This document shows positions 1-64,000 of a stretch of DNA of 64,000 nucleotides, piece after piece. The position numbers were made by a program, and so were the translations under genes. The stretch lies in IMG/VR virus record IMGVR_UViG_3300008117_000076, positions 32,740 through 96,739 of that record; one strand, written 5' to 3'. The notes under the pieces are model-generated. The model searched no databases, was not told the DNA's origin, and saw only the letters and a list, made by a program, of their open reading frames with translations. Position 1 is the first letter of the stretch. The number at the start of each line of letters is the position of its first letter. Source of the DNA: a virus.

Positions 1-324
1 CTTGACCGTGTAAATGTCCGTCGTTTGTTAATCGCTGTGAAGAAATATATTGCAAGTGTTTCACGTTACCTCGTATTCGAACAAAACGTGGAATCCACTC
101 GTAACCGTTTCTTAAACATTGTCAATCCATATTTGGCAAGTGTCCAAGAACGTTCTGGTTTGTACGCATTCCGTGTTATTATGGATGAAACCAACAATAC
201 ACCGGATATTATCGATAGAAACATCCTCTATGGACAACTCTATCTACAACCGACAAAGACCGCTGAATTCATTATTCTTGACTTCAACGTTCTTCCAACG
301 GGCGCTACATTCCCAACAGCGTAA
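1..324 (+). CDS. 18: tail sheath protein, C-terminal part (gp18-like)
   Basis: The frame is open from the first base of the window and continues the upstream gene; about 107 residues are visible. The segment has the conserved end of T4-type contractile sheath proteins: an Arg-rich helix (RRLLIAVKKYI), a NxxxPYLxxVQ stretch, and the final strand LQPTKTAEFIILDF. In this family the C-terminal domain forms the sheath core next to the tube and exchanges strands with neighbouring subunits. The tail tube gene follows, as in T4 (18-19). An internal TTG at 25 could be mistaken for a start, but the frame is open upstream and the homology starts before it. Identification is by family recognition only. 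Confidence 0.88.
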   Translation, partial: LDRVNVRRLLIAVKKYIASVSRYLVFEQNVESTRNRFLNIVNPYLASVQERSGLYAFRVIMDETNNTPDIIDRNILYGQLYLQPTKTAEFIILDFNVLPTGATFPTA

Positions 325-379
325 GCTGAAACTGTGGAGGGAACCTAAAAAATTCCCTCCACAAATTCAACTAATTTAA

Positions 380-387
380 TATTTATA
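380..387 (+). promoter_or_regulatory. candidate late promoter element TATTTATA
   Basis: The octamer TATTTATA ends 27 bases before the tail tube start codon. The same octamer stands 27 bases before the starts at 1036 and 14156, 28 before 32626 and 32 before 19887. I infer a -10-like late element. The reverse complement is the T4 late consensus TATAAATA, so direction rests on the constant spacing to + strand genes. Confidence 0.5.
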
Positions 388-413
388 GCTAGATATCCTT
401 TCGGAGATTATAC

Positions 414-902
414 ATGGCAAACCTAGTACAAGAACAAGAGCTATTCTTTACAGCATTTGAACCAAAAATGAAGAATCGCTTCATCCTTTATATGGATGGT
501 ATTCCTTCATACATCGTAAAGAAAATCAATCGTCCAAAGTTAACCCAAGACGCAAAAGCACTTGACCACATTAACGTTCAACGTTATGTTAAGGGCAAAA
601 CCAAGTGGGGCACAATGTCATTGACACTTTACGATCCAATTGTTCCATCAGGCGCACAAGCAGTAATGGAATGGGTTCGTTTACACCACGAATCAGTAAC
701 AGGCCGTGACGGCTATCTTGAATTCTACAAGAAAGATTTAACCCTCAACGTTCTTGGCCCAGTAGGTGACAAGGTTGAAGAGTGGATTATTAAGGGTGCA
801 CAAATTACTCAAGTAGACTTTGCAGAAATGGATTGGGGTGCAGATGACCAAGTTGAATTCACAATTGAAATTCAACCAGACTATTGCGTATTGAACTACT
901 AA
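414..902 (+). CDS. 19: tail tube protein (gp19-like)
   Basis: This 162-residue protein matches T4 gp19 in length and position after the sheath. Recognisable features are the N-terminal FEPKMKNRFILYMDGIPSY segment, the charged HINVQRYVKGKTKW stretch, and an acidic C-terminal end (WGADDQVEFTIEIQPDYC). Family members stack as hexameric rings forming the rigid inner tube through which DNA passes. The start is supported by a CGGAG ribosome site at 401-405. A candidate late promoter lies upstream and a strong hairpin terminator follows, so it can end a highly expressed transcript. Confidence 0.92.
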   Translation: MANLVQEQELFFTAFEPKMKNRFILYMDGIPSYIVKKINRPKLTQDAKALDHINVQRYVKGKTKWGTMSLTLYDPIVPSGAQAVMEWVRLHHESVTGRDGYLEFYKKDLTLNVLGPVGDKVEEWIIKGAQITQVDFAEMDWGADDQVEFTIEIQPDYCVLNY

Positions 903-921
903 TCGTAGTTACAATTTAATA

Positions 922-965
922 ATAACTCTCGCAGGTGTTCATTCATCTGCGAGAGTTATATTTTT
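922..965 (+). terminator. intrinsic terminator after tail tube gene
   Basis: A perfect 13-bp inverted repeat pairs 922-934 with 947-959 around a 12-base loop, followed by an A and five T residues (961-965). This is a textbook Rho-independent terminator and the clearest one in the window. It separates the tail gene unit from the fibre module. Confidence 0.92.
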
Positions 966-1000
966 ATAAGTCAAAATCACTCTCTTAATATGGTTTTTGA

Positions 1001-1008
1001 TATTTATA
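1001..1008 (+). promoter_or_regulatory. candidate late promoter element TATTTATA
   Basis: Same octamer, again ending 27 bases before the chosen start codon (1036), and 36 bases after the terminator T-run. Its position between a terminator and the first gene of the fibre module fits a promoter. Confidence 0.5.
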
Positions 1009-1035
1009 CAAGAGTGCTTTTTTCGTGAGAATACT

Positions 1036-1392
1036 ATGGCAGACATTACGGATTTTGATATAGGTCAAGGAGAAACTTTCAAAATTCTTGCACATATATA
1101 CACCGATACATCTGGTAGTGTTCCTATAGACATTACCAATTACACGTTTGTTGGGCAAATGCGTGAAAACTACACAACAACAGAAGTTGCCGCCACATTT
1201 AATGTAGAAAAAATATTACCATATGCTAGTGGTAGTATTTTTGTTAGTTTAACGCCGGAACAAACAGATATGTTAGAACAACGTACATATGTGTACGATT
1301 TATTGATGATTACGGGATCTTCGGGCGAAGTTGTTCGTCGTTTATTAGAAGGGGCATTTACGATCAGACCAGCAGTTACTAGAGATTACTAA
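1036..1392 (+). CDS. small virion protein, BppU-like Ig-type domain
   Basis: A 118-residue protein opening with DFDIGQGETFKI and containing DITNYTFVGQMR, a pattern I associate with small immunoglobulin-like baseplate/fibre adaptor domains (BppU N-terminal type). The ending VYDLLMITGSSGEVVRRLLEG also fits this fold. The start at 1036 is chosen over an upstream ATG at 997 because 997 would put the candidate promoter inside the gene, while 1036 has a GTGAGA ribosome site and the same promoter spacing as other late genes. It is the first gene of the fibre block and overlaps the next gene by one base (TAATG). The exact role is unknown. Confidence 0.6.
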   Translation: MADITDFDIGQGETFKILAHIYTDTSGSVPIDITNYTFVGQMRENYTTTEVAATFNVEKILPYASGSIFVSLTPEQTDMLEQRTYVYDLLMITGSSGEVVRRLLEGAFTIRPAVTRDY

Positions 1393-2477
1393 TGGCACAT
1401 ATTGAATTAGATGTTCCAGATTTAAATGTCAATATAGAAAGTGAAATAAATAATACGCGTGTCATTTTACGACAACCTACAACTTTAGTATCCCAGACTT
1501 CTCCATACTTAAATGTAGCACAGAGCGCAATAACTGCGTCATACGCAGTAACTTCGTCGTATGCTATTTATGCATTATCGCTTAGTGGGTCTATTGAATC
1601 TGCGTCTTATTCTGCGTTTGCAGCGTCATCATCGTATGCATTAACTGCTTCATATGTAAGTGGAGCGGCCAGTACATGGGATACTATTTCAAACAAACCA
1701 ATTGGATTGGTATCATCATCTACACAAATATCAAACTATAATATATTTGTAACAACTGGTTCAAATCAATTTAATGGAAATCAGTACATTACCGGTTCAC
1801 TAAATGTAACACAAGGTATAACTAGTTCGTTATTTGGTACTAGTAGTTGGGCAAACTACGCAACCACTGCGTCTTATGTTAGTGGAATGTCAAGTGATTG
1901 GGACGATATAACAAATAAACCTAGTGGACTTGTATCCAGTTCGGTACAAATTAATACTGGGTCATTTAGTGGATCATTTACTGGTCAACTTATTGGTACC
2001 AGTAGTTGGGCAAATAATTCAATTTCAAGTAGTTACGCAGAAACTTCTAGTCTAACATTTAAAGTATCAGTATATACGGGAAGTGCAACGGTCGGCCAGG
2101 CATCGTACACCGGCTCATTTACTGGTTCTTTCAACGGTACAGCAAGTTTCGCAACTACAGCATCGTATGCATTAAATTCTTCGGCAATAACATCGTCAGC
2201 TACCGCACCGGCATATCCTGCTCAGAATGAACTATGGTATGATAACACAACTGGTAAAACATACATCTATTATGTTAGCGCAAGTCAAGGGCAGTGGGTA
2301 TTACAATCAGACCCAACATACGATGTAGGTGCTGTTGTACAAGCAGCAAGTTCATCTATAACGTTTACTATTCCAAATTTTCAACCAACTACACCATTAA
2401 CTGGATCAATTTATTTTTCTGGTAATTGGTTGTATATCTATAACGGCACTAAATATGTTAGTGCAAGTCTAAATTAA
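1392..2477 (+). CDS. tail fibre-like protein with S-A-S-Y repeats
   Basis: This 361-residue protein has many short repeats of the type ASYAxTASY and SSYALTASYV, seen in phage fibre shafts as beta-structured trimer segments. A longer unit occurs twice, around residues 85-115 and 155-185: ASYVSG, then W-D-x-I-x-N-K-P, then GLVSSS-Q-I. Near residue 280 there is NELWYDNTTGKTYIYY, a common end-domain motif of phage fibres. It has no signal peptide or membrane segment. It overlaps the preceding small virion gene by one base, implying coupled translation. Receptor specificity cannot be read. Confidence 0.65.
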   Translation: MAHIELDVPDLNVNIESEINNTRVILRQPTTLVSQTSPYLNVAQSAITASYAVTSSYAIYALSLSGSIESASYSAFAASSSYALTASYVSGAASTWDTISNKPIGLVSSSTQISNYNIFVTTGSNQFNGNQYITGSLNVTQGITSSLFGTSSWANYATTASYVSGMSSDWDDITNKPSGLVSSSVQINTGSFSGSFTGQLIGTSSWANNSISSSYAETSSLTFKVSVYTGSATVGQASYTGSFTGSFNGTASFATTASYALNSSAITSSATAPAYPAQNELWYDNTTGKTYIYYVSASQGQWVLQSDPTYDVGAVVQAASSSITFTIPNFQPTTPLTGSIYFSGNWLYIYNGTKYVSASLN

Positions 2478-2489
2478 TAGGAATGTGAT

Positions 2490-3446
2490 ATGTTAAGTTT
2501 TCCGACAAACCCAACGACGGGACAGCAATATACAGATGGAAATGGAAAAGTGTGGAAATACGATAGCGTGAAGTGGAATATATCCAACACGCCCGGCATC
2601 AAACAATTTTTCGGAACAAAAATTAGTTTAGCAAATGATGTATTTTTAAATGATACATTAAGTACAATACCATGGGATACAGAAGAATTTGATACCTCTG
2701 GGTTTTTTAATGCATCAGCTGCAACTATAATACGCATTCCAACTACCGGATACTATAGATTACATTTGTCAATATACACGGGACAAGAAGGTAACGGTGC
2801 GTCATATACTATCGAATTAAAAAGAAACTCATCGACATTAATACAAGAGTCGATGGCTGCTTATCAATCGGGTATATATGACGTAACTACATTATTAAAT
2901 AGCGGTGATGAAATTATATTATATGCGTCCGAAGATAATAATATTGGTAGATTAGTTGAAGGTACATTCGTGGAAGTTCAGTTGGTGGGATATACATTCG
3001 GTAGTTCGTTAATTCCTGGATTTGAATTTAGCGGAATAAAAGCAGAATTGCAAAATCAATTATCGGTATCAAGTACAGAAACTGCTATAGAATGGTTAAC
3101 ATCTGATATTGTATTTAATACAAATGCTGATTCGGCAGGAAACGTATATTGGGATAACGGCGAACCTAGCAAATTTACAGTATCCACTGCTGGATATTAT
3201 AGATTACGTGCATTTATTTTAACTGGTATAAATGGTTCATCTGATTCATATACGATTAATGTCAAAAAAAACAACACCACAGATATAGAAACAATAACGT
3301 TAGGCGCAAACGAATCGGCTGAATTAGACGAAACATATTATTTAGAATTAAATGATTATATAGAAATAACATATAGTAATACTGAAAATTTAGGTACTAT
3401 AGAAGCAGACAATACATTTTTTGAATTAACACGGTTAGGAGTATAG
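2490..3446 (+). CDS. fibre protein with two C1q-like domains
   Basis: The first 27 residues (FPTNPTTGQQYTDGNGKVWKY) are a motif widespread in phage virion proteins. Two copies of a domain of about 135 residues follow. Each has a TGYYRL or AGYYRL strand, a YTIELKRN or YTINVKKN strand, an L-N-S/L-N-D turn and a hydrophobic last strand. This layout fits the C1q/TNF-like jelly roll, a trimeric binding fold. The duplication is seen directly; the C1q assignment is by pattern. The protein is probably a distal, ligand-binding virion component. Confidence 0.6.
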   Translation: MLSFPTNPTTGQQYTDGNGKVWKYDSVKWNISNTPGIKQFFGTKISLANDVFLNDTLSTIPWDTEEFDTSGFFNASAATIIRIPTTGYYRLHLSIYTGQEGNGASYTIELKRNSSTLIQESMAAYQSGIYDVTTLLNSGDEIILYASEDNNIGRLVEGTFVEVQLVGYTFGSSLIPGFEFSGIKAELQNQLSVSSTETAIEWLTSDIVFNTNADSAGNVYWDNGEPSKFTVSTAGYYRLRAFILTGINGSSDSYTINVKKNNTTDIETITLGANESAELDETYYLELNDYIEITYSNTENLGTIEADNTFFELTRLGV

Positions 3447-3447
3447 T

Positions 3448-3813
3448 ATGGCATTTATCAAATCGACAAATCTTATTACTGACGTTGCACTCACTGTAGA
3501 TGGTTTGGTAGGTGGAACTAATGGTAAAATAGTACGAATAAGTGGAAACAATACTGTAACCAACGCAAGTTATAATGACACGGCATCTCAATTAAATGCA
3601 GTACTATTTAAACAGGCAGGCGTATATTACGCAGCAGGTGTAATACCGGAATTAAGTGGACTTGTAGCAGGCGCTCCATATTTTCTTGATGAGTTTGGTG
3701 GATTAACTTCATCACCACCAACACCATCTTCAACAATTCGAGTATTATATATTGGATTTGCAATTAATACTACTGATTTACTTTTCCGTCCTGGTATTCC
3801 TATCTCGGGTTAA
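3448..3813 (+). CDS. small virion protein of unknown function
   Basis: This 121-residue protein begins one base after the previous stop codon. It is rich in small and beta-branched residues, with Gly turns every 8-12 residues (LVGGTNGKIVRI, LVAGAPYFLDEFGG). The segment IRVLYIGFAINTTDLLF resembles short beta-barrel domains that decorate phage fibres. It has no catalytic motif, Cys cluster or membrane segment. Its place inside the fibre operon makes it a probable structural accessory. I do not recognise the family. Confidence 0.5.
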   Translation: MAFIKSTNLITDVALTVDGLVGGTNGKIVRISGNNTVTNASYNDTASQLNAVLFKQAGVYYAAGVIPELSGLVAGAPYFLDEFGGLTSSPPTPSSTIRVLYIGFAINTTDLLFRPGIPISG

Positions 3814-3815
3814 TT

Positions 3816-4457
3816 ATGGCACAAATTTATAATTGGAACGTAGAAGGTTTTCGTAATTCCTATGAAAAATACGTATACAAACAAAAAGGATGTAAAGCTA
3901 AACACATAAAGAGTTGTGTGTGTACTGGAAAACTGGCAACATACTGTCGTCAGTATTTTACATCTATGAAAATGTTTGATATCCGTGCGCAACATATTGT
4001 CACACATTTTAATCTTGCCGCAGGTAGTCGGGTGTTGGTCGCAGGATGTGCATTAGGATTTTTGATGGAATCATTACAAAAGTTGGGTATGGTCGTATAC
4101 GGATTTGATAATTCATCTTATATTCAATTACTAACCAAAGACCCCAAAAATCCAGAAAAAATACAATTTCCAATTCATAATATTGATATTACGTCAAGTA
4201 ACTTTACTACCGAAATACAACAAGCAACGGGTCACACCGCATTTGATTGTATAGTGACTGAAGATGTACTCCCGTCATTTGATGACTTTACACAAATTAT
4301 TTTTAATTGTAATAGTGTGTCACAGAAGGTATTTCATATTGTAGATTTAGATTGTGGTGAAGCATTTACTAATAAAACAGTAGAGCAATGGATCGATGTC
4401 AGTCCTTCACATACGTGGGCAAATTACGAAGGAGTAGTGTTAAATGCCAATAACTAA
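3816..4457 (+). CDS. class I SAM-dependent methyltransferase
   Basis: The 213-residue protein contains a Rossmann-type SAM-binding motif I (VLVAGCALGFLMESL) followed by the strand VVYGFDNS, whose acidic residue would bind the ribose of SAM. The N terminus is Cys-rich (SCVCTGKLATYC), which may bind metal. The substrate is unknown. It sits among fibre genes rather than in the sugar blocks, so a virion protein or its glycan is a plausible target. The next gene overlaps it by 14 bases in another frame, indicating coupled expression. Confidence 0.65.
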   Translation: MAQIYNWNVEGFRNSYEKYVYKQKGCKAKHIKSCVCTGKLATYCRQYFTSMKMFDIRAQHIVTHFNLAAGSRVLVAGCALGFLMESLQKLGMVVYGFDNSSYIQLLTKDPKNPEKIQFPIHNIDITSSNFTTEIQQATGHTAFDCIVTEDVLPSFDDFTQIIFNCNSVSQKVFHIVDLDCGEAFTNKTVEQWIDVSPSHTWANYEGVVLNANN

Positions 4458-7400
4458 TGTCACTAGAAGTGTAGACCTTAATAATACTAAATGGTATCTC
4501 CCACATCCCGCAGGTTGCGGGATGGACGAGGGATATTATATTATTTATTCAGCAAGTTCCACATCTAATCAGATCAATAACGGCTCTGGATTAATTAGAG
4601 CGTATAAATGGAATACATTACTATCTGGATCTCGTACTGATGGGTTTCACACGATAACAGGAACCGTACAATTAGTATCGGAAAGTTTAAGTGGGTCTAG
4701 CAATTGGGTCAATTATCACGGTAGTGATATTATTCATATTGGTCGTGGTGTAAACGATATTACTGGTGTTCGTGAAGATGATGCGTTTTTCTTTGCTCAT
4801 TTAGGACAATATGGTACGACTAGTGCGACACTTGACGATTTCTTCTATTGGGATCGTTTGTATGTACCGACCGGATCATATACTTGGGATTTTTATCAAT
4901 ATCATGCACACAATCCTACGTCATATGCGACATTTAATAATGGTCGATTTGTAATGGGAGCAGAAGATAGACAAGGACCAACTGGAATTGAAGAATATGG
5001 GCATATGATTAACGTGTCTGTAAAATCTGGAGCAACAAATTATTTATCTGTTATGGCTCGCGTTCACACACCGTCCGTTGGTGGTGCACACAATTCTCAT
5101 AACGATTTAGAACTTCCATCTGTCACAAATAAAAATTATATGATGGGTGGTATAATTAATGGATCATCTGATAGATTTCATGCATTTTACTTGACAGCAA
5201 ATGGATCACAATGGGATGTATTTTCTCGTACATTTAATTATGTTAATCAAGTGTTTAATGCCGAAGTCAATCATGGGACATATGATTTAGCAGATGCACA
5301 GATTGCTAGAACACCAGGGTCGTCTAGTTTGTATCCATTTCGCGCAAGTGTAGGAAAACGTATAGGATCGGAAATATATATTCCTGCTATTTACAATAGC
5401 GGTTCTTCTGGAAAATTTGACTTAAAGGTGTGGAACTTTACATCCGCAAATAACCTATCAGAACTCCCAACAGTAACAACTATTATCAGCGGTTCGAATG
5501 TACGACCGGATTGTCATTTAGAAATTGCTAATAATACTTTATACGCAGCGGTCAGTAATACAAATGATGGTGGAGTAAATTTGTATAAATATAGTGCTAG
5601 TGTGTGGTACAATCAAGGACAAATTGTATCTAATAATCCTGGAAAATATTTACGTGTTCACGGATTGAACTTTAATGTAGAAGAATTCAAATTTTACACA
5701 ATGATTTCCGGTGACGCTTCGGGGTCGGGTACGACATATTCTGGGTCAGGTGTGTACTCCTTTTCTCCAGACATCCCGTTTTTAGGTTATAAGCATTTAG
5801 ATTACATCACAGGTAGTAATTCATTTATTGTACGAAATGCCTTAACAAATGGCTACGTGCAGTTTGATACATCAACGGGTACATTAAAACGTTCTGGATC
5901 TCAAGAACCACAAGGTCTTGATGTGACTATGCCCGTTTTACAATATGATGATAGCAGTACACAATTTTTTGATAAACGACAAGCTGTTTTGTCGGCCGAC
6001 GAAAATTTTATACAAGGTATAGAATTACAGGACGGTCGCCAGTTATTTGTGGGTACTAAAGCAGCGATAGATGATGACTTTGATATTAATTATAACAACG
6101 GTCTTATCGCATTGTTTAGTCCAGGAGATACATCGCCACCAGAATATTACCAAGTTACTGGACGTTTTGATGACTTTATTACGGGCGTAACACAAGCATC
6201 AAATGGTAAAATTTATATTGTCGGATATACTAAAGATGAATTAGTACCGAAAAGTAGATTATTCGTACATGGTATTGGTCGTGGATTAGTAAAGTCAATG
6301 AACACTACAGAAAAAATTGAATTTATTGATATGGTAACGGACAGTACGGGGTCACAATACTATGCTGGGAACCATATTCAAAGTTCAAGTATTGTAGTTG
6401 CAAAATACGACAAGGATTTTGATCTTCAATGGCAACGAGATATATCTGGTGGGTCATTAGCAGATACCGCATATGCAATTACTCGGGACACCTTGGGATA
6501 CCTATATGTCGCCGGTGGTACTACTAACAGTGGAAGTGGAAATCAAGATGCATTATTAATTAAGTTAGACTCTACTGGATCTATTGTGTGGACAAAAATG
6601 TACGGTACGTCTGACAATCAATATGCAAGCTCTGTTGCTCGGGTCACAAAAAATAACACAGATTATATTTTACTTTCCGTTGTTTCGGGTAGTACAACAA
6701 CTCTTACAACGGTTGATACTGACGGTACTATTCAAGAACAAAACTCGTATCCTAATTTAGTAGTAAATAGAGTACGCAGACATGAAACCACATCAGACGG
6801 TAGGTTTACCTTTGCAGGAAAAATTACGGGAAGTGTCAGTACAGCATCATTTGGAGTAGGAACAATTATCAACACTCCAATGATAGAATGGATGCGCAGT
6901 CACAACAGCGCTTCTACAAATACGGAAGCAATGGACATGCGAAACACCGGTACGGGTTCTGGATATTTGGAATATGTAGTGGTGGGTACGGAAGGTACGA
7001 ATGGATTTGCAACAGAAATTGTTAGTCAAAGTGGTGGACTAACAAGTCAATGGACAACTACTACGTCAGGTTCATATTGGAAAGCAGTCTCCGCATCTCC
7101 ATCATCGGTCGCCACTTCATCACGACGATTTTTTGCTGTGGGGTATGCAAGTAGTTCTGGTACACAAGTAACTGGTGCTGAACATGGGGGTGGTGATGGT
7201 ATTATTGCTGGATTTGATAACACGGGAAGTGTATTCTTTATTAATGGATTAGGTCACGATAAGGCAGAATCATTATATGCAATAGAACGTGATGTTACGA
7301 CATTTAATTATATCACTGCAGGGTGGTCAGAATCACATACCAACGGACGCCGAGGATTGATATTTAGATTTGCTCGTACTGGTTTTGGAACTGGTAATCA

Positions 7401-8670
7401 TCATTTACAAGATGAAACGGGAATGGATATGTGGTATGCTTCTGCTTCAGCACTAACTTCAACCGCAAGTTTAGGTACATCCAGTACATCAACAACACCA
7501 ACTAATACTGCAGGAACATTATTAACAAGCGCGTCTATAACATTTACTTCAATATCTAGTTCATACATGAACGAAATTTACGAAGGTAGTAATGTGTTTG
7601 ACGGATTTTTTGGCGTACTAGATTTAAACGATTTACAAGAATATAAAAATTCCGGCTCTTATATTGAAGGAGCAATTAATCCTATTAATAGTTTAGTTAC
7701 ATGGACACAAATTGGTGTAGCCGGTGACGGTGAAGCAGACGATGGTAATATCTTTGCGTACGATGTAATTGAATTAACCTCGGGTAGTAACGCAGGACGT
7801 ATTGGAATTGCAGCGGTAGCATCTGGTGACGTAGTAGCATATAATACGGGTAACACGGGTGTGTACGATTATATGATTGCGTTTTATGATCCCGCTAATC
7901 CACTTTCTGATACCGGATTCTTAATTAATCAGATTGGTACAGAATTCGATGAAGAAATTTATTCGCTTACCGAATTATCAGATGGGCGGGTAGCATTCGT
8001 TGGTCGTACAGCGGGCGACCTTGGTGGTACGCCCGTAGGTGGATATGATATTTTCTTGGGTATCACCGATGTTCGTAACTTGACACAATTTGTCCCACCT
8101 GCCGGCGGTGCGGCACGATTTACCACCGACTATTATACTACTGGATCTGGGTTAGCTGACCGAGGATTTGTTGTGCATGATATAAATAACGTTATACCAA
8201 ATACGTTAGCAATTACGTATGAAACTGCTGGTGACGTTGGTGGTAGTGCAAATCTTGGTGCAGAAGATATCGGTATTATTTTATTTAATTATAGTACTGA
8301 TACTTGGGGCAATGTCTATCAGTTAGGTACCACACAAAACGATACATTAAATACTTTTGGCAAACCAAGCACGTATTTGAGAGATGGTCGTATTGCAATT
8401 GTAGGGTCTACTACAGGTGTATTTGCTGATGATGGAAATTCGTTTGGTTCTAGTGATGTGTTTGTGGCGATATTTGATATAACAACGGAAACGTGGAAAA
8501 AATATCAAATAGGAACTGGTGCGGCAGATTTTGGTAATTCCGTACAAGTTGGTGCAGGTAACAAACTAATTATAGCAGGCACTACTGCTGCATCATTTAC
8601 CTCACCAAATGATGGAATTACGGTTAGTTTTAATGCGGCACGTGGAATTAAGGGACGAATAACAGAATAA
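4444..8670 (+). CDS. giant beta-propeller-like fibre/adhesin protein (1408 aa)
   Basis: The N-terminal 480 residues contain Ser/Gly-rich beta-structure. From about residue 600 onward there are recurring blade-like units such as YVAGGTTNSGSGNQDALLIK followed by LDSTGSIVWTKMYG. These resemble SBBP-type repeats, which fold as beta-propellers. Related units recur near the C terminus (DGRVAFVGRTAGDLGG; DGRIAIVGSTTGVFADDG). No signal peptide or membrane helix is seen. The start at 4444 lies inside the methyltransferase gene but has GGAG (4431-4434) at a good distance. It is likely a large distal fibre or host-binding subunit; an enzymatic glycan-binding role cannot be excluded. Confidence 0.6.
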   Translation: MPITNVTRSVDLNNTKWYLPHPAGCGMDEGYYIIYSASSTSNQINNGSGLIRAYKWNTLLSGSRTDGFHTITGTVQLVSESLSGSSNWVNYHGSDIIHIGRGVNDITGVREDDAFFFAHLGQYGTTSATLDDFFYWDRLYVPTGSYTWDFYQYHAHNPTSYATFNNGRFVMGAEDRQGPTGIEEYGHMINVSVKSGATNYLSVMARVHTPSVGGAHNSHNDLELPSVTNKNYMMGGIINGSSDRFHAFYLTANGSQWDVFSRTFNYVNQVFNAEVNHGTYDLADAQIARTPGSSSLYPFRASVGKRIGSEIYIPAIYNSGSSGKFDLKVWNFTSANNLSELPTVTTIISGSNVRPDCHLEIANNTLYAAVSNTNDGGVNLYKYSASVWYNQGQIVSNNPGKYLRVHGLNFNVEEFKFYTMISGDASGSGTTYSGSGVYSFSPDIPFLGYKHLDYITGSNSFIVRNALTNGYVQFDTSTGTLKRSGSQEPQGLDVTMPVLQYDDSSTQFFDKRQAVLSADENFIQGIELQDGRQLFVGTKAAIDDDFDINYNNGLIALFSPGDTSPPEYYQVTGRFDDFITGVTQASNGKIYIVGYTKDELVPKSRLFVHGIGRGLVKSMNTTEKIEFIDMVTDSTGSQYYAGNHIQSSSIVVAKYDKDFDLQWQRDISGGSLADTAYAITRDTLGYLYVAGGTTNSGSGNQDALLIKLDSTGSIVWTKMYGTSDNQYASSVARVTKNNTDYILLSVVSGSTTTLTTVDTDGTIQEQNSYPNLVVNRVRRHETTSDGRFTFAGKITGSVSTASFGVGTIINTPMIEWMRSHNSASTNTEAMDMRNTGTGSGYLEYVVVGTEGTNGFATEIVSQSGGLTSQWTTTTSGSYWKAVSASPSSVATSSRRFFAVGYASSSGTQVTGAEHGGGDGIIAGFDNTGSVFFINGLGHDKAESLYAIERDVTTFNYITAGWSESHTNGRRGLIFRFARTGFGTGNHHLQDETGMDMWYASASALTSTASLGTSSTSTTPTNTAGTLLTSASITFTSISSSYMNEIYEGSNVFDGFFGVLDLNDLQEYKNSGSYIEGAINPINSLVTWTQIGVAGDGEADDGNIFAYDVIELTSGSNAGRIGIAAVASGDVVAYNTGNTGVYDYMIAFYDPANPLSDTGFLINQIGTEFDEEIYSLTELSDGRVAFVGRTAGDLGGTPVGGYDIFLGITDVRNLTQFVPPAGGAARFTTDYYTTGSGLADRGFVVHDINNVIPNTLAITYETAGDVGGSANLGAEDIGIILFNYSTDTWGNVYQLGTTQNDTLNTFGKPSTYLRDGRIAIVGSTTGVFADDGNSFGSSDVFVAIFDITTETWKKYQIGTGAADFGNSVQVGAGNKLIIAGTTAASFTSPNDGITVSFNAARGIKGRITE

Positions 8671-8684
8671 CGGAGTTATGTACT

Positions 8685-9029
8685 ATGGCAAATTTAGTAG
8701 AAATTCTTACAAAACGATATCCAAATACGATATGGACATGTGGTAATGATGATTACAACACATTAGCTTGGTATCCAGAAAACACAATACCAAAACCCAC
8801 AGAATTGGAGCTTCGTGGATTGGATGCGGAAGTATCATTAGAACTAAAGTGGGATGTGGTTCGTGCTGACCGAGATGAATTATTACAATCATCAGATTGG
8901 ACGCAGTTATCTGACAGTCCGTTAGATGCTGGACAAAAAGCTGCGTGGGCATCTTATCGTCAAGAATTACGAAACGTTCCTCAACAACAAGTAGAACCTG
9001 AAAACATTATTTGGCCCACTCAACCGTAA
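8685..9029 (+). CDS. putative tail fibre assembly chaperone-like protein
   Basis: This 114-residue protein carries the C-terminal pattern RxxRDELLxxSDWTQLSDSPL, then W-A-S-Y-R-Q-E-L-R-N-V-P. It is common in small phage proteins placed beside fibre genes and described as tail assembly chaperone-like or fibre-associated. The N-terminal half (YPNTIWTCGNDDYNTLAWY) is more variable. It precedes the giant Thr-Pro-Ser fibre gene by 13 bases, consistent with a helper for that fibre. The helper role is inferred from family and position. Confidence 0.6.
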   Translation: MANLVEILTKRYPNTIWTCGNDDYNTLAWYPENTIPKPTELELRGLDAEVSLELKWDVVRADRDELLQSSDWTQLSDSPLDAGQKAAWASYRQELRNVPQQQVEPENIIWPTQP

Positions 9030-9042
9030 TATGAGGTAGTAG

Positions 9043-12000
9043 ATGGCCAGAATATATTCACAAGCTGCACAAACAGCAGCTTCAGGATCCCCTCTAACTG
9101 CATACAGTAGTCGTACTTCCGTAAGTGTTAGTGTTACGGCGGGTAAACGCTATGCGATATTCTGGTCAGCAATAATGAGTCATAGTGCGTTAACTTCTCG
9201 TGCGCGCGTTCGACTACAAAACGTTACTAATGGAGTAACATTACAGCAATTTGAATTTGAACCACAAGACTTAACGGACAGAATGAGTGCAGTGGATGTA
9301 AACGTATTTACTGCTTCATCTACTACAACAATTGAATTTGCTATACAATGGAGTGCATCCGCCGGTACTGCTACCATTTCTGACGCGTATATTAATGTGT
9401 TAGAATTAGATGATGCTGACGTTTCTTCATATGATAGCACACAAATTGCTACAACAAATGCCGTAGCTACTCCAATAGATTCTATTAATATTCCTGCTGG
9501 CGAATGGTTTGTGTTTGGATCGTGTAACGTCAATACTCCACGAACGGCACAAGCAGCGGATGATATGGTTGTACAATTGTCTGACGGCACAAACACCTAT
9601 ATGGTACGAACACAGTATTATGCAAAAGATACATTAGGAATAACACCATATTTTGCAATCGTAACGGCTTCTCTTGGTGCAACAACAACGTTTTCACTAG
9701 AACATAGCTCACCAAACGGACAAAATATTGTCAATCAATATCGAACATTATTAGCATTAGACAGGTCTAAATTTGCAGAAACGTATGCCGCGGTCAGTGA
9801 ATCTGCACAAATAGACTCTACAAGTGCCGGTGCACCAACCGCCATAATAACATATACGCCAACTATTGCAAACACAGGCAATCATTTAGTGGTGGGTACG
9901 TGGACGACAAAAATTAGCGCAACTAACTCATCAGTCTTTTCTCACTTTGGTACTTCAACTACGGAACCTGGTCAATATACAGCAACCCGCCAACCACTCC
10001 GTGAAGCATCCGTTAATAATATTGACGAATTTGCACACGGATGGACGGACGTTGAATCATTAACTGCGGGGTCGATTACAAAAGTCATCGCATGGCGTCC
10101 AGAAGCAAACGTAAATGCGACAATTTCTGATGCAGCCATTGTTATTATGGATTTGGATGGTGCCGTTGCTGCACCGAGTCCAACGCCAACTACAACACCA
10201 ACACCAACACCAACACCGTCTATTACTGTAACACCATCTATTACCACTACACCAAGTATAACTGTTACCCCTAGTATTACTACAACGCCTAGTATTACAA
10301 CAACGCCTAGTATTACCACCACCCCAAGTATTACGCCATCTATTACGACCACACCGTCTATTACTACTACACCGAGTGTTACTACAACGCCGAGTATTAC
10401 TAGAACTCCAAGTATTACCACTACGCCTTCTATTACCACTACACCATCTATTACTGTAACACCGTCTATCACAACAACGCCGTCAATTACTATTACGCCA
10501 AGTATAACACCATCTATTACAGTCACACCATCTATTACCACAACGCCGAGTATTACTACCACGCCGAGTATTACGCCAAGTATTACTACAACACCGTCTA
10601 TTACTACCACGCCTAGTATTACTACTACCCCAAGTGTCACACCTTCCATTACCACAACACCAAGTATTACGACTACTCCGAGTATTACTACAACACCCAG
10701 CGTTACTAATACACCGTCTATTACTAGAACTCCAAGTATTACTACTACGCCTTCTATTACCACTACTCCAAGTATTACGACTACCCCAAGTATTACTGTA
10801 ACGCCATCTATTACTAGAACGCCATCTATTACTACAACGCCTAGTATTACTACTACACCAAGTGTCACACCTTCCATTACCACTACACCATCTATTACCA
10901 CTACACCATCTATTACTACAACCCCAAGTATTACTACTACCCCAAGTATTACTACTACCCCAAGTATTACTACTACCCCAAGTATCACCACAACACCAAG
11001 TATTACACCCAGTATTACTACTACACCATCTATTACTACAACGCCAAGTATCACTACCACTCCTAGTGTCACGCCAAGTATTACCGTTACGCCATCTATT
11101 ACCACTACACCAAGTATTACTACTACTCCGTCAATTACAACTACTCCGAGTATTACCACAACACCGTCTATTACGGTAACGCCTTCTATTACCACTACGC
11201 CGTCAATTACCACTACTCCAAGTGTCACGCCATCTATTACCACCACGCCTAGTATTACTACTACACCTAGCGTCACGCCTAGTATTACTACTACGCCAAG
11301 CGTTACAACTACTCCAAGCGTTACGCCATCAATAACCACTACGCCGAGTATTACTACTACACCATCTGTTACCACTACGCCGAGTATTACTACTACCCCA
11401 AGTATTACTACTACGCCGTCAATTACTACCACACCAAGTATAACACCATCGGTTACAGTTACACCATCTATTACAGTCACACCATCTATTACAACAACAC
11501 CATCGGTCACTGCTACGCCATCGGTTACCGTTACGCCTTCTATTACTGCTACGCCATCTGTTACTAGAACACCTAGCGTTACACCATCAATAACGGTAAC
11601 ACCAAGTATAACAACTACGCCAAGTATTACTACTACGCCAAGTATCACGCCAAGTATTACTACTACACCATCTGTTACTACTACGCCGTCTATTACTACT
11701 ACTCCAAGTATTACGCCGTCGGTTACAATTACGCCAAGTATTACTACAACACCGAGTATCACACCTTCTATTACTACAACACCATCTGTTACGGCTACGC
11801 CAAGTATTACTACAACGCCATCTATCACCACAACTCCAAGTGTAACAGTTACACCAAGTATTACAGCTTCACCTGGTGTATCTGTAACTCCATCAATAAC
11901 TGTAACTCCATCAATAACCACAACACCTTCTATTACACCAAGTATTACAGTAAGTCCTAGTATTACAGCAACCCCTAGTGTTACTGTAACTCCTTCGGCT

Positions 12001-14115
12001 ACAACAACACCATCTATTACAACAACGCCTTCTATTACCACTACGCCAAGTATTACTACTACCCCAAGTATTACTACTACGCCGTCAATTACTACCACAC
12101 CAAGTATAACAACTACGCCATCTATTACTACTACGCCTAGTATAACTGTTACCCCAAGTATTACTACTACGCCTAGTATTACCACAACGCCTTCTATTAC
12201 CGCAACACCATCTATTACTGTTACGCCAAGTATTACTACTACCCCAAGTATTACTACTACGCCGAGTATAACAACGACCCCAAGTGTCACACCTAGTATA
12301 ACAACTACGCCAAGTATTACTACTACGCCAAGTATCACACCAAGTATTACAACTACGCCAAGCGTTACAACTACGCCAAGTATTACAACTACGCCAAGTA
12401 TTACTAGAACTCCAAGTATTACAACTACGCCAAGCGTTACAACTACGCCAAGCGTTACAACTACGCCAAGCGTTACACCATCAATAACCACTACGCCATC
12501 TATTACCACTACCCCGAGTATTACTACTACCCCAAGTATTACTACTACCCCAAGTATTACTACAACGCCAAGTATTACTAGAACGCCGTCTATTACTACT
12601 ACACCAAGTGTTACTCCATCTGTTACTACAACGCCTAGTGTTACACCATCCATCACCAATACGCCATCTATTACCACCACACCAAGTGTTACACCAAGTG
12701 TTACTATTACGCCAAGTATTACTACAACGCCTAGTGTTACACCATCCATCACCAATACGCCGTCTGTTACAACCACGCCTAGTATTACTACAACACCGTC
12801 TGTTACAACCACGCCTAGTATTACTACAACACCGTCTATCACGGCAACGCCATCTATTACCACAACGCCAAGTATTACCACAACGCCAAGTATTACAACT
12901 ACGCCAAGTATTACTAGAACGCCGAGTATCACTACAACACCAGGATCAACACCATCTGTTACCGTTACACCGAGTATCACTACCACGCCGTCTATTACCA
13001 CTACACCTAGTGTCACTAGAACACCTTCTATTACTACTACCCCAAGTATTACTACTACGCCGTCTATTACCACAACGCCAAGTATTACTAGAACGCCCAG
13101 TATCACGCCATCTATTACCACTACGCCGTCTGTTACTTCTACACCCAGTATCACTACTACACCGTCTGTTACCAGAACACCATCAATCACAACTACGCCA
13201 AGTATTACGCCAAGTATTACTACTACGCCGTCAATTACTACCACACCAAGTATTACTACTACGCCATCTATTACCACTACGCCGTCTATTACTACTACTC
13301 CAAGTATTACTAGAACGCCTAGTGTCACTAGAACGCCAAGTATCACGCCATCTATTACCACTACGCCGTCTATTACCACAACGCCAAGTATTACTAGAAC
13401 GCCATCTATTACGACTACCCCAAGTATTACTAGAACAACAAGTGTTACACCTAGTATTACTACAACGCCTTCAATTACTACTACCCCAAGTATTACTACT
13501 ACCCCAAGTATTACTACTACCCCAAGTATTACTAGAACGCCTTCTATCACAACTACACCAAGTATCACTAGAACATCAGGCGTTACACCTAGTGTTACTA
13601 CAACTCCGTCTATTACACCATCAATTACCGTCAGTATTACCCCATCAATAACTAAAACCCCATCGATAACACCGACTCGTAGTGTAACAAAAACACCAAC
13701 GGTTACGCCAACTATTACACCGACTCGTTCAACTACCCCTACAGTAACACCGAGTGTAACAATAACACCTTCTATAACTCCATCAATTACCCCGTCTGAA
13801 GTAAAAGTTAGTGATATAGCAATTTATGGTATAGAATTACGTTATAAAGTTGGAATGGTGGAACATTCATACATTGGTGGTGTAAATCAATCTTTACCTG
13901 TAAAAGACCAAGGTAATATTTGGGTGTACGGAGAACAATTATTATACAGTGATTATAGTGGGGTGACAAGAGTAATTACTGGTGCTAGAGTACAAATAAC
14001 CAATCGTAAAGCAGGTGAAATATTTATCAAAAATGGACGTTTGTATTGGGTAATTGGTGATGATATTACAAATTATGAGTTCGCATTATCTAACGAATCT
14101 TCATTTAGTTATTAA
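9043..14115 (+). CDS. giant Thr/Pro/Ser-repeat fibre protein (1690 aa)
   Basis: Three parts are visible. Residues 1-375 form a globular N-terminal region of three related beta-rich units (LQNVTNGVTLQQFEFE; VQLSDGTNTYMVRT; a third ending in AAIVIMDLDGAV). About 1,200 residues follow of TPSITT hexamers mixed with TPSI tetramers, with occasional V, R, N or K substitutions. The last 105 residues are a compact domain (SDIAIYGIELRYK to the end). The repeat has almost no aromatic or charged residues and should be extended, like mucin or extensin shafts. It is rich in possible O-glycosylation sites, and two sugar-modification blocks lie downstream. The fibre role is inferred. Confidence 0.7.
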   Translation: MARIYSQAAQTAASGSPLTAYSSRTSVSVSVTAGKRYAIFWSAIMSHSALTSRARVRLQNVTNGVTLQQFEFEPQDLTDRMSAVDVNVFTASSTTTIEFAIQWSASAGTATISDAYINVLELDDADVSSYDSTQIATTNAVATPIDSINIPAGEWFVFGSCNVNTPRTAQAADDMVVQLSDGTNTYMVRTQYYAKDTLGITPYFAIVTASLGATTTFSLEHSSPNGQNIVNQYRTLLALDRSKFAETYAAVSESAQIDSTSAGAPTAIITYTPTIANTGNHLVVGTWTTKISATNSSVFSHFGTSTTEPGQYTATRQPLREASVNNIDEFAHGWTDVESLTAGSITKVIAWRPEANVNATISDAAIVIMDLDGAVAAPSPTPTTTPTPTPTPSITVTPSITTTPSITVTPSITTTPSITTTPSITTTPSITPSITTTPSITTTPSVTTTPSITRTPSITTTPSITTTPSITVTPSITTTPSITITPSITPSITVTPSITTTPSITTTPSITPSITTTPSITTTPSITTTPSVTPSITTTPSITTTPSITTTPSVTNTPSITRTPSITTTPSITTTPSITTTPSITVTPSITRTPSITTTPSITTTPSVTPSITTTPSITTTPSITTTPSITTTPSITTTPSITTTPSITTTPSITPSITTTPSITTTPSITTTPSVTPSITVTPSITTTPSITTTPSITTTPSITTTPSITVTPSITTTPSITTTPSVTPSITTTPSITTTPSVTPSITTTPSVTTTPSVTPSITTTPSITTTPSVTTTPSITTTPSITTTPSITTTPSITPSVTVTPSITVTPSITTTPSVTATPSVTVTPSITATPSVTRTPSVTPSITVTPSITTTPSITTTPSITPSITTTPSVTTTPSITTTPSITPSVTITPSITTTPSITPSITTTPSVTATPSITTTPSITTTPSVTVTPSITASPGVSVTPSITVTPSITTTPSITPSITVSPSITATPSVTVTPSATTTPSITTTPSITTTPSITTTPSITTTPSITTTPSITTTPSITTTPSITVTPSITTTPSITTTPSITATPSITVTPSITTTPSITTTPSITTTPSVTPSITTTPSITTTPSITPSITTTPSVTTTPSITTTPSITRTPSITTTPSVTTTPSVTTTPSVTPSITTTPSITTTPSITTTPSITTTPSITTTPSITRTPSITTTPSVTPSVTTTPSVTPSITNTPSITTTPSVTPSVTITPSITTTPSVTPSITNTPSVTTTPSITTTPSVTTTPSITTTPSITATPSITTTPSITTTPSITTTPSITRTPSITTTPGSTPSVTVTPSITTTPSITTTPSVTRTPSITTTPSITTTPSITTTPSITRTPSITPSITTTPSVTSTPSITTTPSVTRTPSITTTPSITPSITTTPSITTTPSITTTPSITTTPSITTTPSITRTPSVTRTPSITPSITTTPSITTTPSITRTPSITTTPSITRTTSVTPSITTTPSITTTPSITTTPSITTTPSITRTPSITTTPSITRTSGVTPSVTTTPSITPSITVSITPSITKTPSITPTRSVTKTPTVTPTITPTRSTTPTVTPSVTITPSITPSITPSEVKVSDIAIYGIELRYKVGMVEHSYIGGVNQSLPVKDQGNIWVYGEQLLYSDYSGVTRVITGARVQITNRKAGEIFIKNGRLYWVIGDDITNYEFALSNESSFSY
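10178..13798 (+). repeat. 18/12-bp coding repeat array ([10 protein letters not shown] units)
   Basis: The array is about 3.6 kb of 18-base units interspersed with 12-base units, all in frame. The encoded peptide is very uniform, but the DNA is not. Pro uses all four CCN codons, Thr all four ACN codons, and Ser alternates between AGT and TCT/TCA. The low nucleotide identity with high protein identity indicates selection at the protein level. Confidence 0.9.
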
Positions 14116-14121
14116 AATTCA

Positions 14122-14129
14122 TATTTATA
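14122..14129 (+). promoter_or_regulatory. candidate late promoter element TATTTATA
   Basis: The octamer lies in the 40-base gap after the first giant fibre gene and ends 27 bases before the GTG start at 14156. The spacing is identical to the elements at 380 and 1001. Confidence 0.5.
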
Positions 14130-14155
14130 TGAAATGTATAACGTGAGGTGTATTC

Positions 14156-14671
14156 GTGGCTGAGACAAGACTTTCTGGCGCATTAATAAGAACTGGAACG
14201 AATATCGGACCTGTGAACAAACTATCAGTTGGAGATGTGACCACACCAAGTGGTTCTCTTCATGTTGGCGGTACGACAGTTCTACAACAAATATTAGAAA
14301 AAAATACTATTGCTGCGACTGCGGCAACGGGGACAATTAATTTTAATGTATTATCACAAGGGGTGTTGTATTATACAACTAACTCATCGGGTAACTGGAC
14401 TCTAAACTTTACAGGTGACATTTCGACTACATTAAATGATATAATGTATATTGGGCAAAGTTTGAGTTTGGCGTTTTTAGTAACGAACGGTTCTCCCGCA
14501 TTTTATGTCACATCTCATACAATTGATGGTGCTTCTGTAACACCAAAATGGCAAGGTGGTGCTGTTCCCTCAGCGGGTAACACAAATTGTATTGATGTGT
14601 ATTCGTATGTTATAATAAAAACAGCAAATGCTACATTTACTGTGTTAGCATCAGTAATACCTTTCGTTTAA
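14156..14671 (+). CDS. virion protein with conserved beta-domain
   Basis: This 171-residue protein starts with GTG, supported by a GTGAGG ribosome site at 14143-14148 and the upstream promoter motif. The C-terminal 110 residues follow a pattern I know from many phage virion proteins: a YYTTNSSGNWTLNF strand, a central IDGASVTPKWQGG turn, IDVYSYVIIKT and the final FTVLASVIPF. The N terminus (GALIRTGTNIGPVNKL) resembles attachment segments of small fibre proteins. It probably forms a trimeric knob or decoration partner of the next giant fibre, which starts nine bases downstream. Confidence 0.6.
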   Translation: MAETRLSGALIRTGTNIGPVNKLSVGDVTTPSGSLHVGGTTVLQQILEKNTIAATAATGTINFNVLSQGVLYYTTNSSGNWTLNFTGDISTTLNDIMYIGQSLSLAFLVTNGSPAFYVTSHTIDGASVTPKWQGGAVPSAGNTNCIDVYSYVIIKTANATFTVLASVIPFV

Positions 14672-14680
14672 TAAGATTGT

Positions 14681-17600
14681 ATGACTCCGGTACTTGGTGC
14701 ACGAGGTGGTGCTAGTGTTAGGTCGTTTGGTTTATTTGGGGCAATAACACCAACGCCTACGCCTTCAATTACTCGTACTCCATCGGTTACACCAAGTATT
14801 ACTCCGTCGAGAAGCGTAACGCCTAGTATTACACCATCAATCACAATTACGCCAAGTATTACGCCTTCTATTACTAGAACGCCAAGTATTACTCCGTCAA
14901 TAACAGTAACAACTACACCTAGTGTTACTAACACCCCTTCAATTACGATAACTCCGTCTATTACTGCTACTACTACGCCAAGTATTACAGTTACACCTTC
15001 TATTACTATTACACCATCTATTACAACTACGCCAAGTATTACTAGAACGCCATCTATTACGACTACGCCATCAATTACTATCACCCCAAGTATTACTAGA
15101 ACGCCTTCTATTACGACTACACCAAGCGTAACTAAAACGCCAAGTATTACTACTACGCCGTCTATTACCACTACGCCGTCTATTACCACTACGCCAAGTA
15201 TTACGCCAAGTATTACTGTTACACCATCTATTACTAAAACGCCAAGTATTACGCCAAGTATTACCATTACACCATCTATTACTAAAACACCTTCTATTAC
15301 TACAACACCGAGTGTTACCAGAACGCCATCTATTACGGTAACCCCAAGTATCACACCTTCTATTACTACAACGCCAAGCGTAACAACTACGCCAAGTGTT
15401 ACACCATCTATTACCACTACACCGTCTATCACAACTACTCCAAGTATTACTACAACGCCGTCTATTACAACTACCCCTAGTGTTACCACGACGCCAAGCG
15501 TTACGCCATCTATTACTACCACTCCTAGTATTACCAGAACACCAAGTATTACTACCACGCCTTCTATTACTACAACACCAAGTGTTACCAAAACACCATC
15601 TATTACTACTACGCCAAGTATTACTACCACGCCTTCTATTACGACTACACCATCTATTACTACTACGCCAAGTATTACTCCAAGTATTACACCGTCAATT
15701 ACCACTACGCCGTCTATTACCACTACGCCGTCTATTACCACTACGCCGTCTATTACCACAACACCGTCAGTTACAACTACTCCAAGTATTACAGTTACAC
15801 CATCTATTACTAAAACGCCAAGTATTACGCCAAGTATTACGTCTTCGCCGGGGATTAGTGTAACCCCAAGTATTACGGTAACACCGTCTATTACTACTAC
15901 GCCTTCTATTACAAAAACACCGAGTGTTACGGTAACGCCTTCTATTACTACTACGCCGTCTATTACCACAACACCGAGTATTACTCCATCAATTACAACT
16001 ACGCCTTCTATTACCACAACACCATCTGTTACAAATACACCAAGTATCACTACAACACCATCAGTAACTACTACACCGTCTATCACCACCACGCCTAGTG
16101 TTACTACCACACCAAGTATTACTCCATCTATTACCACTACACCATCTATTACTACCACACCAAGTATTACCAAAACGCCTTCTATTACAACTACGCCTTC
16201 TATTACTACAACGCCAAGTATTACCAAAACGCCTTCTATTACGACTACACCAAGTATTACGGTAACGCCGTCTATTACTACCACGCCATCAGTAACTACT
16301 ACACCATCTATTACAACTACACCAAGTATTACGCCAAGTATTACGACAACGCCTTCTATTACTACTACACCATCTATTACAAGAACGCCAAGTATTACTA
16401 CTACGCCTTCTATTACTAAAACGCCGAGTATTACGATAACGCCTTCTATTACAAGAACGCCTAGTGTTACGGTAACGCCTTCTATCACAACTACACCAAG
16501 CATTACACCATCCATTACGACTACTCCATCTATTACCACCACACCAAGTATTACCACTACGCCTTCTATTACTACTACGCCCAGTATTACGCCGTCTATT
16601 ACCACTACGCCGTCTATTACCAGAACGCCGTCTATTACGACTACGCCAAGTATTACGCCAAGTATTACGATAACGCCTTCTGTCACTACAACACCAAGTA
16701 TTACTACAACGCCTTCTGTTACTATTACGCCTAGTATTACACCATCTATTACCACTACGCCTTCTATTACTAGAACCCCGAGTATTACTACTACACCGTC
16801 TATTACTGTTACGCCAAGTATTACTCCATCAATTACAACTACGCCATCTATTACTAAAACGCCAAGTATTACTACCACACCGTCTATTACAACCACACCT
16901 TCCGTAACTAGAACGCCAAGTATTACCACTACGCCTTCTATTACCAGAACGCCGTCTATTACTACAACACCTAGCATTACACCTTCTATTACCATTACGC
17001 CAAGTATTACTACAACACCAAGTGTAACTCCGTCTATTACCACCACACCATCTATTACGACTACACCAAGTATTACTACAACACCGTCTATTACAACTAC
17101 ACCAAGTATTACTCCATCTATTACAACTACACCAAGTATTACAAAAACGCCTTCTATTACTAGAACCCCAAGTATTACCACTACACCAAGTATTACAACA
17201 ACGCCAAGTATTACTAAAACGCCGTCAATTACTACTACACCTTCTATCACTACAACGCCAAGTATTACTACAACGCCAAGTATTACTCCAAGTATTACTA
17301 AAACGCCTTCTATTACTACAACGCCAAGTATTACTACAACGCCGAGTATTACCGTAACGCCAAGTATTACTCCATCAATTACAACTACGCCATCTATTAC
17401 TAAAACGCCAAGTATTACCGTTACACCATCTGTTACCATCACACCATCTATTACTACTACTCCTAGTATTACCAGAACACCAAGTATTACGACAACGCCT
17501 TCTATTACTACAACGCCTTCTATTACTACAACGCCGAGTATTACTCCAAGTATTACGGTAACGCCTTCTATTACTACAACGCCTTCTATTACGAAAACGC

Positions 17601-19330
17601 CGAGTGTTACTACAACGCCAAGTATTACTACTACACCGTCTATTACTAGAACGCCAAGCGTAACAACTACGCCATCTATTACTACCACGCCTAGTATTAC
17701 CAGAACACCAAGTATTACTCCTAGTATTACGCCGTCTATTACCACTACACCATCTATTACGACTACACCAAGTATTACCAGAACACCAAGTATTACGACA
17801 ACGCCTTCTATTACTACAACACCATCTATTACTACTACGCCAAGTATTACTAGAACGCCGTCTATTACGACTACACCATCTATTACTACTACGCCAAGTA
17901 TTACTCCAAGTATTACCATCACGCCAAGTATTACCAAAACACCGTCTATTACCACTACGCCAAGCATTACTACAACGCCTTCTATTACAAGAACGCCAAG
18001 TATCACGCCAAGTATTACAACAACGCCGTCTATTACTAGAACGCCAAGTATTACTACAACACCGTCTATTACTAGAACGCCGTCTATTACTAGAACGCCG
18101 AGTATTACCACTACGCCGTCTATTACCAGAACACCGTCTATTACGCCTTCTAACACACCGGGAACAATGGTTATTGAACTTGCTAGTGGGTCAGCAAGTA
18201 GTAATACAACAACGGGAGCATCTACAGGATCACATACATGGACCGTACAATCAAACGCTACAGCGTTAGTAGCACGTGTGGCTTCACAGGCAGAATTTCC
18301 AACATACGGTAAACCGACAGCAATGTGGTGGTCTGGAAGTTGGGGAAGAACCGCATTAACAATGCAACAAGAATCAGCTAATATTGGTGATGGTATTGCT
18401 CTAACAATCTGGACATTATTCAGTCCAAATTCTGGCACAGGTGCATTAGAAATTGCGTATAACGGTACTATGTATTATCGTATGTATCATACTAATTATA
18501 AAAATGCTGTAGCCGTGTGGGATAAAGATTTTACCAGTACAAACGGCACAAGTATGTTCGTTCCATTATACACAGATGCGGATAATAGTTCTTTAATGAT
18601 TGGAATTGGTGTTGGAGTAAATGCATTCGGTTCACCAAGTACGTTGTCAGCGGCAGGAGGATCTACCTCGGAATGGACAACAACCAGTACGGCATTGACA
18701 TATGATTTTGAAGTAAATATGTCCAAAAAATATGCATCAAGTACAGCTGGACAGTTAGATTGGACCCACAGCCAGACGTTAAATATTAAAGCAGCGGCAA
18801 TTCAATTAGAAAATATTATACCATCAGTAACACCGACTATTACACCGACACCGACGATAACTCCATCTAAAACAAGAACGCCATCGCCAGTGACGCCTTC
18901 GCCAACGCCGTCACCGACGCCATCGCCAGTAACGCCGTCACCTGTAACGCCTTCACCTGTTACCCCATCACCAGTAACACCATCACCAGTAACGCCTTCG
19001 CCAACACCATCACCAACACCTTCGCCAGTAACACCATCACCGGTAACGCCTTCACCAACGCCGTCACCAACACCATCGCCAGTAACGCCTTCGCCAACAC
19101 CATCACCAACACCTGCACCAGTAACGCCTTCGCCAACACCAGCACCAACACCTGCACCAGTAACACCTGCACCAACACCCGCACCAGTAACACCATCACC
19201 GACATCTTCGTGTCAAGACGGCACGTATGCGTGTATTGGAGTAAATCTATACTATTGTAATCTCGGAACTTATGAACTAGCATGTGTGGATTATGTAGAC
19301 TGTGGTGGAAGTCAATTCCTTTGTACGTAA
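14681..19330 (+). CDS. second giant Thr/Pro/Ser-repeat fibre protein (1549 aa)
   Basis: The N terminus (VLGARGGASVRSFGLFG) is a short anchoring motif seen in phage fibres. Residues 25-1158 are [10 protein letters not shown] repeats. A globular domain of about 215 residues follows (GTMVIELASGSASS onward, with WTVQSNATALVARV and MWWSGSWGRTAL). A second low-complexity shaft of TPSP and VTPSP units runs to about residue 1508. The last 40 residues form a six-Cys domain with spacing C-x6-C-x7-C-x8-C-x5-C-x6-C. Six Cys in a compact terminal domain suggests a disulfide-stabilised tip. It is paralogous to the repeat protein at 9043 in shaft sequence but not in its globular parts. Glycosylation of the shaft is inferred, not shown. 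Confidence 0.7.
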   Translation: MTPVLGARGGASVRSFGLFGAITPTPTPSITRTPSVTPSITPSRSVTPSITPSITITPSITPSITRTPSITPSITVTTTPSVTNTPSITITPSITATTTPSITVTPSITITPSITTTPSITRTPSITTTPSITITPSITRTPSITTTPSVTKTPSITTTPSITTTPSITTTPSITPSITVTPSITKTPSITPSITITPSITKTPSITTTPSVTRTPSITVTPSITPSITTTPSVTTTPSVTPSITTTPSITTTPSITTTPSITTTPSVTTTPSVTPSITTTPSITRTPSITTTPSITTTPSVTKTPSITTTPSITTTPSITTTPSITTTPSITPSITPSITTTPSITTTPSITTTPSITTTPSVTTTPSITVTPSITKTPSITPSITSSPGISVTPSITVTPSITTTPSITKTPSVTVTPSITTTPSITTTPSITPSITTTPSITTTPSVTNTPSITTTPSVTTTPSITTTPSVTTTPSITPSITTTPSITTTPSITKTPSITTTPSITTTPSITKTPSITTTPSITVTPSITTTPSVTTTPSITTTPSITPSITTTPSITTTPSITRTPSITTTPSITKTPSITITPSITRTPSVTVTPSITTTPSITPSITTTPSITTTPSITTTPSITTTPSITPSITTTPSITRTPSITTTPSITPSITITPSVTTTPSITTTPSVTITPSITPSITTTPSITRTPSITTTPSITVTPSITPSITTTPSITKTPSITTTPSITTTPSVTRTPSITTTPSITRTPSITTTPSITPSITITPSITTTPSVTPSITTTPSITTTPSITTTPSITTTPSITPSITTTPSITKTPSITRTPSITTTPSITTTPSITKTPSITTTPSITTTPSITTTPSITPSITKTPSITTTPSITTTPSITVTPSITPSITTTPSITKTPSITVTPSVTITPSITTTPSITRTPSITTTPSITTTPSITTTPSITPSITVTPSITTTPSITKTPSVTTTPSITTTPSITRTPSVTTTPSITTTPSITRTPSITPSITPSITTTPSITTTPSITRTPSITTTPSITTTPSITTTPSITRTPSITTTPSITTTPSITPSITITPSITKTPSITTTPSITTTPSITRTPSITPSITTTPSITRTPSITTTPSITRTPSITRTPSITTTPSITRTPSITPSNTPGTMVIELASGSASSNTTTGASTGSHTWTVQSNATALVARVASQAEFPTYGKPTAMWWSGSWGRTALTMQQESANIGDGIALTIWTLFSPNSGTGALEIAYNGTMYYRMYHTNYKNAVAVWDKDFTSTNGTSMFVPLYTDADNSSLMIGIGVGVNAFGSPSTLSAAGGSTSEWTTTSTALTYDFEVNMSKKYASSTAGQLDWTHSQTLNIKAAAIQLENIIPSVTPTITPTPTITPSKTRTPSPVTPSPTPSPTPSPVTPSPVTPSPVTPSPVTPSPVTPSPTPSPTPSPVTPSPVTPSPTPSPTPSPVTPSPTPSPTPAPVTPSPTPAPTPAPVTPAPTPAPVTPSPTSSCQDGTYACIGVNLYYCNLGTYELACVDYVDCGGSQFLCT
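14752..18155 (+). repeat. [10 protein letters not shown] coding repeat array, second copy
   Basis: About 3.4 kb of the same 18/12-base in-frame units as in the upstream fibre gene. Here Lys and Arg substitutions (TKTPS, TRTPS) recur more often. Synonymous codons are again shuffled throughout. Confidence 0.9.
18829..19204 (+). repeat. TPSP/VTPSP coding repeat
   Basis: About 375 bases encode alternating TPSP and VTPSP units, ending with Ala-containing variants (TPAPVTPAP). Pro occupies nearly 40 percent of positions. Contiguous S-P and T-P dipeptides resemble the glycomodules of plant and algal hydroxyproline-rich proteins. Confidence 0.85.
19211..19330 (+). other. six-Cys C-terminal tip domain
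   Basis: This in-frame coding segment has six Cys with spacing 6-7-8-5-6. The identical spacing recurs in the out-of-frame segment at 35824-35943. The pattern resembles small Cys-rich adhesion domains that occur in bacterial surface proteins. A carbohydrate-binding role is possible but unproven. Confidence 0.75.
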
Positions 19331-19363
19331 AAATAACGGTAACTTAAAATTTAGAGAATAAAT

Positions 19364-19795
19364 ATGAATACATTTCAAGATTTACAATTATTGGTTGATG
19401 CTAACGCAATAATCCAAAATTATAACTGTGTGGATAATACAACGTGTGATGCTTTAAAATCACTCACCACGGGAAACGGATTATATCGACAAATTCATTA
19501 TTTAATTGATAAACAAACACCTTTTAGAGTGTTATGGTTGCAATACGACACCACAGATGATGAGTTTATATTAAATTTATCGTGTTTTGATAAAGATAAA
19601 AACGTTATAACTCCTTTAGATTTTACGAATAGGGTTGAAGGCCCATCAAAAACATTAGTACAATCGTATATTAATACCAATCCAATAAAATGGATAAAAA
19701 CGGTACCAAATGAATATAGTCTCATGTATACGACTCAAAATGCTAATATAGGACAGAAACTACAAAATACTTTACCAATAATTAAAAAGCTGTAG
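19364..19795 (+). CDS. hypothetical protein (143 aa)
   Basis: I do not recognise this protein. It begins NTFQDLQLLVDANAIIQNYN, has several Cys in the first third (NCVDNTTCDAL) and a hydrophobic strand ILNLSCFD near the middle. No catalytic motif, signal peptide or membrane helix is visible. It lies between the second giant fibre and a promoter/hairpin region that opens the first sugar block, so it is the last gene of the fibre transcript. A fibre chaperone or small fibre accessory would fit the position, but nothing in the sequence proves it. Confidence 0.5.
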   Translation: MNTFQDLQLLVDANAIIQNYNCVDNTTCDALKSLTTGNGLYRQIHYLIDKQTPFRVLWLQYDTTDDEFILNLSCFDKDKNVITPLDFTNRVEGPSKTLVQSYINTNPIKWIKTVPNEYSLMYTTQNANIGQKLQNTLPIIKKL

Positions 19796-19800
19796 TAAAC

Positions 19801-19830
19801 CTTGACTTGTTAAGTCGAGTAGATTATATT
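19801..19830 (+). promoter_or_regulatory. hairpin overlapping a TTGACT-17-TATATT promoter-like site
   Basis: TTGACT at 19802-19807 and TATATT at 19825-19830 are separated by exactly 17 bases, a sigma70-like arrangement. The -35 lies inside an inverted repeat (19801-19808 with 19812-19819, one G-T pair). A T-rich run follows, so the hairpin might also terminate the fibre transcript. Both readings are possible. Confidence 0.45.
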
Positions 19831-19847
19831 TTTCTATTGACGTAAAC

Positions 19848-19855
19848 TATTTATA
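19848..19855 (+). promoter_or_regulatory. candidate late promoter element TATTTATA
   Basis: The octamer ends 32 bases before the ATG at 19887, the first gene of the first sugar block. Together with the TTGACT/TATATT site just upstream it suggests that this block can be transcribed both early and late. Confidence 0.45.
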
Positions 19856-19886
19856 CTTGTGTACAGGTTATATAAATGAGGGTTTT

Positions 19887-21206
19887 ATGACTACAAAAAA
19901 GAAAGTTGTTAAAAAGACTGTAAGAAATCAGAGTATAAAAAAGACTGCTGGACGAGTTAAAAAGAAAGTACCTACTATTTTCGTTCAAATTGCAGCATAC
20001 CGTGATCCAGAATTATTACACACTCTTCGCAGTTTATTACAAAACGCAGATCATCCAGAAAATTTGACTATTGCCATTGGTTGGCAGCATTCTCCCTATG
20101 AGAAGTGGGATAATTTAGATGAGTTCAAAGATGACACAAGATTTAAGATAATAGATATAGATTATCGTAAATCTAAAGGTGTTTGCTGGATGCGTGAAAA
20201 AATACAGAAATTGTATAATGGCGAAACTTATACACTACAACTAGATTCACATCATAGATTTACCGAACATTGGGATACGCAAGTAATAGAAATGTTAGAA
20301 GGATTGCGTAGTAAAGGACACACAAAACCACTGCTGAGTTCATACTTACCAGATTTTAATCCAGTAACAGGACCTGAAGGTGAATTACCTGCTCCGTGGA
20401 TTATGGAATTTGACAGATTTGGTCCAGAAGGGCCAGTACACTTCTTACCACATACAATAGACGATTGGAGAGAACTGACATCACCAGTTCCATCAAGATT
20501 CATGTCTGGTCATTTTATATTTGCTGACGGAATATTTGTTAAAGAAGTTCCGTATGACCCAAATTATTATTTTCACGGTGAAGAAATTGATTTATCTGTT
20601 CGTTCTTATATGGCGGGGTACGATCTATTCGCACCACACAGAACTATTGCTTGGCACGAATACTATAGAGAAGGAAAGAGTAAACATTGGGAGGACCATA
20701 CAAATTGGGCATCAGAAGATAGAATCTCACACGCATATCATCGCAAAATGTACGGTATTGAATCGAAGAACAGAAAATTAAAAGATAATGTACGAACACT
20801 TCAGGAATATGAAATGTATGCTGGATTGGAGTTTTCTACAAAACGTGCTCATACGATGACCATACAAAAAATACGCCCTCCAGTTTCTTTAGATGTAGAA
20901 TCCCATACACAAGGATTGGTTCCTTATCATAAAGTATGTATTGATGTGTATAAAGGATCATTACCAGAGAAGGATTATAATTTCTGGGTAGTTGCGTTTA
21001 CAAATAAAGATGGAATAGAATTTCATAGACATGATGCTGATGAAAATGAAATAAATATGGCTATGAGTGTACCTTATGAAGCAGATAAGTTTGTGCATAT
21101 ATGGAGAGCATTCTATTCTGATCAACCAGCTGATGGGTGGATCGTGTGGCCTCATAGTAAGAGTAATGGGTGGTGTGAAAGATTAACTGGTAAATTTGGA
21201 CGATAA
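19887..21206 (+). CDS. GT60-like GlcNAc-transferase (Skp1/mucin type)
   Basis: A Lys-rich N-terminal tail of about 35 residues precedes a domain of the Glycosyltransferase (GlcNAc) family (PF11397, CAZy GT60). Its hallmarks are FVQIAAYRDPELLHTLRSLL, GWQHSPYEKWDNLDEF, CWMREKIQKLYNGETY and the metal-binding LQLDSHHRF (D-x-H). The GEEIDLSVR and AWHEYYR motifs follow. Known members transfer GlcNAc from UDP-GlcNAc to hydroxyproline (Dictyostelium Skp1) or Thr (trypanosome mucins). ATG 19887 has a GAGGG site; the upstream GTG at 19857 is rejected because it overlaps the promoter motif. The C-terminal 130 residues end in WPHSKSNGWCERL, shared with the next gene. Substrate on the phage fibres is inferred. 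Confidence 0.8.
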   Translation: MTTKKKVVKKTVRNQSIKKTAGRVKKKVPTIFVQIAAYRDPELLHTLRSLLQNADHPENLTIAIGWQHSPYEKWDNLDEFKDDTRFKIIDIDYRKSKGVCWMREKIQKLYNGETYTLQLDSHHRFTEHWDTQVIEMLEGLRSKGHTKPLLSSYLPDFNPVTGPEGELPAPWIMEFDRFGPEGPVHFLPHTIDDWRELTSPVPSRFMSGHFIFADGIFVKEVPYDPNYYFHGEEIDLSVRSYMAGYDLFAPHRTIAWHEYYREGKSKHWEDHTNWASEDRISHAYHRKMYGIESKNRKLKDNVRTLQEYEMYAGLEFSTKRAHTMTIQKIRPPVSLDVESHTQGLVPYHKVCIDVYKGSLPEKDYNFWVVAFTNKDGIEFHRHDADENEINMAMSVPYEADKFVHIWRAFYSDQPADGWIVWPHSKSNGWCERLTGKFGR

Positions 21207-21207
21207 T

Positions 21208-22449
21208 ATGAGAAAAAATAAAAATATTTTCGTTCAAATTGCAGCATACCGTGATCCAGAATTACTACCCACTATTCGTGATTGTATATCCAATGCGAAG
21301 AACCCGGAAAATCTTCGATTCTGTATTGCGTGGCAGCATTCTAACGAAGATGTCTGGGACAATTTAGATGAGTTTAAAAACGATTCACGATTTATAATTC
21401 TAGATATTCCACATCTACAGACAAAAGGAACGTGTTGGGCACGGTATCAAATCCAACAACATTGGAACGGAGAAGCATATACCCTACAATTAGATTCACA
21501 TCATCGTTTTGCTAAAAATTGGGATAGTATGCTAATTAAGATGGTCAAAGATTTACAAAAAGCAGGATATAAAAAACCATTATTGACTGCATATATGTCA
21601 AGTTATGAACCACATAACGATCCCACGGGACGAGCACCAGACCCGTGGTTCTTAACATTTGACAGATTCACTCCAGCTGGAGCAGTATTTTTTATACCCG
21701 CTGTTATTCCTGATTGGAAAAATCGTAAATTACCATATCCAAGTAGATTTTATTCCGCTCATTTTGGATTCACACTTGGACAATTTTGTAAAGAAGTTCC
21801 TCACGATCCGAACTACTTGTTTCACGGTGAGGAAATTTCTATTGCCGCACGAGCGTATACGTGGGGATATGATTTGTTTGCGGCACATAAACCTGTAGTG
21901 TGGCACGAATATTCACGAAATCACCGCCCTCGTAAATCGTGGGACGACATATCAGATTGGACTAATTGGGATAATCAATCGTTGGCACGTAACAGAAGAT
22001 TGTTAAACGTGGATAACGAGAATGACCCTAATGAAGATTTTGGAGAATTTGGATTTGGTACACAACGTACACTACAGCAGTACGAAGAATATGCGGGAAT
22101 ACAATTTTCTACAAGAAGTATACAAAAACATACGTTAGAACATCGTGAACCACCCAACCCGCCAAATCAACCATTCTTTAGAATTTTTAAACATTGTATT
22201 GATTTACCATATCAATATGTACCGTATAATGACTATGATTTTTGGGCGGTAGCATTTGAAGATGAATTTGGTAACGAGATATATAGACACGATGCTACAG
22301 AAGATGATATCATACAAATGAAGAATGATCCTGACGGATATTGTAAATTGTGGAGACAGTTTCACGCAACGGCAAAACCCGCCAGATGGATTGTTTGGCC
22401 ACATTCTAAATCACACGGATGGTGTGATCGATTGGTTGGAGATATCTAA
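21208..22449 (+). CDS. GT60-like GlcNAc-transferase, tandem paralogue
   Basis: This 413-residue protein is a close tandem paralogue of the preceding gene. The same motifs occur in order: FVQIAAYRDPELLPTIRDC, AWQHSNEDVWDNLDEF, CWARYQIQQHWNGEAY, LQLDSHHRF and FHGEEISIAARAYTWGYD. The C-terminal WPHSKSHGWCDRL segment is also shared. The ATG at 21208 follows the previous stop codon by one base; a TTG at 21196 would overlap the upstream gene and adds nothing conserved. Duplication with divergence suggests the two enzymes act on different acceptors or successive sites. The donor is predicted to be UDP-GlcNAc from the family, not proved. Confidence 0.8.
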   Translation: MRKNKNIFVQIAAYRDPELLPTIRDCISNAKNPENLRFCIAWQHSNEDVWDNLDEFKNDSRFIILDIPHLQTKGTCWARYQIQQHWNGEAYTLQLDSHHRFAKNWDSMLIKMVKDLQKAGYKKPLLTAYMSSYEPHNDPTGRAPDPWFLTFDRFTPAGAVFFIPAVIPDWKNRKLPYPSRFYSAHFGFTLGQFCKEVPHDPNYLFHGEEISIAARAYTWGYDLFAAHKPVVWHEYSRNHRPRKSWDDISDWTNWDNQSLARNRRLLNVDNENDPNEDFGEFGFGTQRTLQQYEEYAGIQFSTRSIQKHTLEHREPPNPPNQPFFRIFKHCIDLPYQYVPYNDYDFWAVAFEDEFGNEIYRHDATEDDIIQMKNDPDGYCKLWRQFHATAKPARWIVWPHSKSHGWCDRLVGDI

Positions 22450-22450
22450 A

Positions 22451-23410
22451 ATGCAGCACAAAACAAAATTACGTATTCATAATTCCTGCAACAAGTACAC
22501 TAGGTATTATAGATATTATAATTTTTTTTGGGATGCTTTGACTTACGAGTTAGGTAAAACGTTTGAAATTGAAGAAAACAGATATTTCGAACATGCCCAT
22601 ACAATACCAATGCCAATAAAACTCAAAAAGGCAAAATGTGATTTAGAAATTTATGAATCAGACTACGTTATAGAAAACGTAGAATCGGGTGACTTCTATA
22701 TATTGACAGCGTGTGATGTATTGACCGGACACGTAATAGCTGAAAGAGAGAATCCACACTTAAAAAAAGTATTGGTGGCACAGTACATAGACCAAATTAT
22801 TAAACACAACGTAGAAAATCCACATACCAGTAAATATTCCCCATGGATTTATTTTCAAAGTGGATTGACTAATTTAGAAGAATATTTTTATAAAAGAAAG
22901 TTAATACTCAATTTTAATAAAAAATTATACTTTCGTGGTAAAATTGATGACCGTCCTATTTTAAAGTACTTTTCTCCATCTATCTTGGAATCAGGCCAAA
23001 CAATTAATCAAAATGATTATTTCAACGAAGCAATTAATCACGAAATCGGATTATCCATAGGCGGTGTTGGTGAGTTGTGTTATAGAGATATTGAATATAT
23101 GGGAATGGGTATACCGTTTTTGCGTTTTGAATTCGCTAGCAGTCTTAAAGAACCATTAATTCCAAATGTACACTATATTTCAGTAGATAGGCCGAATGAC
23201 TTACCAACAGAACAACGTACTTGTGGTGTTGGATTAGATAGGATGGGATTAGAACATCACGCAAAGTTAATAGAGCAACGTTATTTAGAAGTAATAGATG
23301 ACAAAGAATTTTTAAGATTTGTATCTACTAATGCAAGAGAGTATTATGAAAAATATCTTATGTATCCGAACAATGTAAGACACACAATTAATTGGTTGGG
23401 GTTAGAATAA
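22451..23410 (+). CDS. putative glycosyltransferase (GT90/exostosin-like)
   Basis: The 319-residue protein contains KLYFRGKIDDRPI, like the F-R-G core of CAP10-type (GT90) transferases. Later comes GGVGELCYRDIEYMGMGIPF, resembling the nucleotide-sugar binding loop of GT90 and exostosin enzymes, where Arg and Glu contact the donor. The first 60 residues are rich in Tyr and basic residues. I chose ATG 22451, one base after the preceding stop; an upstream in-frame ATG at 22325 lies deep in the previous gene. The specific donor is unknown; GT90 members often use UDP-xylose or UDP-glucose. Confidence 0.55.
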   Translation: MQHKTKLRIHNSCNKYTRYYRYYNFFWDALTYELGKTFEIEENRYFEHAHTIPMPIKLKKAKCDLEIYESDYVIENVESGDFYILTACDVLTGHVIAERENPHLKKVLVAQYIDQIIKHNVENPHTSKYSPWIYFQSGLTNLEEYFYKRKLILNFNKKLYFRGKIDDRPILKYFSPSILESGQTINQNDYFNEAINHEIGLSIGGVGELCYRDIEYMGMGIPFLRFEFASSLKEPLIPNVHYISVDRPNDLPTEQRTCGVGLDRMGLEHHAKLIEQRYLEVIDDKEFLRFVSTNAREYYEKYLMYPNNVRHTINWLGLE

Positions 23411-23411
23411 T

Positions 23412-24329
23412 ATGAGAATTTTAGTAACAGGTGGAACTGGGTTGGTTGGAGAAAACTTGAAACAATCTCTTCCTGACGCATATTATGTTTCTTCAAAGGA
23501 TTACGATTTAACTAGTTACGAAGATACTGCGGCGTTGTTTTATTACTATCGACCAACGCACGTTATCCATTTAGCTTCTAAAGTAGGTGGCATAACGTAT
23601 AATATGAAATACCCAGTAGAGTTTTTTGAAGATAATGTGTTGATGAACGCAAATGTACTAAACTGTGCTCATAAATTTAAAGTGCAAAACTTAATTGGAA
23701 TGTTGTCCACTTGTATATTCCCAGATGATGTGACGTATCCTCTAACGCCTGATAAAATTCATAAGGGTGAACCACATCATAGCAACTTTGGATATGCTTA
23801 TGCAAAACGCATGTTAGAAGTTCAAATACGAACATATAATAAACAATACGGAACAGATTGGACCACGATTATCCCAACAAATATTTATGGCAAATATGAT
23901 CAATTTAATCTTGAAAAATCTCATGTAATTCCTGCGTTAATTCATAAGATGTATTTGAATAAAATAAATAATCAACCATTGATGAATATGATGGGTACTG
24001 GATTGGCAGAACGGGAATTTATATACGCTGAAGATTTAGGGAAAATATTAGCGTGGGCTATAGAAAATTACACAACACCAACACCATTAATAGTTTCATC
24101 AGAAACATCATATAGTATAAAATCGGTAGCAGAGCTAATTTCTAATGCTATAGGTTATGAGGGACAATTACTATTTGACGGAGATGTGTCAAAAGACGGA
24201 CAATACAGAAAGCCAAGCGATTCCAATGTGGTTAGAACACTTTGTCCAATAGAATATACTCCTCTAGATGTTGGTATAAAAAATACCGTAGAGTGGTTTG
24301 TAGAAAATTACACTAACTGTAGGAAGTAA
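23412..24329 (+). CDS. fcl: GDP-L-fucose synthase
   Basis: This 305-residue protein is a short-chain dehydrogenase of the Fcl/WcaG type. It has the NAD(P) motif TGGTGLVGENL, then HLASKVGGITYNMKYPVEFF, the STCIFPDD segment and the catalytic YAYAK (Y-x3-K). The KSHVIPALIHKM stretch is characteristic. The enzyme converts GDP-4-keto-6-deoxymannose to GDP-L-fucose by 3,5-epimerisation and reduction. GDP-mannose 4,6-dehydratase, which makes its substrate, is not in the window and must come from elsewhere in the phage or from the host. The product can feed the GT10 transferase at 27239 and the O-FucT domain of the large enzyme at 36984. Confidence 0.85.
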   Translation: MRILVTGGTGLVGENLKQSLPDAYYVSSKDYDLTSYEDTAALFYYYRPTHVIHLASKVGGITYNMKYPVEFFEDNVLMNANVLNCAHKFKVQNLIGMLSTCIFPDDVTYPLTPDKIHKGEPHHSNFGYAYAKRMLEVQIRTYNKQYGTDWTTIIPTNIYGKYDQFNLEKSHVIPALIHKMYLNKINNQPLMNMMGTGLAEREFIYAEDLGKILAWAIENYTTPTPLIVSSETSYSIKSVAELISNAIGYEGQLLFDGDVSKDGQYRKPSDSNVVRTLCPIEYTPLDVGIKNTVEWFVENYTNCRK

Positions 24330-24332
24330 AAT

Positions 24333-25130
24333 ATGAAAATACTAGTATCTACTATATGTTTTATTCAACCCAATAAAATTAAGGATGGTGCAGAGATATA
24401 TGCAACGTTTGCCAATCGTTTGATAGATTCTACGATGGAAAAAACGAATTTTGATATTCGAGTAGCAACAAACAGACCAGAACTGTTTTCCGACGCATTA
24501 TTAAAATATGGTGACAGAGTTTCTTTATTTGTAGACACGTTGGAAGATAAACAGGTTTGGGTTGGTGCATTCAATCAATTACTAAAATTTTTAGCACTAA
24601 AAGATGTACCATCGAAATACGATTATGTTCTGTATTTAGATTGCGATTCATCATTCTTTAAAACAGTTGATAATGAATTGGTAACAGAAACAATTACCAA
24701 ACTAGAAGAAAACAACCAAAACGGCATGGTAAATAGATCTGGTACGGGATACTTCCTGCAACAGTTAACAGAACATTGTTCAGGCATAGCAAATATGTTT
24801 AGCGCCAAATTTAATTTTTATAACTTAAACTTGAATACCGTACCACCGGAGTGGGAAGATGCTCCAATGCCATGTGAACACATACTGTTCTTAAAGAATG
24901 AAGATAATAAATTACAGATTATGTCAGATAAAATTGCTGAATTTAATGAAAAATTAGAATCTCAAATTGGACAACCGTACATCGCATGTAGTCCTGATAT
25001 GGAAGCATTCGAGTTGGGTATTGGGGTAAAAGTTGCTGGTTATAAATTAGCAGAAATTGATTCATATATTCACCACGATGTATTTTGTGTAAAATATAAC
25101 GGTAGTAATTGGGAAAAAGCAAAATTATAA
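24333..25130 (+). CDS. GT-A type glycosyltransferase
   Basis: The 265-residue protein has a Rossmann-like start (KILVSTICFIQ), the segment FDIRVATNRPE, and a clear D-x-D in YVLYLDCDSSFF near residue 100. The D-x-D binds metal and nucleotide-sugar in GT-A enzymes. The region AGYKLAEIDSYIHHDVF near the C terminus has conserved His/Asp that could complete the active site. I cannot assign a CAZy family; the layout is loosely like GT6/GT8 retaining enzymes. It lies between the fucose synthase gene and a methyltransferase gene in one operon. Confidence 0.6.
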   Translation: MKILVSTICFIQPNKIKDGAEIYATFANRLIDSTMEKTNFDIRVATNRPELFSDALLKYGDRVSLFVDTLEDKQVWVGAFNQLLKFLALKDVPSKYDYVLYLDCDSSFFKTVDNELVTETITKLEENNQNGMVNRSGTGYFLQQLTEHCSGIANMFSAKFNFYNLNLNTVPPEWEDAPMPCEHILFLKNEDNKLQIMSDKIAEFNEKLESQIGQPYIACSPDMEAFELGIGVKVAGYKLAEIDSYIHHDVFCVKYNGSNWEKAKL

Positions 25131-25143
25131 AATGAGATAAATT

Positions 25144-25743
25144 ATGTTAAAAACCGATGGAAATGATTATTATGTAATCAAGGATGCATGTGTTGCTGTA
25201 AAGGAAATTGAAGGTTTGGTATGTGAATTAGGATCGTATCAAGGTGGTGGACTCAAATTACTTATGGAAACATTTTCGGAAATGAATCAACGAGATAGAA
25301 TATTTCTTTCGGTTGATCCATACGGAGACATTCCATATCACGATATAAATGGTATACACAGTGCGGGATATACAAATAATGTAAAAAATATGTTTCTACG
25401 AGACATACATCAATTGTCTTATGAATTGAATACATACTTTTTGTTTTTCAATATGACAGACACACAGTTTTTCAAAAGATTTTCTGATGGTATTCCTGTA
25501 TACATTAACGAAGAACGTATTTATAACAAATATGCGTTAGTAATTATTGACGGACCACATGAAGTGAATATCGTTAAGGATGAATTTGATTTCTTTAAAA
25601 GTAGAATAGCTACAAATGGTATAATAGTTTTTGATGATGTTGAACAGTACCCACATGAAACTATTCACGAATATATTTTGCAGAATGGATTTGAAACGTT
25701 CAAATCCACAGGATATAAGCACGCATATAAAAAAGTTGTATGA
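25144..25743 (+). CDS. SAM-dependent methyltransferase (sugar O-methyltransferase type)
   Basis: The 199-residue protein has a SAM-binding loop VCELGSYQGGGLKLL. A later ALVIIDGPHEVNIVKDEF and GIIVFDDV pair is typical of Methyltransf_24/TylF-like O-methyltransferases, where the Asp residues bind metal and substrate. Such enzymes often methylate sugar hydroxyls. It overlaps the next gene by four bases (ATGA), so translation is coupled. A role in capping a glycan made by the neighbouring transferases is inferred from context. Confidence 0.65.
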   Translation: MLKTDGNDYYVIKDACVAVKEIEGLVCELGSYQGGGLKLLMETFSEMNQRDRIFLSVDPYGDIPYHDINGIHSAGYTNNVKNMFLRDIHQLSYELNTYFLFFNMTDTQFFKRFSDGIPVYINEERIYNKYALVIIDGPHEVNIVKDEFDFFKSRIATNGIIVFDDVEQYPHETIHEYILQNGFETFKSTGYKHAYKKVV

Positions 25744-26564
25744 AAATTGCACTTCTGCTTTCAGGTCAACCACGATTATATGAGGAAGTTTTTCCACACA
25801 TAAAAAAACATATATTAGACGTATATGATTGTGATGTATATGCACATGCGTGGTGGGACGAAGCGGAATCACACGATGTAGTACATCGTTCACCCTGGTC
25901 ACAGTCTTATAAGTTTGACGTAGATAAACAATTTCCTATTAAGTTTAATAACTTATACAATCCCAAAAAGTTTCAAATAGATAAACCATTATTTGATAGC
26001 ACGGAAGATTCGCAGAATATTTTCATTGAGTCATTGAAAAAATTGTATCCGACTACAAATGGGTGTGAAGTTTTTTATGAAGATAAAAGTATGTTAGGTC
26101 CAATTCATAAATTTATTTCAATCGAAAAAGTATTTAATATGGTGAATTGGGATGAAAATTATGATTGGATTGTTTTCTGGAGATATGATTTACAGCCAGA
26201 TGTATTTCCCGATTTAACTATCTTAAATGAAGAAGTATTATACGCATATACCGATTATTGGTGTTCTTGGTGTGATAGAGATGATAGAGCGTGGCCAGAT
26301 AATCATGGATTTATAGATACTGGATTTATACTACATCCTAATTGTAAACATGCTTTAAATATTAAAAATTTTTACTTTGATGAGTGTATGAAAAATAATT
26401 TATTGTGTAGTGAATCACACAAATGGAAGCACAAACCAATTCCAGAAACAGTCTGGTCGTTGAACGTGTGGTACAATAAAATAAAAACAGTTATGTTACC
26501 ATCTAAAGACTTTTCAGCAAGTTTAATTCGACGAATTGATGAGTACGGAGACTTAAGACCATGA
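25740..26564 (+). CDS. putative glycosyltransferase
   Basis: The 274-residue protein begins KIALLLSGQPRLYEEV and then DVYAHAWWDEAE, a start I associate with an uncharacterised glycosyltransferase-like family in viruses and bacterial glycan clusters. WIVFWRYDLQPDVF near residue 145 could replace the usual D-x-D. FIDTGFILHP is typical of the acceptor side of GT-A folds. It sits between two methyltransferase genes, with four-base overlaps on both sides. Donor and acceptor are unknown. Confidence 0.5.
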   Translation: MKIALLLSGQPRLYEEVFPHIKKHILDVYDCDVYAHAWWDEAESHDVVHRSPWSQSYKFDVDKQFPIKFNNLYNPKKFQIDKPLFDSTEDSQNIFIESLKKLYPTTNGCEVFYEDKSMLGPIHKFISIEKVFNMVNWDENYDWIVFWRYDLQPDVFPDLTILNEEVLYAYTDYWCSWCDRDDRAWPDNHGFIDTGFILHPNCKHALNIKNFYFDECMKNNLLCSESHKWKHKPIPETVWSLNVWYNKIKTVMLPSKDFSASLIRRIDEYGDLRP

Positions 26565-27235
26565 ACGAACAATATATATTTTTTGATGTAGGAGCAAATA
26601 ATGGTGATAGTTCTGTGCCAATTATACGCAAAAATCCAGATGCTAGAGTATATGCATTTGAACCTGTTCCTGCTTTAGTGAATTACATAAAACAACAAAC
26701 AAAAGATTATCCTAACTATGTTGTAACACAAACTGCTGTTTCTGATTTTAATGGAACGGCATCATTTCGTATATCAGGCGAACCATCAAAAAAAGAAATT
26801 CAAACATTTGTAGATTTAGACTTTCATAAATTCGTGGAACATAATTGGCATGGATGTAGTTCTTTACTAGAATTGTCGGATAATGTATTGGATTCTTGGT
26901 ACGGAAGAACGGATATGTTAGTTCTGGAAGAAATAGAAGTTAATGTCATTAGATTGGATTCTTTTATACAACAAAATAACATAGACCATATTGATTTTCT
27001 TTGGGTAGATACACAAGGATCAGATTTAAATGTATTGAAAGGTTTGGGAGACTACATTCATATAGTAAATTCTGGAACGGTAGAAGCTGCAAACAAACCA
27101 GACATTTTATATAAAAATCAAAATTCTAAAGAAGAAACAATTGAGTATTTAAAACAATGTGGATTTAACGATATACGAGTGTCCACGAATGACCCAGCAG
27201 ATAATGAAGTAAATATTTCTTTTTATAGAGGATAA
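26561..27235 (+). CDS. FkbM-family methyltransferase
   Basis: The 224-residue protein matches the FkbM/Methyltransf_21 pattern: FFDVGANNGDSSVPI as the SAM loop, VYAFEPVPALVNYI as motif II, VTQTAVSDFNGTASF, and IDFLWVDTQGSDLNVLKGL as the late motif. FkbM enzymes O-methylate sugars or polyketides and are frequent in glycan clusters. The start overlaps the preceding gene by four bases. The target hydroxyl is unknown. Confidence 0.8.
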   Translation: MNEQYIFFDVGANNGDSSVPIIRKNPDARVYAFEPVPALVNYIKQQTKDYPNYVVTQTAVSDFNGTASFRISGEPSKKEIQTFVDLDFHKFVEHNWHGCSSLLELSDNVLDSWYGRTDMLVLEEIEVNVIRLDSFIQQNNIDHIDFLWVDTQGSDLNVLKGLGDYIHIVNSGTVEAANKPDILYKNQNSKEETIEYLKQCGFNDIRVSTNDPADNEVNISFYRG

Positions 27236-27238
27236 GTT

Positions 27239-28120
27239 GTGAAAATTAAATTTCTTCCAAACTGGTGTTCTTCTGAACAAGGTACAAAACGATTATTTGA
27301 CCAATTTTATATAGGACAAGATTTAACAAATGTAGAATTTGTTCACGGTGATGAATTTGACGTTATTTTTTATTGCGGATATGAAACGCAAGTCGTACCG
27401 TCTGGAATAAAAAAATATATTTTTAATATGGAACCGTGTTGGTCGGGAAACGTACAAAGAAACAATTCGGGTATTGATGCTACAATCTTCGCTCAAGATA
27501 AAAACATATTTGATGATTCGACTAGAGTAGTTGAGTGTCCAACCTATATGTTCTACGGAGCTGGTGGCGAAAATTGGACTGTAGAAGATACCAAAATTGA
27601 TTACGAAAAAACAAAAAATATCAGTTGTATATTGTCGGATAAAAGAAACATTTACAATATATCTTCATGTCTATACGATAAACGAGATGATGTAGCTCAA
27701 TACTTGATGCGTTCGAGTGTATCGGTAGATGTATTCAGAGATTGTGATTCTCCAAATTGCGTTGGTGGACTCCCAAGAAAAATTGAAGGATTAAAACCAT
27801 ATCGATTTAGTATTGGTATAGAAAACAGTAGAGAACAAAACTACATTTCAGAAAAATTTTATGATGCAATTTTAACAAACACCATCCCAATATACTACGG
27901 TGCAAAAAATATCAAAGAGGTTTTTCCTGAAAATGGGTATTTTGTAATAGATGATTTAGAAGATTTAGATGGCATTGCCAACCTACTAAAACATATAAAC
28001 GAAAACGCAGAAGAACTTTATCGACAAATGTTACCAGAAGCACTAAAAATTAAACAGAGATTTTTTAATGAATTTAATCTCATGACAAAAATTATAGAAG
28101 TAGCGGAGAGTGGTATATGA
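27239..28120 (+). CDS. GT10 fucosyltransferase
   Basis: The 293-residue protein has the signature region of GT10 alpha-1,3/4-fucosyltransferases: YRFSIGIENSREQNYISEKF, then YDAILTNTIPIYYGAKNI and VFPENGYFVIDDLEDL. In known structures this segment binds GDP-fucose, with the conserved Arg, Glu and Lys contacting the diphosphate. The N-terminal half, which sets the acceptor, is divergent. Translation starts at GTG 27239, four bases after the previous stop. A GDP-fucose synthase is encoded in the same operon. Acceptors are usually GlcNAc residues, which the GT60-like enzymes could supply. Confidence 0.85.
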   Translation: MKIKFLPNWCSSEQGTKRLFDQFYIGQDLTNVEFVHGDEFDVIFYCGYETQVVPSGIKKYIFNMEPCWSGNVQRNNSGIDATIFAQDKNIFDDSTRVVECPTYMFYGAGGENWTVEDTKIDYEKTKNISCILSDKRNIYNISSCLYDKRDDVAQYLMRSSVSVDVFRDCDSPNCVGGLPRKIEGLKPYRFSIGIENSREQNYISEKFYDAILTNTIPIYYGAKNIKEVFPENGYFVIDDLEDLDGIANLLKHINENAEELYRQMLPEALKIKQRFFNEFNLMTKIIEVAESGI

Positions 28121-29121
28121 AAACTATAGGATTTTGGGATAACAATCTAGGATTGCGTGGTACTAGTGTTGCTATGTTTCTTTATGCAAAATATAACGAA
28201 GAAATTTTAGGAAATCGTAGTGTCATATATTCACACAGTGCTGTTAGAGAAGATATAGGGGATAAGTCTACACTAGATAAATTCGAAAAACAGTTTCCAG
28301 GTCGTGTACATCTAGTCGGTAGAGAATTGGGTGGATTGTACGATGTTCAGACGCATATGTTGAGAGAATATAACGCTGAATATTTTTATTATATTAAAGC
28401 CGGACAACGTGATGGTGGTATGTTAGATGAAAATTATATCAAAAATTTAATACACGCAGTATTTTTGTTTAATGAACCACACGGACATCGATATATGTAT
28501 GTGTCTGATTGGTTGGCTGGGACGATGGGATATTCACCTAGAGAAAATCACGCGGTACCTCATATCGTTGAACCGTTGCCTGTAGTTGACGAAGATTTAA
28601 GAGATGAGCTAGGTATACCAAAAACAGCGACGGTGTTTGGGTGTTATGGTGGTCCAACTGAATTTAATATTGATTTTGTACATATGGTGATGGATAGAGT
28701 CTTGTCAGAACGTAATGACATTTATTTTATTTTTATGAATATACCAAGTACTCATCGTGGTATAACACACACGCATGAAAATTATAGATGGTTGCCTGGT
28801 ACGTGGGATTTAACTCGAAAGGCTAAGTTTGTTAAAACATGCGATGCTATGTTACACGCCAGAGGAGGTGGAGAAACGTTCGGAATGGCTGTGGCAGAAT
28901 TTAGTAGCGCAAATAAACCTGTAATAACATACGGATTATCGGGAGAACGATGTCATCTGGAAATTTTAGGAGACAAGGGATTAATTTATAACAGTTATGA
29001 AGAGCTTTATGACATTATTAATAACCTTGGTACATATTTAAAGTATGAGGATTGGAACTGCTACAGAAATTTCTCCGCAGAAATTATAATGGACAGATTC
29101 AATAAAAACTTTTTAAATTGA
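28117..29121 (+). CDS. GT-B type glycosyltransferase
   Basis: The 334-residue protein opens with TIGFWDNNLGLRGTSVAMF, a Gly-rich loop as in the N-terminal domain of GT-B enzymes. The C-terminal half has ATVFGCYGGPTEF and CDAMLHARGGGETFGMAVAE, with the E-x7-E arrangement that binds the nucleotide sugar in GT4-like retaining transferases. It overlaps the fucosyltransferase gene by four bases. Phages often carry such genes beside fibre or sugar genes. The donor is not predictable. Confidence 0.65.
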   Translation: MKTIGFWDNNLGLRGTSVAMFLYAKYNEEILGNRSVIYSHSAVREDIGDKSTLDKFEKQFPGRVHLVGRELGGLYDVQTHMLREYNAEYFYYIKAGQRDGGMLDENYIKNLIHAVFLFNEPHGHRYMYVSDWLAGTMGYSPRENHAVPHIVEPLPVVDEDLRDELGIPKTATVFGCYGGPTEFNIDFVHMVMDRVLSERNDIYFIFMNIPSTHRGITHTHENYRWLPGTWDLTRKAKFVKTCDAMLHARGGGETFGMAVAEFSSANKPVITYGLSGERCHLEILGDKGLIYNSYEELYDIINNLGTYLKYEDWNCYRNFSAEIIMDRFNKNFLN

Positions 29122-29131
29122 GATAATAGAT

Positions 29132-29956
29132 ATGACAAAGGTTATCGTAACAATGACAACGTTACCTCGAAGATTATTTGAGGTTGATTCTGAATGGGGA
29201 ATTCGTCCGTCTTTAAAGACGATATTAGAACAATCAAACGCTGACTACGAAGTACATTTAAATGTTCCATACGAACACAGAGGTCAGCAAATAACAGTTC
29301 CCGATTGGTTAAGAGAATGGCAATCAACATACAAACATTTAAAAGTGTTTAGATGTAAAGATTACGGTCCAATAACAAAGATATATCCTACACTAAAACG
29401 TGTAACTGATCCGAATACTATTCTTATAACGGTAGACGATGATCTTGCATATAACGATGGATTTGTCCAAGCTCACATAGACGCTCAAACGAAGTATAAA
29501 GAATGTGCCATAGGATATGCTGGAATGGGTTCTATTAATGAATCACTTCCGGCTGACAATAGAGGCGTTCATCCAACCGGTGGACAACATTTCGTTACAT
29601 CGTTAGCGGAAGATATAAGAGTGAGAATGTTAGAGGGATATAAAACTGTGTCTTATTTAAGATCATTTTTTTCTGAAGATTTAAAGGATTTAGAAAACTT
29701 TATGGCACAACATTGGAATGATGATATTGTGTTGTCTGCTTATATGGGATATAAAAATATAAAAAAGATAGTGTTGAAGTGTGAAAATTGTAATGGAGAC
29801 AATTCACCACGCGTAGAAACATTCCCAGTAATAAGAATGGTTCCTATTACGTCCGATATTCACGGTTGTAATGCATTTAGAACCAATCAATCTATTCAAA
29901 AAAATATGGAAGATGTGAGTAATATGTGGTATAAACTTGGATATCTGGAGAGATAA
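29132..29956 (+). CDS. GT-A type glycosyltransferase
   Basis: The 274-residue protein starts VIVTMTTLPRRLFEVDSEWG, a common opening of small GT-A enzymes in glycan clusters. The likely metal site is ILITVDDDLAYNDGF near residue 105. A WNDDIVLSAYMGYKNI segment near residue 195 gives a candidate catalytic acid. It follows the GT-B gene by ten bases. Family assignment beyond the fold is uncertain. Confidence 0.6.
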   Translation: MTKVIVTMTTLPRRLFEVDSEWGIRPSLKTILEQSNADYEVHLNVPYEHRGQQITVPDWLREWQSTYKHLKVFRCKDYGPITKIYPTLKRVTDPNTILITVDDDLAYNDGFVQAHIDAQTKYKECAIGYAGMGSINESLPADNRGVHPTGGQHFVTSLAEDIRVRMLEGYKTVSYLRSFFSEDLKDLENFMAQHWNDDIVLSAYMGYKNIKKIVLKCENCNGDNSPRVETFPVIRMVPITSDIHGCNAFRTNQSIQKNMEDVSNMWYKLGYLER

Positions 29957-29959
29957 AAT

Positions 29960-30700
29960 ATGTCTAATATTATTGAAGCATTAAATGTATACAATGTGTT
30001 TTCACCTAAAATGCGTTTGGGTGATAACAGAGATGGTGGTTATATAATTAACGAAACAATTGCAGAAGTTTCAAATAAACTTATTACTGTTGGATTGGGT
30101 TCTGATTACTCTTTTGAAAGAGATTGGTACAATAAATTCAAGACTCCAATTGAAGTATATGACGGAACGTGTTCTTGTGGCGGTCTGTGTCACGAATTTA
30201 AAGATAATATCAATAAAGATATTTTCTTTATAAAGAATAACGTGGGATATGATGAGGGTAATATGCCGATAAACGTATTACTAGATAGAAAATCAGATAT
30301 TCTGTTGAAAGTTGACGCAGAAGGATCTGAATACACTATGTTTGATAATGTTAAATTGGGTTCAAATATTGCAGGATTTATCCTAGAAGTACACGATATA
30401 CACGTTAGAGAGCATCAAGAAAAACTAATCAGTTTGATTGAAAATCAATTTTCTGATCTTTTGTTGTTTCATATTCACGGTAATTCTTGGGGAAACACCT
30501 TTACATTAAATTTGAGTAAAACGGGAAATCGTGGTTTGGAAATACAAAATTTTCCACATGTACTCGAATTATCTTTCGTAAACAAAAGACTGCTTGGTAA
30601 TTTTGAGTTAGAAACGACATCATTCCCAATTCAAGGATTAGACTACAGTAATCACCCAGATAAACAAGATATTCAACTTCCGTGGATAAACGCATTATAA
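29960..30700 (+). CDS. FkbM-like methyltransferase
   Basis: The 246-residue protein contains MRLGDNRDGGYIIN, LITVGLGSDYSFERDW as the SAM loop, and DILLKVDAEGSEYTMF, the late motif shared with FkbM-type methyltransferases. A small Cys cluster (GTCSCGGLCHEF) may be structural. The C terminus (NKRLLGNFELETTSFPIQGL) is unlike typical FkbM proteins and may bind the acceptor. It is the second FkbM-like enzyme of this operon, implying more than one methylated position. Confidence 0.65.
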   Translation: MSNIIEALNVYNVFSPKMRLGDNRDGGYIINETIAEVSNKLITVGLGSDYSFERDWYNKFKTPIEVYDGTCSCGGLCHEFKDNINKDIFFIKNNVGYDEGNMPINVLLDRKSDILLKVDAEGSEYTMFDNVKLGSNIAGFILEVHDIHVREHQEKLISLIENQFSDLLLFHIHGNSWGNTFTLNLSKTGNRGLEIQNFPHVLELSFVNKRLLGNFELETTSFPIQGLDYSNHPDKQDIQLPWINAL

Positions 30701-30712
30701 TAAAGGTATTTT

Positions 30713-32569
30713 ATGATAAACTTAAAGGATATATTACAGACTTTATCTGAAGATGGTAAATCTTTCGTTATAAATCTCGGAGATAAAGTTTTACGATTCA
30801 CGATAGACGAGATTCCTAAAACTGAGCAAGAATCTTCACAACAAGTAGACAATACTGTTGAAGAATTCAAAACTTTAGAAAATTCTGATACGACCATAGT
30901 AACCGCTCTTTGGAATTTAGGTAGAGGGTCACTCGGTGATGATTTTAAACGTCCGTATTCTTATTATCTTGACAAATTTGCAGAGTTACTCAAAACTCCT
31001 TCAAATTTATACATTTATGTAGCAAAAGAAGATGAAGAATTTGTTTGGAAGCATAGATCAAGAAAAAATACTCATGTCAAAGTTATGGAGTTAGAAGAAC
31101 TAAAAACTTGGTTTCCCTTCTACGAAAAAGTACAAGAAATTAGAAATACTGAAAATTGGAAGAAACAGGCAGCATGGTTAGAAAACTCTCCACAAGCAAA
31201 TTTAGAGTTTTATAATCCGGTAGTTATGAGCAAGATGTTTTTACTGAACGATGCATCAATCAGTAATCCATTTAATACAAATTATTTTTATTGGTTAGAT
31301 GCAGGCATCTCCACGACAGTACATCCAGGATATTTTCATCACGATGTCGTTTTAGAAAATCTACCAAAATTAACCGAAGAAGTTGATGCGTTTATATTCT
31401 TATCATATCCGTATGAGGATGGATATGAAGTTCATGGCTTTCCACGTACTGATATTGAAAGATATGCCAAAACACAACATTTAAAATATGTGTGTCGTGG
31501 TGGATTTTTTGGTGGTTCCAAAACTTCAATAGCAACGGCAAATAGTAATTATTATAATCTTTTACGACAAACCCTAGAAAGTAATTTTATGGGTACGGAA
31601 GAAAGTATATTTGCTGTAATGGCACATCTATATCCAGAAACAATATATAGATTTGAACTTTCAGGCGACGGTTTGGTATGGCCGTTTTTTGAAAAATTAA
31701 AGGACGTAGACGAACTTATAAAAAATTTACCGCCGAAAGAACTAACACCAAAAACTGCTAAAGTAAATCTGTATGTTCTTGGATTTAATTCTACAGAACA
31801 ATTTGAATCTGTCGTGAAGTCCATACAATCGGCTGATGACACTATGTTTACACGATGTAGAAAAATATTAGTAAATAACTCTACGGATACTAGTTTATTT
31901 GAACAATACGATAAGTTATGTGAACTGTATGGGTTCGAGGAAATTCATAGAGAGAATTTAGGTGTATGTGGTGGTAGACAATTTATAGCAGAACATTTTA
32001 GCGAATCCGACGCTGATTTTTATATGTTTTTTGAAGACGATATGCATATTAACAACGAGTCTTTTATTGGTAAGAACTGTAGAAATGGATTTAGATCACA
32101 TATACCAAACTTATATGAAAAGCTCGTTAAAATTATGGTAAAAGAAAAATTTGATTTCTTTAAAATGTCTTTTTCCGAATTTTACGGTGATAATAGTGTG
32201 CAGTGGGCTTGGTATAATGTACCACAATCAGTTAGAAATGAAGTTTGGCCTAACTATAATAAGTTACCTGAACACGGAACTGATCCAAATGCTCCAAAAA
32301 CTGTTTTTGATACAATTCACATTGTGGATGAAACTCCTTATATTAAAGGGCAGATTTATTACAGTAATTGGCCACAAATAGTCAGTAAAGAAGGTAATCA
32401 AAAAATGTTTTTAAACACAAAGTGGGCTAGACCATACGAACAAACATGGATGAGTCATATATTCCAACAAACCAGAAAAAACGAATTAACTAGTGGAATT
32501 TTCCTTGCGTCACCTATAGAACACAATAGATTTAATTTTTATCAGAGTGAATTGAGGAAGGAATCCTAA
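30713..32569 (+). CDS. fusion of HtrL/YibB-like and GT2-like glycosyltransferase domains
   Basis: After about 55 residues, which look like a flexible charged leader, residues 60-335 match the HtrL/YibB family: TTIVTALWNLGRG, WFPFYEKVQEIR and the conserved FYWLDAGISTTV. This family is linked with glycan biosynthesis clusters. Residues 345-618 are a GT2-like domain: NLYVLGFNSTEQFESVVKSI, RENLGVCGGRQFIAEHF and FYMFFEDDMHINN as the D-x-D region. A two-domain layout suggests two sequential transfers by one polypeptide. It closes the first sugar block. Confidence 0.65.
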   Translation: MINLKDILQTLSEDGKSFVINLGDKVLRFTIDEIPKTEQESSQQVDNTVEEFKTLENSDTTIVTALWNLGRGSLGDDFKRPYSYYLDKFAELLKTPSNLYIYVAKEDEEFVWKHRSRKNTHVKVMELEELKTWFPFYEKVQEIRNTENWKKQAAWLENSPQANLEFYNPVVMSKMFLLNDASISNPFNTNYFYWLDAGISTTVHPGYFHHDVVLENLPKLTEEVDAFIFLSYPYEDGYEVHGFPRTDIERYAKTQHLKYVCRGGFFGGSKTSIATANSNYYNLLRQTLESNFMGTEESIFAVMAHLYPETIYRFELSGDGLVWPFFEKLKDVDELIKNLPPKELTPKTAKVNLYVLGFNSTEQFESVVKSIQSADDTMFTRCRKILVNNSTDTSLFEQYDKLCELYGFEEIHRENLGVCGGRQFIAEHFSESDADFYMFFEDDMHINNESFIGKNCRNGFRSHIPNLYEKLVKIMVKEKFDFFKMSFSEFYGDNSVQWAWYNVPQSVRNEVWPNYNKLPEHGTDPNAPKTVFDTIHIVDETPYIKGQIYYSNWPQIVSKEGNQKMFLNTKWARPYEQTWMSHIFQQTRKNELTSGIFLASPIEHNRFNFYQSELRKES

Positions 32570-32590
32570 TGTAAAAGACATATAGTTTTA

Positions 32591-32598
32591 TATTTATA
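32591..32598 (+). promoter_or_regulatory. candidate late promoter element TATTTATA
   Basis: The octamer lies in the short gap between the first sugar block and the second fibre block, ending 28 bases before the ATG at 32626. It marks a transcription unit boundary. Confidence 0.5.
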
Positions 32599-32625
32599 CT
32601 AGTGTATCTTTAACAACGTGGATTT

Positions 32626-33513
32626 ATGGGATTAAAAGAACAGGTCCAAGCCGGGGCAAAAATTACCAGAGACGTTATTACAGTTACCGATACGGTCGGT
32701 AGTGGTTCGGTTGCCCTTGGGGGTTCTTTTCTTATATTAAGTATAGAATCTACACAACCTGCTAGATTACGAATCTATGACACAATTCAGAGTAGAGACG
32801 ATTCTACTGAAATTTCCCGTATATTTGGTTCAACCGTACCACCAACCGTAGCACTTGTCGGTGACTACAGTATGAGTTTAAGTAATACAGTATATACGAT
32901 AAACCCAGCGTCAATAGGACATACGAATTCGGCAACTACACCATTAACGTATTATAGATGCACGCCTTCGGGTTCCTCCTTTAAAATTAATAGGCTTTTA
33001 ATAGAAGATACATCTATAACTCCTGCGATTAATACATCGTACACAGAAAATAATCGTAGATTAATACAAATAACACCTTCTTCGACTATTGCGGCGTTAG
33101 CGTATGCAAGTGGTACATTTACCAGTATTACGTCACCAACTGTACCAAAAACTTATATAATGGTAAGTGCTTCATTAGCAAACTCTAGCCACATGGTTAG
33201 ATTTAGAATGTATAATAATAGCGGTAGTATATATAATGTTAGTGAAAGAAATAGATTATTTGCAACTGAACCATCGGAATCAATTGGATTAATAATAGAT
33301 ACTGTTATCTCTGGAAGTAATATAGTTTATTTTACTCCTAAAATCATAGGAGCTAATTTACAAAATATGGGAAACGACTTATCGGAATTAATCACAGATC
33401 CAACAAAAATGGAAGGAATAAATTCTGTTTATTATTATATGCAGAACGTATCATCTTCGGGTTCTCCTATAACTCCAACTGTAAACTTACATGTATTTTC
33501 ACTAGAAGATTAA
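32626..33513 (+). CDS. virion structural protein with duplicated domain
   Basis: The 295-residue protein contains two related halves. Each has a strand of the type SFLILSIESTQPARLRIYD or YIMVSASLANSSHMVRFRMY, followed by SRIFGS or NRLFAT, an aliphatic turn and a YTINPASIG or YFTPKIIG strand. Each half closes with a Tyr-rich segment (YYRC; YYYMQN). The duplication is seen directly. The beta-rich Ser/Thr composition and the following fibre adaptors suggest a fibre base or attachment protein. The family is not recognised. Confidence 0.55.
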   Translation: MGLKEQVQAGAKITRDVITVTDTVGSGSVALGGSFLILSIESTQPARLRIYDTIQSRDDSTEISRIFGSTVPPTVALVGDYSMSLSNTVYTINPASIGHTNSATTPLTYYRCTPSGSSFKINRLLIEDTSITPAINTSYTENNRRLIQITPSSTIAALAYASGTFTSITSPTVPKTYIMVSASLANSSHMVRFRMYNNSGSIYNVSERNRLFATEPSESIGLIIDTVISGSNIVYFTPKIIGANLQNMGNDLSELITDPTKMEGINSVYYYMQNVSSSGSPITPTVNLHVFSLED

Positions 33514-33516
33514 ACT

Positions 33517-33765
33517 ATGACTACTAGCTCAGCTTTTTATCCATACGCTTCTGGAAGTTTATACACCTCATCATTTGCCTTATCTTCGTCTTACGCAAAT
33601 AATGCACAATACTTGATGTACGTATTTACAGCTTCTTTCGCAGAGTCGGGTACTTCTGGATCAAAAGGCGATCTTGGAGTTCCTGGAATTTGTAAAATAA
33701 CCTATGAACAGTATTTACAGTTAAGAGCAAATCCTTCGTTAAAAGAAGTTTGCAATTTTAACTAG
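33517..33765 (+). CDS. small fibre adaptor with collagen-like turn
   Basis: This 82-residue protein starts FYPYASGSLYTSSFALSSSY, the aromatic-P-x-x-S-G-x-x-x-SFA pattern shared with the next two genes. A short collagen-like GSKGDLGVPG follows, and the C-terminal 25 residues are helical and charged. The paralogous openings suggest the three proteins dock on the same trimeric partner. Function is otherwise unknown. Confidence 0.5.
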   Translation: MTTSSAFYPYASGSLYTSSFALSSSYANNAQYLMYVFTASFAESGTSGSKGDLGVPGICKITYEQYLQLRANPSLKEVCNFN

Positions 33766-33774
33766 AGTCGGCAT

Positions 33775-33969
33775 ATGAGTATACAATTTATACCATTAGG
33801 ATTACCAATTAGTACTTCTTTCGCAGTTTCGGCAAGTGTAACTATTGCATCGGCAAATACACCTACCACCGCGGCACTTGCCGCTTACGCTGAAAATTTA
33901 CTAGGTTTGCCTGGTGACCCGTATAAAGAAGTAGATGCTTCACCAACGTTAATTGTTGTTCCAACATAA
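33775..33969 (+). CDS. small fibre adaptor paralogue (64 aa)
   Basis: It begins IQFIPLGLPISTSFAVSAS, matching the F-x-P-x-G-x-P-x-x-x-SFA opening of its neighbours. An Ala-rich segment (TTAALAAYAENL) and a residual GLPGDP follow. Its short length and lack of a distal domain make it either a connector or a reduced copy of the following gene. It sits 9 bases after the previous gene. Confidence 0.45.
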   Translation: MSIQFIPLGLPISTSFAVSASVTIASANTPTTAALAAYAENLLGLPGDPYKEVDASPTLIVVPT

Positions 33970-33982
33970 TTAGGAGAATTTT

Positions 33983-35743
33983 GTGGCTGTATTTTTTCCA
34001 TTCGGTATTCCTTCTACGGGTTCCTTCGCACAAACAGCTAGTTCTGCTTACGCATTAGTAAACAATCCATCTGTTGTAGCAGCACGTGCGTTGGTTGGTG
34101 TTATAGGACCAAAAGGTACTCCTGGAATTCAAGCTACAAGTTGTCCGCCTGGTTATTATAATGCGTTAACTACGGTCACGGATGCCTATGACACATACCC
34201 ATCAGTACCGCCGCATTCTGGTAGAGAAAATTATTTTTTATGTTATCCAATTCCCTCTCCATCCATAACCCCAACAAAAACACCGACAGCTACCCCGACG
34301 ATGACAGTAACACCGTCAGTAACAACTACGCCGTCGGTTACCCCAAGTGTAACTGTAACACCTTCTATAACAACTACACCATCAGTTACCAGAACGCCTT
34401 CTATCACTAGAACACCGAGTATCACAACTACGCCGTCTATTACGACCACACCTTCTGTTACTACTACGCCTAGTATTACTAGAACACCATCTATTACACC
34501 GTCTGTGACAGTAACACCTTCTATCACAACAACACCGTCAATAACGGTTACTCCAACTATAACATCTACACCTTCAATTACACCGTCAATAACTGTTACA
34601 CCAAGTTTAACACGAACACCATCTATTACCACAACACCATCTATTACCACAACACCGTCTATAACTCCAACTAGAACAGTAACTCCATCAATAACACAAA
34701 CAACAAATCAATCTGTAACACCAACGCCTACTCTTACACCTTCTATAACAACTACACCATCAATAACAGCAACTCCATCAATAACAGCAACTCCATCAAT
34801 AACGCCGTCGATAACAACTACTAGAACTGTTACCCCAACGGTAACGCCCTCAATAACAACAACCCCATCGGTAACTACGACACCAACTAATACACCAACT
34901 CCATCGGTAACACCTTCTGCTACCACAATTAATTATGTATTTTGTGAGTGTACTACAGTTCCAAGCTGTAATAATTATCCAGATCCTACTGGTGGTGGAT
35001 GTACAGCAGTTGCTGAAGCACTTACTCTCGGAACGTGTTGGCCGTGTACACAAGGAGTAGTAACGCCATCAGTAACACCGAGTGTCACTGCTACCCCTTC
35101 AATTACTAAAACACCAAGTACTACAGTAACTCCATCAATAACAACTACGCCAAGTATTACGCCAAGTATTACGACAACGCCGTCTATTACCACTACACCT
35201 TCTATTACTAGAACGCCAAGTATTACCGCTACGCCTTCTATTACTAGAACACCAAGTATTACTCCAAGTATTACCACTACGCCGTCTATTACTAGAACAC
35301 CAAGTATTACTCCAAGTATTACCACTACGCCGTCTATTACTAGAACACCAAGTATTACTAGAACGCCTTCTATTACACCATCTATTACGCCAAGTATTAC
35401 TACTACTCCAAGTATTACGCCGTCTGCAACAAAAACGCCTGCGCCCGTAACGCCTTCACCAGTAACACCTTCGCCGGTGACGCCTTCACCGGTGACGCCT
35501 TCGCCGGTGACGCCTTCACCAGTGACGCCTTCACCAGTAACACCTTCGCCAGTGACGCCTTCACCAGTAACACCTTCGCCAGTGACGCCTTCACCAGTAA
35601 CACCTTCGCCAGTGACGCCTTCACCAGTAACACCTTCGCCAGTGACGCCCTCGCTACAATACCATGTGTTGATGCTCAAGATTGTTCACCGTGTGCATAT
35701 TGCTGTGCTGGGCAATGTCAAAATACACCATGCCCACCCGTAG
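33983..35743 (+). CDS. third Thr/Pro/Ser-repeat fibre protein, frame broken near the C terminus
   Basis: Translation starts at GTG 33983 with a TAGGAGAA ribosome site. The N terminus ([20 protein letters not shown]) matches the two small adaptors, followed by [10 protein letters not shown]. Residues 92-313 are TPSITT-type repeats and residues 314-355 a Cys-rich insert ([10 protein letters not shown] to TCWPC). More TPSIT repeats follow, then VTPSP units. The frame then runs into a 30-residue low-quality tail and stops at 35743. One frame over, from 35650, the VTPSP pattern and a six-Cys tip continue to 35943. A single missing base near 35650 would restore a 651-residue protein. The break is a real mutation, a sequencing slip or recoding; the sequence cannot decide. 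Confidence 0.65.
34255..35650 (+). repeat. TPSIT then VTPSP coding repeats of the third fibre
   Basis: TPSIT-type units occupy about 34255-34920 and 35059-35420, split by the Cys-rich insert. From about 35436 the array changes to 15-base VTPSP units, some nearly identical at DNA level (alternating accagtaacaccttcgcc and accagtgacgccttcacc types). The higher DNA identity here favours slippage. Confidence 0.85.
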
Positions 35744-35943
35744 CACCAACGCCTTCACCGGTAACACCTTCACCGGTAACACCTTCACCAGAAACACCTT
35801 CACCAACACCATCACCAGCAACATGTACTTTTGGAGCTACTCAATGTGTGGGCCAAGATTTGTACACTTGTAATGGTACAGAATATGTATTATCGTGTAC
35901 AAATTATATTGATTGCGGCGGATCGAACAGTTCGTGTGAGTAA
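35650..35943 (+). other. out-of-frame C-terminal extension of the third fibre
   Basis: Read in frame 1, this stretch encodes [18 protein letters not shown], more VTPSP/ETPSP units, and a final six-Cys domain (35824-35940) whose spacing, 6-7-8-5-6, is identical to that at 19211-19330. It stops at TAA 35941-35943. It has no good start codon of its own, so it is the displaced end of the gene at 33983. A -1 shift, equal to one missing base around 35648-35656, joins the two frames. Confidence 0.7.
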
Positions 35944-36037
35944 AATCAATTGGTGAGGTAAAAACGTAAATATGTATTATAGTACAGTACGAATATACTA
36001 AATTGTAATACTGAAAAATAATTAAGAGGAAATGGTT

Positions 36038-37009
36038 ATGAAAACAATATTGGTTACGGGAGCCGGTGGGTTTATTGCCGGACATATAGTAAAGAAATTA
36101 GCAGAAATATATACAGTACGAGCAATTGATAAAAAGCCGTTTGATAAATGGTATCAAATTACCGAGTCAGCAGAAAACATCGTCGGAGACTTAACGGATT
36201 ACGATGTTGCTCTAAACGCCACGCAAGGTATTGATGAAGTCTATCATTTAGCGTGTGATATGGGTGGAATGGGATTTATCGAACACAATAAGACATTGTG
36301 TATGTTATCCATTATTCCAGACACCAATACATTAAAAGCAGCACACCTAAACGGAGCAAAGAAGTTTCTCTTCGCATCGACCGCTTGTGTCTATCCTGTG
36401 TATAAACAAAACACGACAGAACCAGAACCTTTAATTGAAGGTACAGAATACCCAGCCGATCCCGAAGATGGGTATGGTTGGGAAAAGCTGTTTATGGAAC
36501 GCATGTGTCGTCATTTCACCGAAGATTTTGGAATTGAAACCCGTATTGTCCGATACCACAATGTCTACGGTCCAGTAGGTACGTGGCAAGGTGGACGAGA
36601 AAAAGCACCGGCCGCGCTCTGTAGAAAAGTCGCACATGCTTTACACACTAACTCTGATACGATTGAAGTGTGGGGTGATGGTGAGCAAACACGGTCGTTT
36701 TTGTATATTGATGATGCAGTCGAAGGAACAATTCGTGTAATGGATAGTCCACATCAATCGGCATTTAATATTGGATCAGACCGAATGGTGTCCGTTAATG
36801 AATTAATTACGATTATTGAAAATGCAGCTGGTGTCAAACTCCAACGTAAACATATTGAAGGACCGTTGGGAGTACGTGGAAGAAACTCACATAATGACAA
36901 AGTAAAGGCATTGTTAAATTGGGAACCTGCTATTACATTAGAAGAAGGAATGACTCGTACATTTAACTGGATACGGGAACAATATGGATTATATCATAGT
37001 ACCAACTAG
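36038..37009 (+). CDS. GDP-mannose 3,5-epimerase-like NAD-dependent epimerase
   Basis: The 323-residue protein is an extended SDR with TGAGGFIAGHIVKKL, LACDMGGMGFIEHN, STACVYPVYK, the catalytic YGWEK (Y-x3-K), YGPVGTWQGGREKAPAALC, EVWGDGEQTRSFLYIDD and GVRGRNSHND. These match GDP-D-mannose 3,5-epimerase closely; that enzyme makes GDP-L-galactose and GDP-L-gulose. ATG 36038 is chosen over 36032 because the AGAGG site at 36025-36029 is 8 bases from 36038 and only 2 from 36032. It opens the second sugar block and overlaps the large glycosyltransferase gene by 26 bases. The exact product should be confirmed biochemically. Confidence 0.75.
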   Translation: MKTILVTGAGGFIAGHIVKKLAEIYTVRAIDKKPFDKWYQITESAENIVGDLTDYDVALNATQGIDEVYHLACDMGGMGFIEHNKTLCMLSIIPDTNTLKAAHLNGAKKFLFASTACVYPVYKQNTTEPEPLIEGTEYPADPEDGYGWEKLFMERMCRHFTEDFGIETRIVRYHNVYGPVGTWQGGREKAPAALCRKVAHALHTNSDTIEVWGDGEQTRSFLYIDDAVEGTIRVMDSPHQSAFNIGSDRMVSVNELITIIENAAGVKLQRKHIEGPLGVRGRNSHNDKVKALLNWEPAITLEEGMTRTFNWIREQYGLYHSTN

Positions 37010-39755
37010 TAATAGTGAGTATCAATCGTGGCAGTGTCGTTTATTAAACTGGTCACGGAAGAAAGTAAAGCAATCAGGTAAACTTGTGTTATTACGATGT
37101 GCAGATCCGATGGGTAGAAATAGACCGTTGGATGAATACACAGACACGGATGTAGTAGTAATAGATTTACCAGATTATGCTACAGAATGGGAAAATCTAG
37201 AATCAGAATCAAAACGTGGTGAAAAATATTGGTGGGGAGCTATACCAAATAAATTCATGTCGATAAAATGGTTATGCGATAACTCTTCTTTTAAAGACGA
37301 AGATAATTTATTATTTCTAGACCCAGATATGATATTTTTACATCCAGTAGAATTTGTTCCTAAATATAACGAAATTATAGCACAAAGATTTATTCACTAC
37401 GCACCGTTACAGAATTGGAAAATTGAAAATGATAGAGACGGGTTTGGTGTGATGTATCCATTTTGTATTAAGTTTGGTACATTAAAAAAAATAATAGACG
37501 ATTATATTACCAGTTCAGAGCAAATTAAACGTGAAACGAAACGATGGGAATCTGAAATGTGGGGATTGGATTACGCAGTTAAAAAGAACAATTTAAAAAT
37601 TCAATACGTAGAGGACTTTGGATTCTGTACGGCATGGAAAGAAAATGACAGTAATGAAGTCAGTCTTATCGCACATTTCCCGAATGAAATATTTGATGCG
37701 AATAATAATTCTTTATTTTTCAAACAAGATTACACACACAATCAGAATATGCAAATAGACGTAAATAGAGCAAGAAACAAATTAGATGAACTTTTGTTAT
37801 CTAATATTGCACAAGAAAGAACGGATTATCTGTACCATTTAAAATGGAATTTTTCTAATATATTTAACAATTACACTGGTAAAACCGGATATATTATTTT
37901 AAAACCGTGGCCGGGTGGATTTAACAACATACGAATGTCATTAGAACTGGCGGTTTGTATAGCATATTTAACGAATAAGACATTAGTACTACCTCCAAAG
38001 TATAATATGTATTTGCTAAAAGATACGTTTGGGCTAGAAGATTTTTTTGATATGTCTGATTTAGGAATAAAAACAATGTCTTTTTTTGATTTCTGTAGAC
38101 TGAAAAATATTACTCCTACGTTCGAAGCAGTTGCAGAAATTAGTAAAACCATAACAGAACCAGAATTTCACGTTTTAAATTTTACAGAATCACTACCAGA
38201 CGAATCATTTAAACATGGACGTTCTGTAACTGATATGATTGAACTACTTGGTCACAATGAGTGTTTATTTTTTGATGGTAAATTGTTAGGAAATTTTTAT
38301 CAAACCATATATACGACATTTGACGTAGAACTTAAAAAATTAATAGCACGGCACGTTCATTACACTCCTAAATTAATGGAATTGGGTTGGCGGGCAATAG
38401 AAGTGTTGGGAGACAGAAAATACTATGCAATCCACATAAGAAGAAATGATTTTCAGTATAAGCATTTGTTCATTACAGCGGAGCAAATCTATGATAATAT
38501 CAAAGATATAATACCAGATGGTTCCACATTGTATATTGCAACAGACCATACCGATAAATCATTTTTTGACAAACTTGCCCAACACTATCAGTTACACTAT
38601 TACGAAGATATTGCACATTTAGCAAAACTAGAAAATGTGCACTATAATTTTATTCCGATAATAGAACAACTCATATGTACAAGATCTATAAAGTTTATAG
38701 GTAACGATTATTCCACTCTTTCCTCGTATATATACAGACTTCGAGGATATATGAAAGATATAGAAGATAAAAACTTTTATATCAATACTAGTACGTTTAA
38801 TCAAGATGAGCAATGTGATTCTACTGAAACAAAAAGATTCATAGGTAATTGGGCACGAGAATTTAAAGACGCCTGGGATTTTAAACCTAAAAAAATATTT
38901 GTTTCTGTAGCTAGCTATTGCGACCGCCAGTTATTAACTACATTAAGAAATTTATATGAAACGGCACAAGACTCATCACGAATTATGGTAGGTGTCCATC
39001 TTCAAGATAACGAAGAATATCATAAAGAATTACTTAATGAAAATTTTCCAAACATGAAAATATTATTTACTCCAGATGAAGATTCTCTGGGAGTTGTTTG
39101 GGCGCGTGAAAGAATAAAGCAAGAATTAATAACTGATGAGGATTTCTTTTTGCAGATTGACGCACACAGTAGATTTAAACAAAATTGGGATGGTATACTA
39201 ATAAATCAATATAGAAGTATGCCAAACAAAAAAGTGGTATTCTCTACATATCCAAATGGATTCGAACTTACCGATACGGAAAAAAACTTTTTATCTATAA
39301 AAACTAATGCCCCATTAGTTATTAGTGGACATATGGATGTTGAAAATGTTAATCCAATAGATAACAGATTAGTTACAAAAAATTTAGTAGCAATGGATAA
39401 GTACGAAATATTCGACAACAAATGGATAGGTGCAGGATTTATATTTGCACCAATCGAATGGACTGGAGATATACAAGTACCTATGCAAATAAAATCTAAA
39501 GGTGAAGAAGAAGCACAAACGTTCTTATCTTATTTAAAAGGATGGGATATAAAATTACCCGCTGAGGCGACAGTATGGCATAATTATAATATACATGACT
39601 TGGACGGCACCGTATACAGAAAAACAAATCATAATGAAATAACAGACAAGTCTGTTGAAATTATAAATGATATACTTTTTAATACTTCCAATTCATATTC
39701 TCGTTCATTAGAAGAATTGGAGGATTACTTGTCAATTAAATTTAGACGGATCTAA
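36984..39755 (+). CDS. three-domain glycosyltransferase: HPAT/SGT-like, O-FucT-like, GT60-like
   Basis: Residues 1-285 resemble plant/algal hydroxyproline O-arabinosyltransferase and peptidyl-serine galactosyltransferase domains (GT95/GT96): SNSEYQSWQCRLLNWSRK, KYWWGAIPNKFMSIKWL and LLFLDPDMIFLHPVEF as the D-x-D strand. Residues 290-600 resemble GDP-fucose protein O-fucosyltransferases: PWPGGFNNIRMSLELAVCIA, YYAIHIRRNDFQ and FIGNDYSTLSSYIYRLRG. Residues 633-923 are a GT60-like domain: KIFVSVASYCDRQLLTTL, VVWARERIKQEL and FLQIDAHSRF. The start at 36984 lies within the epimerase gene. All three folds are linked in eukaryotes to glycosylation of Hyp, Ser or Thr in proteins. Domain calls are by motif memory; the first is the least certain. 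Confidence 0.7.
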   Translation: MDYIIVPTSNSEYQSWQCRLLNWSRKKVKQSGKLVLLRCADPMGRNRPLDEYTDTDVVVIDLPDYATEWENLESESKRGEKYWWGAIPNKFMSIKWLCDNSSFKDEDNLLFLDPDMIFLHPVEFVPKYNEIIAQRFIHYAPLQNWKIENDRDGFGVMYPFCIKFGTLKKIIDDYITSSEQIKRETKRWESEMWGLDYAVKKNNLKIQYVEDFGFCTAWKENDSNEVSLIAHFPNEIFDANNNSLFFKQDYTHNQNMQIDVNRARNKLDELLLSNIAQERTDYLYHLKWNFSNIFNNYTGKTGYIILKPWPGGFNNIRMSLELAVCIAYLTNKTLVLPPKYNMYLLKDTFGLEDFFDMSDLGIKTMSFFDFCRLKNITPTFEAVAEISKTITEPEFHVLNFTESLPDESFKHGRSVTDMIELLGHNECLFFDGKLLGNFYQTIYTTFDVELKKLIARHVHYTPKLMELGWRAIEVLGDRKYYAIHIRRNDFQYKHLFITAEQIYDNIKDIIPDGSTLYIATDHTDKSFFDKLAQHYQLHYYEDIAHLAKLENVHYNFIPIIEQLICTRSIKFIGNDYSTLSSYIYRLRGYMKDIEDKNFYINTSTFNQDEQCDSTETKRFIGNWAREFKDAWDFKPKKIFVSVASYCDRQLLTTLRNLYETAQDSSRIMVGVHLQDNEEYHKELLNENFPNMKILFTPDEDSLGVVWARERIKQELITDEDFFLQIDAHSRFKQNWDGILINQYRSMPNKKVVFSTYPNGFELTDTEKNFLSIKTNAPLVISGHMDVENVNPIDNRLVTKNLVAMDKYEIFDNKWIGAGFIFAPIEWTGDIQVPMQIKSKGEEEAQTFLSYLKGWDIKLPAEATVWHNYNIHDLDGTVYRKTNHNEITDKSVEIINDILFNTSNSYSRSLEELEDYLSIKFRRI

Positions 39756-39757
39756 AA

Positions 39758-40681
39758 ATGGAAAAAATCTTTATAGCAATTGCAAGTTTTCGTGATTATG
39801 AACTACCACATACCATACTAGACCTAATTAGTAAAGCCGAAAATCCTCAAAGATTAGTATTTTCTGTAGTGCACCAATTTGATGAAGAGCCAGAGACGAA
39901 TGAAAACTGCATCAATCATTTACTCGGCAAGTATCCAATACATTTAGAATTGCACCATTGGACAGAATCAAGAGGTGGTTGTTGGGCAAGAAATATAGCA
40001 CAGAAATATTATGCAAATGAAAGATATGCATTACAAATAGATTCACACACTCGGGTTATAAAACATTGGGACTCCGTGTTAATACGAAATATAGAAAATT
40101 TAAGAAACATATCACCAAAACCTATAATTTCATATTTATCTCCATCATACTCTAGAAATGACGAATATGGTATAGACTATTTGTTTAGTAATATATTTGA
40201 TATGGATAAAATACAAATACCTAAAATAAAAAATATAACTAGTCAATACTGGATTGAATACGGTGGATATGAAAATGAACAGCGTACTGGATATAAAAAT
40301 GTAAGAGTCCCCGTACTATATGGTGGGTTTATATTTTCAGACGGCCAATGGGTAGTTGAAGTGGAACAAGATCCATTACATTATTATACTGGTGAAGAAT
40401 TTGCTTTAGCCGTAAGATCGTATACAAAAGGATATGATATATACACGCCCGATAGAATAGTATCGTGGCATAGAGCACATAACGAACCAAACAAAAAACA
40501 CTTTACCGTACTACCACCGGAATTTGGACAGTATAGACATAAAGTTGCGATGGAACGACTTCGAAGGTTATTTGAAGGTGGTGATCTGGGTAAATACGGT
40601 CTGGGTACACATCGAACTCTAGATGAGTACGAGCAATTTTCAGGAATAGATTTCAAAAATAAACAAATTAAGACTCTGTAA
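39758..40681 (+). CDS. GT60-like GlcNAc-transferase, fourth copy
   Basis: The 307-residue protein has the family motifs KIFIAIASFRDYELPHTI, HQFDEEPETNENC, GCWARNIAQKYYANERY, LQIDSHTRV (D-x-H) and TGEEFALAVRSYTKGYD. The last 30 residues (GLGTHRTLDEYEQFSGI) match the LQ-YE-YAGI segment also present in the proteins at 19887 and 21208. It lacks the extra C-terminal domain of those two. It follows the three-domain enzyme by two bases. Confidence 0.8.
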   Translation: MEKIFIAIASFRDYELPHTILDLISKAENPQRLVFSVVHQFDEEPETNENCINHLLGKYPIHLELHHWTESRGGCWARNIAQKYYANERYALQIDSHTRVIKHWDSVLIRNIENLRNISPKPIISYLSPSYSRNDEYGIDYLFSNIFDMDKIQIPKIKNITSQYWIEYGGYENEQRTGYKNVRVPVLYGGFIFSDGQWVVEVEQDPLHYYTGEEFALAVRSYTKGYDIYTPDRIVSWHRAHNEPNKKHFTVLPPEFGQYRHKVAMERLRRLFEGGDLGKYGLGTHRTLDEYEQFSGIDFKNKQIKTL

Positions 40682-40693
40682 CATAAAACGGTT

Positions 40694-42253
40694 ATGTTTA
40701 ATTTATCAATATACACAGGACACAATGCGTCATTTACGATAAGTCGAGATGATGAAATTCTAGAAGTTGTGGAATTGGAAAGATGGCTAAACGTTAAAAA
40801 TATAAGTTTAACGTGGTATCTACCTACCACTCATAATCCTATACATGCTGTAAAAGAAATACTTCTATACTTCAAAATAAAATATGGTGCAGACAAATAC
40901 CAAAATCTAATATGTAACCCTACAGATTTGGAAGTACTCACGGGTGGATATTGGTCTGCACACGGAAGTGTTTTAGATATTTTTAACGCAAAAAATTTAA
41001 TAGAGATGGGTCACCAAGAAGGACACGCGTATAATGCATTTTATCAAACTAATTTAAAAGAAGCAACAATTATTAGTTTTGATGGTGGTGGTAATGATGG
41101 GTGTTTTAATTTTTATAAAGCAACTAGACAGAATGGAGTCACATTATATAGAACGGAACCTGATTATAATATCGGAGAAAAATATGCACAAATTGGATTT
41201 TATTGTAGTTCATTGAGCAAACAAGATAGATTTCAAGGATATCTGGTACATTCGGGTAAGTTGATGGGATTGTCAGCATACGGTAAAATTTTACACAATA
41301 ACATAAATAATTTTTTAGAATACTACAAAGGACATCATTCTACTTACGAGGACAAGTATAACAATTATAAAAAATTAGGTTATCCAGATGAGTTAACTGG
41401 CCAGTTAGAAGTGGATGTAGTCAGAACTTCTCAATATGCGTTTGAGCAATTGTTTGAAAAGTTATCATACAAAGATATCATAGGTAGTGATGACAAATTA
41501 TGTTTAACTGGTGGATGTGCTTTAAATGTACTGAATAACACACAAGTAAATAAATTAACAAAGACGCATGTAACGCCAAATCCAGACGATAGAGGATTGA
41601 GTTTAGGATTTATGTTAGGGTTTTTAAAGCCATCGGATGCATTTGATTCCACTTATATCGGACCTGAAGTTTGGGATAGACATTTATTACATGAGTACGT
41701 AAACAAATATAATGCAACCGAAGTAGATTTCACAAAATTAGCAGAAGATTTAATTTCTGGAAAAATTATTGGAATTGTTCGTGGTCGTTCTGAACACGGG
41801 GCTAGGGCATTGGGAAACAGAAGTATTCTTTGCATGCCAACTGTAGGTATGAAAGATATACTAAATGCAAAAGTCAAACATAGAGAATATTATCGTCCGT
41901 TTGCACCCGTAACTAGATTGGAAGATGCAAATACTTATTTTGATTGGGAAGGTGAAGCACGTTGGATGACATTTAGCCCAAGAGTAAAAACGGAATACCG
42001 ATCAATTTTACCATCTGTCACACATATCGATAACACGGCTAGATTGCAAACAGTAACAGAAATGCAAAATTCTTTTCTGTATCACCTATTAGGTGAAGTA
42101 AAACGACTTTCAGGAGTCGGTGTATTAATAAATACATCCTTCAATATCGCAGGAAAACCAATTCTGAATACATACAGAGATGCTGTCTGGATGCTAGAAA
42201 ATGTGGAAATGGATGGGTTGATTTTGGAAAATTATTATATAAAAAAGGATTAA
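40694..42253 (+). CDS. NodU/TobZ-type carbamoyltransferase
   Basis: The 519-residue protein matches this family in length and domain order. An N-terminal ASKHA-like part has IYTGHNASFTISRDDEI, the metal-binding HQEGHAYNAFY, IISFDGGGNDG and KLMGLSAYGKI. Then LCLTGGCALNVLNN and the C-terminal YrdC-like part follow, with GRSEHGARALGNRSIL, HREYYRPFAPV and NTSFNIAGKPI. The enzymes use carbamoyl phosphate and ATP to carbamoylate a hydroxyl, in NodU the O6 of GlcNAc of Nod factors. In this block a GlcNAc-containing glycan is a plausible acceptor. Confidence 0.88.
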   Translation: MFNLSIYTGHNASFTISRDDEILEVVELERWLNVKNISLTWYLPTTHNPIHAVKEILLYFKIKYGADKYQNLICNPTDLEVLTGGYWSAHGSVLDIFNAKNLIEMGHQEGHAYNAFYQTNLKEATIISFDGGGNDGCFNFYKATRQNGVTLYRTEPDYNIGEKYAQIGFYCSSLSKQDRFQGYLVHSGKLMGLSAYGKILHNNINNFLEYYKGHHSTYEDKYNNYKKLGYPDELTGQLEVDVVRTSQYAFEQLFEKLSYKDIIGSDDKLCLTGGCALNVLNNTQVNKLTKTHVTPNPDDRGLSLGFMLGFLKPSDAFDSTYIGPEVWDRHLLHEYVNKYNATEVDFTKLAEDLISGKIIGIVRGRSEHGARALGNRSILCMPTVGMKDILNAKVKHREYYRPFAPVTRLEDANTYFDWEGEARWMTFSPRVKTEYRSILPSVTHIDNTARLQTVTEMQNSFLYHLLGEVKRLSGVGVLINTSFNIAGKPILNTYRDAVWMLENVEMDGLILENYYIKKD

Positions 42254-42254
42254 T

Positions 42255-43037
42255 ATGACTAAAATTATAGTACTAAACCAATCAACGTGGCATTTTGAAT
42301 ATAATGCAATAGATGCGTTAGCAAAAAGTACATGGGCAAGAGTAAAACACCCAGACGTAACAGTTATTCATTATTACGGAGGTTATGATTTAGAAGATAA
42401 ACCGTATTCACATTTAAGTGGAACGCCCGCCAAGGGTTCTGCGATTATGTATGATAACCACGGTAATAATATTCTTGTGTGTGGGGTACAAGATGTAGTA
42501 AGCAATCCTCTTACAGATCCACGTAATCAAAAACTTATCATAGCATATGAGTGGTGTCTTAATAATTTAGAATTTGATTATATAGTTCGAATTTGTAATA
42601 CGACTTACCTTGATATTAAAAAGATGCACAAATTTCTAGATTCACTGGAAAGAAAAGATAAACAATATGATGGTGCACGAAATATGTACAACAATGAGTA
42701 TTATTTTTGCGGAGGAAGTTTTAATTATCTATCAAAAGATTGTGTACAACAATTAGTAAACAATAAAGAAGAATATTTATCTTTACCGTATCCGTTATCT
42801 ATGGAAGATCTTGGTGTGGGAGTAATACTATTTAATAAATTAAATTATGCCGTCTGGGACGAAGTACATCAAGATGTAAAAACATCCGCTACAAGTTTAG
42901 GCGATAACGGTGGCCCGTTAGTAGATTACGTCGATGACATAATAGCAAATGAAAAGTATTTTGCGTATAGATTTAGAATCAGTAGTACGGAAGAGTACAT
43001 ACAATTTCACAATAAGGTTTTACGAAAATATGTTTAA
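42255..43037 (+). CDS. Fringe/GT31-like glycosyltransferase (putative)
   Basis: The 260-residue protein has YIVRICNTTYLDIKKMHKFL, YYFCGGSFNYLSKDCVQQL and SMEDLGVGVILF. The G-G-S-x-x-x-L-S and E-D-x-x-x-G arrangement recalls GT31 enzymes such as Fringe and beta-1,3-galactosyltransferases. The usual D-D-D metal motif is replaced around CNTTYLD, so activity is uncertain. It lies between the two carbamoyltransferase genes and overlaps the second by 8 bases. Family assignment is tentative. Confidence 0.45.
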   Translation: MTKIIVLNQSTWHFEYNAIDALAKSTWARVKHPDVTVIHYYGGYDLEDKPYSHLSGTPAKGSAIMYDNHGNNILVCGVQDVVSNPLTDPRNQKLIIAYEWCLNNLEFDYIVRICNTTYLDIKKMHKFLDSLERKDKQYDGARNMYNNEYYFCGGSFNYLSKDCVQQLVNNKEEYLSLPYPLSMEDLGVGVILFNKLNYAVWDEVHQDVKTSATSLGDNGGPLVDYVDDIIANEKYFAYRFRISSTEEYIQFHNKVLRKYV

Positions 43038-44586
43038 TATAGGAATGTTTGGTTCTCATAATGCAACAATAGCTATATCAAAAGATGACAAACTTTTAGA
43101 AGTAGTGGAAGTAGAAAGATTTACTTCAATAAAAAATTGCGCATTATGGTTTTACTATAACATAAGAGAGCCATATAATATAGCAGTGATTCACGAAATA
43201 AAAAACTACTTTAATCAAAAATATGGAGTAACGGAATATGAAAGCGTAATATATAATTCCGTGCACCAAGAATACTATAAAATATTTCCCGCTAAAAAAT
43301 ACACATGGTTACCACACCACACAGCTCACGCATACTCTGGATTATACCAATCCCCATATAGTAATGCGTTAATAGTATCAGCTGATGGTGGTTCAGATGA
43401 AGGATTTTTCAATGTGTTTATAGGTGATAAGCGCGCGGGTATTACAAAAATATATTCTGGTAAAAGAGATTTAGCTGTTCCATATGGATTGGTTGCACAT
43501 TATATTGAAGATATACGAAAGGAAGAACCGTTTTGGGGAAACTTGGTGTACGCCGGAAAAATTATGGGGTTTGCAAACTACGGAAACGCCACGGAAGAAT
43601 TCGTCAATAAATTACATACTATATATAATAGCGGGGATGATGGGAAAATACCGGAAACGGTGACTACAATAAGGAAGGTTCTTGACATTCCAGAGGAATT
43701 TAGATTCACTGGCCAAGACGCTAAAGATTTAGCTGCTTCAAATCAATTTGTCTTTGAGCAACTTTTTGAAGAAGAGATAACGCCATTTTTAAAGGAATAC
43801 CCTTCATTACCCTTAATTTTAGTTGGTGGGTGTGGGCTTAATATATTAAATAATACCAAACTTGCTAGAACTAGAAACGTATTTGTTCCACCTAATCCAA
43901 ATGATTGTGGGTTGGCGGTTGGATTATTAGCATCTACTATCAAACCAACAGAACCAATTGATTGTACATATGCTGGGCCCGTAGTATGGGATAGACATGA
44001 ATTAATAAGAATTGCACACGAACGATCGGCACAAGTACTTGACATCGCTAAATTAGCAGACTATATTATATCTGGTAAAATTGTAGGTGTGGTACGAGAT
44101 AGATGTGAACATGGTCCAAGAGCACTAGGAAATAGAAGTATATTGTGTAATCCTGCTATTACTGGAATAAAAGATATATTGAATGCTAAAGTAAAAGGTA
44201 GAGAATATTATCGTCCCTTCGCTCCCGTGGTCCGTCTAGAAGATGTTAACAAATATTTTGAATGGAATACTGAAAGCCGTTGGATGAGTTTTTGTCCAAG
44301 AGTAAAAGATGAATATAAAAATAAACTAGAAGCAATAGTGCACGTGGATGGTACAGCGAGAGTACAAACTGTAACTAAAAAACAAAATGAATTTTTATAT
44401 AATTTATTAACAGAAATGCATAATAAAACTGGAATAGGTGTATTATTAAATACTTCGTTCAATGTGGCAGGAAAACCAATTTTGAATACGTATAAAGAAG
44501 CACTCACAGTTCTAGATAGTAAAGAGATGGACGCCGTTATATTGGAAGATTATATTATACAAAAAAACAGAGGATCACAGTTATGA
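43030..44586 (+). CDS. second NodU/TobZ-type carbamoyltransferase
   Basis: The 518-residue paralogue of the gene at 40694 has FGSHNATIAISKDDKLL, LPHHTAHAYSGLYQS, LIVSADGGSDEG, KIMGFANYGNA, LILVGGCGLNILNN, DRCEHGPRALGNRSIL, GREYYRPFAPVV and NTSFNVAGKPI. I chose ATG 43030, where homology begins; an upstream ATG at 42949 lies inside the previous gene. Both copies keep the catalytic His and Gly-rich motifs, so both look active. Divergence between them suggests different acceptors or positions. Confidence 0.87.
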   Translation: MFNIGMFGSHNATIAISKDDKLLEVVEVERFTSIKNCALWFYYNIREPYNIAVIHEIKNYFNQKYGVTEYESVIYNSVHQEYYKIFPAKKYTWLPHHTAHAYSGLYQSPYSNALIVSADGGSDEGFFNVFIGDKRAGITKIYSGKRDLAVPYGLVAHYIEDIRKEEPFWGNLVYAGKIMGFANYGNATEEFVNKLHTIYNSGDDGKIPETVTTIRKVLDIPEEFRFTGQDAKDLAASNQFVFEQLFEEEITPFLKEYPSLPLILVGGCGLNILNNTKLARTRNVFVPPNPNDCGLAVGLLASTIKPTEPIDCTYAGPVVWDRHELIRIAHERSAQVLDIAKLADYIISGKIVGVVRDRCEHGPRALGNRSILCNPAITGIKDILNAKVKGREYYRPFAPVVRLEDVNKYFEWNTESRWMSFCPRVKDEYKNKLEAIVHVDGTARVQTVTKKQNEFLYNLLTEMHNKTGIGVLLNTSFNVAGKPILNTYKEALTVLDSKEMDAVILEDYIIQKNRGSQL

Positions 44587-45113
44587 ACAACCAATCAGAA
44601 TTTTTTGCTCGACATGGGTATGCATACATTAAAGACGTACTGACACACCAGCAGTGCGACGACTTTGCTCAGTTGATGTATGACATGAAAGCTACAGATC
44701 GTTTAGTTTATGAAGGTGGTGACCAAAAGTTTTATGATAATTCGTATGGTGGAAACCATCCAGAGTTTGAGGCCGCATTGCGATCATTAACAGACAGATT
44801 GCAAGACGAGTTGGGAGTTAAAATGACTCCCGCTAATTCGTTTGGACGCATTTATTATAATGGTGGAACTTTACACAAACACGTTGATCGTCAAGGTCTT
44901 GATTACACTATGTCTATTACGCTATTTAATAGTTTAGATAAGGAATGGCCATTGTGGTGTATTGATAAGACAAATAATCAAGTTCCTTTGAATATTGGTC
45001 GAGGTGATGGTGGTATGATGTTAGGAACAACAATGACACATTGGCGTGATGATTTAATTTGCGAACCACACCAGCATGTTGTTCAACTATTCATGCATTG
45101 GAGTTTTGCATGA
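44583..45113 (+). CDS. 2OG-Fe(II) oxygenase, prolyl-hydroxylase-like
   Basis: The 176-residue protein has the double-stranded beta-helix pattern of 2-oxoglutarate/iron dioxygenases. FGRIYYNGGTLHKHVDR contains the H-x-D pair (H100, D102). The late segment GDGGMMLGTTMTHWRDDL supplies a distal His (H153) and Arg (R155) for 2-oxoglutarate. The short N-terminal HGYAYIKDVLTHQQCDDF is typical of prolyl-4-hydroxylase-like phage enzymes. Hydroxylation of Pro in the Thr-Pro-Ser shafts would create acceptors for the GT60- and HPAT-like enzymes, but the substrate is not proved. It overlaps both neighbours by four bases. Confidence 0.72.
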   Translation: MNNQSEFFARHGYAYIKDVLTHQQCDDFAQLMYDMKATDRLVYEGGDQKFYDNSYGGNHPEFEAALRSLTDRLQDELGVKMTPANSFGRIYYNGGTLHKHVDRQGLDYTMSITLFNSLDKEWPLWCIDKTNNQVPLNIGRGDGGMMLGTTMTHWRDDLICEPHQHVVQLFMHWSFA

Positions 45114-45730
45114 ACGAAAAACTTAAACACGAATTTGAGATTATAATACACGCTGTACATGCTATGAATCCAACGGCAAATGGGTGGGGATGCATAGAAA
45201 CTCGAAGTGGTGGTGGTAGTACATTAGAATCTACAAAACCTTTAAGAAATGCATTGCCAAAATTATTTGATACATTTAATATCAAATCAATTCTAGACAT
45301 ACCGTGTGGTGACTTTCATTGGATGAAAGAAGTCAATTTGACGGGAATCGAATACGTCGGAGCGGACATTGCCGAAGTATTCGTCAATGACAACAGACTA
45401 AATTATCCACAGCATGAATTTCTACATTTAGATATTACAGAAGATCCTTTACCTAAAAAGGATTTAGTTATAGTGCGAGATTGTTTTATACATCTTTCTT
45501 ATGAGAATATAAAAAAGTCCCTAGAGAACATAAAAAATAGTGGAAGTACATACTTGCTAACCAGTAGTAGAAGGAATCTTATAGAAAATAAAGATATTTT
45601 AGACTCTGATTTTAGACAAATTAATATGGAAATAAATCCATTTTATTTAAACCCTATATATTGTATTGATGAAGATACGTCTGAACCATATCGATCTATG
45701 ATATTAATCAAAATAGATGATTTAAAATAA
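45110..45730 (+). CDS. class I SAM-dependent methyltransferase
   Basis: The 206-residue protein has the SAM motif SILDIPCGDFHWMKEV, YVGADIAEVFVND as motif II and DLVIVRDCFIHLSYENIKKS as motif IV. The order fits class I enzymes that methylate small molecules or sugars. I chose ATG 45110 because it overlaps the oxygenase stop (ATGA); an upstream ATG at 45059 lies in the oxygenase gene. It ends the second sugar block. Confidence 0.65.
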   Translation: MNEKLKHEFEIIIHAVHAMNPTANGWGCIETRSGGGSTLESTKPLRNALPKLFDTFNIKSILDIPCGDFHWMKEVNLTGIEYVGADIAEVFVNDNRLNYPQHEFLHLDITEDPLPKKDLVIVRDCFIHLSYENIKKSLENIKNSGSTYLLTSSRRNLIENKDILDSDFRQINMEINPFYLNPIYCIDEDTSEPYRSMILIKIDDLK

Positions 45731-45751
45731 ACTTAAAATAAAGAGGTTACT

Positions 45752-46822
45752 ATGAAAATGATAGCATATCCCGCATCCGACAGACCGTTTAGACTACAGC
45801 CTGCTGGATCTAAACGTCCTTGGATGGACGATGCAGTAAATAAAAACCCGTACAGATGTTTACCATTATCTATGGCTAATTCATTTGGGTGGGAAATATT
45901 GTCAGAGGCACACTTCACAGCAGAGTGGGATGGAAATAATGCGCCTTCTGGTGTAAAAATAAAACACCACGATGGTTATGGAACTCCATCGTCTCACTTT
46001 GGAGAAGGTACCTTAACTTGGCATGCTGGATGGTTATTCCAAATGGAATATCCATACGGACTATACGTTACTGGTGCACCGAACACACCTGTGCCAAACG
46101 TTATACCATTGTCTGGGGTAGTAGAAGCGCACTGGTTAAGATATTCCTTTACTCTAAATTGGAGATTTACACAACCTGGATCTTTTGAAGTAAAAATAGG
46201 AGATCCTATTGCGCTTATTTTCCCTATCGACTTGACGGTGTTTGATAATACGGAAGCAGAAATTCGTTCGCTCCACGATCCAGAATTCAAAGAATTTCAC
46301 GATGATTACTGGAATTGGAATGTTTCGAGATTAAAATATATGTCCGAACAACGAGCGGGTCACCATTCAGCAGATGTATGGCAGAAACACTACTTTAGAG
46401 GAGTATATCCGGCTGAAGTAAAGGATGGATCGCTTATGGGTGATCCAACTGCTTCAAGTAAAAAGTGTCCATTTCATACTAACGCGGAAGGTAAACAACA
46501 GTCCACGCATAGAACCAAACCAAATGTACGGGAATTTGTTGATAAACGAATTGGTAAGTTTGAAACGCCGCCTATATACTGGGAACTGACAAAAAAGATT
46601 CAAGATCAACGTAATCTAGAATCTTCTCAAAACGCACAATCGACCAACCAGCAAGTTGCTGTAAATTCCAAAGAAATAGAAATGGAAAATAAAGTGAAGG
46701 AGTTAGAGTTGAAGTTGCGTATCGCTGAGACGCAATTAAAATTACAAAGTACTCAACTTCCAAAAGCTAATAAGAGTAAGACAGCAACAAAGAAAAAGAA
46801 GATTTCAGTTGAGGTAAAATAA
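45752..46822 (+). CDS. DUF6065-like protein with C-terminal coiled coil
   Basis: Residues 1-250 match a conserved protein family I recall as DUF6065: RPWMDDAVNKNPYRCLPLSM, ANSFGWEILSEAHFTAEWDG and EAHWLRYSFTLNWRF. The family has no established activity and is often near oxygenase or glycan genes. A Cys-His segment (KKCPFHTNAEG) follows. Residues 310-356 are a charged coiled coil with a Lys-rich end (KSKTATKKKKISVEVK). An AGAGG ribosome site precedes ATG 45752. Confidence 0.55.
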   Translation: MKMIAYPASDRPFRLQPAGSKRPWMDDAVNKNPYRCLPLSMANSFGWEILSEAHFTAEWDGNNAPSGVKIKHHDGYGTPSSHFGEGTLTWHAGWLFQMEYPYGLYVTGAPNTPVPNVIPLSGVVEAHWLRYSFTLNWRFTQPGSFEVKIGDPIALIFPIDLTVFDNTEAEIRSLHDPEFKEFHDDYWNWNVSRLKYMSEQRAGHHSADVWQKHYFRGVYPAEVKDGSLMGDPTASSKKCPFHTNAEGKQQSTHRTKPNVREFVDKRIGKFETPPIYWELTKKIQDQRNLESSQNAQSTNQQVAVNSKEIEMENKVKELELKLRIAETQLKLQSTQLPKANKSKTATKKKKISVEVK

Positions 46823-47053
46823 ATGAAAGAAGTAACGATGGACGTTCCTATCGCATTAGCGCAATTGATATTAAATAATAACGAAGCGTTAAAAAAATAT
46901 CAATCACAATTAATGCAACAGATTAAACTTGCTAATGAACAAATGATGCAAATATTAAAATTAGATCCAGAGGAGGGTTGGCAATTGGACATGGAACGAA
47001 TGGTATATGTTCGTGCAACAACTCCAGAAGAAATACTAGAGGTTGAGGCTTAA
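46823..47053 (+). CDS. small coiled-coil protein of unknown function
   Basis: The 76-residue protein is mostly helical, with Gln/Leu heptads (ALKKYQSQLMQQIKLANEQM). The end is acidic (TTPEEILEVEA). It starts immediately after the previous stop and shares one base with the helicase gene (TAATG). No family is recognised. It may be an accessory to the helicase or to the DUF6065-like protein. Confidence 0.45.
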   Translation: MKEVTMDVPIALAQLILNNNEALKKYQSQLMQQIKLANEQMMQILKLDPEEGWQLDMERMVYVRATTPEEILEVEA

Positions 47054-48936
47054 TGCATCCTTCGTTGGATGAAGTGGTCTTTACGTGGGGAAAATACTCG
47101 GGGCATACGTTGGGTAGCGTTCGGCGTACTGCCCCGCAGTATTTACAATGGATAACCACAACTAAAACATTACCAGCAAAATGGATTGAAGCAGCACAAC
47201 GAGCTTTGTTAGGTGATGATGTATCGGACTTACAACTACCCCGTGTCAAGCAATCCGATAAACCCAAAGAAGAACGAGAACAACAGACAGGTCCAATTGA
47301 AGTCCATTTGAAGGACACCAAGACGGCCTATATTGTCATGCCGTACAACAAACTCCTATTGGAACAATTCAAGTATGAGATTGACGGACGGAAATGGAAT
47401 GGTGATGAAAAGCATTGGGAGTTTCCCGCAGTACATCTTCCAAAAGTCAAGAAGTTGTTTCCAAATTCCGTTTTATCATCGTCGGCTGAAAAATTATTAG
47501 GTAAGTTACAAGAACGTCGGGAAGATTTAGATGAAATTCGTCAAAAGGAAGATACGGATTTTGAAATTAAGGGATTGAAACTCAACCTCTATCCATACCA
47601 AAAAGTTGGTGTACAATTCGTCGATAGAGCTGGTGGTCGGTGTCTCATTGCGGATGCGCCGGGATTGGGTAAGACGGTGCAAGCTATTGCGTACGCACAA
47701 CTTCATAATCTCAAAACGTTAATTGTTTGTCCTTTGTCCGTAGTCGTGAATTGGCAACGTGAAATTAAAAAGTTCACGGGCAAAGAGAGTACTGTTTGGG
47801 ATAGTAAGGTGTACGATGGAAACCTTAAACACCAGTTTCATATTACCCATTACGATGCAGTTGCGAAAAATAATCATTGGCTTCGTGACCAAGGATTTGA
47901 CTTATTGGTGTGTGATGAAGCAACCTATCTAAAGAATCGTCAGACTATTCGAGCAAAGAGCATTCTTGGGTCGTGGAAAGAACGCCGTAAGTATCCCGGC
48001 ATCAAAACCAAGTATACGATTTTCTTGACGGGAACGCCGGTCATGTCTCGTCCGATTGAAGCATTTAGTTTATTGAACTTCTTGGATAAGGAACGCTTCA
48101 ATAACTTCTTCCATTTCACGCAAAGATATGGTGGATGGAAAGGTCAAGCACCAATGAATCTTCAAGACCTCCACGACCGCACAAAAGATTTGGTAATTCG
48201 ACGAAAGAAAGATCAAGTACTAACGGAATTACCGGCTAAACAACGGAATGATTTATATGTGGAATTGACGAAGGACGAAAGAAAAGAATACAACGAATTA
48301 TTGAAAGAATTATTTGGTAAATGGAAAATGGATGGGAAACCTTCTATTAAACACATGCCAAAACTACAAAGCTTCCTAATTGAAAAGAAGTTACCTCGGT
48401 TGGTAGAAATGATTGATGAATTTCTGGATAACGACAAACCCATCCTCATCTTCAGTAATTATATTGCTCCATTGAAGTTCTTGCTGGAACATTATGGACA
48501 TCACGCAGCACTATTGACAGGTGAAATGAATAAAAATGAACGCCAAGAAACTATTGACAAATTAGTTAGCGGGCAGGCTAAGATTGGATTATTCAGCCTG
48601 TTAGCAGCCGGTATGGGTATCGACGGATTGCAACACAAGATTGATACGGTTGTATTTCTGAATATGGATTGGGTTCCCGCAAATCACGAACAGGCAGAGG
48701 ACAGAACCCATCGTATTGGCCAAAAGGCACAAGTACAGGTCTATTATATGGTCTGTGATGGTACGATGGACGAGTATATGCGTGATATTCTAAAAGAAAA
48801 ACAATCGGTAGCCGATATGATTGTAGATGGTGCATTGGTTACGCCGGATAAACAAAAGTCTTATTTTAAGGAGTTTGTCAGAAGATTAAATAGCGCATAT
48901 AATGAACGCTTTGACATAGAAAACGATTCTGACTGA
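47053..48936 (+). CDS. SNF2-family helicase with HARP-like domain
   Basis: Residues 1-55 hold a small domain (FTWGKYSGHTLGSVRRTAPQ) like that at the C terminus of exonuclease X-type proteins. Residues 85-140 resemble a HARP domain (AYIVMPYNKLLLEQFKYEID). The SNF2 core has the P-loop IADAPGLGKTVQAIAYA, a D-E-A-T Walker B (LLVCDEATYLKN), FLTGTPVMSRP, and helicase C motifs GLFSLLAAGMGIDGL and EDRTHRIGQKAQVQVYYMV. This resembles SMARCAL1-type annealing helicases that act at replication forks. T4 UvsW is a different helicase subfamily. A role in fork remodelling or recombination is inferred. Confidence 0.75.
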   Translation: MHPSLDEVVFTWGKYSGHTLGSVRRTAPQYLQWITTTKTLPAKWIEAAQRALLGDDVSDLQLPRVKQSDKPKEEREQQTGPIEVHLKDTKTAYIVMPYNKLLLEQFKYEIDGRKWNGDEKHWEFPAVHLPKVKKLFPNSVLSSSAEKLLGKLQERREDLDEIRQKEDTDFEIKGLKLNLYPYQKVGVQFVDRAGGRCLIADAPGLGKTVQAIAYAQLHNLKTLIVCPLSVVVNWQREIKKFTGKESTVWDSKVYDGNLKHQFHITHYDAVAKNNHWLRDQGFDLLVCDEATYLKNRQTIRAKSILGSWKERRKYPGIKTKYTIFLTGTPVMSRPIEAFSLLNFLDKERFNNFFHFTQRYGGWKGQAPMNLQDLHDRTKDLVIRRKKDQVLTELPAKQRNDLYVELTKDERKEYNELLKELFGKWKMDGKPSIKHMPKLQSFLIEKKLPRLVEMIDEFLDNDKPILIFSNYIAPLKFLLEHYGHHAALLTGEMNKNERQETIDKLVSGQAKIGLFSLLAAGMGIDGLQHKIDTVVFLNMDWVPANHEQAEDRTHRIGQKAQVQVYYMVCDGTMDEYMRDILKEKQSVADMIVDGALVTPDKQKSYFKEFVRRLNSAYNERFDIENDSD

Positions 48937-48985
48937 TATTTATTAATATCAGCAGTAAATATTTTATATTAATAAGGAGTTACAT

Positions 48986-49765
48986 ATGGAGCAAAAAACA
49001 GTTACAGAAAATCTATTTCCAACTGAAGTAATTGATTTACCTTCAAAGGGAGTCTTTTATGCAGAAGGAAGTCCGTTACGTTCTGGACAAATCGAAATTA
49101 AGTATATGACCGCAAAGGAAGAAGATATCCTTACGTCAACTAACTTAATTCAGAAAGGTGTTGTGTTGGATAAGTTGATGGATAGTTTAATCGTCACAAA
49201 GGGTGTAAAATCATCGGATCTATTAATTGGTGATTTAAATGCAGTGATGGTTGCTACCAGAATTCTTGGATATGGTAAAGATTATTCTGTAGGAATGACT
49301 TGTCCGAAGTGTGGCAAGACTATTGAAGAAACGGTTGATTTGACTACATTAAAAACAGAAAACGAACCAGACGGAAATAGTCCGACTGAAATTAAAATAG
49401 TTCTTCCGGTGTCTAAAGCAGAAGTAACATTAAAGTTGTTGACCCGTGGAGATGAATTGGCTATTGAGAAGGAAACGAAGGCTCTTAAGAAGGCAAATTC
49501 AGAAATAGAATCCGATACGACCGCAAGACTTCGAGCAATGATTTCGTCAGTAAACGGTGAAACAAACAAAGGAAAGATTTGGACATTTGTGGAAAACTTG
49601 TTAGTTAAGGATACAAGATTCTTACGTGAACAGTACAGACAGCTTATTCCAGATGTTGACTTCAATGTAAATGTTGATTGTGATTCATGTGGTTCTGACA
49701 ACTTATCGGTGAGGTTGCCTATCGGCATCAACTTCTTTTGGCCTGACGCCGGAGTACAAGGCTGA
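48986..49765 (+). CDS. 26: baseplate hub/tail assembly protein gp26-like
   Basis: The 259-residue protein fits the T4 gp26-like family: LFPTEVIDLPSKGVFYAEGS, the KYMTAKEEDILTSTNLIQKG segment, and two Cys pairs (CPKCGKT; CDSCGSD) forming a likely zinc site. A GGAG ribosome site precedes ATG 48986. Near its end, TTTTGGC (49736-49742) would allow a +1 shift into a frame that adds a helical extension to 49928. The gene stands two genes upstream of the tape measure gene, the position of the G/GT-type assembly chaperone in other tailed phages. Confidence 0.75.
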   Translation: MEQKTVTENLFPTEVIDLPSKGVFYAEGSPLRSGQIEIKYMTAKEEDILTSTNLIQKGVVLDKLMDSLIVTKGVKSSDLLIGDLNAVMVATRILGYGKDYSVGMTCPKCGKTIEETVDLTTLKTENEPDGNSPTEIKIVLPVSKAEVTLKLLTRGDELAIEKETKALKKANSEIESDTTARLRAMISSVNGETNKGKIWTFVENLLVKDTRFLREQYRQLIPDVDFNVNVDCDSCGSDNLSVRLPIGINFFWPDAGVQG

Positions 49766-49778
49766 AATCCATAAGTCG

Positions 49779-49928
49779 ATGCTGATAACAGCACACTATT
49801 CAAAAGGGGCGCTTAGCGTCATAGAGTTATATCAAATGCCTGTTTATCTTCGAAATTTCTATATACGTGAGTTTGGTAAGTTGAAACAAGAAGAAGCAGA
49901 CAGAATAGAAAAGGCATCTAAACGGTAA
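49779..49928 (+). CDS. C-terminal extension of gp26-like protein via +1 shift, or separate 49-aa ORF
   Basis: The frame is open from 49713 to TAA 49928. Read after a +1 slip on TTT-T-GGC it gives INFFGLTPEYKAEIHKSM and continues YSKGALSVIELYQMPVYLRN, a helical, conserved-looking segment. An ATG at 49779 could start a 49-residue protein, but no Shine-Dalgarno is at the right distance. After the slip, tRNA-Phe can re-pair perfectly on UUU. I favour recoding that makes a longer minor product. Confidence 0.55.
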   Translation: MLITAHYSKGALSVIELYQMPVYLRNFYIREFGKLKQEEADRIEKASKR

Positions 49929-49933
49929 TCCAT

Positions 49934-50308
49934 ATGATATTACTCAAAGAACTTTTAAGTGATTATGATAGAGGGTATAAAGGATGGGCACGAGCGGGTT
50001 CTCCAATGATAACGGTAGTGGACAACTTCCGAGTATTCGCTGGATCGGCAACTCGTTCTGCCACTCCTTTGTATACTATTAAAGGTAATAAATTATTTAA
50101 AGGTTTAGCAACAGCTGGAGCACCATTAGCTACATTGGTCGGGGATTTAATGTTTCCGGGGTGGCATGTTAATGGCGCACCAATGGCTCGATTAAAAAGA
50201 GATATTTCTATAAAAGGTGCAGCAACTATGGGACCAGCAATAGCAACTGCACCAAGTGGAAATGTTGCTACGTTGTTTGCGGCAACATATCACGCACTTC
50301 GAGGATAA
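49934..50308 (+). CDS. hypothetical protein with four internal repeats
   Basis: The 124-residue protein contains about four units of roughly 25 residues. Each has a G-x-A-x-x-G-x-P-x-x-x-x pattern followed by a short hydrophobic strand (GWARAGSPMITVVDNF; GSATRSATPLYTIKGN; GLATAGAPLATLVGDL; GWHVNGAPMARLKRDI). The repeats suggest a beta-solenoid or a ring-forming subunit. It sits between the gp26-like gene and the tape measure gene, so a role in tail initiation is plausible. I do not recognise the family. Confidence 0.5.
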   Translation: MILLKELLSDYDRGYKGWARAGSPMITVVDNFRVFAGSATRSATPLYTIKGNKLFKGLATAGAPLATLVGDLMFPGWHVNGAPMARLKRDISIKGAATMGPAIATAPSGNVATLFAATYHALRG

Positions 50309-50311
50309 TGA

Positions 50312-53300
50312 ATGGCGGAAGATACTACGGTAAACACCGAAGAATTATCTAGTACGATTGCTTCGCTTACAGCAAGTTTAAAAAAGTTATCTGAAGATGC
50401 CGGAAAGGTTAATCTTAAGGGTGCGTCAGATTCTGCTACAAAAACATCTTCCTCATTAAAAGAATTAAGTAGTACTGCAAATACTATTAAGAGCGCACTT
50501 AAGCAGTTCGGTGATGAGGTAGCCACGGCTACTAAACAGTTAGATGCAACTAAACAATCACTTCAAGAGCAATCGACGCAAGCAAGTAGACTCAAGCGTT
50601 CGATGGGTGCCGCGTCTAATGAATTTTTAAATGTAATTCAGACAACTAAAGCAGAATATGCCGTAGCAAAAGCTAAGGTATCAGTTGCACAAGCATCAGT
50701 TGCACAAGCACGAGAATTGTTGAATGCACAGAAACAACACACGGCTGCATTATTAAAAGAAGCAGATAGTACGTTTGCAACCCTAGAACAAAAAGTCCAA
50801 GAACAAGGTGGAGTGCAAGCATTAATTGATTCTAGAAACGAATCGTTAGGATACGTACAAGCTCAAATAAAAGCAGCACAAGGTGAAAAGCAAGCAACTG
50901 AAGAACGAATATCGCAAATAAAGAGCGCAAATCAAGCGTTACAGAGTCAAGCAGAATCTTCAAGAGATCTAGAAAGATTCATGCAATCTCAAATTAATGC
51001 TGCTAATGAAGATGTTGCAGCAAGTAACGATAGAATTAAATCATTACGAGGTAATGAAGAAGTTCAAAAATCTCAAATTGATGCGGTAAATGAAGAGATA
51101 CGTCGAATTCAAAAACGTGGTGAATTCAAAGGTAGAGGAAAACAGAAGGAATTAACACAAGAAGAAGAACAACTTGTAAAAACTCTACAAGCTAGAAAAG
51201 AAAGTATCCTTGCTGCGTTTAATGAAACAAAAGAAATGCGAAAAGCAGAGATTCAGTACAGAGACAGTATTGCTGCTTCAATTCCTGGTATGGAAGCAGA
51301 TATGCAGTCAGCAGCCGATGCCGCAGGTGCTTACGAATCCGCTATTGCACAAAACAATAATACTCTCACGCGAGAAAACTTACGTCGATTGGATTTAATT
51401 CAATCTATCGGTGGTATGGAATCTGAAGCACAACAAATAAGTGAAGGATTACAAGAATTAGAAGCAATAAATAACGATTATCAAAGTGAAATAGATAATT
51501 TAACAGACAAATTGCAACAGCAAGCTGGAGAGGTGCTACAGTCAACAGCCGCTGAAAATAATTTACAAAAAGCTTTAGAAGATAGAATCGCCGAAGAAGA
51601 AACCGTTAGAAAGGAAGCAGCAAATACATTGGCGTCTGGTATAGCAAAGAGTATGAATGCGCTTGCGGGTACATTACAAACATTAGGTAATGCTCTTGGT
51701 AATCTAGTAGCTACGGTACGTCAAACGCAACAACAGTTTGGATTGTCAGCGGGTTCTGCTGCAAAATTAAAATTTGAAAATCTTGTAGCTAGTGTTAAGA
51801 GTTTTGCTGGAACATTTACTTCGTTAGGTAAACAGGCTGGCGTTACTACGGAACAAATTCAAGAAGCACAAGCAGCATTCCAATCTGAATTTGGTGGCGT
51901 ACTAACTTCTGGTGCCGCCGCTGATATAGCACGTCAAGCTAAAGAAATGGGTGTTGGTGCTGGTGAGTTGGCAAAAGCACGCCGTGTCTTTATGACCCAA
52001 ACAATGGGTGATACTGGTGCTGCAAAGAAAGCACAAGATCAGTTCGTTAGTGAATTTGCTAAGAAGGGATTGACTTCTAAAGATGCAATGGCAGCAATTG
52101 GTCAAAATTCCGAATTGTTGGCTCGAAATGGAACACGATTTGCTGTTTCATTTGCACGCGCCGCAGCAGACGCAAAGAAGATTGGTGTAGATTTAGGTAA
52201 GATTGATCAAGTCGGTGATAATATTATTGGTGACTTTGAAGGCTTCCTAGAGAAACAGGCAGAACTTGGAGCAATGGGCTTCGGATTTGATAGTAGCAGA
52301 CTGGCTGAAGTTGCGGAATCTGGAGACACCGGTGCGTTGATGGAAGAGTTGAGATCACAACTTGCATCGCAAGGTAAAGACCTAACTAAACTTCGTCGGT
52401 CAGAACAACTAGCTCTATCACAAGCGTTTGGTATTTCTATGGAAGAACTCCAACGTTTGGGAGCACCGAAAGGAACTGAAGGTTCTGGAGAAGCAACGTT
52501 ATCACCGGAACAATTACAAAAAGATGCAAACGGATTCTTATCCAGATTAGTTAACCTTGGGGAAGCACAGGCATTAGTATTTACTGGAATTGCTACAACA
52601 CTTGGATTTATAGCAAAGGGATTGGGAACTTCAACTGCCCAAAACATAATTTCTAAATTTATAAAATTGCCTGGAACCGGAGCAGCGGGAACTGCAGCGA
52701 CATCCGCCGCAGGCACTGCAGCGACATCCGCTGCAGGTACTGCTGCAACACAAACTACTTTCCTACAAGGATTACGTACCGCTATAACATCACCGTTACA
52801 AAGTATTAGAACGGCTATAGCTGCGCCTGGTCGAGTTACTGGTTCTATTATGCAGGGTGCGGGGTCAGTAGCAAAATCTCTAATATCGCCTGTAAGTAAA
52901 GGTGTGAAGCTGGGTGGATCTGCATTATCTGGTATATTTGGAGCAGCCGAAGGATTTATGACGGCTAGACAGCAAGGCAAATCTGGAACAGAAGCTGCGG
53001 GTTCCGGTTTGGTTCAAGGTGGATTGGCTGCTGTGGGAACTGCTTTGGGAGCAATGGGAGGTCCACTTGGTATGATGGTCGGTGGATTTATAGGAAACAC
53101 ATTAGGTAAATCAATTAACAAATACTTCCCAGGCGTTGCACACGTATTCGGTCAACAAATATCAGGATTTATCAGTATGTTCACGCCAATTAAAGAAGCA
53201 TTTGGTATGGTGTGGAAATCATTATCACCAGTAAAAGATGCGTTTATGTCAATGTTTGCAGTCTTTTCTGGTCCCGGTGGTGAAACAAGTGAAACCGCTA

Positions 53301-54238
53301 AGAAATTAGGTAAAGCATTTGAAGTGGTTGGGTCGGTCATTGGTATGATTGTACTACGTCCATTACAACTCTTGGCAGTAGTATTGAGAGTGTTTTCTGG
53401 TGGTTTGGAAATTACATTTCGTGGATTAGCCGTTATAACTAAATTACTTTCTGGAGATTTCTCTGGAGCAAAAGAAGCGGTGGGTAAACTGTGGGATTCA
53501 GTCAAGAGTCTATTTTCTGATATAGGTAAAATGATGGTAGATTTCTTCTTTGGTCCAATAAAGAAATTCTTCCCAGACTTCTGGGCACTGGTAACCGAGA
53601 AGTTCAATAGTGTGGTTGATTGGTTTGCAAGTTTACCAGAAAAAATAACGGCAGGTCTTTCATCAATAGGTGATTGGTTTACTTCATTACCAGAAAAAAT
53701 ATCTACAGCATTTGATACAGCAGTAACTTGGTTTACATCATTACCAGAGATGATTTGGAATGGTATAACTGGTGCGTTTACAAGAATATTTGATTGGATT
53801 AAGGAAAAGATTTCTTCCTTGAATCCGGTAAATGCTGTGAGAAGCGTGGCGAGTAAGTTGAACCCGATGAACTGGTTTGGTGATGACGTAGTATCTCGTT
53901 CAGGATATGGTGAACGTACTTTGGTTACACCGTCTGGTGCAATTGCATTGAATAATAGAGATAACGTTGTTGCATATGCTGATGATATGGTATCTGATGC
54001 AGTAAATACTGGTGTAAGATTCTTATCATTTGGTGCGTTGGGTAGAGATGCAAATAAACAAAAAACTGAAACTACACCATCTGTTTCGGTTGATTTGACC
54101 AAGTTAGAAGCAAAACTGGACCAAGTAGTAAACGCTATTGGTAGAATGAATGTAGAAGTAGACGGTCAAAAAATTGGTAAGATTTTGGTGGGCAGAACCG
54201 ATGCCTCAACAACTGTCGGCTTAATGCGTAGAGGATAA
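50312..54238 (+). CDS. tail tape measure protein (1308 aa)
   Basis: Residues 1-450 are coiled coil, rich in Gln, Glu and Ala. Residues 560-790 are a globular or helical middle, followed by an Ala-Thr-Gly-rich linker (GTAATSAAGTAATSAAGTAA). Hydrophobic Gly-rich segments near residues 900-935 and 1005-1040 look like membrane-active stretches. Three WFTSLPEKI-like units lie near 1105-1150. The C-terminal GYGERTLVTPSGAIALNN is typical of tape measure proteins. This family sets tail length and is ejected ahead of DNA. It is about twice as long as T4 gp29. Confidence 0.82.
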   Translation: MAEDTTVNTEELSSTIASLTASLKKLSEDAGKVNLKGASDSATKTSSSLKELSSTANTIKSALKQFGDEVATATKQLDATKQSLQEQSTQASRLKRSMGAASNEFLNVIQTTKAEYAVAKAKVSVAQASVAQARELLNAQKQHTAALLKEADSTFATLEQKVQEQGGVQALIDSRNESLGYVQAQIKAAQGEKQATEERISQIKSANQALQSQAESSRDLERFMQSQINAANEDVAASNDRIKSLRGNEEVQKSQIDAVNEEIRRIQKRGEFKGRGKQKELTQEEEQLVKTLQARKESILAAFNETKEMRKAEIQYRDSIAASIPGMEADMQSAADAAGAYESAIAQNNNTLTRENLRRLDLIQSIGGMESEAQQISEGLQELEAINNDYQSEIDNLTDKLQQQAGEVLQSTAAENNLQKALEDRIAEEETVRKEAANTLASGIAKSMNALAGTLQTLGNALGNLVATVRQTQQQFGLSAGSAAKLKFENLVASVKSFAGTFTSLGKQAGVTTEQIQEAQAAFQSEFGGVLTSGAAADIARQAKEMGVGAGELAKARRVFMTQTMGDTGAAKKAQDQFVSEFAKKGLTSKDAMAAIGQNSELLARNGTRFAVSFARAAADAKKIGVDLGKIDQVGDNIIGDFEGFLEKQAELGAMGFGFDSSRLAEVAESGDTGALMEELRSQLASQGKDLTKLRRSEQLALSQAFGISMEELQRLGAPKGTEGSGEATLSPEQLQKDANGFLSRLVNLGEAQALVFTGIATTLGFIAKGLGTSTAQNIISKFIKLPGTGAAGTAATSAAGTAATSAAGTAATQTTFLQGLRTAITSPLQSIRTAIAAPGRVTGSIMQGAGSVAKSLISPVSKGVKLGGSALSGIFGAAEGFMTARQQGKSGTEAAGSGLVQGGLAAVGTALGAMGGPLGMMVGGFIGNTLGKSINKYFPGVAHVFGQQISGFISMFTPIKEAFGMVWKSLSPVKDAFMSMFAVFSGPGGETSETAKKLGKAFEVVGSVIGMIVLRPLQLLAVVLRVFSGGLEITFRGLAVITKLLSGDFSGAKEAVGKLWDSVKSLFSDIGKMMVDFFFGPIKKFFPDFWALVTEKFNSVVDWFASLPEKITAGLSSIGDWFTSLPEKISTAFDTAVTWFTSLPEMIWNGITGAFTRIFDWIKEKISSLNPVNAVRSVASKLNPMNWFGDDVVSRSGYGERTLVTPSGAIALNNRDNVVAYADDMVSDAVNTGVRFLSFGALGRDANKQKTETTPSVSVDLTKLEAKLDQVVNAIGRMNVEVDGQKIGKILVGRTDASTTVGLMRRG

Positions 54239-54240
54239 TT

Positions 54241-56079
54241 ATGGCATTTACTAATCTAGAAAAACGGTATAATCAGACAGTCAATAAATTATATAAAGGC
54301 GCAACCACTAAATTCGAAAATGGAAAACCGAGTACCGGTAGAAATGACGACCCTCTTGTAGTTCGTCGCGTCGGTGATGGATATTTTGGTGGAGCAAGTA
54401 GAGCATTGGGACGCGCTCTACCAGTAACTAGTGCATTACAAGATGTAAAACGATTGACACTTTTTACATTTAGTGTTCGTGGAGTAACGTTTTTATTGAA
54501 ACAGCAATTACTTCAAACTGGAAACACATTTGAGCAAACACGATTAATTAATCCTGTATTTGCTATTGGCAACGCCGTACCATTTCTGCATTTACGACGA
54601 CACCTACGGCCATTAAACACTTTATTAAAAAAAACAGATACATCTTACTCAAACGTAAGAAAATTAGGACAGCTGCAAAAATCAACATATGATAGTTTTA
54701 CAAAAAATGCAACTGGTGGTATAAAAGGACTACTGAAAAAAATAGCAGGACCAATTACCAGTACTATTTCTGCCTTCACTGCGAAGAAAAACGTTGGTGA
54801 CGATTTTGGATATGATGCAGATGGTTGGAAAAAAACTAGACCGGAATTAGGAACAAAAGATAGTGATTACATATTATCTTTTGTTAACCCGACAGTCAGA
54901 TTCAAATACGGCGGTGTATTAAATCCAGAAAACGAAACGTTTGTATTTTCGAATACGATTAGATATGGTGCAATACCTAATGGTGCTGGTAGGTGGGATG
55001 GATTATACAAAACGTATTTTTATATATCAAACGGATCATCAGATTGGTCATACAAGATATTCGATTCCGACTACACTAACGGTTCTTACACACGACCTGA
55101 CCGTGGAGGTACTGCCGGAGGTGTTCCAAATGATGATGGTGTTAGCATAGGGGCCGATGTGTCCAGAACTGCATTGGTGTCCGACGTTGTAGAGGAATAT
55201 GGACTGTTGGCGCTTTATAACAAAGAAGATATGCAAGCTAAGCAACAGCTCATAGATAATCAGCAAAAGTTTATCGATGCAGAAAATGCTTGGATAAGTG
55301 AAATTACAAAAAATAACGAAGAATCAATACCATTCTTGAAATACTTTGAGGGTGATGTAGAATCTATTACGGGTGATAAGCAGTTTGAAGATAGTGGAAT
55401 GACTTCTCAAAATGCAAAATATATTGCAATAAACAGAACAACTCCGAATAAAAGAATTTCTTATATCAAAGACCCATCAAATGAAACGGGTTCAAGTGCA
55501 GCAAACATACTACGACCATACAGAAATATTAATAATGATTTTGATGATGCAATCACAATAGCAATAGCTATGGGTAATGATGACCCGATAAAATTCAGAG
55601 CGTTCATAAAAGACCTACAACAATCTGCATCACCTGAATACAAAAATTATCAATATATCGGTAGAACTGAAAAGTTTATCAGTTATGTTACTGTGCAAAG
55701 AGAAATTAGTTTTAAACTCGGTGTGTTGGCGTTTTCTAAAGACGAGTTAGACGTTGTGTGGAAACGTATTAATTATTTAACGGGATTGGTCTATCCTTAT
55801 GGAATTAATAAGGGTATTCTTCAACCAAATATTATTCGATTGACGATCGGTAATATGTATGTAAACCAGCCGGGATATTTAACTTCACTGTCTACTAATT
55901 TCAATGAGATAACAGAATCGTGGGATATAGATAGAGGAGTTCCAATGGGAGCACAGGTTGATATGAAGTTCGTATTGATAGAAAAGAAATCACGTATTGC
56001 AAGTTCACCGTTCTATGGTATTACAGAACAAATGTCTGGTTCAGTTGGTCCATTTGAACAGACAATCACAACGAGATAA
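54241..56079 (+). CDS. baseplate tube-cap/initiator-like protein (gp48/gp54 region)
   Basis: The 612-residue protein lies directly after the tape measure gene, where T4 has its tube-initiating baseplate genes. The C-terminal 150 residues follow a pattern common in marine and other myophage baseplate proteins: YIGRTEKFISYVTVQREISF, VVWKRINYLTGLVYPYG and NQPGYLTSLSTNFNE. The N-terminal 200 residues include a repeated basic, hydrophobic helix region. The middle has Asp/Asn-rich segments. Assignment to gp48 or gp54 is not possible by eye. Confidence 0.6.
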   Translation: MAFTNLEKRYNQTVNKLYKGATTKFENGKPSTGRNDDPLVVRRVGDGYFGGASRALGRALPVTSALQDVKRLTLFTFSVRGVTFLLKQQLLQTGNTFEQTRLINPVFAIGNAVPFLHLRRHLRPLNTLLKKTDTSYSNVRKLGQLQKSTYDSFTKNATGGIKGLLKKIAGPITSTISAFTAKKNVGDDFGYDADGWKKTRPELGTKDSDYILSFVNPTVRFKYGGVLNPENETFVFSNTIRYGAIPNGAGRWDGLYKTYFYISNGSSDWSYKIFDSDYTNGSYTRPDRGGTAGGVPNDDGVSIGADVSRTALVSDVVEEYGLLALYNKEDMQAKQQLIDNQQKFIDAENAWISEITKNNEESIPFLKYFEGDVESITGDKQFEDSGMTSQNAKYIAINRTTPNKRISYIKDPSNETGSSAANILRPYRNINNDFDDAITIAIAMGNDDPIKFRAFIKDLQQSASPEYKNYQYIGRTEKFISYVTVQREISFKLGVLAFSKDELDVVWKRINYLTGLVYPYGINKGILQPNIIRLTIGNMYVNQPGYLTSLSTNFNEITESWDIDRGVPMGAQVDMKFVLIEKKSRIASSPFYGITEQMSGSVGPFEQTITTR

Positions 56080-56082
56080 CAT

Positions 56083-56346
56083 ATGCCGAAGTATATAAAT
56101 CCAATACTTATTGACAGAGACGATAATGAAAAACGTCATTATACGTCTGCGATACCAGACGCATACGATTCTTCTGATACTGATTTTAAATACGTTGCTC
56201 GTATGGGTGACAGATGGGATTCAATCGCGTATAGATTTTTGGGATCTCCTAAATATTGGTACATTATAGCACGAGCTAACGGTGGTGCAAATGGGTCAAT
56301 ATTCATACAGCCAGGACAGCAAATAATAATACCACAACAGTTATAA
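56083..56346 (+). CDS. 53: baseplate wedge protein gp53-like with LysM-like fold
   Basis: The 87-residue protein has the motif RMGDRWDSIAYRFLGSPKYW, then IIARANGG and IQPGQQIIIPQQL. This is the LysM-like arrangement (start, D-S-I-A, Y-W-x-I-A-x-A-N, P-G-x-x-I-x-I-P) of the gp53 wedge family. In T4, gp53 joins wedges during baseplate formation. It sits between the tube-cap and hub genes with 3-base gaps. Confidence 0.75.
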   Translation: MPKYINPILIDRDDNEKRHYTSAIPDAYDSSDTDFKYVARMGDRWDSIAYRFLGSPKYWYIIARANGGANGSIFIQPGQQIIIPQQL

Positions 56347-56349
56347 TAT

Positions 56350-59300
56350 ATGCCAGAGTCTAAACACAATTTCGGTTCATTTGACTATAAAATCACGAAT
56401 CCAGAAATACGAAAAATCCTAAAGGCACGAAGTGTGTTGGATAACACAATTCAAGTAGCAATGCCATTCGTCAAAGCAACCACCACTATTCAAATACCAG
56501 AATATTTGGGAGCGGGTAATATTGGATTCACAATTGGATTACACGCTATTAATTCAGACGTTAGAGCAGAAGATATGTTATCTAACGCTGGAGGAACAGC
56601 GCCGTATGTAGGATACACATATACTGGTGATGGTACGAATCAAAAAATATATGCACAATATCCTGCCGATAATCTTTTAGCTAAATTTTTTGAAGATAAC
56701 ATTCAATTAGCCACCTCTGCCGAAGGTAAAGACTTTTTAAGAATACCACCGCCTGGTATAACCAAAATGACAATCGGTAGAAATAAGAATGGATTATTAG
56801 CAAGCGGACAGTTAGAAATTTCAGTACCATCGTTGGCTCAACTTGAAATATTGCATAGAACTTTTTTCATACCGGGTGTTGGTATGGTATTGGAGTGGGG
56901 GCAACAGTTTGCGGCAGAACTATCACCGTCGTTTGGAGAACGTGGTGATATTTCGGAACATTTATTTCCTTGGTACGACAGAGGTAGATTAACTTCGTTG
57001 TTAGATAGACTAGCGAAACGTGAAGTTGGCTTAGAAGAAATTTTAAATTGTTATGTGTATCCGACTCAAGGACAGTATATGTGGATGTTTGGTAGAGTAG
57101 CAAACTTTTCTACTAAAGCAAACTCTGATGGTTCATTCGACTGTTCTGTAAAAATAGTAGGTCCGTCTGAAGATGCGTGGGCATATTCTACTAAACAAAC
57201 TGTTGTTCCACCAAAAGACAATTCCGGACAAATTTGTGCGGAAGGAGCTAATAGTGTCGAGTCGTTCTTTACTAAAACAGTCGGAGGCGGCCTTAATTTA
57301 AAGTCACTACTAGACGGTGTATATAAAGGAGAGTTATTACCAGAATGGAAAGACCATGTGGAATATTTTCAGAATGGTAATAAAAAGGAAGGGGAGCCTG
57401 GCGCAGATACGCAAAAACCAAACACATCAGAAAAAAGTTTTGCGGAATCCGATGATGCATATTTTATGACATGGCGATTCTTTGTTAATGTAGTAATTAA
57501 TCATCCAGAACATGGTGTTAAAGCGATATTCGAAAAAGCAGGACTTCCTGAAAGTACAAAACAAAAAATAGCATTGATACGACCATATTTGGATGGACCA
57601 GCACGTTCTTCTGCTCCAACTGCAATTAATTCGCCTGGAGGAGAAAATATTGATGATCCTTTAGAAAATTATATTGGTTTTAATCAATTCTTACGTTCGG
57701 TTGACCCCGGTACAATGATTGTTGTCAATGAGGCAGCCGCAGTATTAGCTTCACAAGACAATAGCCCCAACCGTGCGGACCCAGAAGTTCGTAAATTATT
57801 AAACGAAACAGATAAATCTAAAGAATTTGCTAAGATAGGTAAGTTGGAAACGTCAACTAATGCAGCAGGAGACACGGCTCCAGCTAACTCTAGAGACAGA
57901 GCATTCTTAAGTACAGGTGTCTGGCTTAATCACAAAGCTGTTGCGGAAAGTATGGCAGGCGCAGATACGGTTTTAAGAGGTGTTGCTACGTTATTAGACC
58001 GTATGAACAGTGCAACCCGTGGATTCTGGGCACTTACACTAGACGTAGCGGAACCACAGACGTATACATGTCCAACAGTAGGAACCTCCACAGATTTTGG
58101 AACAGCTAAATATGAATATACGATTATTGACGCTAACTACCGACCAAACTCGGTTGCGGCAGTAGAAAGATTAAAAAACAATATTCATATTTTTAACAAG
58201 TACATAAGAAAAATTCCACGCGACGGTGGTGGTGTAGAATTAGTTGGGTCAGAATTAACAGATTGTACTGTAGACTTAGCATTACCGAAAAGATTATTCT
58301 CCCAAATTGCTACAATGGGATTGGTACAACCTAAAGATTTACAAGCAGCAGGTGGAGAAGTACAAGCTAATACAGATACCAACTGTAGTACAGCATTAAT
58401 TTCGGATGCAAATGATTCTTTGAGAGAAATGTTTGCTATTACTACGTTGTCACCTAGTGCAAACGGTGGGCAAGGTCCAGATTTAACTATCAAGCCAATC
58501 ATACCATCACCAACTGGAACGTGTGGACAAAATAATACACAAGTGACGGCTCAAGCGGCTGGTATCGGTAACCAGCCGGGACCAGCAAATGCAAGTTCCG
58601 CCGGTCAACCGCCAGCTAATAACGCAAATGCCGCAGAGAAAGCTGCAGCACAGTCAACTGTGGAAAGTGAAGAATGTAAGAAATGCCAACAATGTAATCC
58701 AACATCAACACCATCCGCCGCAGGTGTGGTTTCAATTCCAGGTAGTACACAAGAATTTGTGGTGTACGATAGTGTTCAAGGACCGTTTAATGTGCCAATT
58801 TCGTACACCAACAGAAGTACGAGATTAGCTGCAGCATCTCAACTGTATGACGCAGGATTCCGTAATGGTAGAATGCCCGCGAGTGCTATGGTAACTATTA
58901 ATAAATATGCGGCATGTGGTAGCGCAAAAACATTTCCAGAAGCAGCAGATGCGCTTATTAGAATGTTGGATGCGGCGTGGGCCGCTGGGCATAAAATAAA
59001 ATATTGTGAAGGATACCGGCCGATCGGTGTACAAATAAATTGTATAAAAGACAAAGGATGGACCGGTGGACCTGCTCATGTAAGATCCCCAACACAATTA
59101 AAATCTAGAAGAACGGGAAATTATATTGGATTGTGTGCACAACCTGGTACTTCAAATCACGGTTGGGCATTGGCATTTGACTTAAGTACCGAGGGAGGTG
59201 GTTCTATTTCAAACGGTAGTCCTGCCCACAATTGGTTAAAGGCAAACGCATCTAATTATCAATTCACACAAGACCCAGCGGAGGCGTGGCATTGGGAATT

Positions 59301-59892
59301 TAACGGTAGAGTTACATTCTCGGGCACCCCACCAACAAATCCAGCTGCTGCGCCCACGACTCCCACGCCACCAGCACAAAAACCAGCAATTTGTAATGAC
59401 CCCAATACAGCTGCAGGTTCTGAAACATGTGCAAAATGCAATAGAGCTCAGGCACAATTGCAACAAATTCAAACCCAAGAAACTACAACGGCCGCCGCCG
59501 CGGCCGTAAAAGAAGGAATTATGAGAGAGTTTCCTGGATTAGAAGATATCTTCCGTTACGTCGAAGTATTCCCAGAACTTATGTTAGCTAATATTCGTTG
59601 TGACGCAAATGGAGATAAATCTAATGCGTTTGGATCTTCACCGGGAACATTGTCACTTACCGCTGATTTAAGAATGCCTGGTGTTAATGGAATGCGTATT
59701 GGAGAATTATTCTGGGTTGATCGTATTCCTGCGTTTTACAAAGCGTTTGGAGCATTTCAGATTATGAGTATTGAAGATACAATAGATATTAATGGTTGGC
59801 AAACTGGAATACATGCTCAATTTAATTATTTAGGCACCAAGTGGAAGGAAGCAATTGTCGCATTACTTGACAGAGATATGGTACGAGATTAA
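56350..59892 (+). CDS. baseplate hub protein with embedded M15/VanY-type peptidase
   Basis: The 1180-residue protein starts with about 300 residues of hub-like beta-domain (LEISVPSLAQLEILHRTFF; YVYPTQGQYMWMFGRV). Near residue 775 lies a Cys-pair linker (CKKCQQC). Residues 815-985 form a VanY/M15 peptidase: YCEGYRPIGVQ, TSNHGWALAFDLS giving zinc ligands His and Asp, and EAWHWEF with the third His. A Pro/Ala linker and a second Cys pair follow. The last 120 residues return to hub-like sequence (GMRIGELFWVDRIPAFY). The peptidase would cut peptidoglycan cross-bridges during infection, a role T4 gives to gp5 lysozyme. Confidence 0.72.
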   Translation: MPESKHNFGSFDYKITNPEIRKILKARSVLDNTIQVAMPFVKATTTIQIPEYLGAGNIGFTIGLHAINSDVRAEDMLSNAGGTAPYVGYTYTGDGTNQKIYAQYPADNLLAKFFEDNIQLATSAEGKDFLRIPPPGITKMTIGRNKNGLLASGQLEISVPSLAQLEILHRTFFIPGVGMVLEWGQQFAAELSPSFGERGDISEHLFPWYDRGRLTSLLDRLAKREVGLEEILNCYVYPTQGQYMWMFGRVANFSTKANSDGSFDCSVKIVGPSEDAWAYSTKQTVVPPKDNSGQICAEGANSVESFFTKTVGGGLNLKSLLDGVYKGELLPEWKDHVEYFQNGNKKEGEPGADTQKPNTSEKSFAESDDAYFMTWRFFVNVVINHPEHGVKAIFEKAGLPESTKQKIALIRPYLDGPARSSAPTAINSPGGENIDDPLENYIGFNQFLRSVDPGTMIVVNEAAAVLASQDNSPNRADPEVRKLLNETDKSKEFAKIGKLETSTNAAGDTAPANSRDRAFLSTGVWLNHKAVAESMAGADTVLRGVATLLDRMNSATRGFWALTLDVAEPQTYTCPTVGTSTDFGTAKYEYTIIDANYRPNSVAAVERLKNNIHIFNKYIRKIPRDGGGVELVGSELTDCTVDLALPKRLFSQIATMGLVQPKDLQAAGGEVQANTDTNCSTALISDANDSLREMFAITTLSPSANGGQGPDLTIKPIIPSPTGTCGQNNTQVTAQAAGIGNQPGPANASSAGQPPANNANAAEKAAAQSTVESEECKKCQQCNPTSTPSAAGVVSIPGSTQEFVVYDSVQGPFNVPISYTNRSTRLAAASQLYDAGFRNGRMPASAMVTINKYAACGSAKTFPEAADALIRMLDAAWAAGHKIKYCEGYRPIGVQINCIKDKGWTGGPAHVRSPTQLKSRRTGNYIGLCAQPGTSNHGWALAFDLSTEGGGSISNGSPAHNWLKANASNYQFTQDPAEAWHWEFNGRVTFSGTPPTNPAAAPTTPTPPAQKPAICNDPNTAAGSETCAKCNRAQAQLQQIQTQETTTAAAAAVKEGIMREFPGLEDIFRYVEVFPELMLANIRCDANGDKSNAFGSSPGTLSLTADLRMPGVNGMRIGELFWVDRIPAFYKAFGAFQIMSIEDTIDINGWQTGIHAQFNYLGTKWKEAIVALLDRDMVRD

Positions 59893-59895
59893 TAT

Positions 59896-60300
59896 ATGTC
59901 TGACATTAATTTGATAAACAAGATATACCCAAAAGATAAGAAAAACATATTAGAACAGTTTGAAAAAAGTCCTGTAGTGACTCCTCCCATAGTCACATTA
60001 CAAGACGTAGAAAATAAATATCTTAAACGATATTTTGTAAGACCGAGTAATCATATTGATTATGTATCGGAAATTGATGAACGCCAATATTCTGATTTTA
60101 AAACTAATCCACGATTTATAACAGCAATGGTAAAGTGGAGAATTGTCGGTAAAAAAGATAATACTATATTATCTAACGGGGTAACTTCTATGGGAGTACG
60201 GGATACTAACAAAGAGTCGGTTCGTAAAGCTGACTTGACATTTGGTGGTATCCACAAGTATATTACAGACTATACGGAGTATTGGCAGTCCGAGGGATAA
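59896..60300 (+). CDS. hypothetical protein, likely virion-associated
   Basis: The 134-residue protein has a central block YLKRYFVRPSNHIDYVSEID, then YSDFKTNPRFITAMVKWRIVG, which looks conserved and beta-rich. No enzyme motif is visible. It follows the hub gene by three bases and directly precedes the polymerase-like gene with no gap. A structural baseplate role is suggested only by position. Confidence 0.5.
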   Translation: MSDINLINKIYPKDKKNILEQFEKSPVVTPPIVTLQDVENKYLKRYFVRPSNHIDYVSEIDERQYSDFKTNPRFITAMVKWRIVGKKDNTILSNGVTSMGVRDTNKESVRKADLTFGGIHKYITDYTEYWQSEG

Positions 60301-61575
60301 ATGGTTATTAATCATAAACAACAGTATGATGAATTGGTTGAACGAATGAATCGGGAAATGCATTTATGCACCCCGATTTTTCGTGATATCCATAAACATC
60401 CTGCGTCTAATCCGACGTTATGCATTGGGTATACATTTTTTAATGGCGACTTTTATACATTATCTATTACACATCAAGATGCACCAATATTCGATGTACC
60501 TAAAAATACATTTCTTACACTCCACACAGATCGTATAAATACTTTAGGTTATGTAGCAAATATGTCTTTTCCAGAGATTGAAGATGTATTTTCTTGGTAT
60601 GTAAAAGAAACGCATATGATGTTTCAGAATACAAAGGATGTGAATAAAATAGTTCCTATTACAGTCTGGTCTAGTGTAATTAGAAAATATCATAACACTA
60701 TATTACATAAACTAAATGGTGCAGATGATATAGCTGGTATGGAAAATACATTTATTAAAATTGCTGTATCGGTTTTACGAAAAATTGAATCGGCTGGTTT
60801 GGCTGTAGATGAAAAGCTATTGATTTCACATTTTGGTGATAAGGTAAGTCGGTTGATTACAGATGGGTTGGTATACTCACAATATCATCCATATACTATG
60901 ACCGGTAGACCTAGTAACAGATTTGGAAAAATTAATTTTGCCGCGTTAAACAAAACGGATGGCAGTCGTGCAGCGTTTATAAGTAGATTCGCTGGTGGAA
61001 ATCTAGTGCAGATGGATTTTGAAGCATATCACTTAAGATTGATTGGACATTATATGAATATCGATATGCCAATCGAACCAATTCACACGTATTTGGCGAA
61101 GCAGTATTATCAAAAAGACTTTCTCACAAAAGAAGAATATGAGGAAGGTAAACAAATCACGTTTAGTATCCTCTATGGTGCTGATGTAGAAACTGACATT
61201 CCACTACTAAAAAGTATTAAGGAACTGTCACGCCGTATTTATTCAGATTATCAAGAAAGAGGATTTGTTGCACCAATCAGTAAAAGACGAATTCACGTTC
61301 AAGACCAAGATGTTTCCGAACATAAGTTGTTTAATTATTTTGTCCAATGTTATGAATTTGAAAAAACAATTCCTAAACTAAAAAGTGTTTTGGAATATCT
61401 TGAAGATAAGAAATCTAAATTGATTCTTTACACTTATGATGCAATTCTGTTAGATTGCCATCCTGACGAGATAAGTACAATAAAACACGATATTCGGGAG
61501 ATACTACAACAAGAAAACTTCCCAGTAAGATTGTATTCAGGAATCAATTATGATGTTCTAAAAGAGGAACTTTGA
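60301..61575 (+). CDS. divergent family A DNA polymerase, polymerase domain only
   Basis: The 424-residue protein keeps the family A motifs in altered form. TGRPSNRFG corresponds to the T-x-R/RPN region. LVQMDFEAYHLRLIGHY is motif A, with the first catalytic Asp. KQITFSILYGAD is motif B (K-x6-Y-G). ILYTYDAILLD replaces the usual H-D-E of motif C with Y-D-A, keeping the second Asp. No 3'-5' exonuclease signature is visible in the first 150 residues. T4-like phages normally replicate with a family B enzyme, so this protein may be an accessory or repair polymerase. It starts right after the previous stop. Confidence 0.7.
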   Translation: MVINHKQQYDELVERMNREMHLCTPIFRDIHKHPASNPTLCIGYTFFNGDFYTLSITHQDAPIFDVPKNTFLTLHTDRINTLGYVANMSFPEIEDVFSWYVKETHMMFQNTKDVNKIVPITVWSSVIRKYHNTILHKLNGADDIAGMENTFIKIAVSVLRKIESAGLAVDEKLLISHFGDKVSRLITDGLVYSQYHPYTMTGRPSNRFGKINFAALNKTDGSRAAFISRFAGGNLVQMDFEAYHLRLIGHYMNIDMPIEPIHTYLAKQYYQKDFLTKEEYEEGKQITFSILYGADVETDIPLLKSIKELSRRIYSDYQERGFVAPISKRRIHVQDQDVSEHKLFNYFVQCYEFEKTIPKLKSVLEYLEDKKSKLILYTYDAILLDCHPDEISTIKHDIREILQQENFPVRLYSGINYDVLKEEL

Positions 61576-61626
61576 CATATCTAAATTATATTTATTGGAA
61601 GTATTTCTCTTTCAATAGGTATAGAT

Positions 61627-62028
61627 ATGGAAGAACAAACCCAACTACTGTGTACGTTTACAACGGTAGACGGATTGGAAAAGACAATAGACGACATAAA
61701 AGCTACATATAAATTAATGTTTAATAAAGTCTATTTGTTGGAAAACGTTGAAGATGCTTCACAACTCATTCTAACGTATAACGTTGCAAAGAGTGATAGC
61801 TTGAAGTTAACACCACCACCGTCAACAATTTCAGTACACAGAAAAAAGCACACAAATACAATTTATACTATAAACGCAATCAACAAATTGATAGAACAAA
61901 AAAATGGTGGCGTTTTAGATACATCGTACAAAATTGATTGGACCGAGTTAAAAAATATGGTGTTAGTAACAGCTTACGGAAAACTTAAGGCTATTAATAC
62001 AAAATTATCTAAAATTATTGACTGTTAA
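61627..62028 (+). CDS. conserved hypothetical protein (133 aa)
   Basis: The protein has a helical N terminus (KTIDDIKATYKLMFNKVYLL) and the block TISVHRKKHTNTIYTINAIN, followed by NGGVLDTSYKIDWTELKNMV. I recall similar blocks in T4-like phages, but I cannot name the product. A TATTTATT sequence (61589-61596), one base off the late motif, lies 31 bases upstream. Function is unknown. Confidence 0.55.
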   Translation: MEEQTQLLCTFTTVDGLEKTIDDIKATYKLMFNKVYLLENVEDASQLILTYNVAKSDSLKLTPPPSTISVHRKKHTNTIYTINAINKLIEQKNGGVLDTSYKIDWTELKNMVLVTAYGKLKAINTKLSKIIDC

Positions 62029-62033
62029 AACAT

Positions 62034-62858
62034 ATGAACACACCATCACATCTTGGGGAATGTATTGTAGCCGCATCTACAATCGGTTCTAATGTCATTA
62101 TAGCAAAGAATCGTGATAGATCATACAACCCACAAGTTGAAATTGTTCGACGATTGGTGGATAATACCGAGGTGTGTTTATTTCATGATATGACAACTGG
62201 ATGGGTTGAAGGTATGAATGAACACGGTATTGGTATTTTAAATACCGCATTGATGGTAGGATTTGACGAAAAAGAAAAACAATTAGTTAAAAAGTCTGGA
62301 CAAAAATCCCAAGACGCTCCACGCGTTATGGCTGCGTTAGGTCACAAAGATTTAAAAGGAGCCATAAAGTCTGCGGCTGGATTTGACGGTGGCATCAAGG
62401 GACACACGATTGTAGCAAACGCTCGACAAGGAGCGGTCATAGAAAATACGTCAAGACATGCGGTGAGCATCAAACCATTGAATATGGAAGATATTACTGT
62501 TCGTACCAATCACGGGCACTTATATACCGACGCAGGATATACAGAAGGTATAAAATATTTATCTTCAAAGATTCGTAAGATAAGTGCAGAAAAACAGTTA
62601 TCAGCAGTTAATGATTATCACGATATAGCGCGTGCTCTTCGACAACCGTTCTACCCAAAAAATTCTATGTTAAATATGGCACGTGATACAGCGGAAATGA
62701 GTACCACAAGCCAAATCGTATTAAATTTGAATACTAATGAAATGTTAGTATATTTATTTCGTAGTAAGATTGAAGAATTTCACGGTCTTAATAATCAATT
62801 ACCAGAAGGCCGACAATCAAAAATTAAAGTAAGAGTATTTTGGATAAATAATCGCTAA
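62034..62858 (+). CDS. Ntn-hydrolase-like (choloylglycine hydrolase/C45 type) protein
   Basis: The 274-residue protein has C10 near the N terminus followed by IVAASTIGSNVIIAKNRDRS. This matches the nucleophile Cys and the K-N-x-D segment of Ntn amidohydrolases such as conjugated bile acid hydrolase or acyl-transferases. GWVEGMNEHGIGILNTAL and TVRTNHGHLYT are the next conserved blocks (N-E-x-G; T-N-H). A nine-residue leader before Cys would have to be removed to free the nucleophile. The substrate, an amide or acyl group, is unknown. Confidence 0.6.
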   Translation: MNTPSHLGECIVAASTIGSNVIIAKNRDRSYNPQVEIVRRLVDNTEVCLFHDMTTGWVEGMNEHGIGILNTALMVGFDEKEKQLVKKSGQKSQDAPRVMAALGHKDLKGAIKSAAGFDGGIKGHTIVANARQGAVIENTSRHAVSIKPLNMEDITVRTNHGHLYTDAGYTEGIKYLSSKIRKISAEKQLSAVNDYHDIARALRQPFYPKNSMLNMARDTAEMSTTSQIVLNLNTNEMLVYLFRSKIEEFHGLNNQLPEGRQSKIKVRVFWINNR

Positions 62859-62864
62859 ACACAC

Positions 62865-62904
62865 TTGACATATAAGCAGGGCCCTATTAATATTATTGAT
62901 AGGG
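62865..62904 (+). promoter_or_regulatory. TTGACA-17-TAATAT promoter with inverted repeat around -10
   Basis: A perfect TTGACA (62865-62870) is 17 bases from TAATAT (62888-62893). CCCTAT (62882-62887) and ATAGGG (62899-62904) form an inverted repeat flanking the -10. It drives the gp32 gene. The ten bases ACACTTGACA also begin the next promoter at 63731. Confidence 0.7.
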
Positions 62905-62946
62905 AGTTGTAAACTCACTAAACACTAAACATTAAGGAGAAGTAAA

Positions 62947-63729
62947 ATGAGTCTAAACATTGCCGCACTAAAAGCTAAACTTAACCAGTTTAATCGCCAG
63001 GGTGAACGTTCAGAAGCACTTTGGAAGCCGACCGAAGGTAAGACGGTCGTTCGTATTGTTCCGTGGAAGGAAAACAAGGAAAATCCTTTTGCTGAACTGT
63101 ATTTTCATTATCTAGGTAACAAGACCTATCTTTCCCCGACCTCGTATGGTAATCGCGATCCGATTATGGAATTCGCTGAGGAGATTGCGTCGGGAGGTAC
63201 TAAAGACGATTACGCACAGGCTCGTCCTTTCCGTCCGAAGCTCCGTACCTTTGTTCCCATCGTCGTTCGTGGTGAGGAAGAGAAGGGTGTTCGATTTATG
63301 TCATTCGGTAAGACGGTTTATCAGGAACTTCTTTCTATCATCGCTGACCCCGATTACGGCGACATCACAGACGTAAAGAATGGTCGTGATATTGTGGTTG
63401 AGTATATCCCACAGGAGAAGTCCGACACGAACTTCGCCAAGACGATGGTTCGTCCAAAGCCGAACCAGACTCCGCTTTCGGATTCCGCTGACAAGATCAA
63501 GGGATGCCTTGAGAATCAGCCCGACCTTCGTGCAATCTTTAAGGAACCCACTTATGAGGAGCTTAAGGTCGCTCTCGAGCGTTATCTTGACCCTGATAGT
63601 AAGGCAACGGTATCGGCGCCTGTCGCTAAGGACGAACCAAAGTCCGTGACAGCAACAAAGTCTGCGACTACGCAGAAGTCAACGTCAGTCAAAGATATGA
63701 TTGACGAATTCGACGAAGTATTTAACTAA
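62947..63729 (+). CDS. 32: single-strand DNA binding protein gp32-like
   Basis: The 260-residue protein has the gp32 N-terminal basic start (ALKAKLNQFNRQG), the core block LWKPTEGKTVVRIVPWKEN, ELYFHYLGNKTYLSPTSYG and a C-terminal acidic tail after a Lys/Thr/Ser linker (VKDMIDEFDEVFN). The LKAKL-like start in T4 gp32 gives cooperative binding. A strong AAGGAG site precedes ATG 62947. Codons differ from neighbours (more CGT, CCG, AAG, GAG), as expected for a very highly expressed gene. Confidence 0.88.
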   Translation: MSLNIAALKAKLNQFNRQGERSEALWKPTEGKTVVRIVPWKENKENPFAELYFHYLGNKTYLSPTSYGNRDPIMEFAEEIASGGTKDDYAQARPFRPKLRTFVPIVVRGEEEKGVRFMSFGKTVYQELLSIIADPDYGDITDVKNGRDIVVEYIPQEKSDTNFAKTMVRPKPNQTPLSDSADKIKGCLENQPDLRAIFKEPTYEELKVALERYLDPDSKATVSAPVAKDEPKSVTATKSATTQKSTSVKDMIDEFDEVFN

Positions 63730-63734
63730 TACAC

Positions 63735-63775
63735 TTGACAACGCAGGTGGTACCCTACTATATTTGTGGGGTACC
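63735..63775 (+). promoter_or_regulatory. TTGACA-18-TATATT promoter with inverted repeat
   Basis: TTGACA at 63735-63740 and TATATT at 63759-63764 are 18 bases apart. GGTACCC (63749-63755) and GGGTACC (63769-63775) form a 7-bp inverted repeat with the -10 in the loop. This copies the design of the gp32 promoter with a different stem sequence. It drives uvsX and may also fold as a hairpin ending gp32 mRNA. Confidence 0.65.
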
Positions 63776-63802
63776 CTTGCGTTTTCACATTTGAGGACAT
63801 AT

Positions 63803-64000
63803 ATGGCAAAAGAAAAGAAGGTTATTCAAGAACCAGACCGCGACGAGTTGGCGTCTCTTATCGCAGAGTCACTAAACAAGTTAAACAAAGACAGCGACCA
63901 GATTGCATTCTTCCTTGATGGTCGTGAAGAAACGCCTACCGACTTTACAGATTTTATTTCTACCGGTGCTACGATGCTTGACGTTGCTATTAGTAATCGT
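63803..64000 (+). CDS. uvsX: RecA/UvsX-like recombinase, N-terminal part
   Basis: The first 66 codons are in the window. The segment DFISTGATMLDVAISNR matches the strand and helix just before the Walker A motif of phage UvsX/RecA proteins. The charged, helical N terminus (EKKVIQEPDRDELASLI) fits a polymerisation motif. Position after gp32 matches its recombination partner role. The gene runs off the window, so the ATPase motifs are not seen. Confidence 0.75.
   Translation, partial: MAKEKKVIQEPDRDELASLIAESLNKLNKDSDQIAFFLDGREETPTDFTDFISTGATMLDVAISNR

Follow-up and report, generated by a model that had tools for sequence, protein, structure and literature searches.

The stretch of DNA analysed here (the window) comprises 64 kb and forms the final part of a 96,739-bp IMG/VR virus record, itself a linear fragment. 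The record encodes terminase, portal, major head, tape-measure, baseplate-hub, ssDNA-binding and helicase genes, which together point to a large tailed phage, and a 923-aa fusion gene of the window was found at 100% identity (best segment) in five further IMG/VR contigs of up to 166.6 kb. In the window, three genes carrying Thr/Pro/Ser arrays are interleaved with about 21 sugar-related genes, all on a single strand (Table 1). An earlier note on this DNA had described these three fibre genes (9043, 14681, and 33983) and two blocks of about 18 same-strand sugar genes, an account that was confirmed and was extended by one more array gene, 666 aa in length, located just left of the window (L009:5293-7293). 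Likewise, the GDP-fucose and GDP-galactose type synthases it had proposed were recovered as matches of 23412 to GDP-L-fucose synthase and of 36032 to GDP-mannose 3,5-epimerase, and the methyltransferases and carbamoyltransferases as several of the former and two of the latter (PF16861). The small protein encoded between fibre genes 1 and 2 belongs to a family that recurs as the C-terminal part of an upstream gene of 874 aa (L009:2666-5290). The phage also has, at another site, a Mom-like DNA-modification gene.

Table 1. Features of the fibre and sugar region, in coordinates of the window.
Feature	Coordinates	Strand	Evidence and remarks
Tail-fibre assembly chaperone-like gene	8685..9029	+	PHROG tail fibre assembly, best E 7e-20; directly before first array gene
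Fibre gene 1, 1690 aa	9043..14115	+	~370-aa N-terminal region, 1221-aa TPSIT array (10150-13812), ~100-aa C-terminal domain
Small protein between fibre genes 1 and 2	14156..14671	+	PHROG 5906
Fibre gene 2, 1549 aa	14681..19330	+	TPSIT array 14732-18175, PSPVT array 18806-19231, Cys-rich C-terminus
GT60 a, predicted polypeptide alpha-HexNAc-transferase	19887..21206 (likely start 19887)	+	PF11397 222 bits
GT60 b, tandem paralogue of GT60 a	21208..22449	+	PF11397 242 bits; invariant DSH motif
Predicted GT-B-like transferase	22451..23410	+	GT-B by eye; no Pfam family; relatives in 15/60 GT60 loci
GDP-L-fucose synthase	23412..24329	+	291 bits; PDB 4e5y GDP-L-fucose synthase, E 8e-86
GT-A-like 24333 (by eye), methyltransferase 25144, GT-like 25740 (by eye), FkbM methyltransferase 26561	24333..27235	+
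GT10 fucosyltransferase	27239..28120	+	PF00852 59.5 bits
GT4-like 28117, GT2-like 29132, FkbM-like 29960	28117..30700	+	weak Pfam matches
HtrL_YibB domain (N) and second domain (C), 618 aa	30713..32569	+	PF09612 63.9 bits
Fibre gene 3	33983..35943	+	TPSIT arrays 34235-34942, 35042-35668; PSPVT array; Cys-rich C-terminus
GDP-mannose 3,5-epimerase (GDP-L-galactose)	36032..37009	+	308 bits; PDB 2c59, E 5e-91
923-aa three-domain enzyme	36984..39755	+	HPAT (4-223), O-FucT (303-590), GT60 (694-872)
GT60 c	39758..40681	+	PF11397 169 bits
Carbamoyltransferase 1	40694..42253	+	PF16861 190 bits
Predicted GT-A-like protein (by eye)	42255..43037	+	no family
Carbamoyltransferase 2	43030..44586	+	PF16861 208 bits
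Putative 2OG/Fe(II)-type oxygenase	44583..45113	+	HxD...H motif; not recognisable as prolyl hydroxylase
Methyltransferase	45110..45730	+	weak Pfam methyltransferase matches

The arrays of fibre gene 2 span 1148 and 142 aa, and those of fibre gene 3 span 236 and 209 aa. Fibre gene 3 is frameshifted near 35660 in this record, so that its open frame ends at 35743; it is intact in the relatives L011, L014, and L015 (671, 681, and 691 aa), where the differences in length correspond to the copy number of the PSPVT unit (16, 18, and 20). The two long arrays contain 196 TPS[IV]T units each and consist of 41-43% T, 18% P, and 18% S, and both are thus long tandem Thr/Ser/Pro-rich repeats of the kind that marks a mucin-type acceptor. 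Their units are encoded by 105 and 90 different 15-mers, with every one of the four Thr codons in use and Ser written by both AGY and TCN codons. Codon positions 1 and 2 of the units had zero entropy, a value that is partly circular as the units were picked by motif, while the 15-mer count is free of this circularity. Given the many distinct 15-mers and the mixed Ser codons, it is the protein motif and not a DNA repeat that is conserved in these arrays. An assembly artefact was discounted, since the first array gene keeps its length of 1690 aa, with 171 non-overlapping units, in several further contigs. Judging by their position and neighbours, the array proteins are probably parts of the virion.

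The GT60 family (PF11397) was identified in four domains (19857, 21196, the C-terminus of 36984, and 39758) at 109-242 bits against a cut-off of 21, in agreement with the four GT60-like domains noticed earlier, and the HPAT-like and O-FucT-like domains from the same list both proved to reside in 36984, scoring 27.6 bits (weak; cut-off 23.9) and 99 bits, respectively. Neither the 923-aa enzyme nor the GT60 profile gave a significant sequence match in the PDB. An AlphaFold (AF2) model of GT60 a had a mean pLDDT of 86, and all 50 of the PDB matches listed for it were mucin-type polypeptide GalNAc-transferases (ppGalNAc-Ts; E 2e-11 to 4e-8), at 11-20% identity and with global TM-scores of 0.39-0.49 by query length; several long alignments had a large rmsd. 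Because of these modest TM-scores and large rmsd values, the modelled likeness to GT-A ppGalNAc-Ts should be taken as one of the catalytic domain only. The C-terminal ~95 residues of the model form only about six strands and a helix, unlike a 12-strand trefoil. The metal site of ppGalNAc-Ts consists of Asp-X-His plus a distal His, and the residues D119-S120-H121 and H256, invariant across 15 aligned GT60 sequences, resemble it. A review characterises GT60 enzymes as polypeptide alpha-GlcNAc-transferases that initiate the mucin-type O-glycans of protists, and as kin of the ppGalNAc-Ts without the ricin-like domain (PMC8724618).

A profile built from the alignment of these 15 GT60 proteins identified at least 592 GT60 loci in IMG/VR, of which the best 80, being those most like the GT60 of the window, were analysed. 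An open reading frame satisfying two composition limits (T/P/S ≥50% over 80 residues; T+P ≥30%) was present in 49 of these best 80 loci (50 when the T+P rule was omitted). Clustering of the GT60 proteins at 85% identity left 60 non-redundant loci, and a T/P/S-array gene was found within 10 kb in 35 of them, compared to 3 of 50 control phage loci (all one gene family), which were chosen by an arbitrary 17-mer and are shorter on average than the GT60 loci. The earlier note had proposed a search for such co-occurrence and had held that sugar blocks commonly lacking a Thr/Pro/Ser fibre would speak against its reading; the opposite was found. In the control records, neither GT60 nor HtrL_YibB was detected (0/50 each), and the array pattern matched once, in a single record of the 50. 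In the reverse direction, 19 of 50 records selected by a TPSIT DNA pattern encoded GT60, several of them the same phage and about ten others, and some array-bearing records were without GT60, for example the 270-kb G037.

The pairing also extends to gene order. In 21 of the 60 non-redundant loci the array gene lies on the same strand and ends no more than 300 bp upstream of GT60, and an array was located directly upstream in 20 of 58 loci, whereas 2000 random placements gave 3.8 such loci on average and never more than 12. Among the 25 clusters without a flanking array, eight had arrays elsewhere in the record (at least three pattern matches). No array was found in 17 of the 60 GT60 records, most of which are fragments, and of the 16 analysed GT60 records that reach 100 kb, 13 contained a clear T/P/S array; the remaining three showed weaker candidates, namely short Thr-Pro runs (L131), a T/P-rich stretch cut by the contig end (L133), and a Pro/Ser-rich gene (L164). 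On the tree of the 60 GT60 proteins, adjacency to an array requires 11 changes, at least six of which are forced by well-supported branches, and hence adjacency is not one inherited accident. Motifs differ among the arrays that adjoin GT60 in other phages ([19 protein letters not shown]), but the make-up is shared, at 33% T, 18% P, and 17% S in those of 23 GT60 loci. The pairing of GT60 with an array is therefore widespread in uncultivated phages and not unique to the phage studied here.

The commonest partner of GT60 was the YibB protein of the window (30713), relatives of which were found in 51 of the 60 GT60 loci and in none of the 50 controls; in the 50 records selected by the TPSIT pattern, all 17 that were YibB-positive were also GT60-positive. 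Relatives of other window genes were rarer in the 60 loci (22325 in 15, 29132 in 11, 29960 in 8, and the carbamoyltransferases in 7). Since YibB recurs and the others do so less often, the core module appears to be an array fibre, one or two GT60 enzymes and a YibB protein, the finishing enzymes varying from case to case. The fuller set encoded here, comprising the HPAT and O-FucT fusion, the synthesis of GDP-fucose and GDP-L-galactose, and the oxygenase, looks particular to this phage. The statement of the earlier note that no phage with this combination had been described thus seems to hold only for the fuller enzyme set and falls for GT60 plus array, which is common and also present in the cultured phage XacN1.

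Taking the genes, their order, the recurrent pairing and the predicted fold together, we consider it likely that the module serves the phage in mucin-type O-glycosylation of its own fibre shafts. The sugar blocks encode no clear membrane protein, which also speaks for this reading. We infer the acceptor, the identity of the sugar, the order of the steps and the role of the glycans in the virion as follows. GT60 would transfer HexNAc, probably alpha-GlcNAc as in protists, from a nucleotide sugar straight onto Thr/Ser of the arrays in the host cytoplasm, and this sugar would be extended by HtrL_YibB-type and other transferases. Fucose and L-galactose may be added by way of the GDP-fucose synthase and GDP-mannose epimerase of the phage, and methyl and carbamoyl groups could cap the glycan. 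Such dense glycans would stiffen and shield shafts that are otherwise disordered.

Tail-fibre regions are generally variable, and some GT60 loci are without an array. It could therefore be argued that GT60 was merely carried into a hot spot of cassette exchange and acts on some other protein of the virion, leaving the arrays unglycosylated. However, the link concerns T/P/S genes specifically and particular positions upstream of GT60 (20 arrays at slot -1 and 11 at slot -2), and some bacterial GT60 genes are also found near Pro/Thr-rich array genes, making such hitch-hiking quite improbable. We regard it as similarly unlikely that the sugar blocks alter the LPS or capsule of the host and so keep other phages out, or that they produce a small molecule, with the arrays as unrelated neighbours. 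While this is the published interpretation of such sugar clusters in jumbo phages and cyanophages (PMC7824862), the blocks lack any clear candidate for a membrane flippase, a polymerase or a lipid-carrier transferase, and both the recurrence of GT60 after T/P/S-array genes and the ppGalNAc-T-like fold would be left unexplained.

The earlier note had also envisaged hydroxyproline as an acceptor, and an extensin-like route, in which the oxygenase hydroxylates Pro of the arrays and the HPAT and GT60 domains glycosylate the resulting hydroxyproline, has some points in its favour. Hydroxyproline is the acceptor of some GT60 enzymes, as Gnt1 of this family acts on hydroxyproline of Skp1 (PMC6939170), the HPAT domain scores above the Pfam cut-off, and the block contains the HxD...H protein 44583. 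This metal motif is common to a family found in 120 phage records, mostly of Synechococcus phages, in which the proteins are often annotated as 'ferrochelatase'. In contrast to its earlier description as prolyl-hydroxylase-like, 44583 could not be matched significantly to prolyl hydroxylases in Pfam or the PDB, an alignment of it with five proteins from cyanophages likewise lacked a significant PDB match, and its single-sequence structure model was too poor for use (pLDDT 37.5). Moreover, relatives of the oxygenase, HPAT, and O-FucT were absent from the 60 non-redundant GT60 loci, and in IMG/VR those of 44583 and of the full-length 36984 fusion were confined to near-identical strains, except for one distant O-FucT. 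The extensin motif Ser-(Pro)3-5 (SPPP) is absent from the arrays, which are TPSIT/TPSPVT. As no prolyl hydroxylase is recognisable, direct glycosylation of Thr/Ser fits better and would be the simpler reading, and we consider the extensin-like route very unlikely. Of the earlier proposal that the enzymes decorate the shafts with eukaryote-like O-glycans, decoration as such is thus most likely, given the pairing and the ppGalNAc-T-like GT60 model, while the hydroxyproline part is not retained. That the transferases glycosylate hypermodified phage DNA is hardly credible: DNA-glycosylating phage transferases do exist (cited in PMC12619734), 36984 has a weak TET-associated GT match (21.8 bits, below the cut-off) and the phage carries the Mom-like gene, but neither thymidylate synthase/hydroxymethylase nor TET/JBP was found in five fragmentary records of this phage, the TET search having no positive control, and the sugar genes lie among fibre genes and not among replication genes.

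Glycosylation of mucin-like arrays may extend beyond phages. In an automatic screen of 80 bacterial GT60 loci, a Pro/Thr-rich array gene was found nearby in 21, although a few of these arrays are probably spurious frames in GC-rich DNA, and within 400 bp in seven; high-GC bacterial matches shorter than ~130 aa are probably spurious antisense frames and were excluded as evidence. A VgrG/spike-like gene was present in 18 of the 80 loci, and L298 encodes a VgrG-type protein (Phage_GPD, gp5 C-terminal, and OB domains) with a terminal Thr-Pro array, adjoined by IcmF. This association of GT60, array and VgrG is suggestive. It is quite possible, though less likely than not, that mucin-type O-glycosylation is a general prokaryotic system in which GT60, often together with HtrL_YibB, acts on Thr/Pro/Ser arrays of contractile-tail machines (phage fibres, type VI secretion VgrG spikes, and extracellular injection system proteins), and that the eukaryotic GT60/GT27 mucin enzymes may derive from it or share its root.

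Very few cases of phage protein glycosylation are known, and mucin-type O-glycosylation is usually thought to be eukaryotic. Phage protein glycosylation and the chemistry of GT60 are each already known, and what appears to be new is that GT60 is paired in phages with giant T/P/S arrays; our search of the literature, largely outside subscription journals, revealed no earlier description of this pairing, of glycosylated Thr-rich fibres or of PF11397/YibB in phages. If fibre-shaft glycosylation holds true in hundreds of phages, it would explain many 'auxiliary' sugar genes now interpreted as capsule or DNA modification, assign a function to phage HtrL_YibB domains, and alter the understanding of how these phages adsorb and are shielded, and of their immune recognition. 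Cytoplasmic GT60 enzymes with paired substrates would also be useful for producing mucin-like glycoproteins in bacteria. Cultured phages carrying the genes (XacN1 and RAS14) make the reading testable now. GT60 is present in the Stenotrophomonas phages RAS14 and CM1, and ORF334 of the Xanthomonas phage XacN1 is a GT60 (260.8 bits) that is 43% identical to GT60 a of the window over 90% of its length.

XacN1 thus has both the GT60 family and T/P/S-array genes in common with the window phage: its ORF350 is a 654-aa T/P/S-array gene adjoining a 'structural protein' gene, ORF325 has T/P-rich stretches and follows a baseplate-wedge gene, and a second transferase is encoded by ORF328. Proteomic analysis found at least two glycoproteins in XacN1 particles, the proteins being unnamed in the accessible part of the report, and its authors suggest phage transferases as the source of virion glycosylation (PMC5852040). 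Sugar clusters of jumbo phages and cyanophages combine transferases, carbamoyltransferases, 2OG oxygenases, and methyltransferases as found here, but are interpreted as capsule/LPS decoration or secondary metabolism, with no tie to array fibres in the accessible part of the source (PMC7824862). In mycobacteriophages, phage transferases are reported to glycosylate virion proteins as proposed here (Freeman 2023, as cited in PMC12619734); the glycans, however, are attached at the C-termini of subunits of the capsid and tail tube and not on long T/P/S arrays, and the text citing this work mentions no GT60. The GT27 mucin-type ppGalNAc-Ts are the closest solved folds of the GT60 a model and share with it the Asp-X-His motif and a distal His, whereas the phage enzyme is only 11-20% identical to them, has no evident ricin-type lectin domain and belongs to another CAZy family. 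The protist GT60 enzymes (of Trypanosoma cruzi mucins, Dictyostelium mucin domains, and Skp1 Gnt1) belong to the same family PF11397, which the phage domains match well above the cut-off, and in T. cruzi and Dictyostelium they act on Thr/Ser-rich mucin-type acceptors (PMC8724618), as is putatively the case here. Unlike them, the phage genes stand in an operon-like arrangement with their putative substrate and encode a C-terminal domain of their own.

The HxD...H motif of the putative oxygenase gene in the second sugar block is kept in a cyanophage protein family annotated as 'ferrochelatase' (further fetched loci L332 and L334-L337), and this family looks like a putative small 2OG/Fe(II)-type oxygenase. 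The 'ferrochelatase' annotation may therefore be wrong. A DUF6065 protein (217.5 bits) is encoded immediately past the end of the same block. Left of the window, a Mom-like DNA-modification domain (PF25680, 90.8 bits) follows a polynucleotide-kinase/HAD-like N-terminus, suggesting that the phage DNA is probably also modified by the phage itself.

A short Cys-rich domain that closes with CGGSxxxC is common to the C-termini of three of the four Thr/Pro/Ser array proteins; the fourth, encoded at 9043, terminates differently. The third fibre gene is frameshifted in this record and intact in near-identical contigs, among which its PSPVT copy number varies (16, 18 or 20 units); the frameshift may be an assembly error or else real variation. 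In another fetched locus, L101, an open frame of 3568 aa carries 354 TPS[IVLA]T units, and a tandem GT60 pair lies approximately 1.1 kb downstream.

Coordinates of the features in the window and in other fetched loci (L-numbers)
Feature	Location	Similar in
Fibre 2, Cys-rich C-terminus	window 14681-19330
Fibre 3, Cys-rich C-terminus	window 33983-35943
Frameshift in fibre 3	window 35650-35943
Array gene left of window, Cys-rich C-terminus	L009:5293-7293
Putative oxygenase	window 44583-45113
DUF6065 protein	window 45752-46822
Mom-like domain protein	L010:4309-5781
Array frame	L101:2-10708
VgrG-type spike near bacterial GT60	L298:15075-17564	L285, L289, L292, L296, L300-L304, L306
Large Pro/Thr-rich genes upstream of GT60	L273:6385-9993; L288:6384-10001 (Sphingomonas bins)	L311, L318

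Among bacterial GT60 genes, those of Burkholderiales have a VgrG-type spike gene at a distance of approximately 4 kb. Several of these spikes carry Pro/Thr-rich arrays as their C-terminal end, and the spike gene examined (L298) is adjoined by IcmF of type VI secretion. In four other bacterial loci (L273, L288, L311 and L318), GT60 is located directly downstream of large Pro/Thr-rich genes, two of which contain an Rv2525c-like glycoside-hydrolase domain, within a tail-like cluster resembling an injection system.
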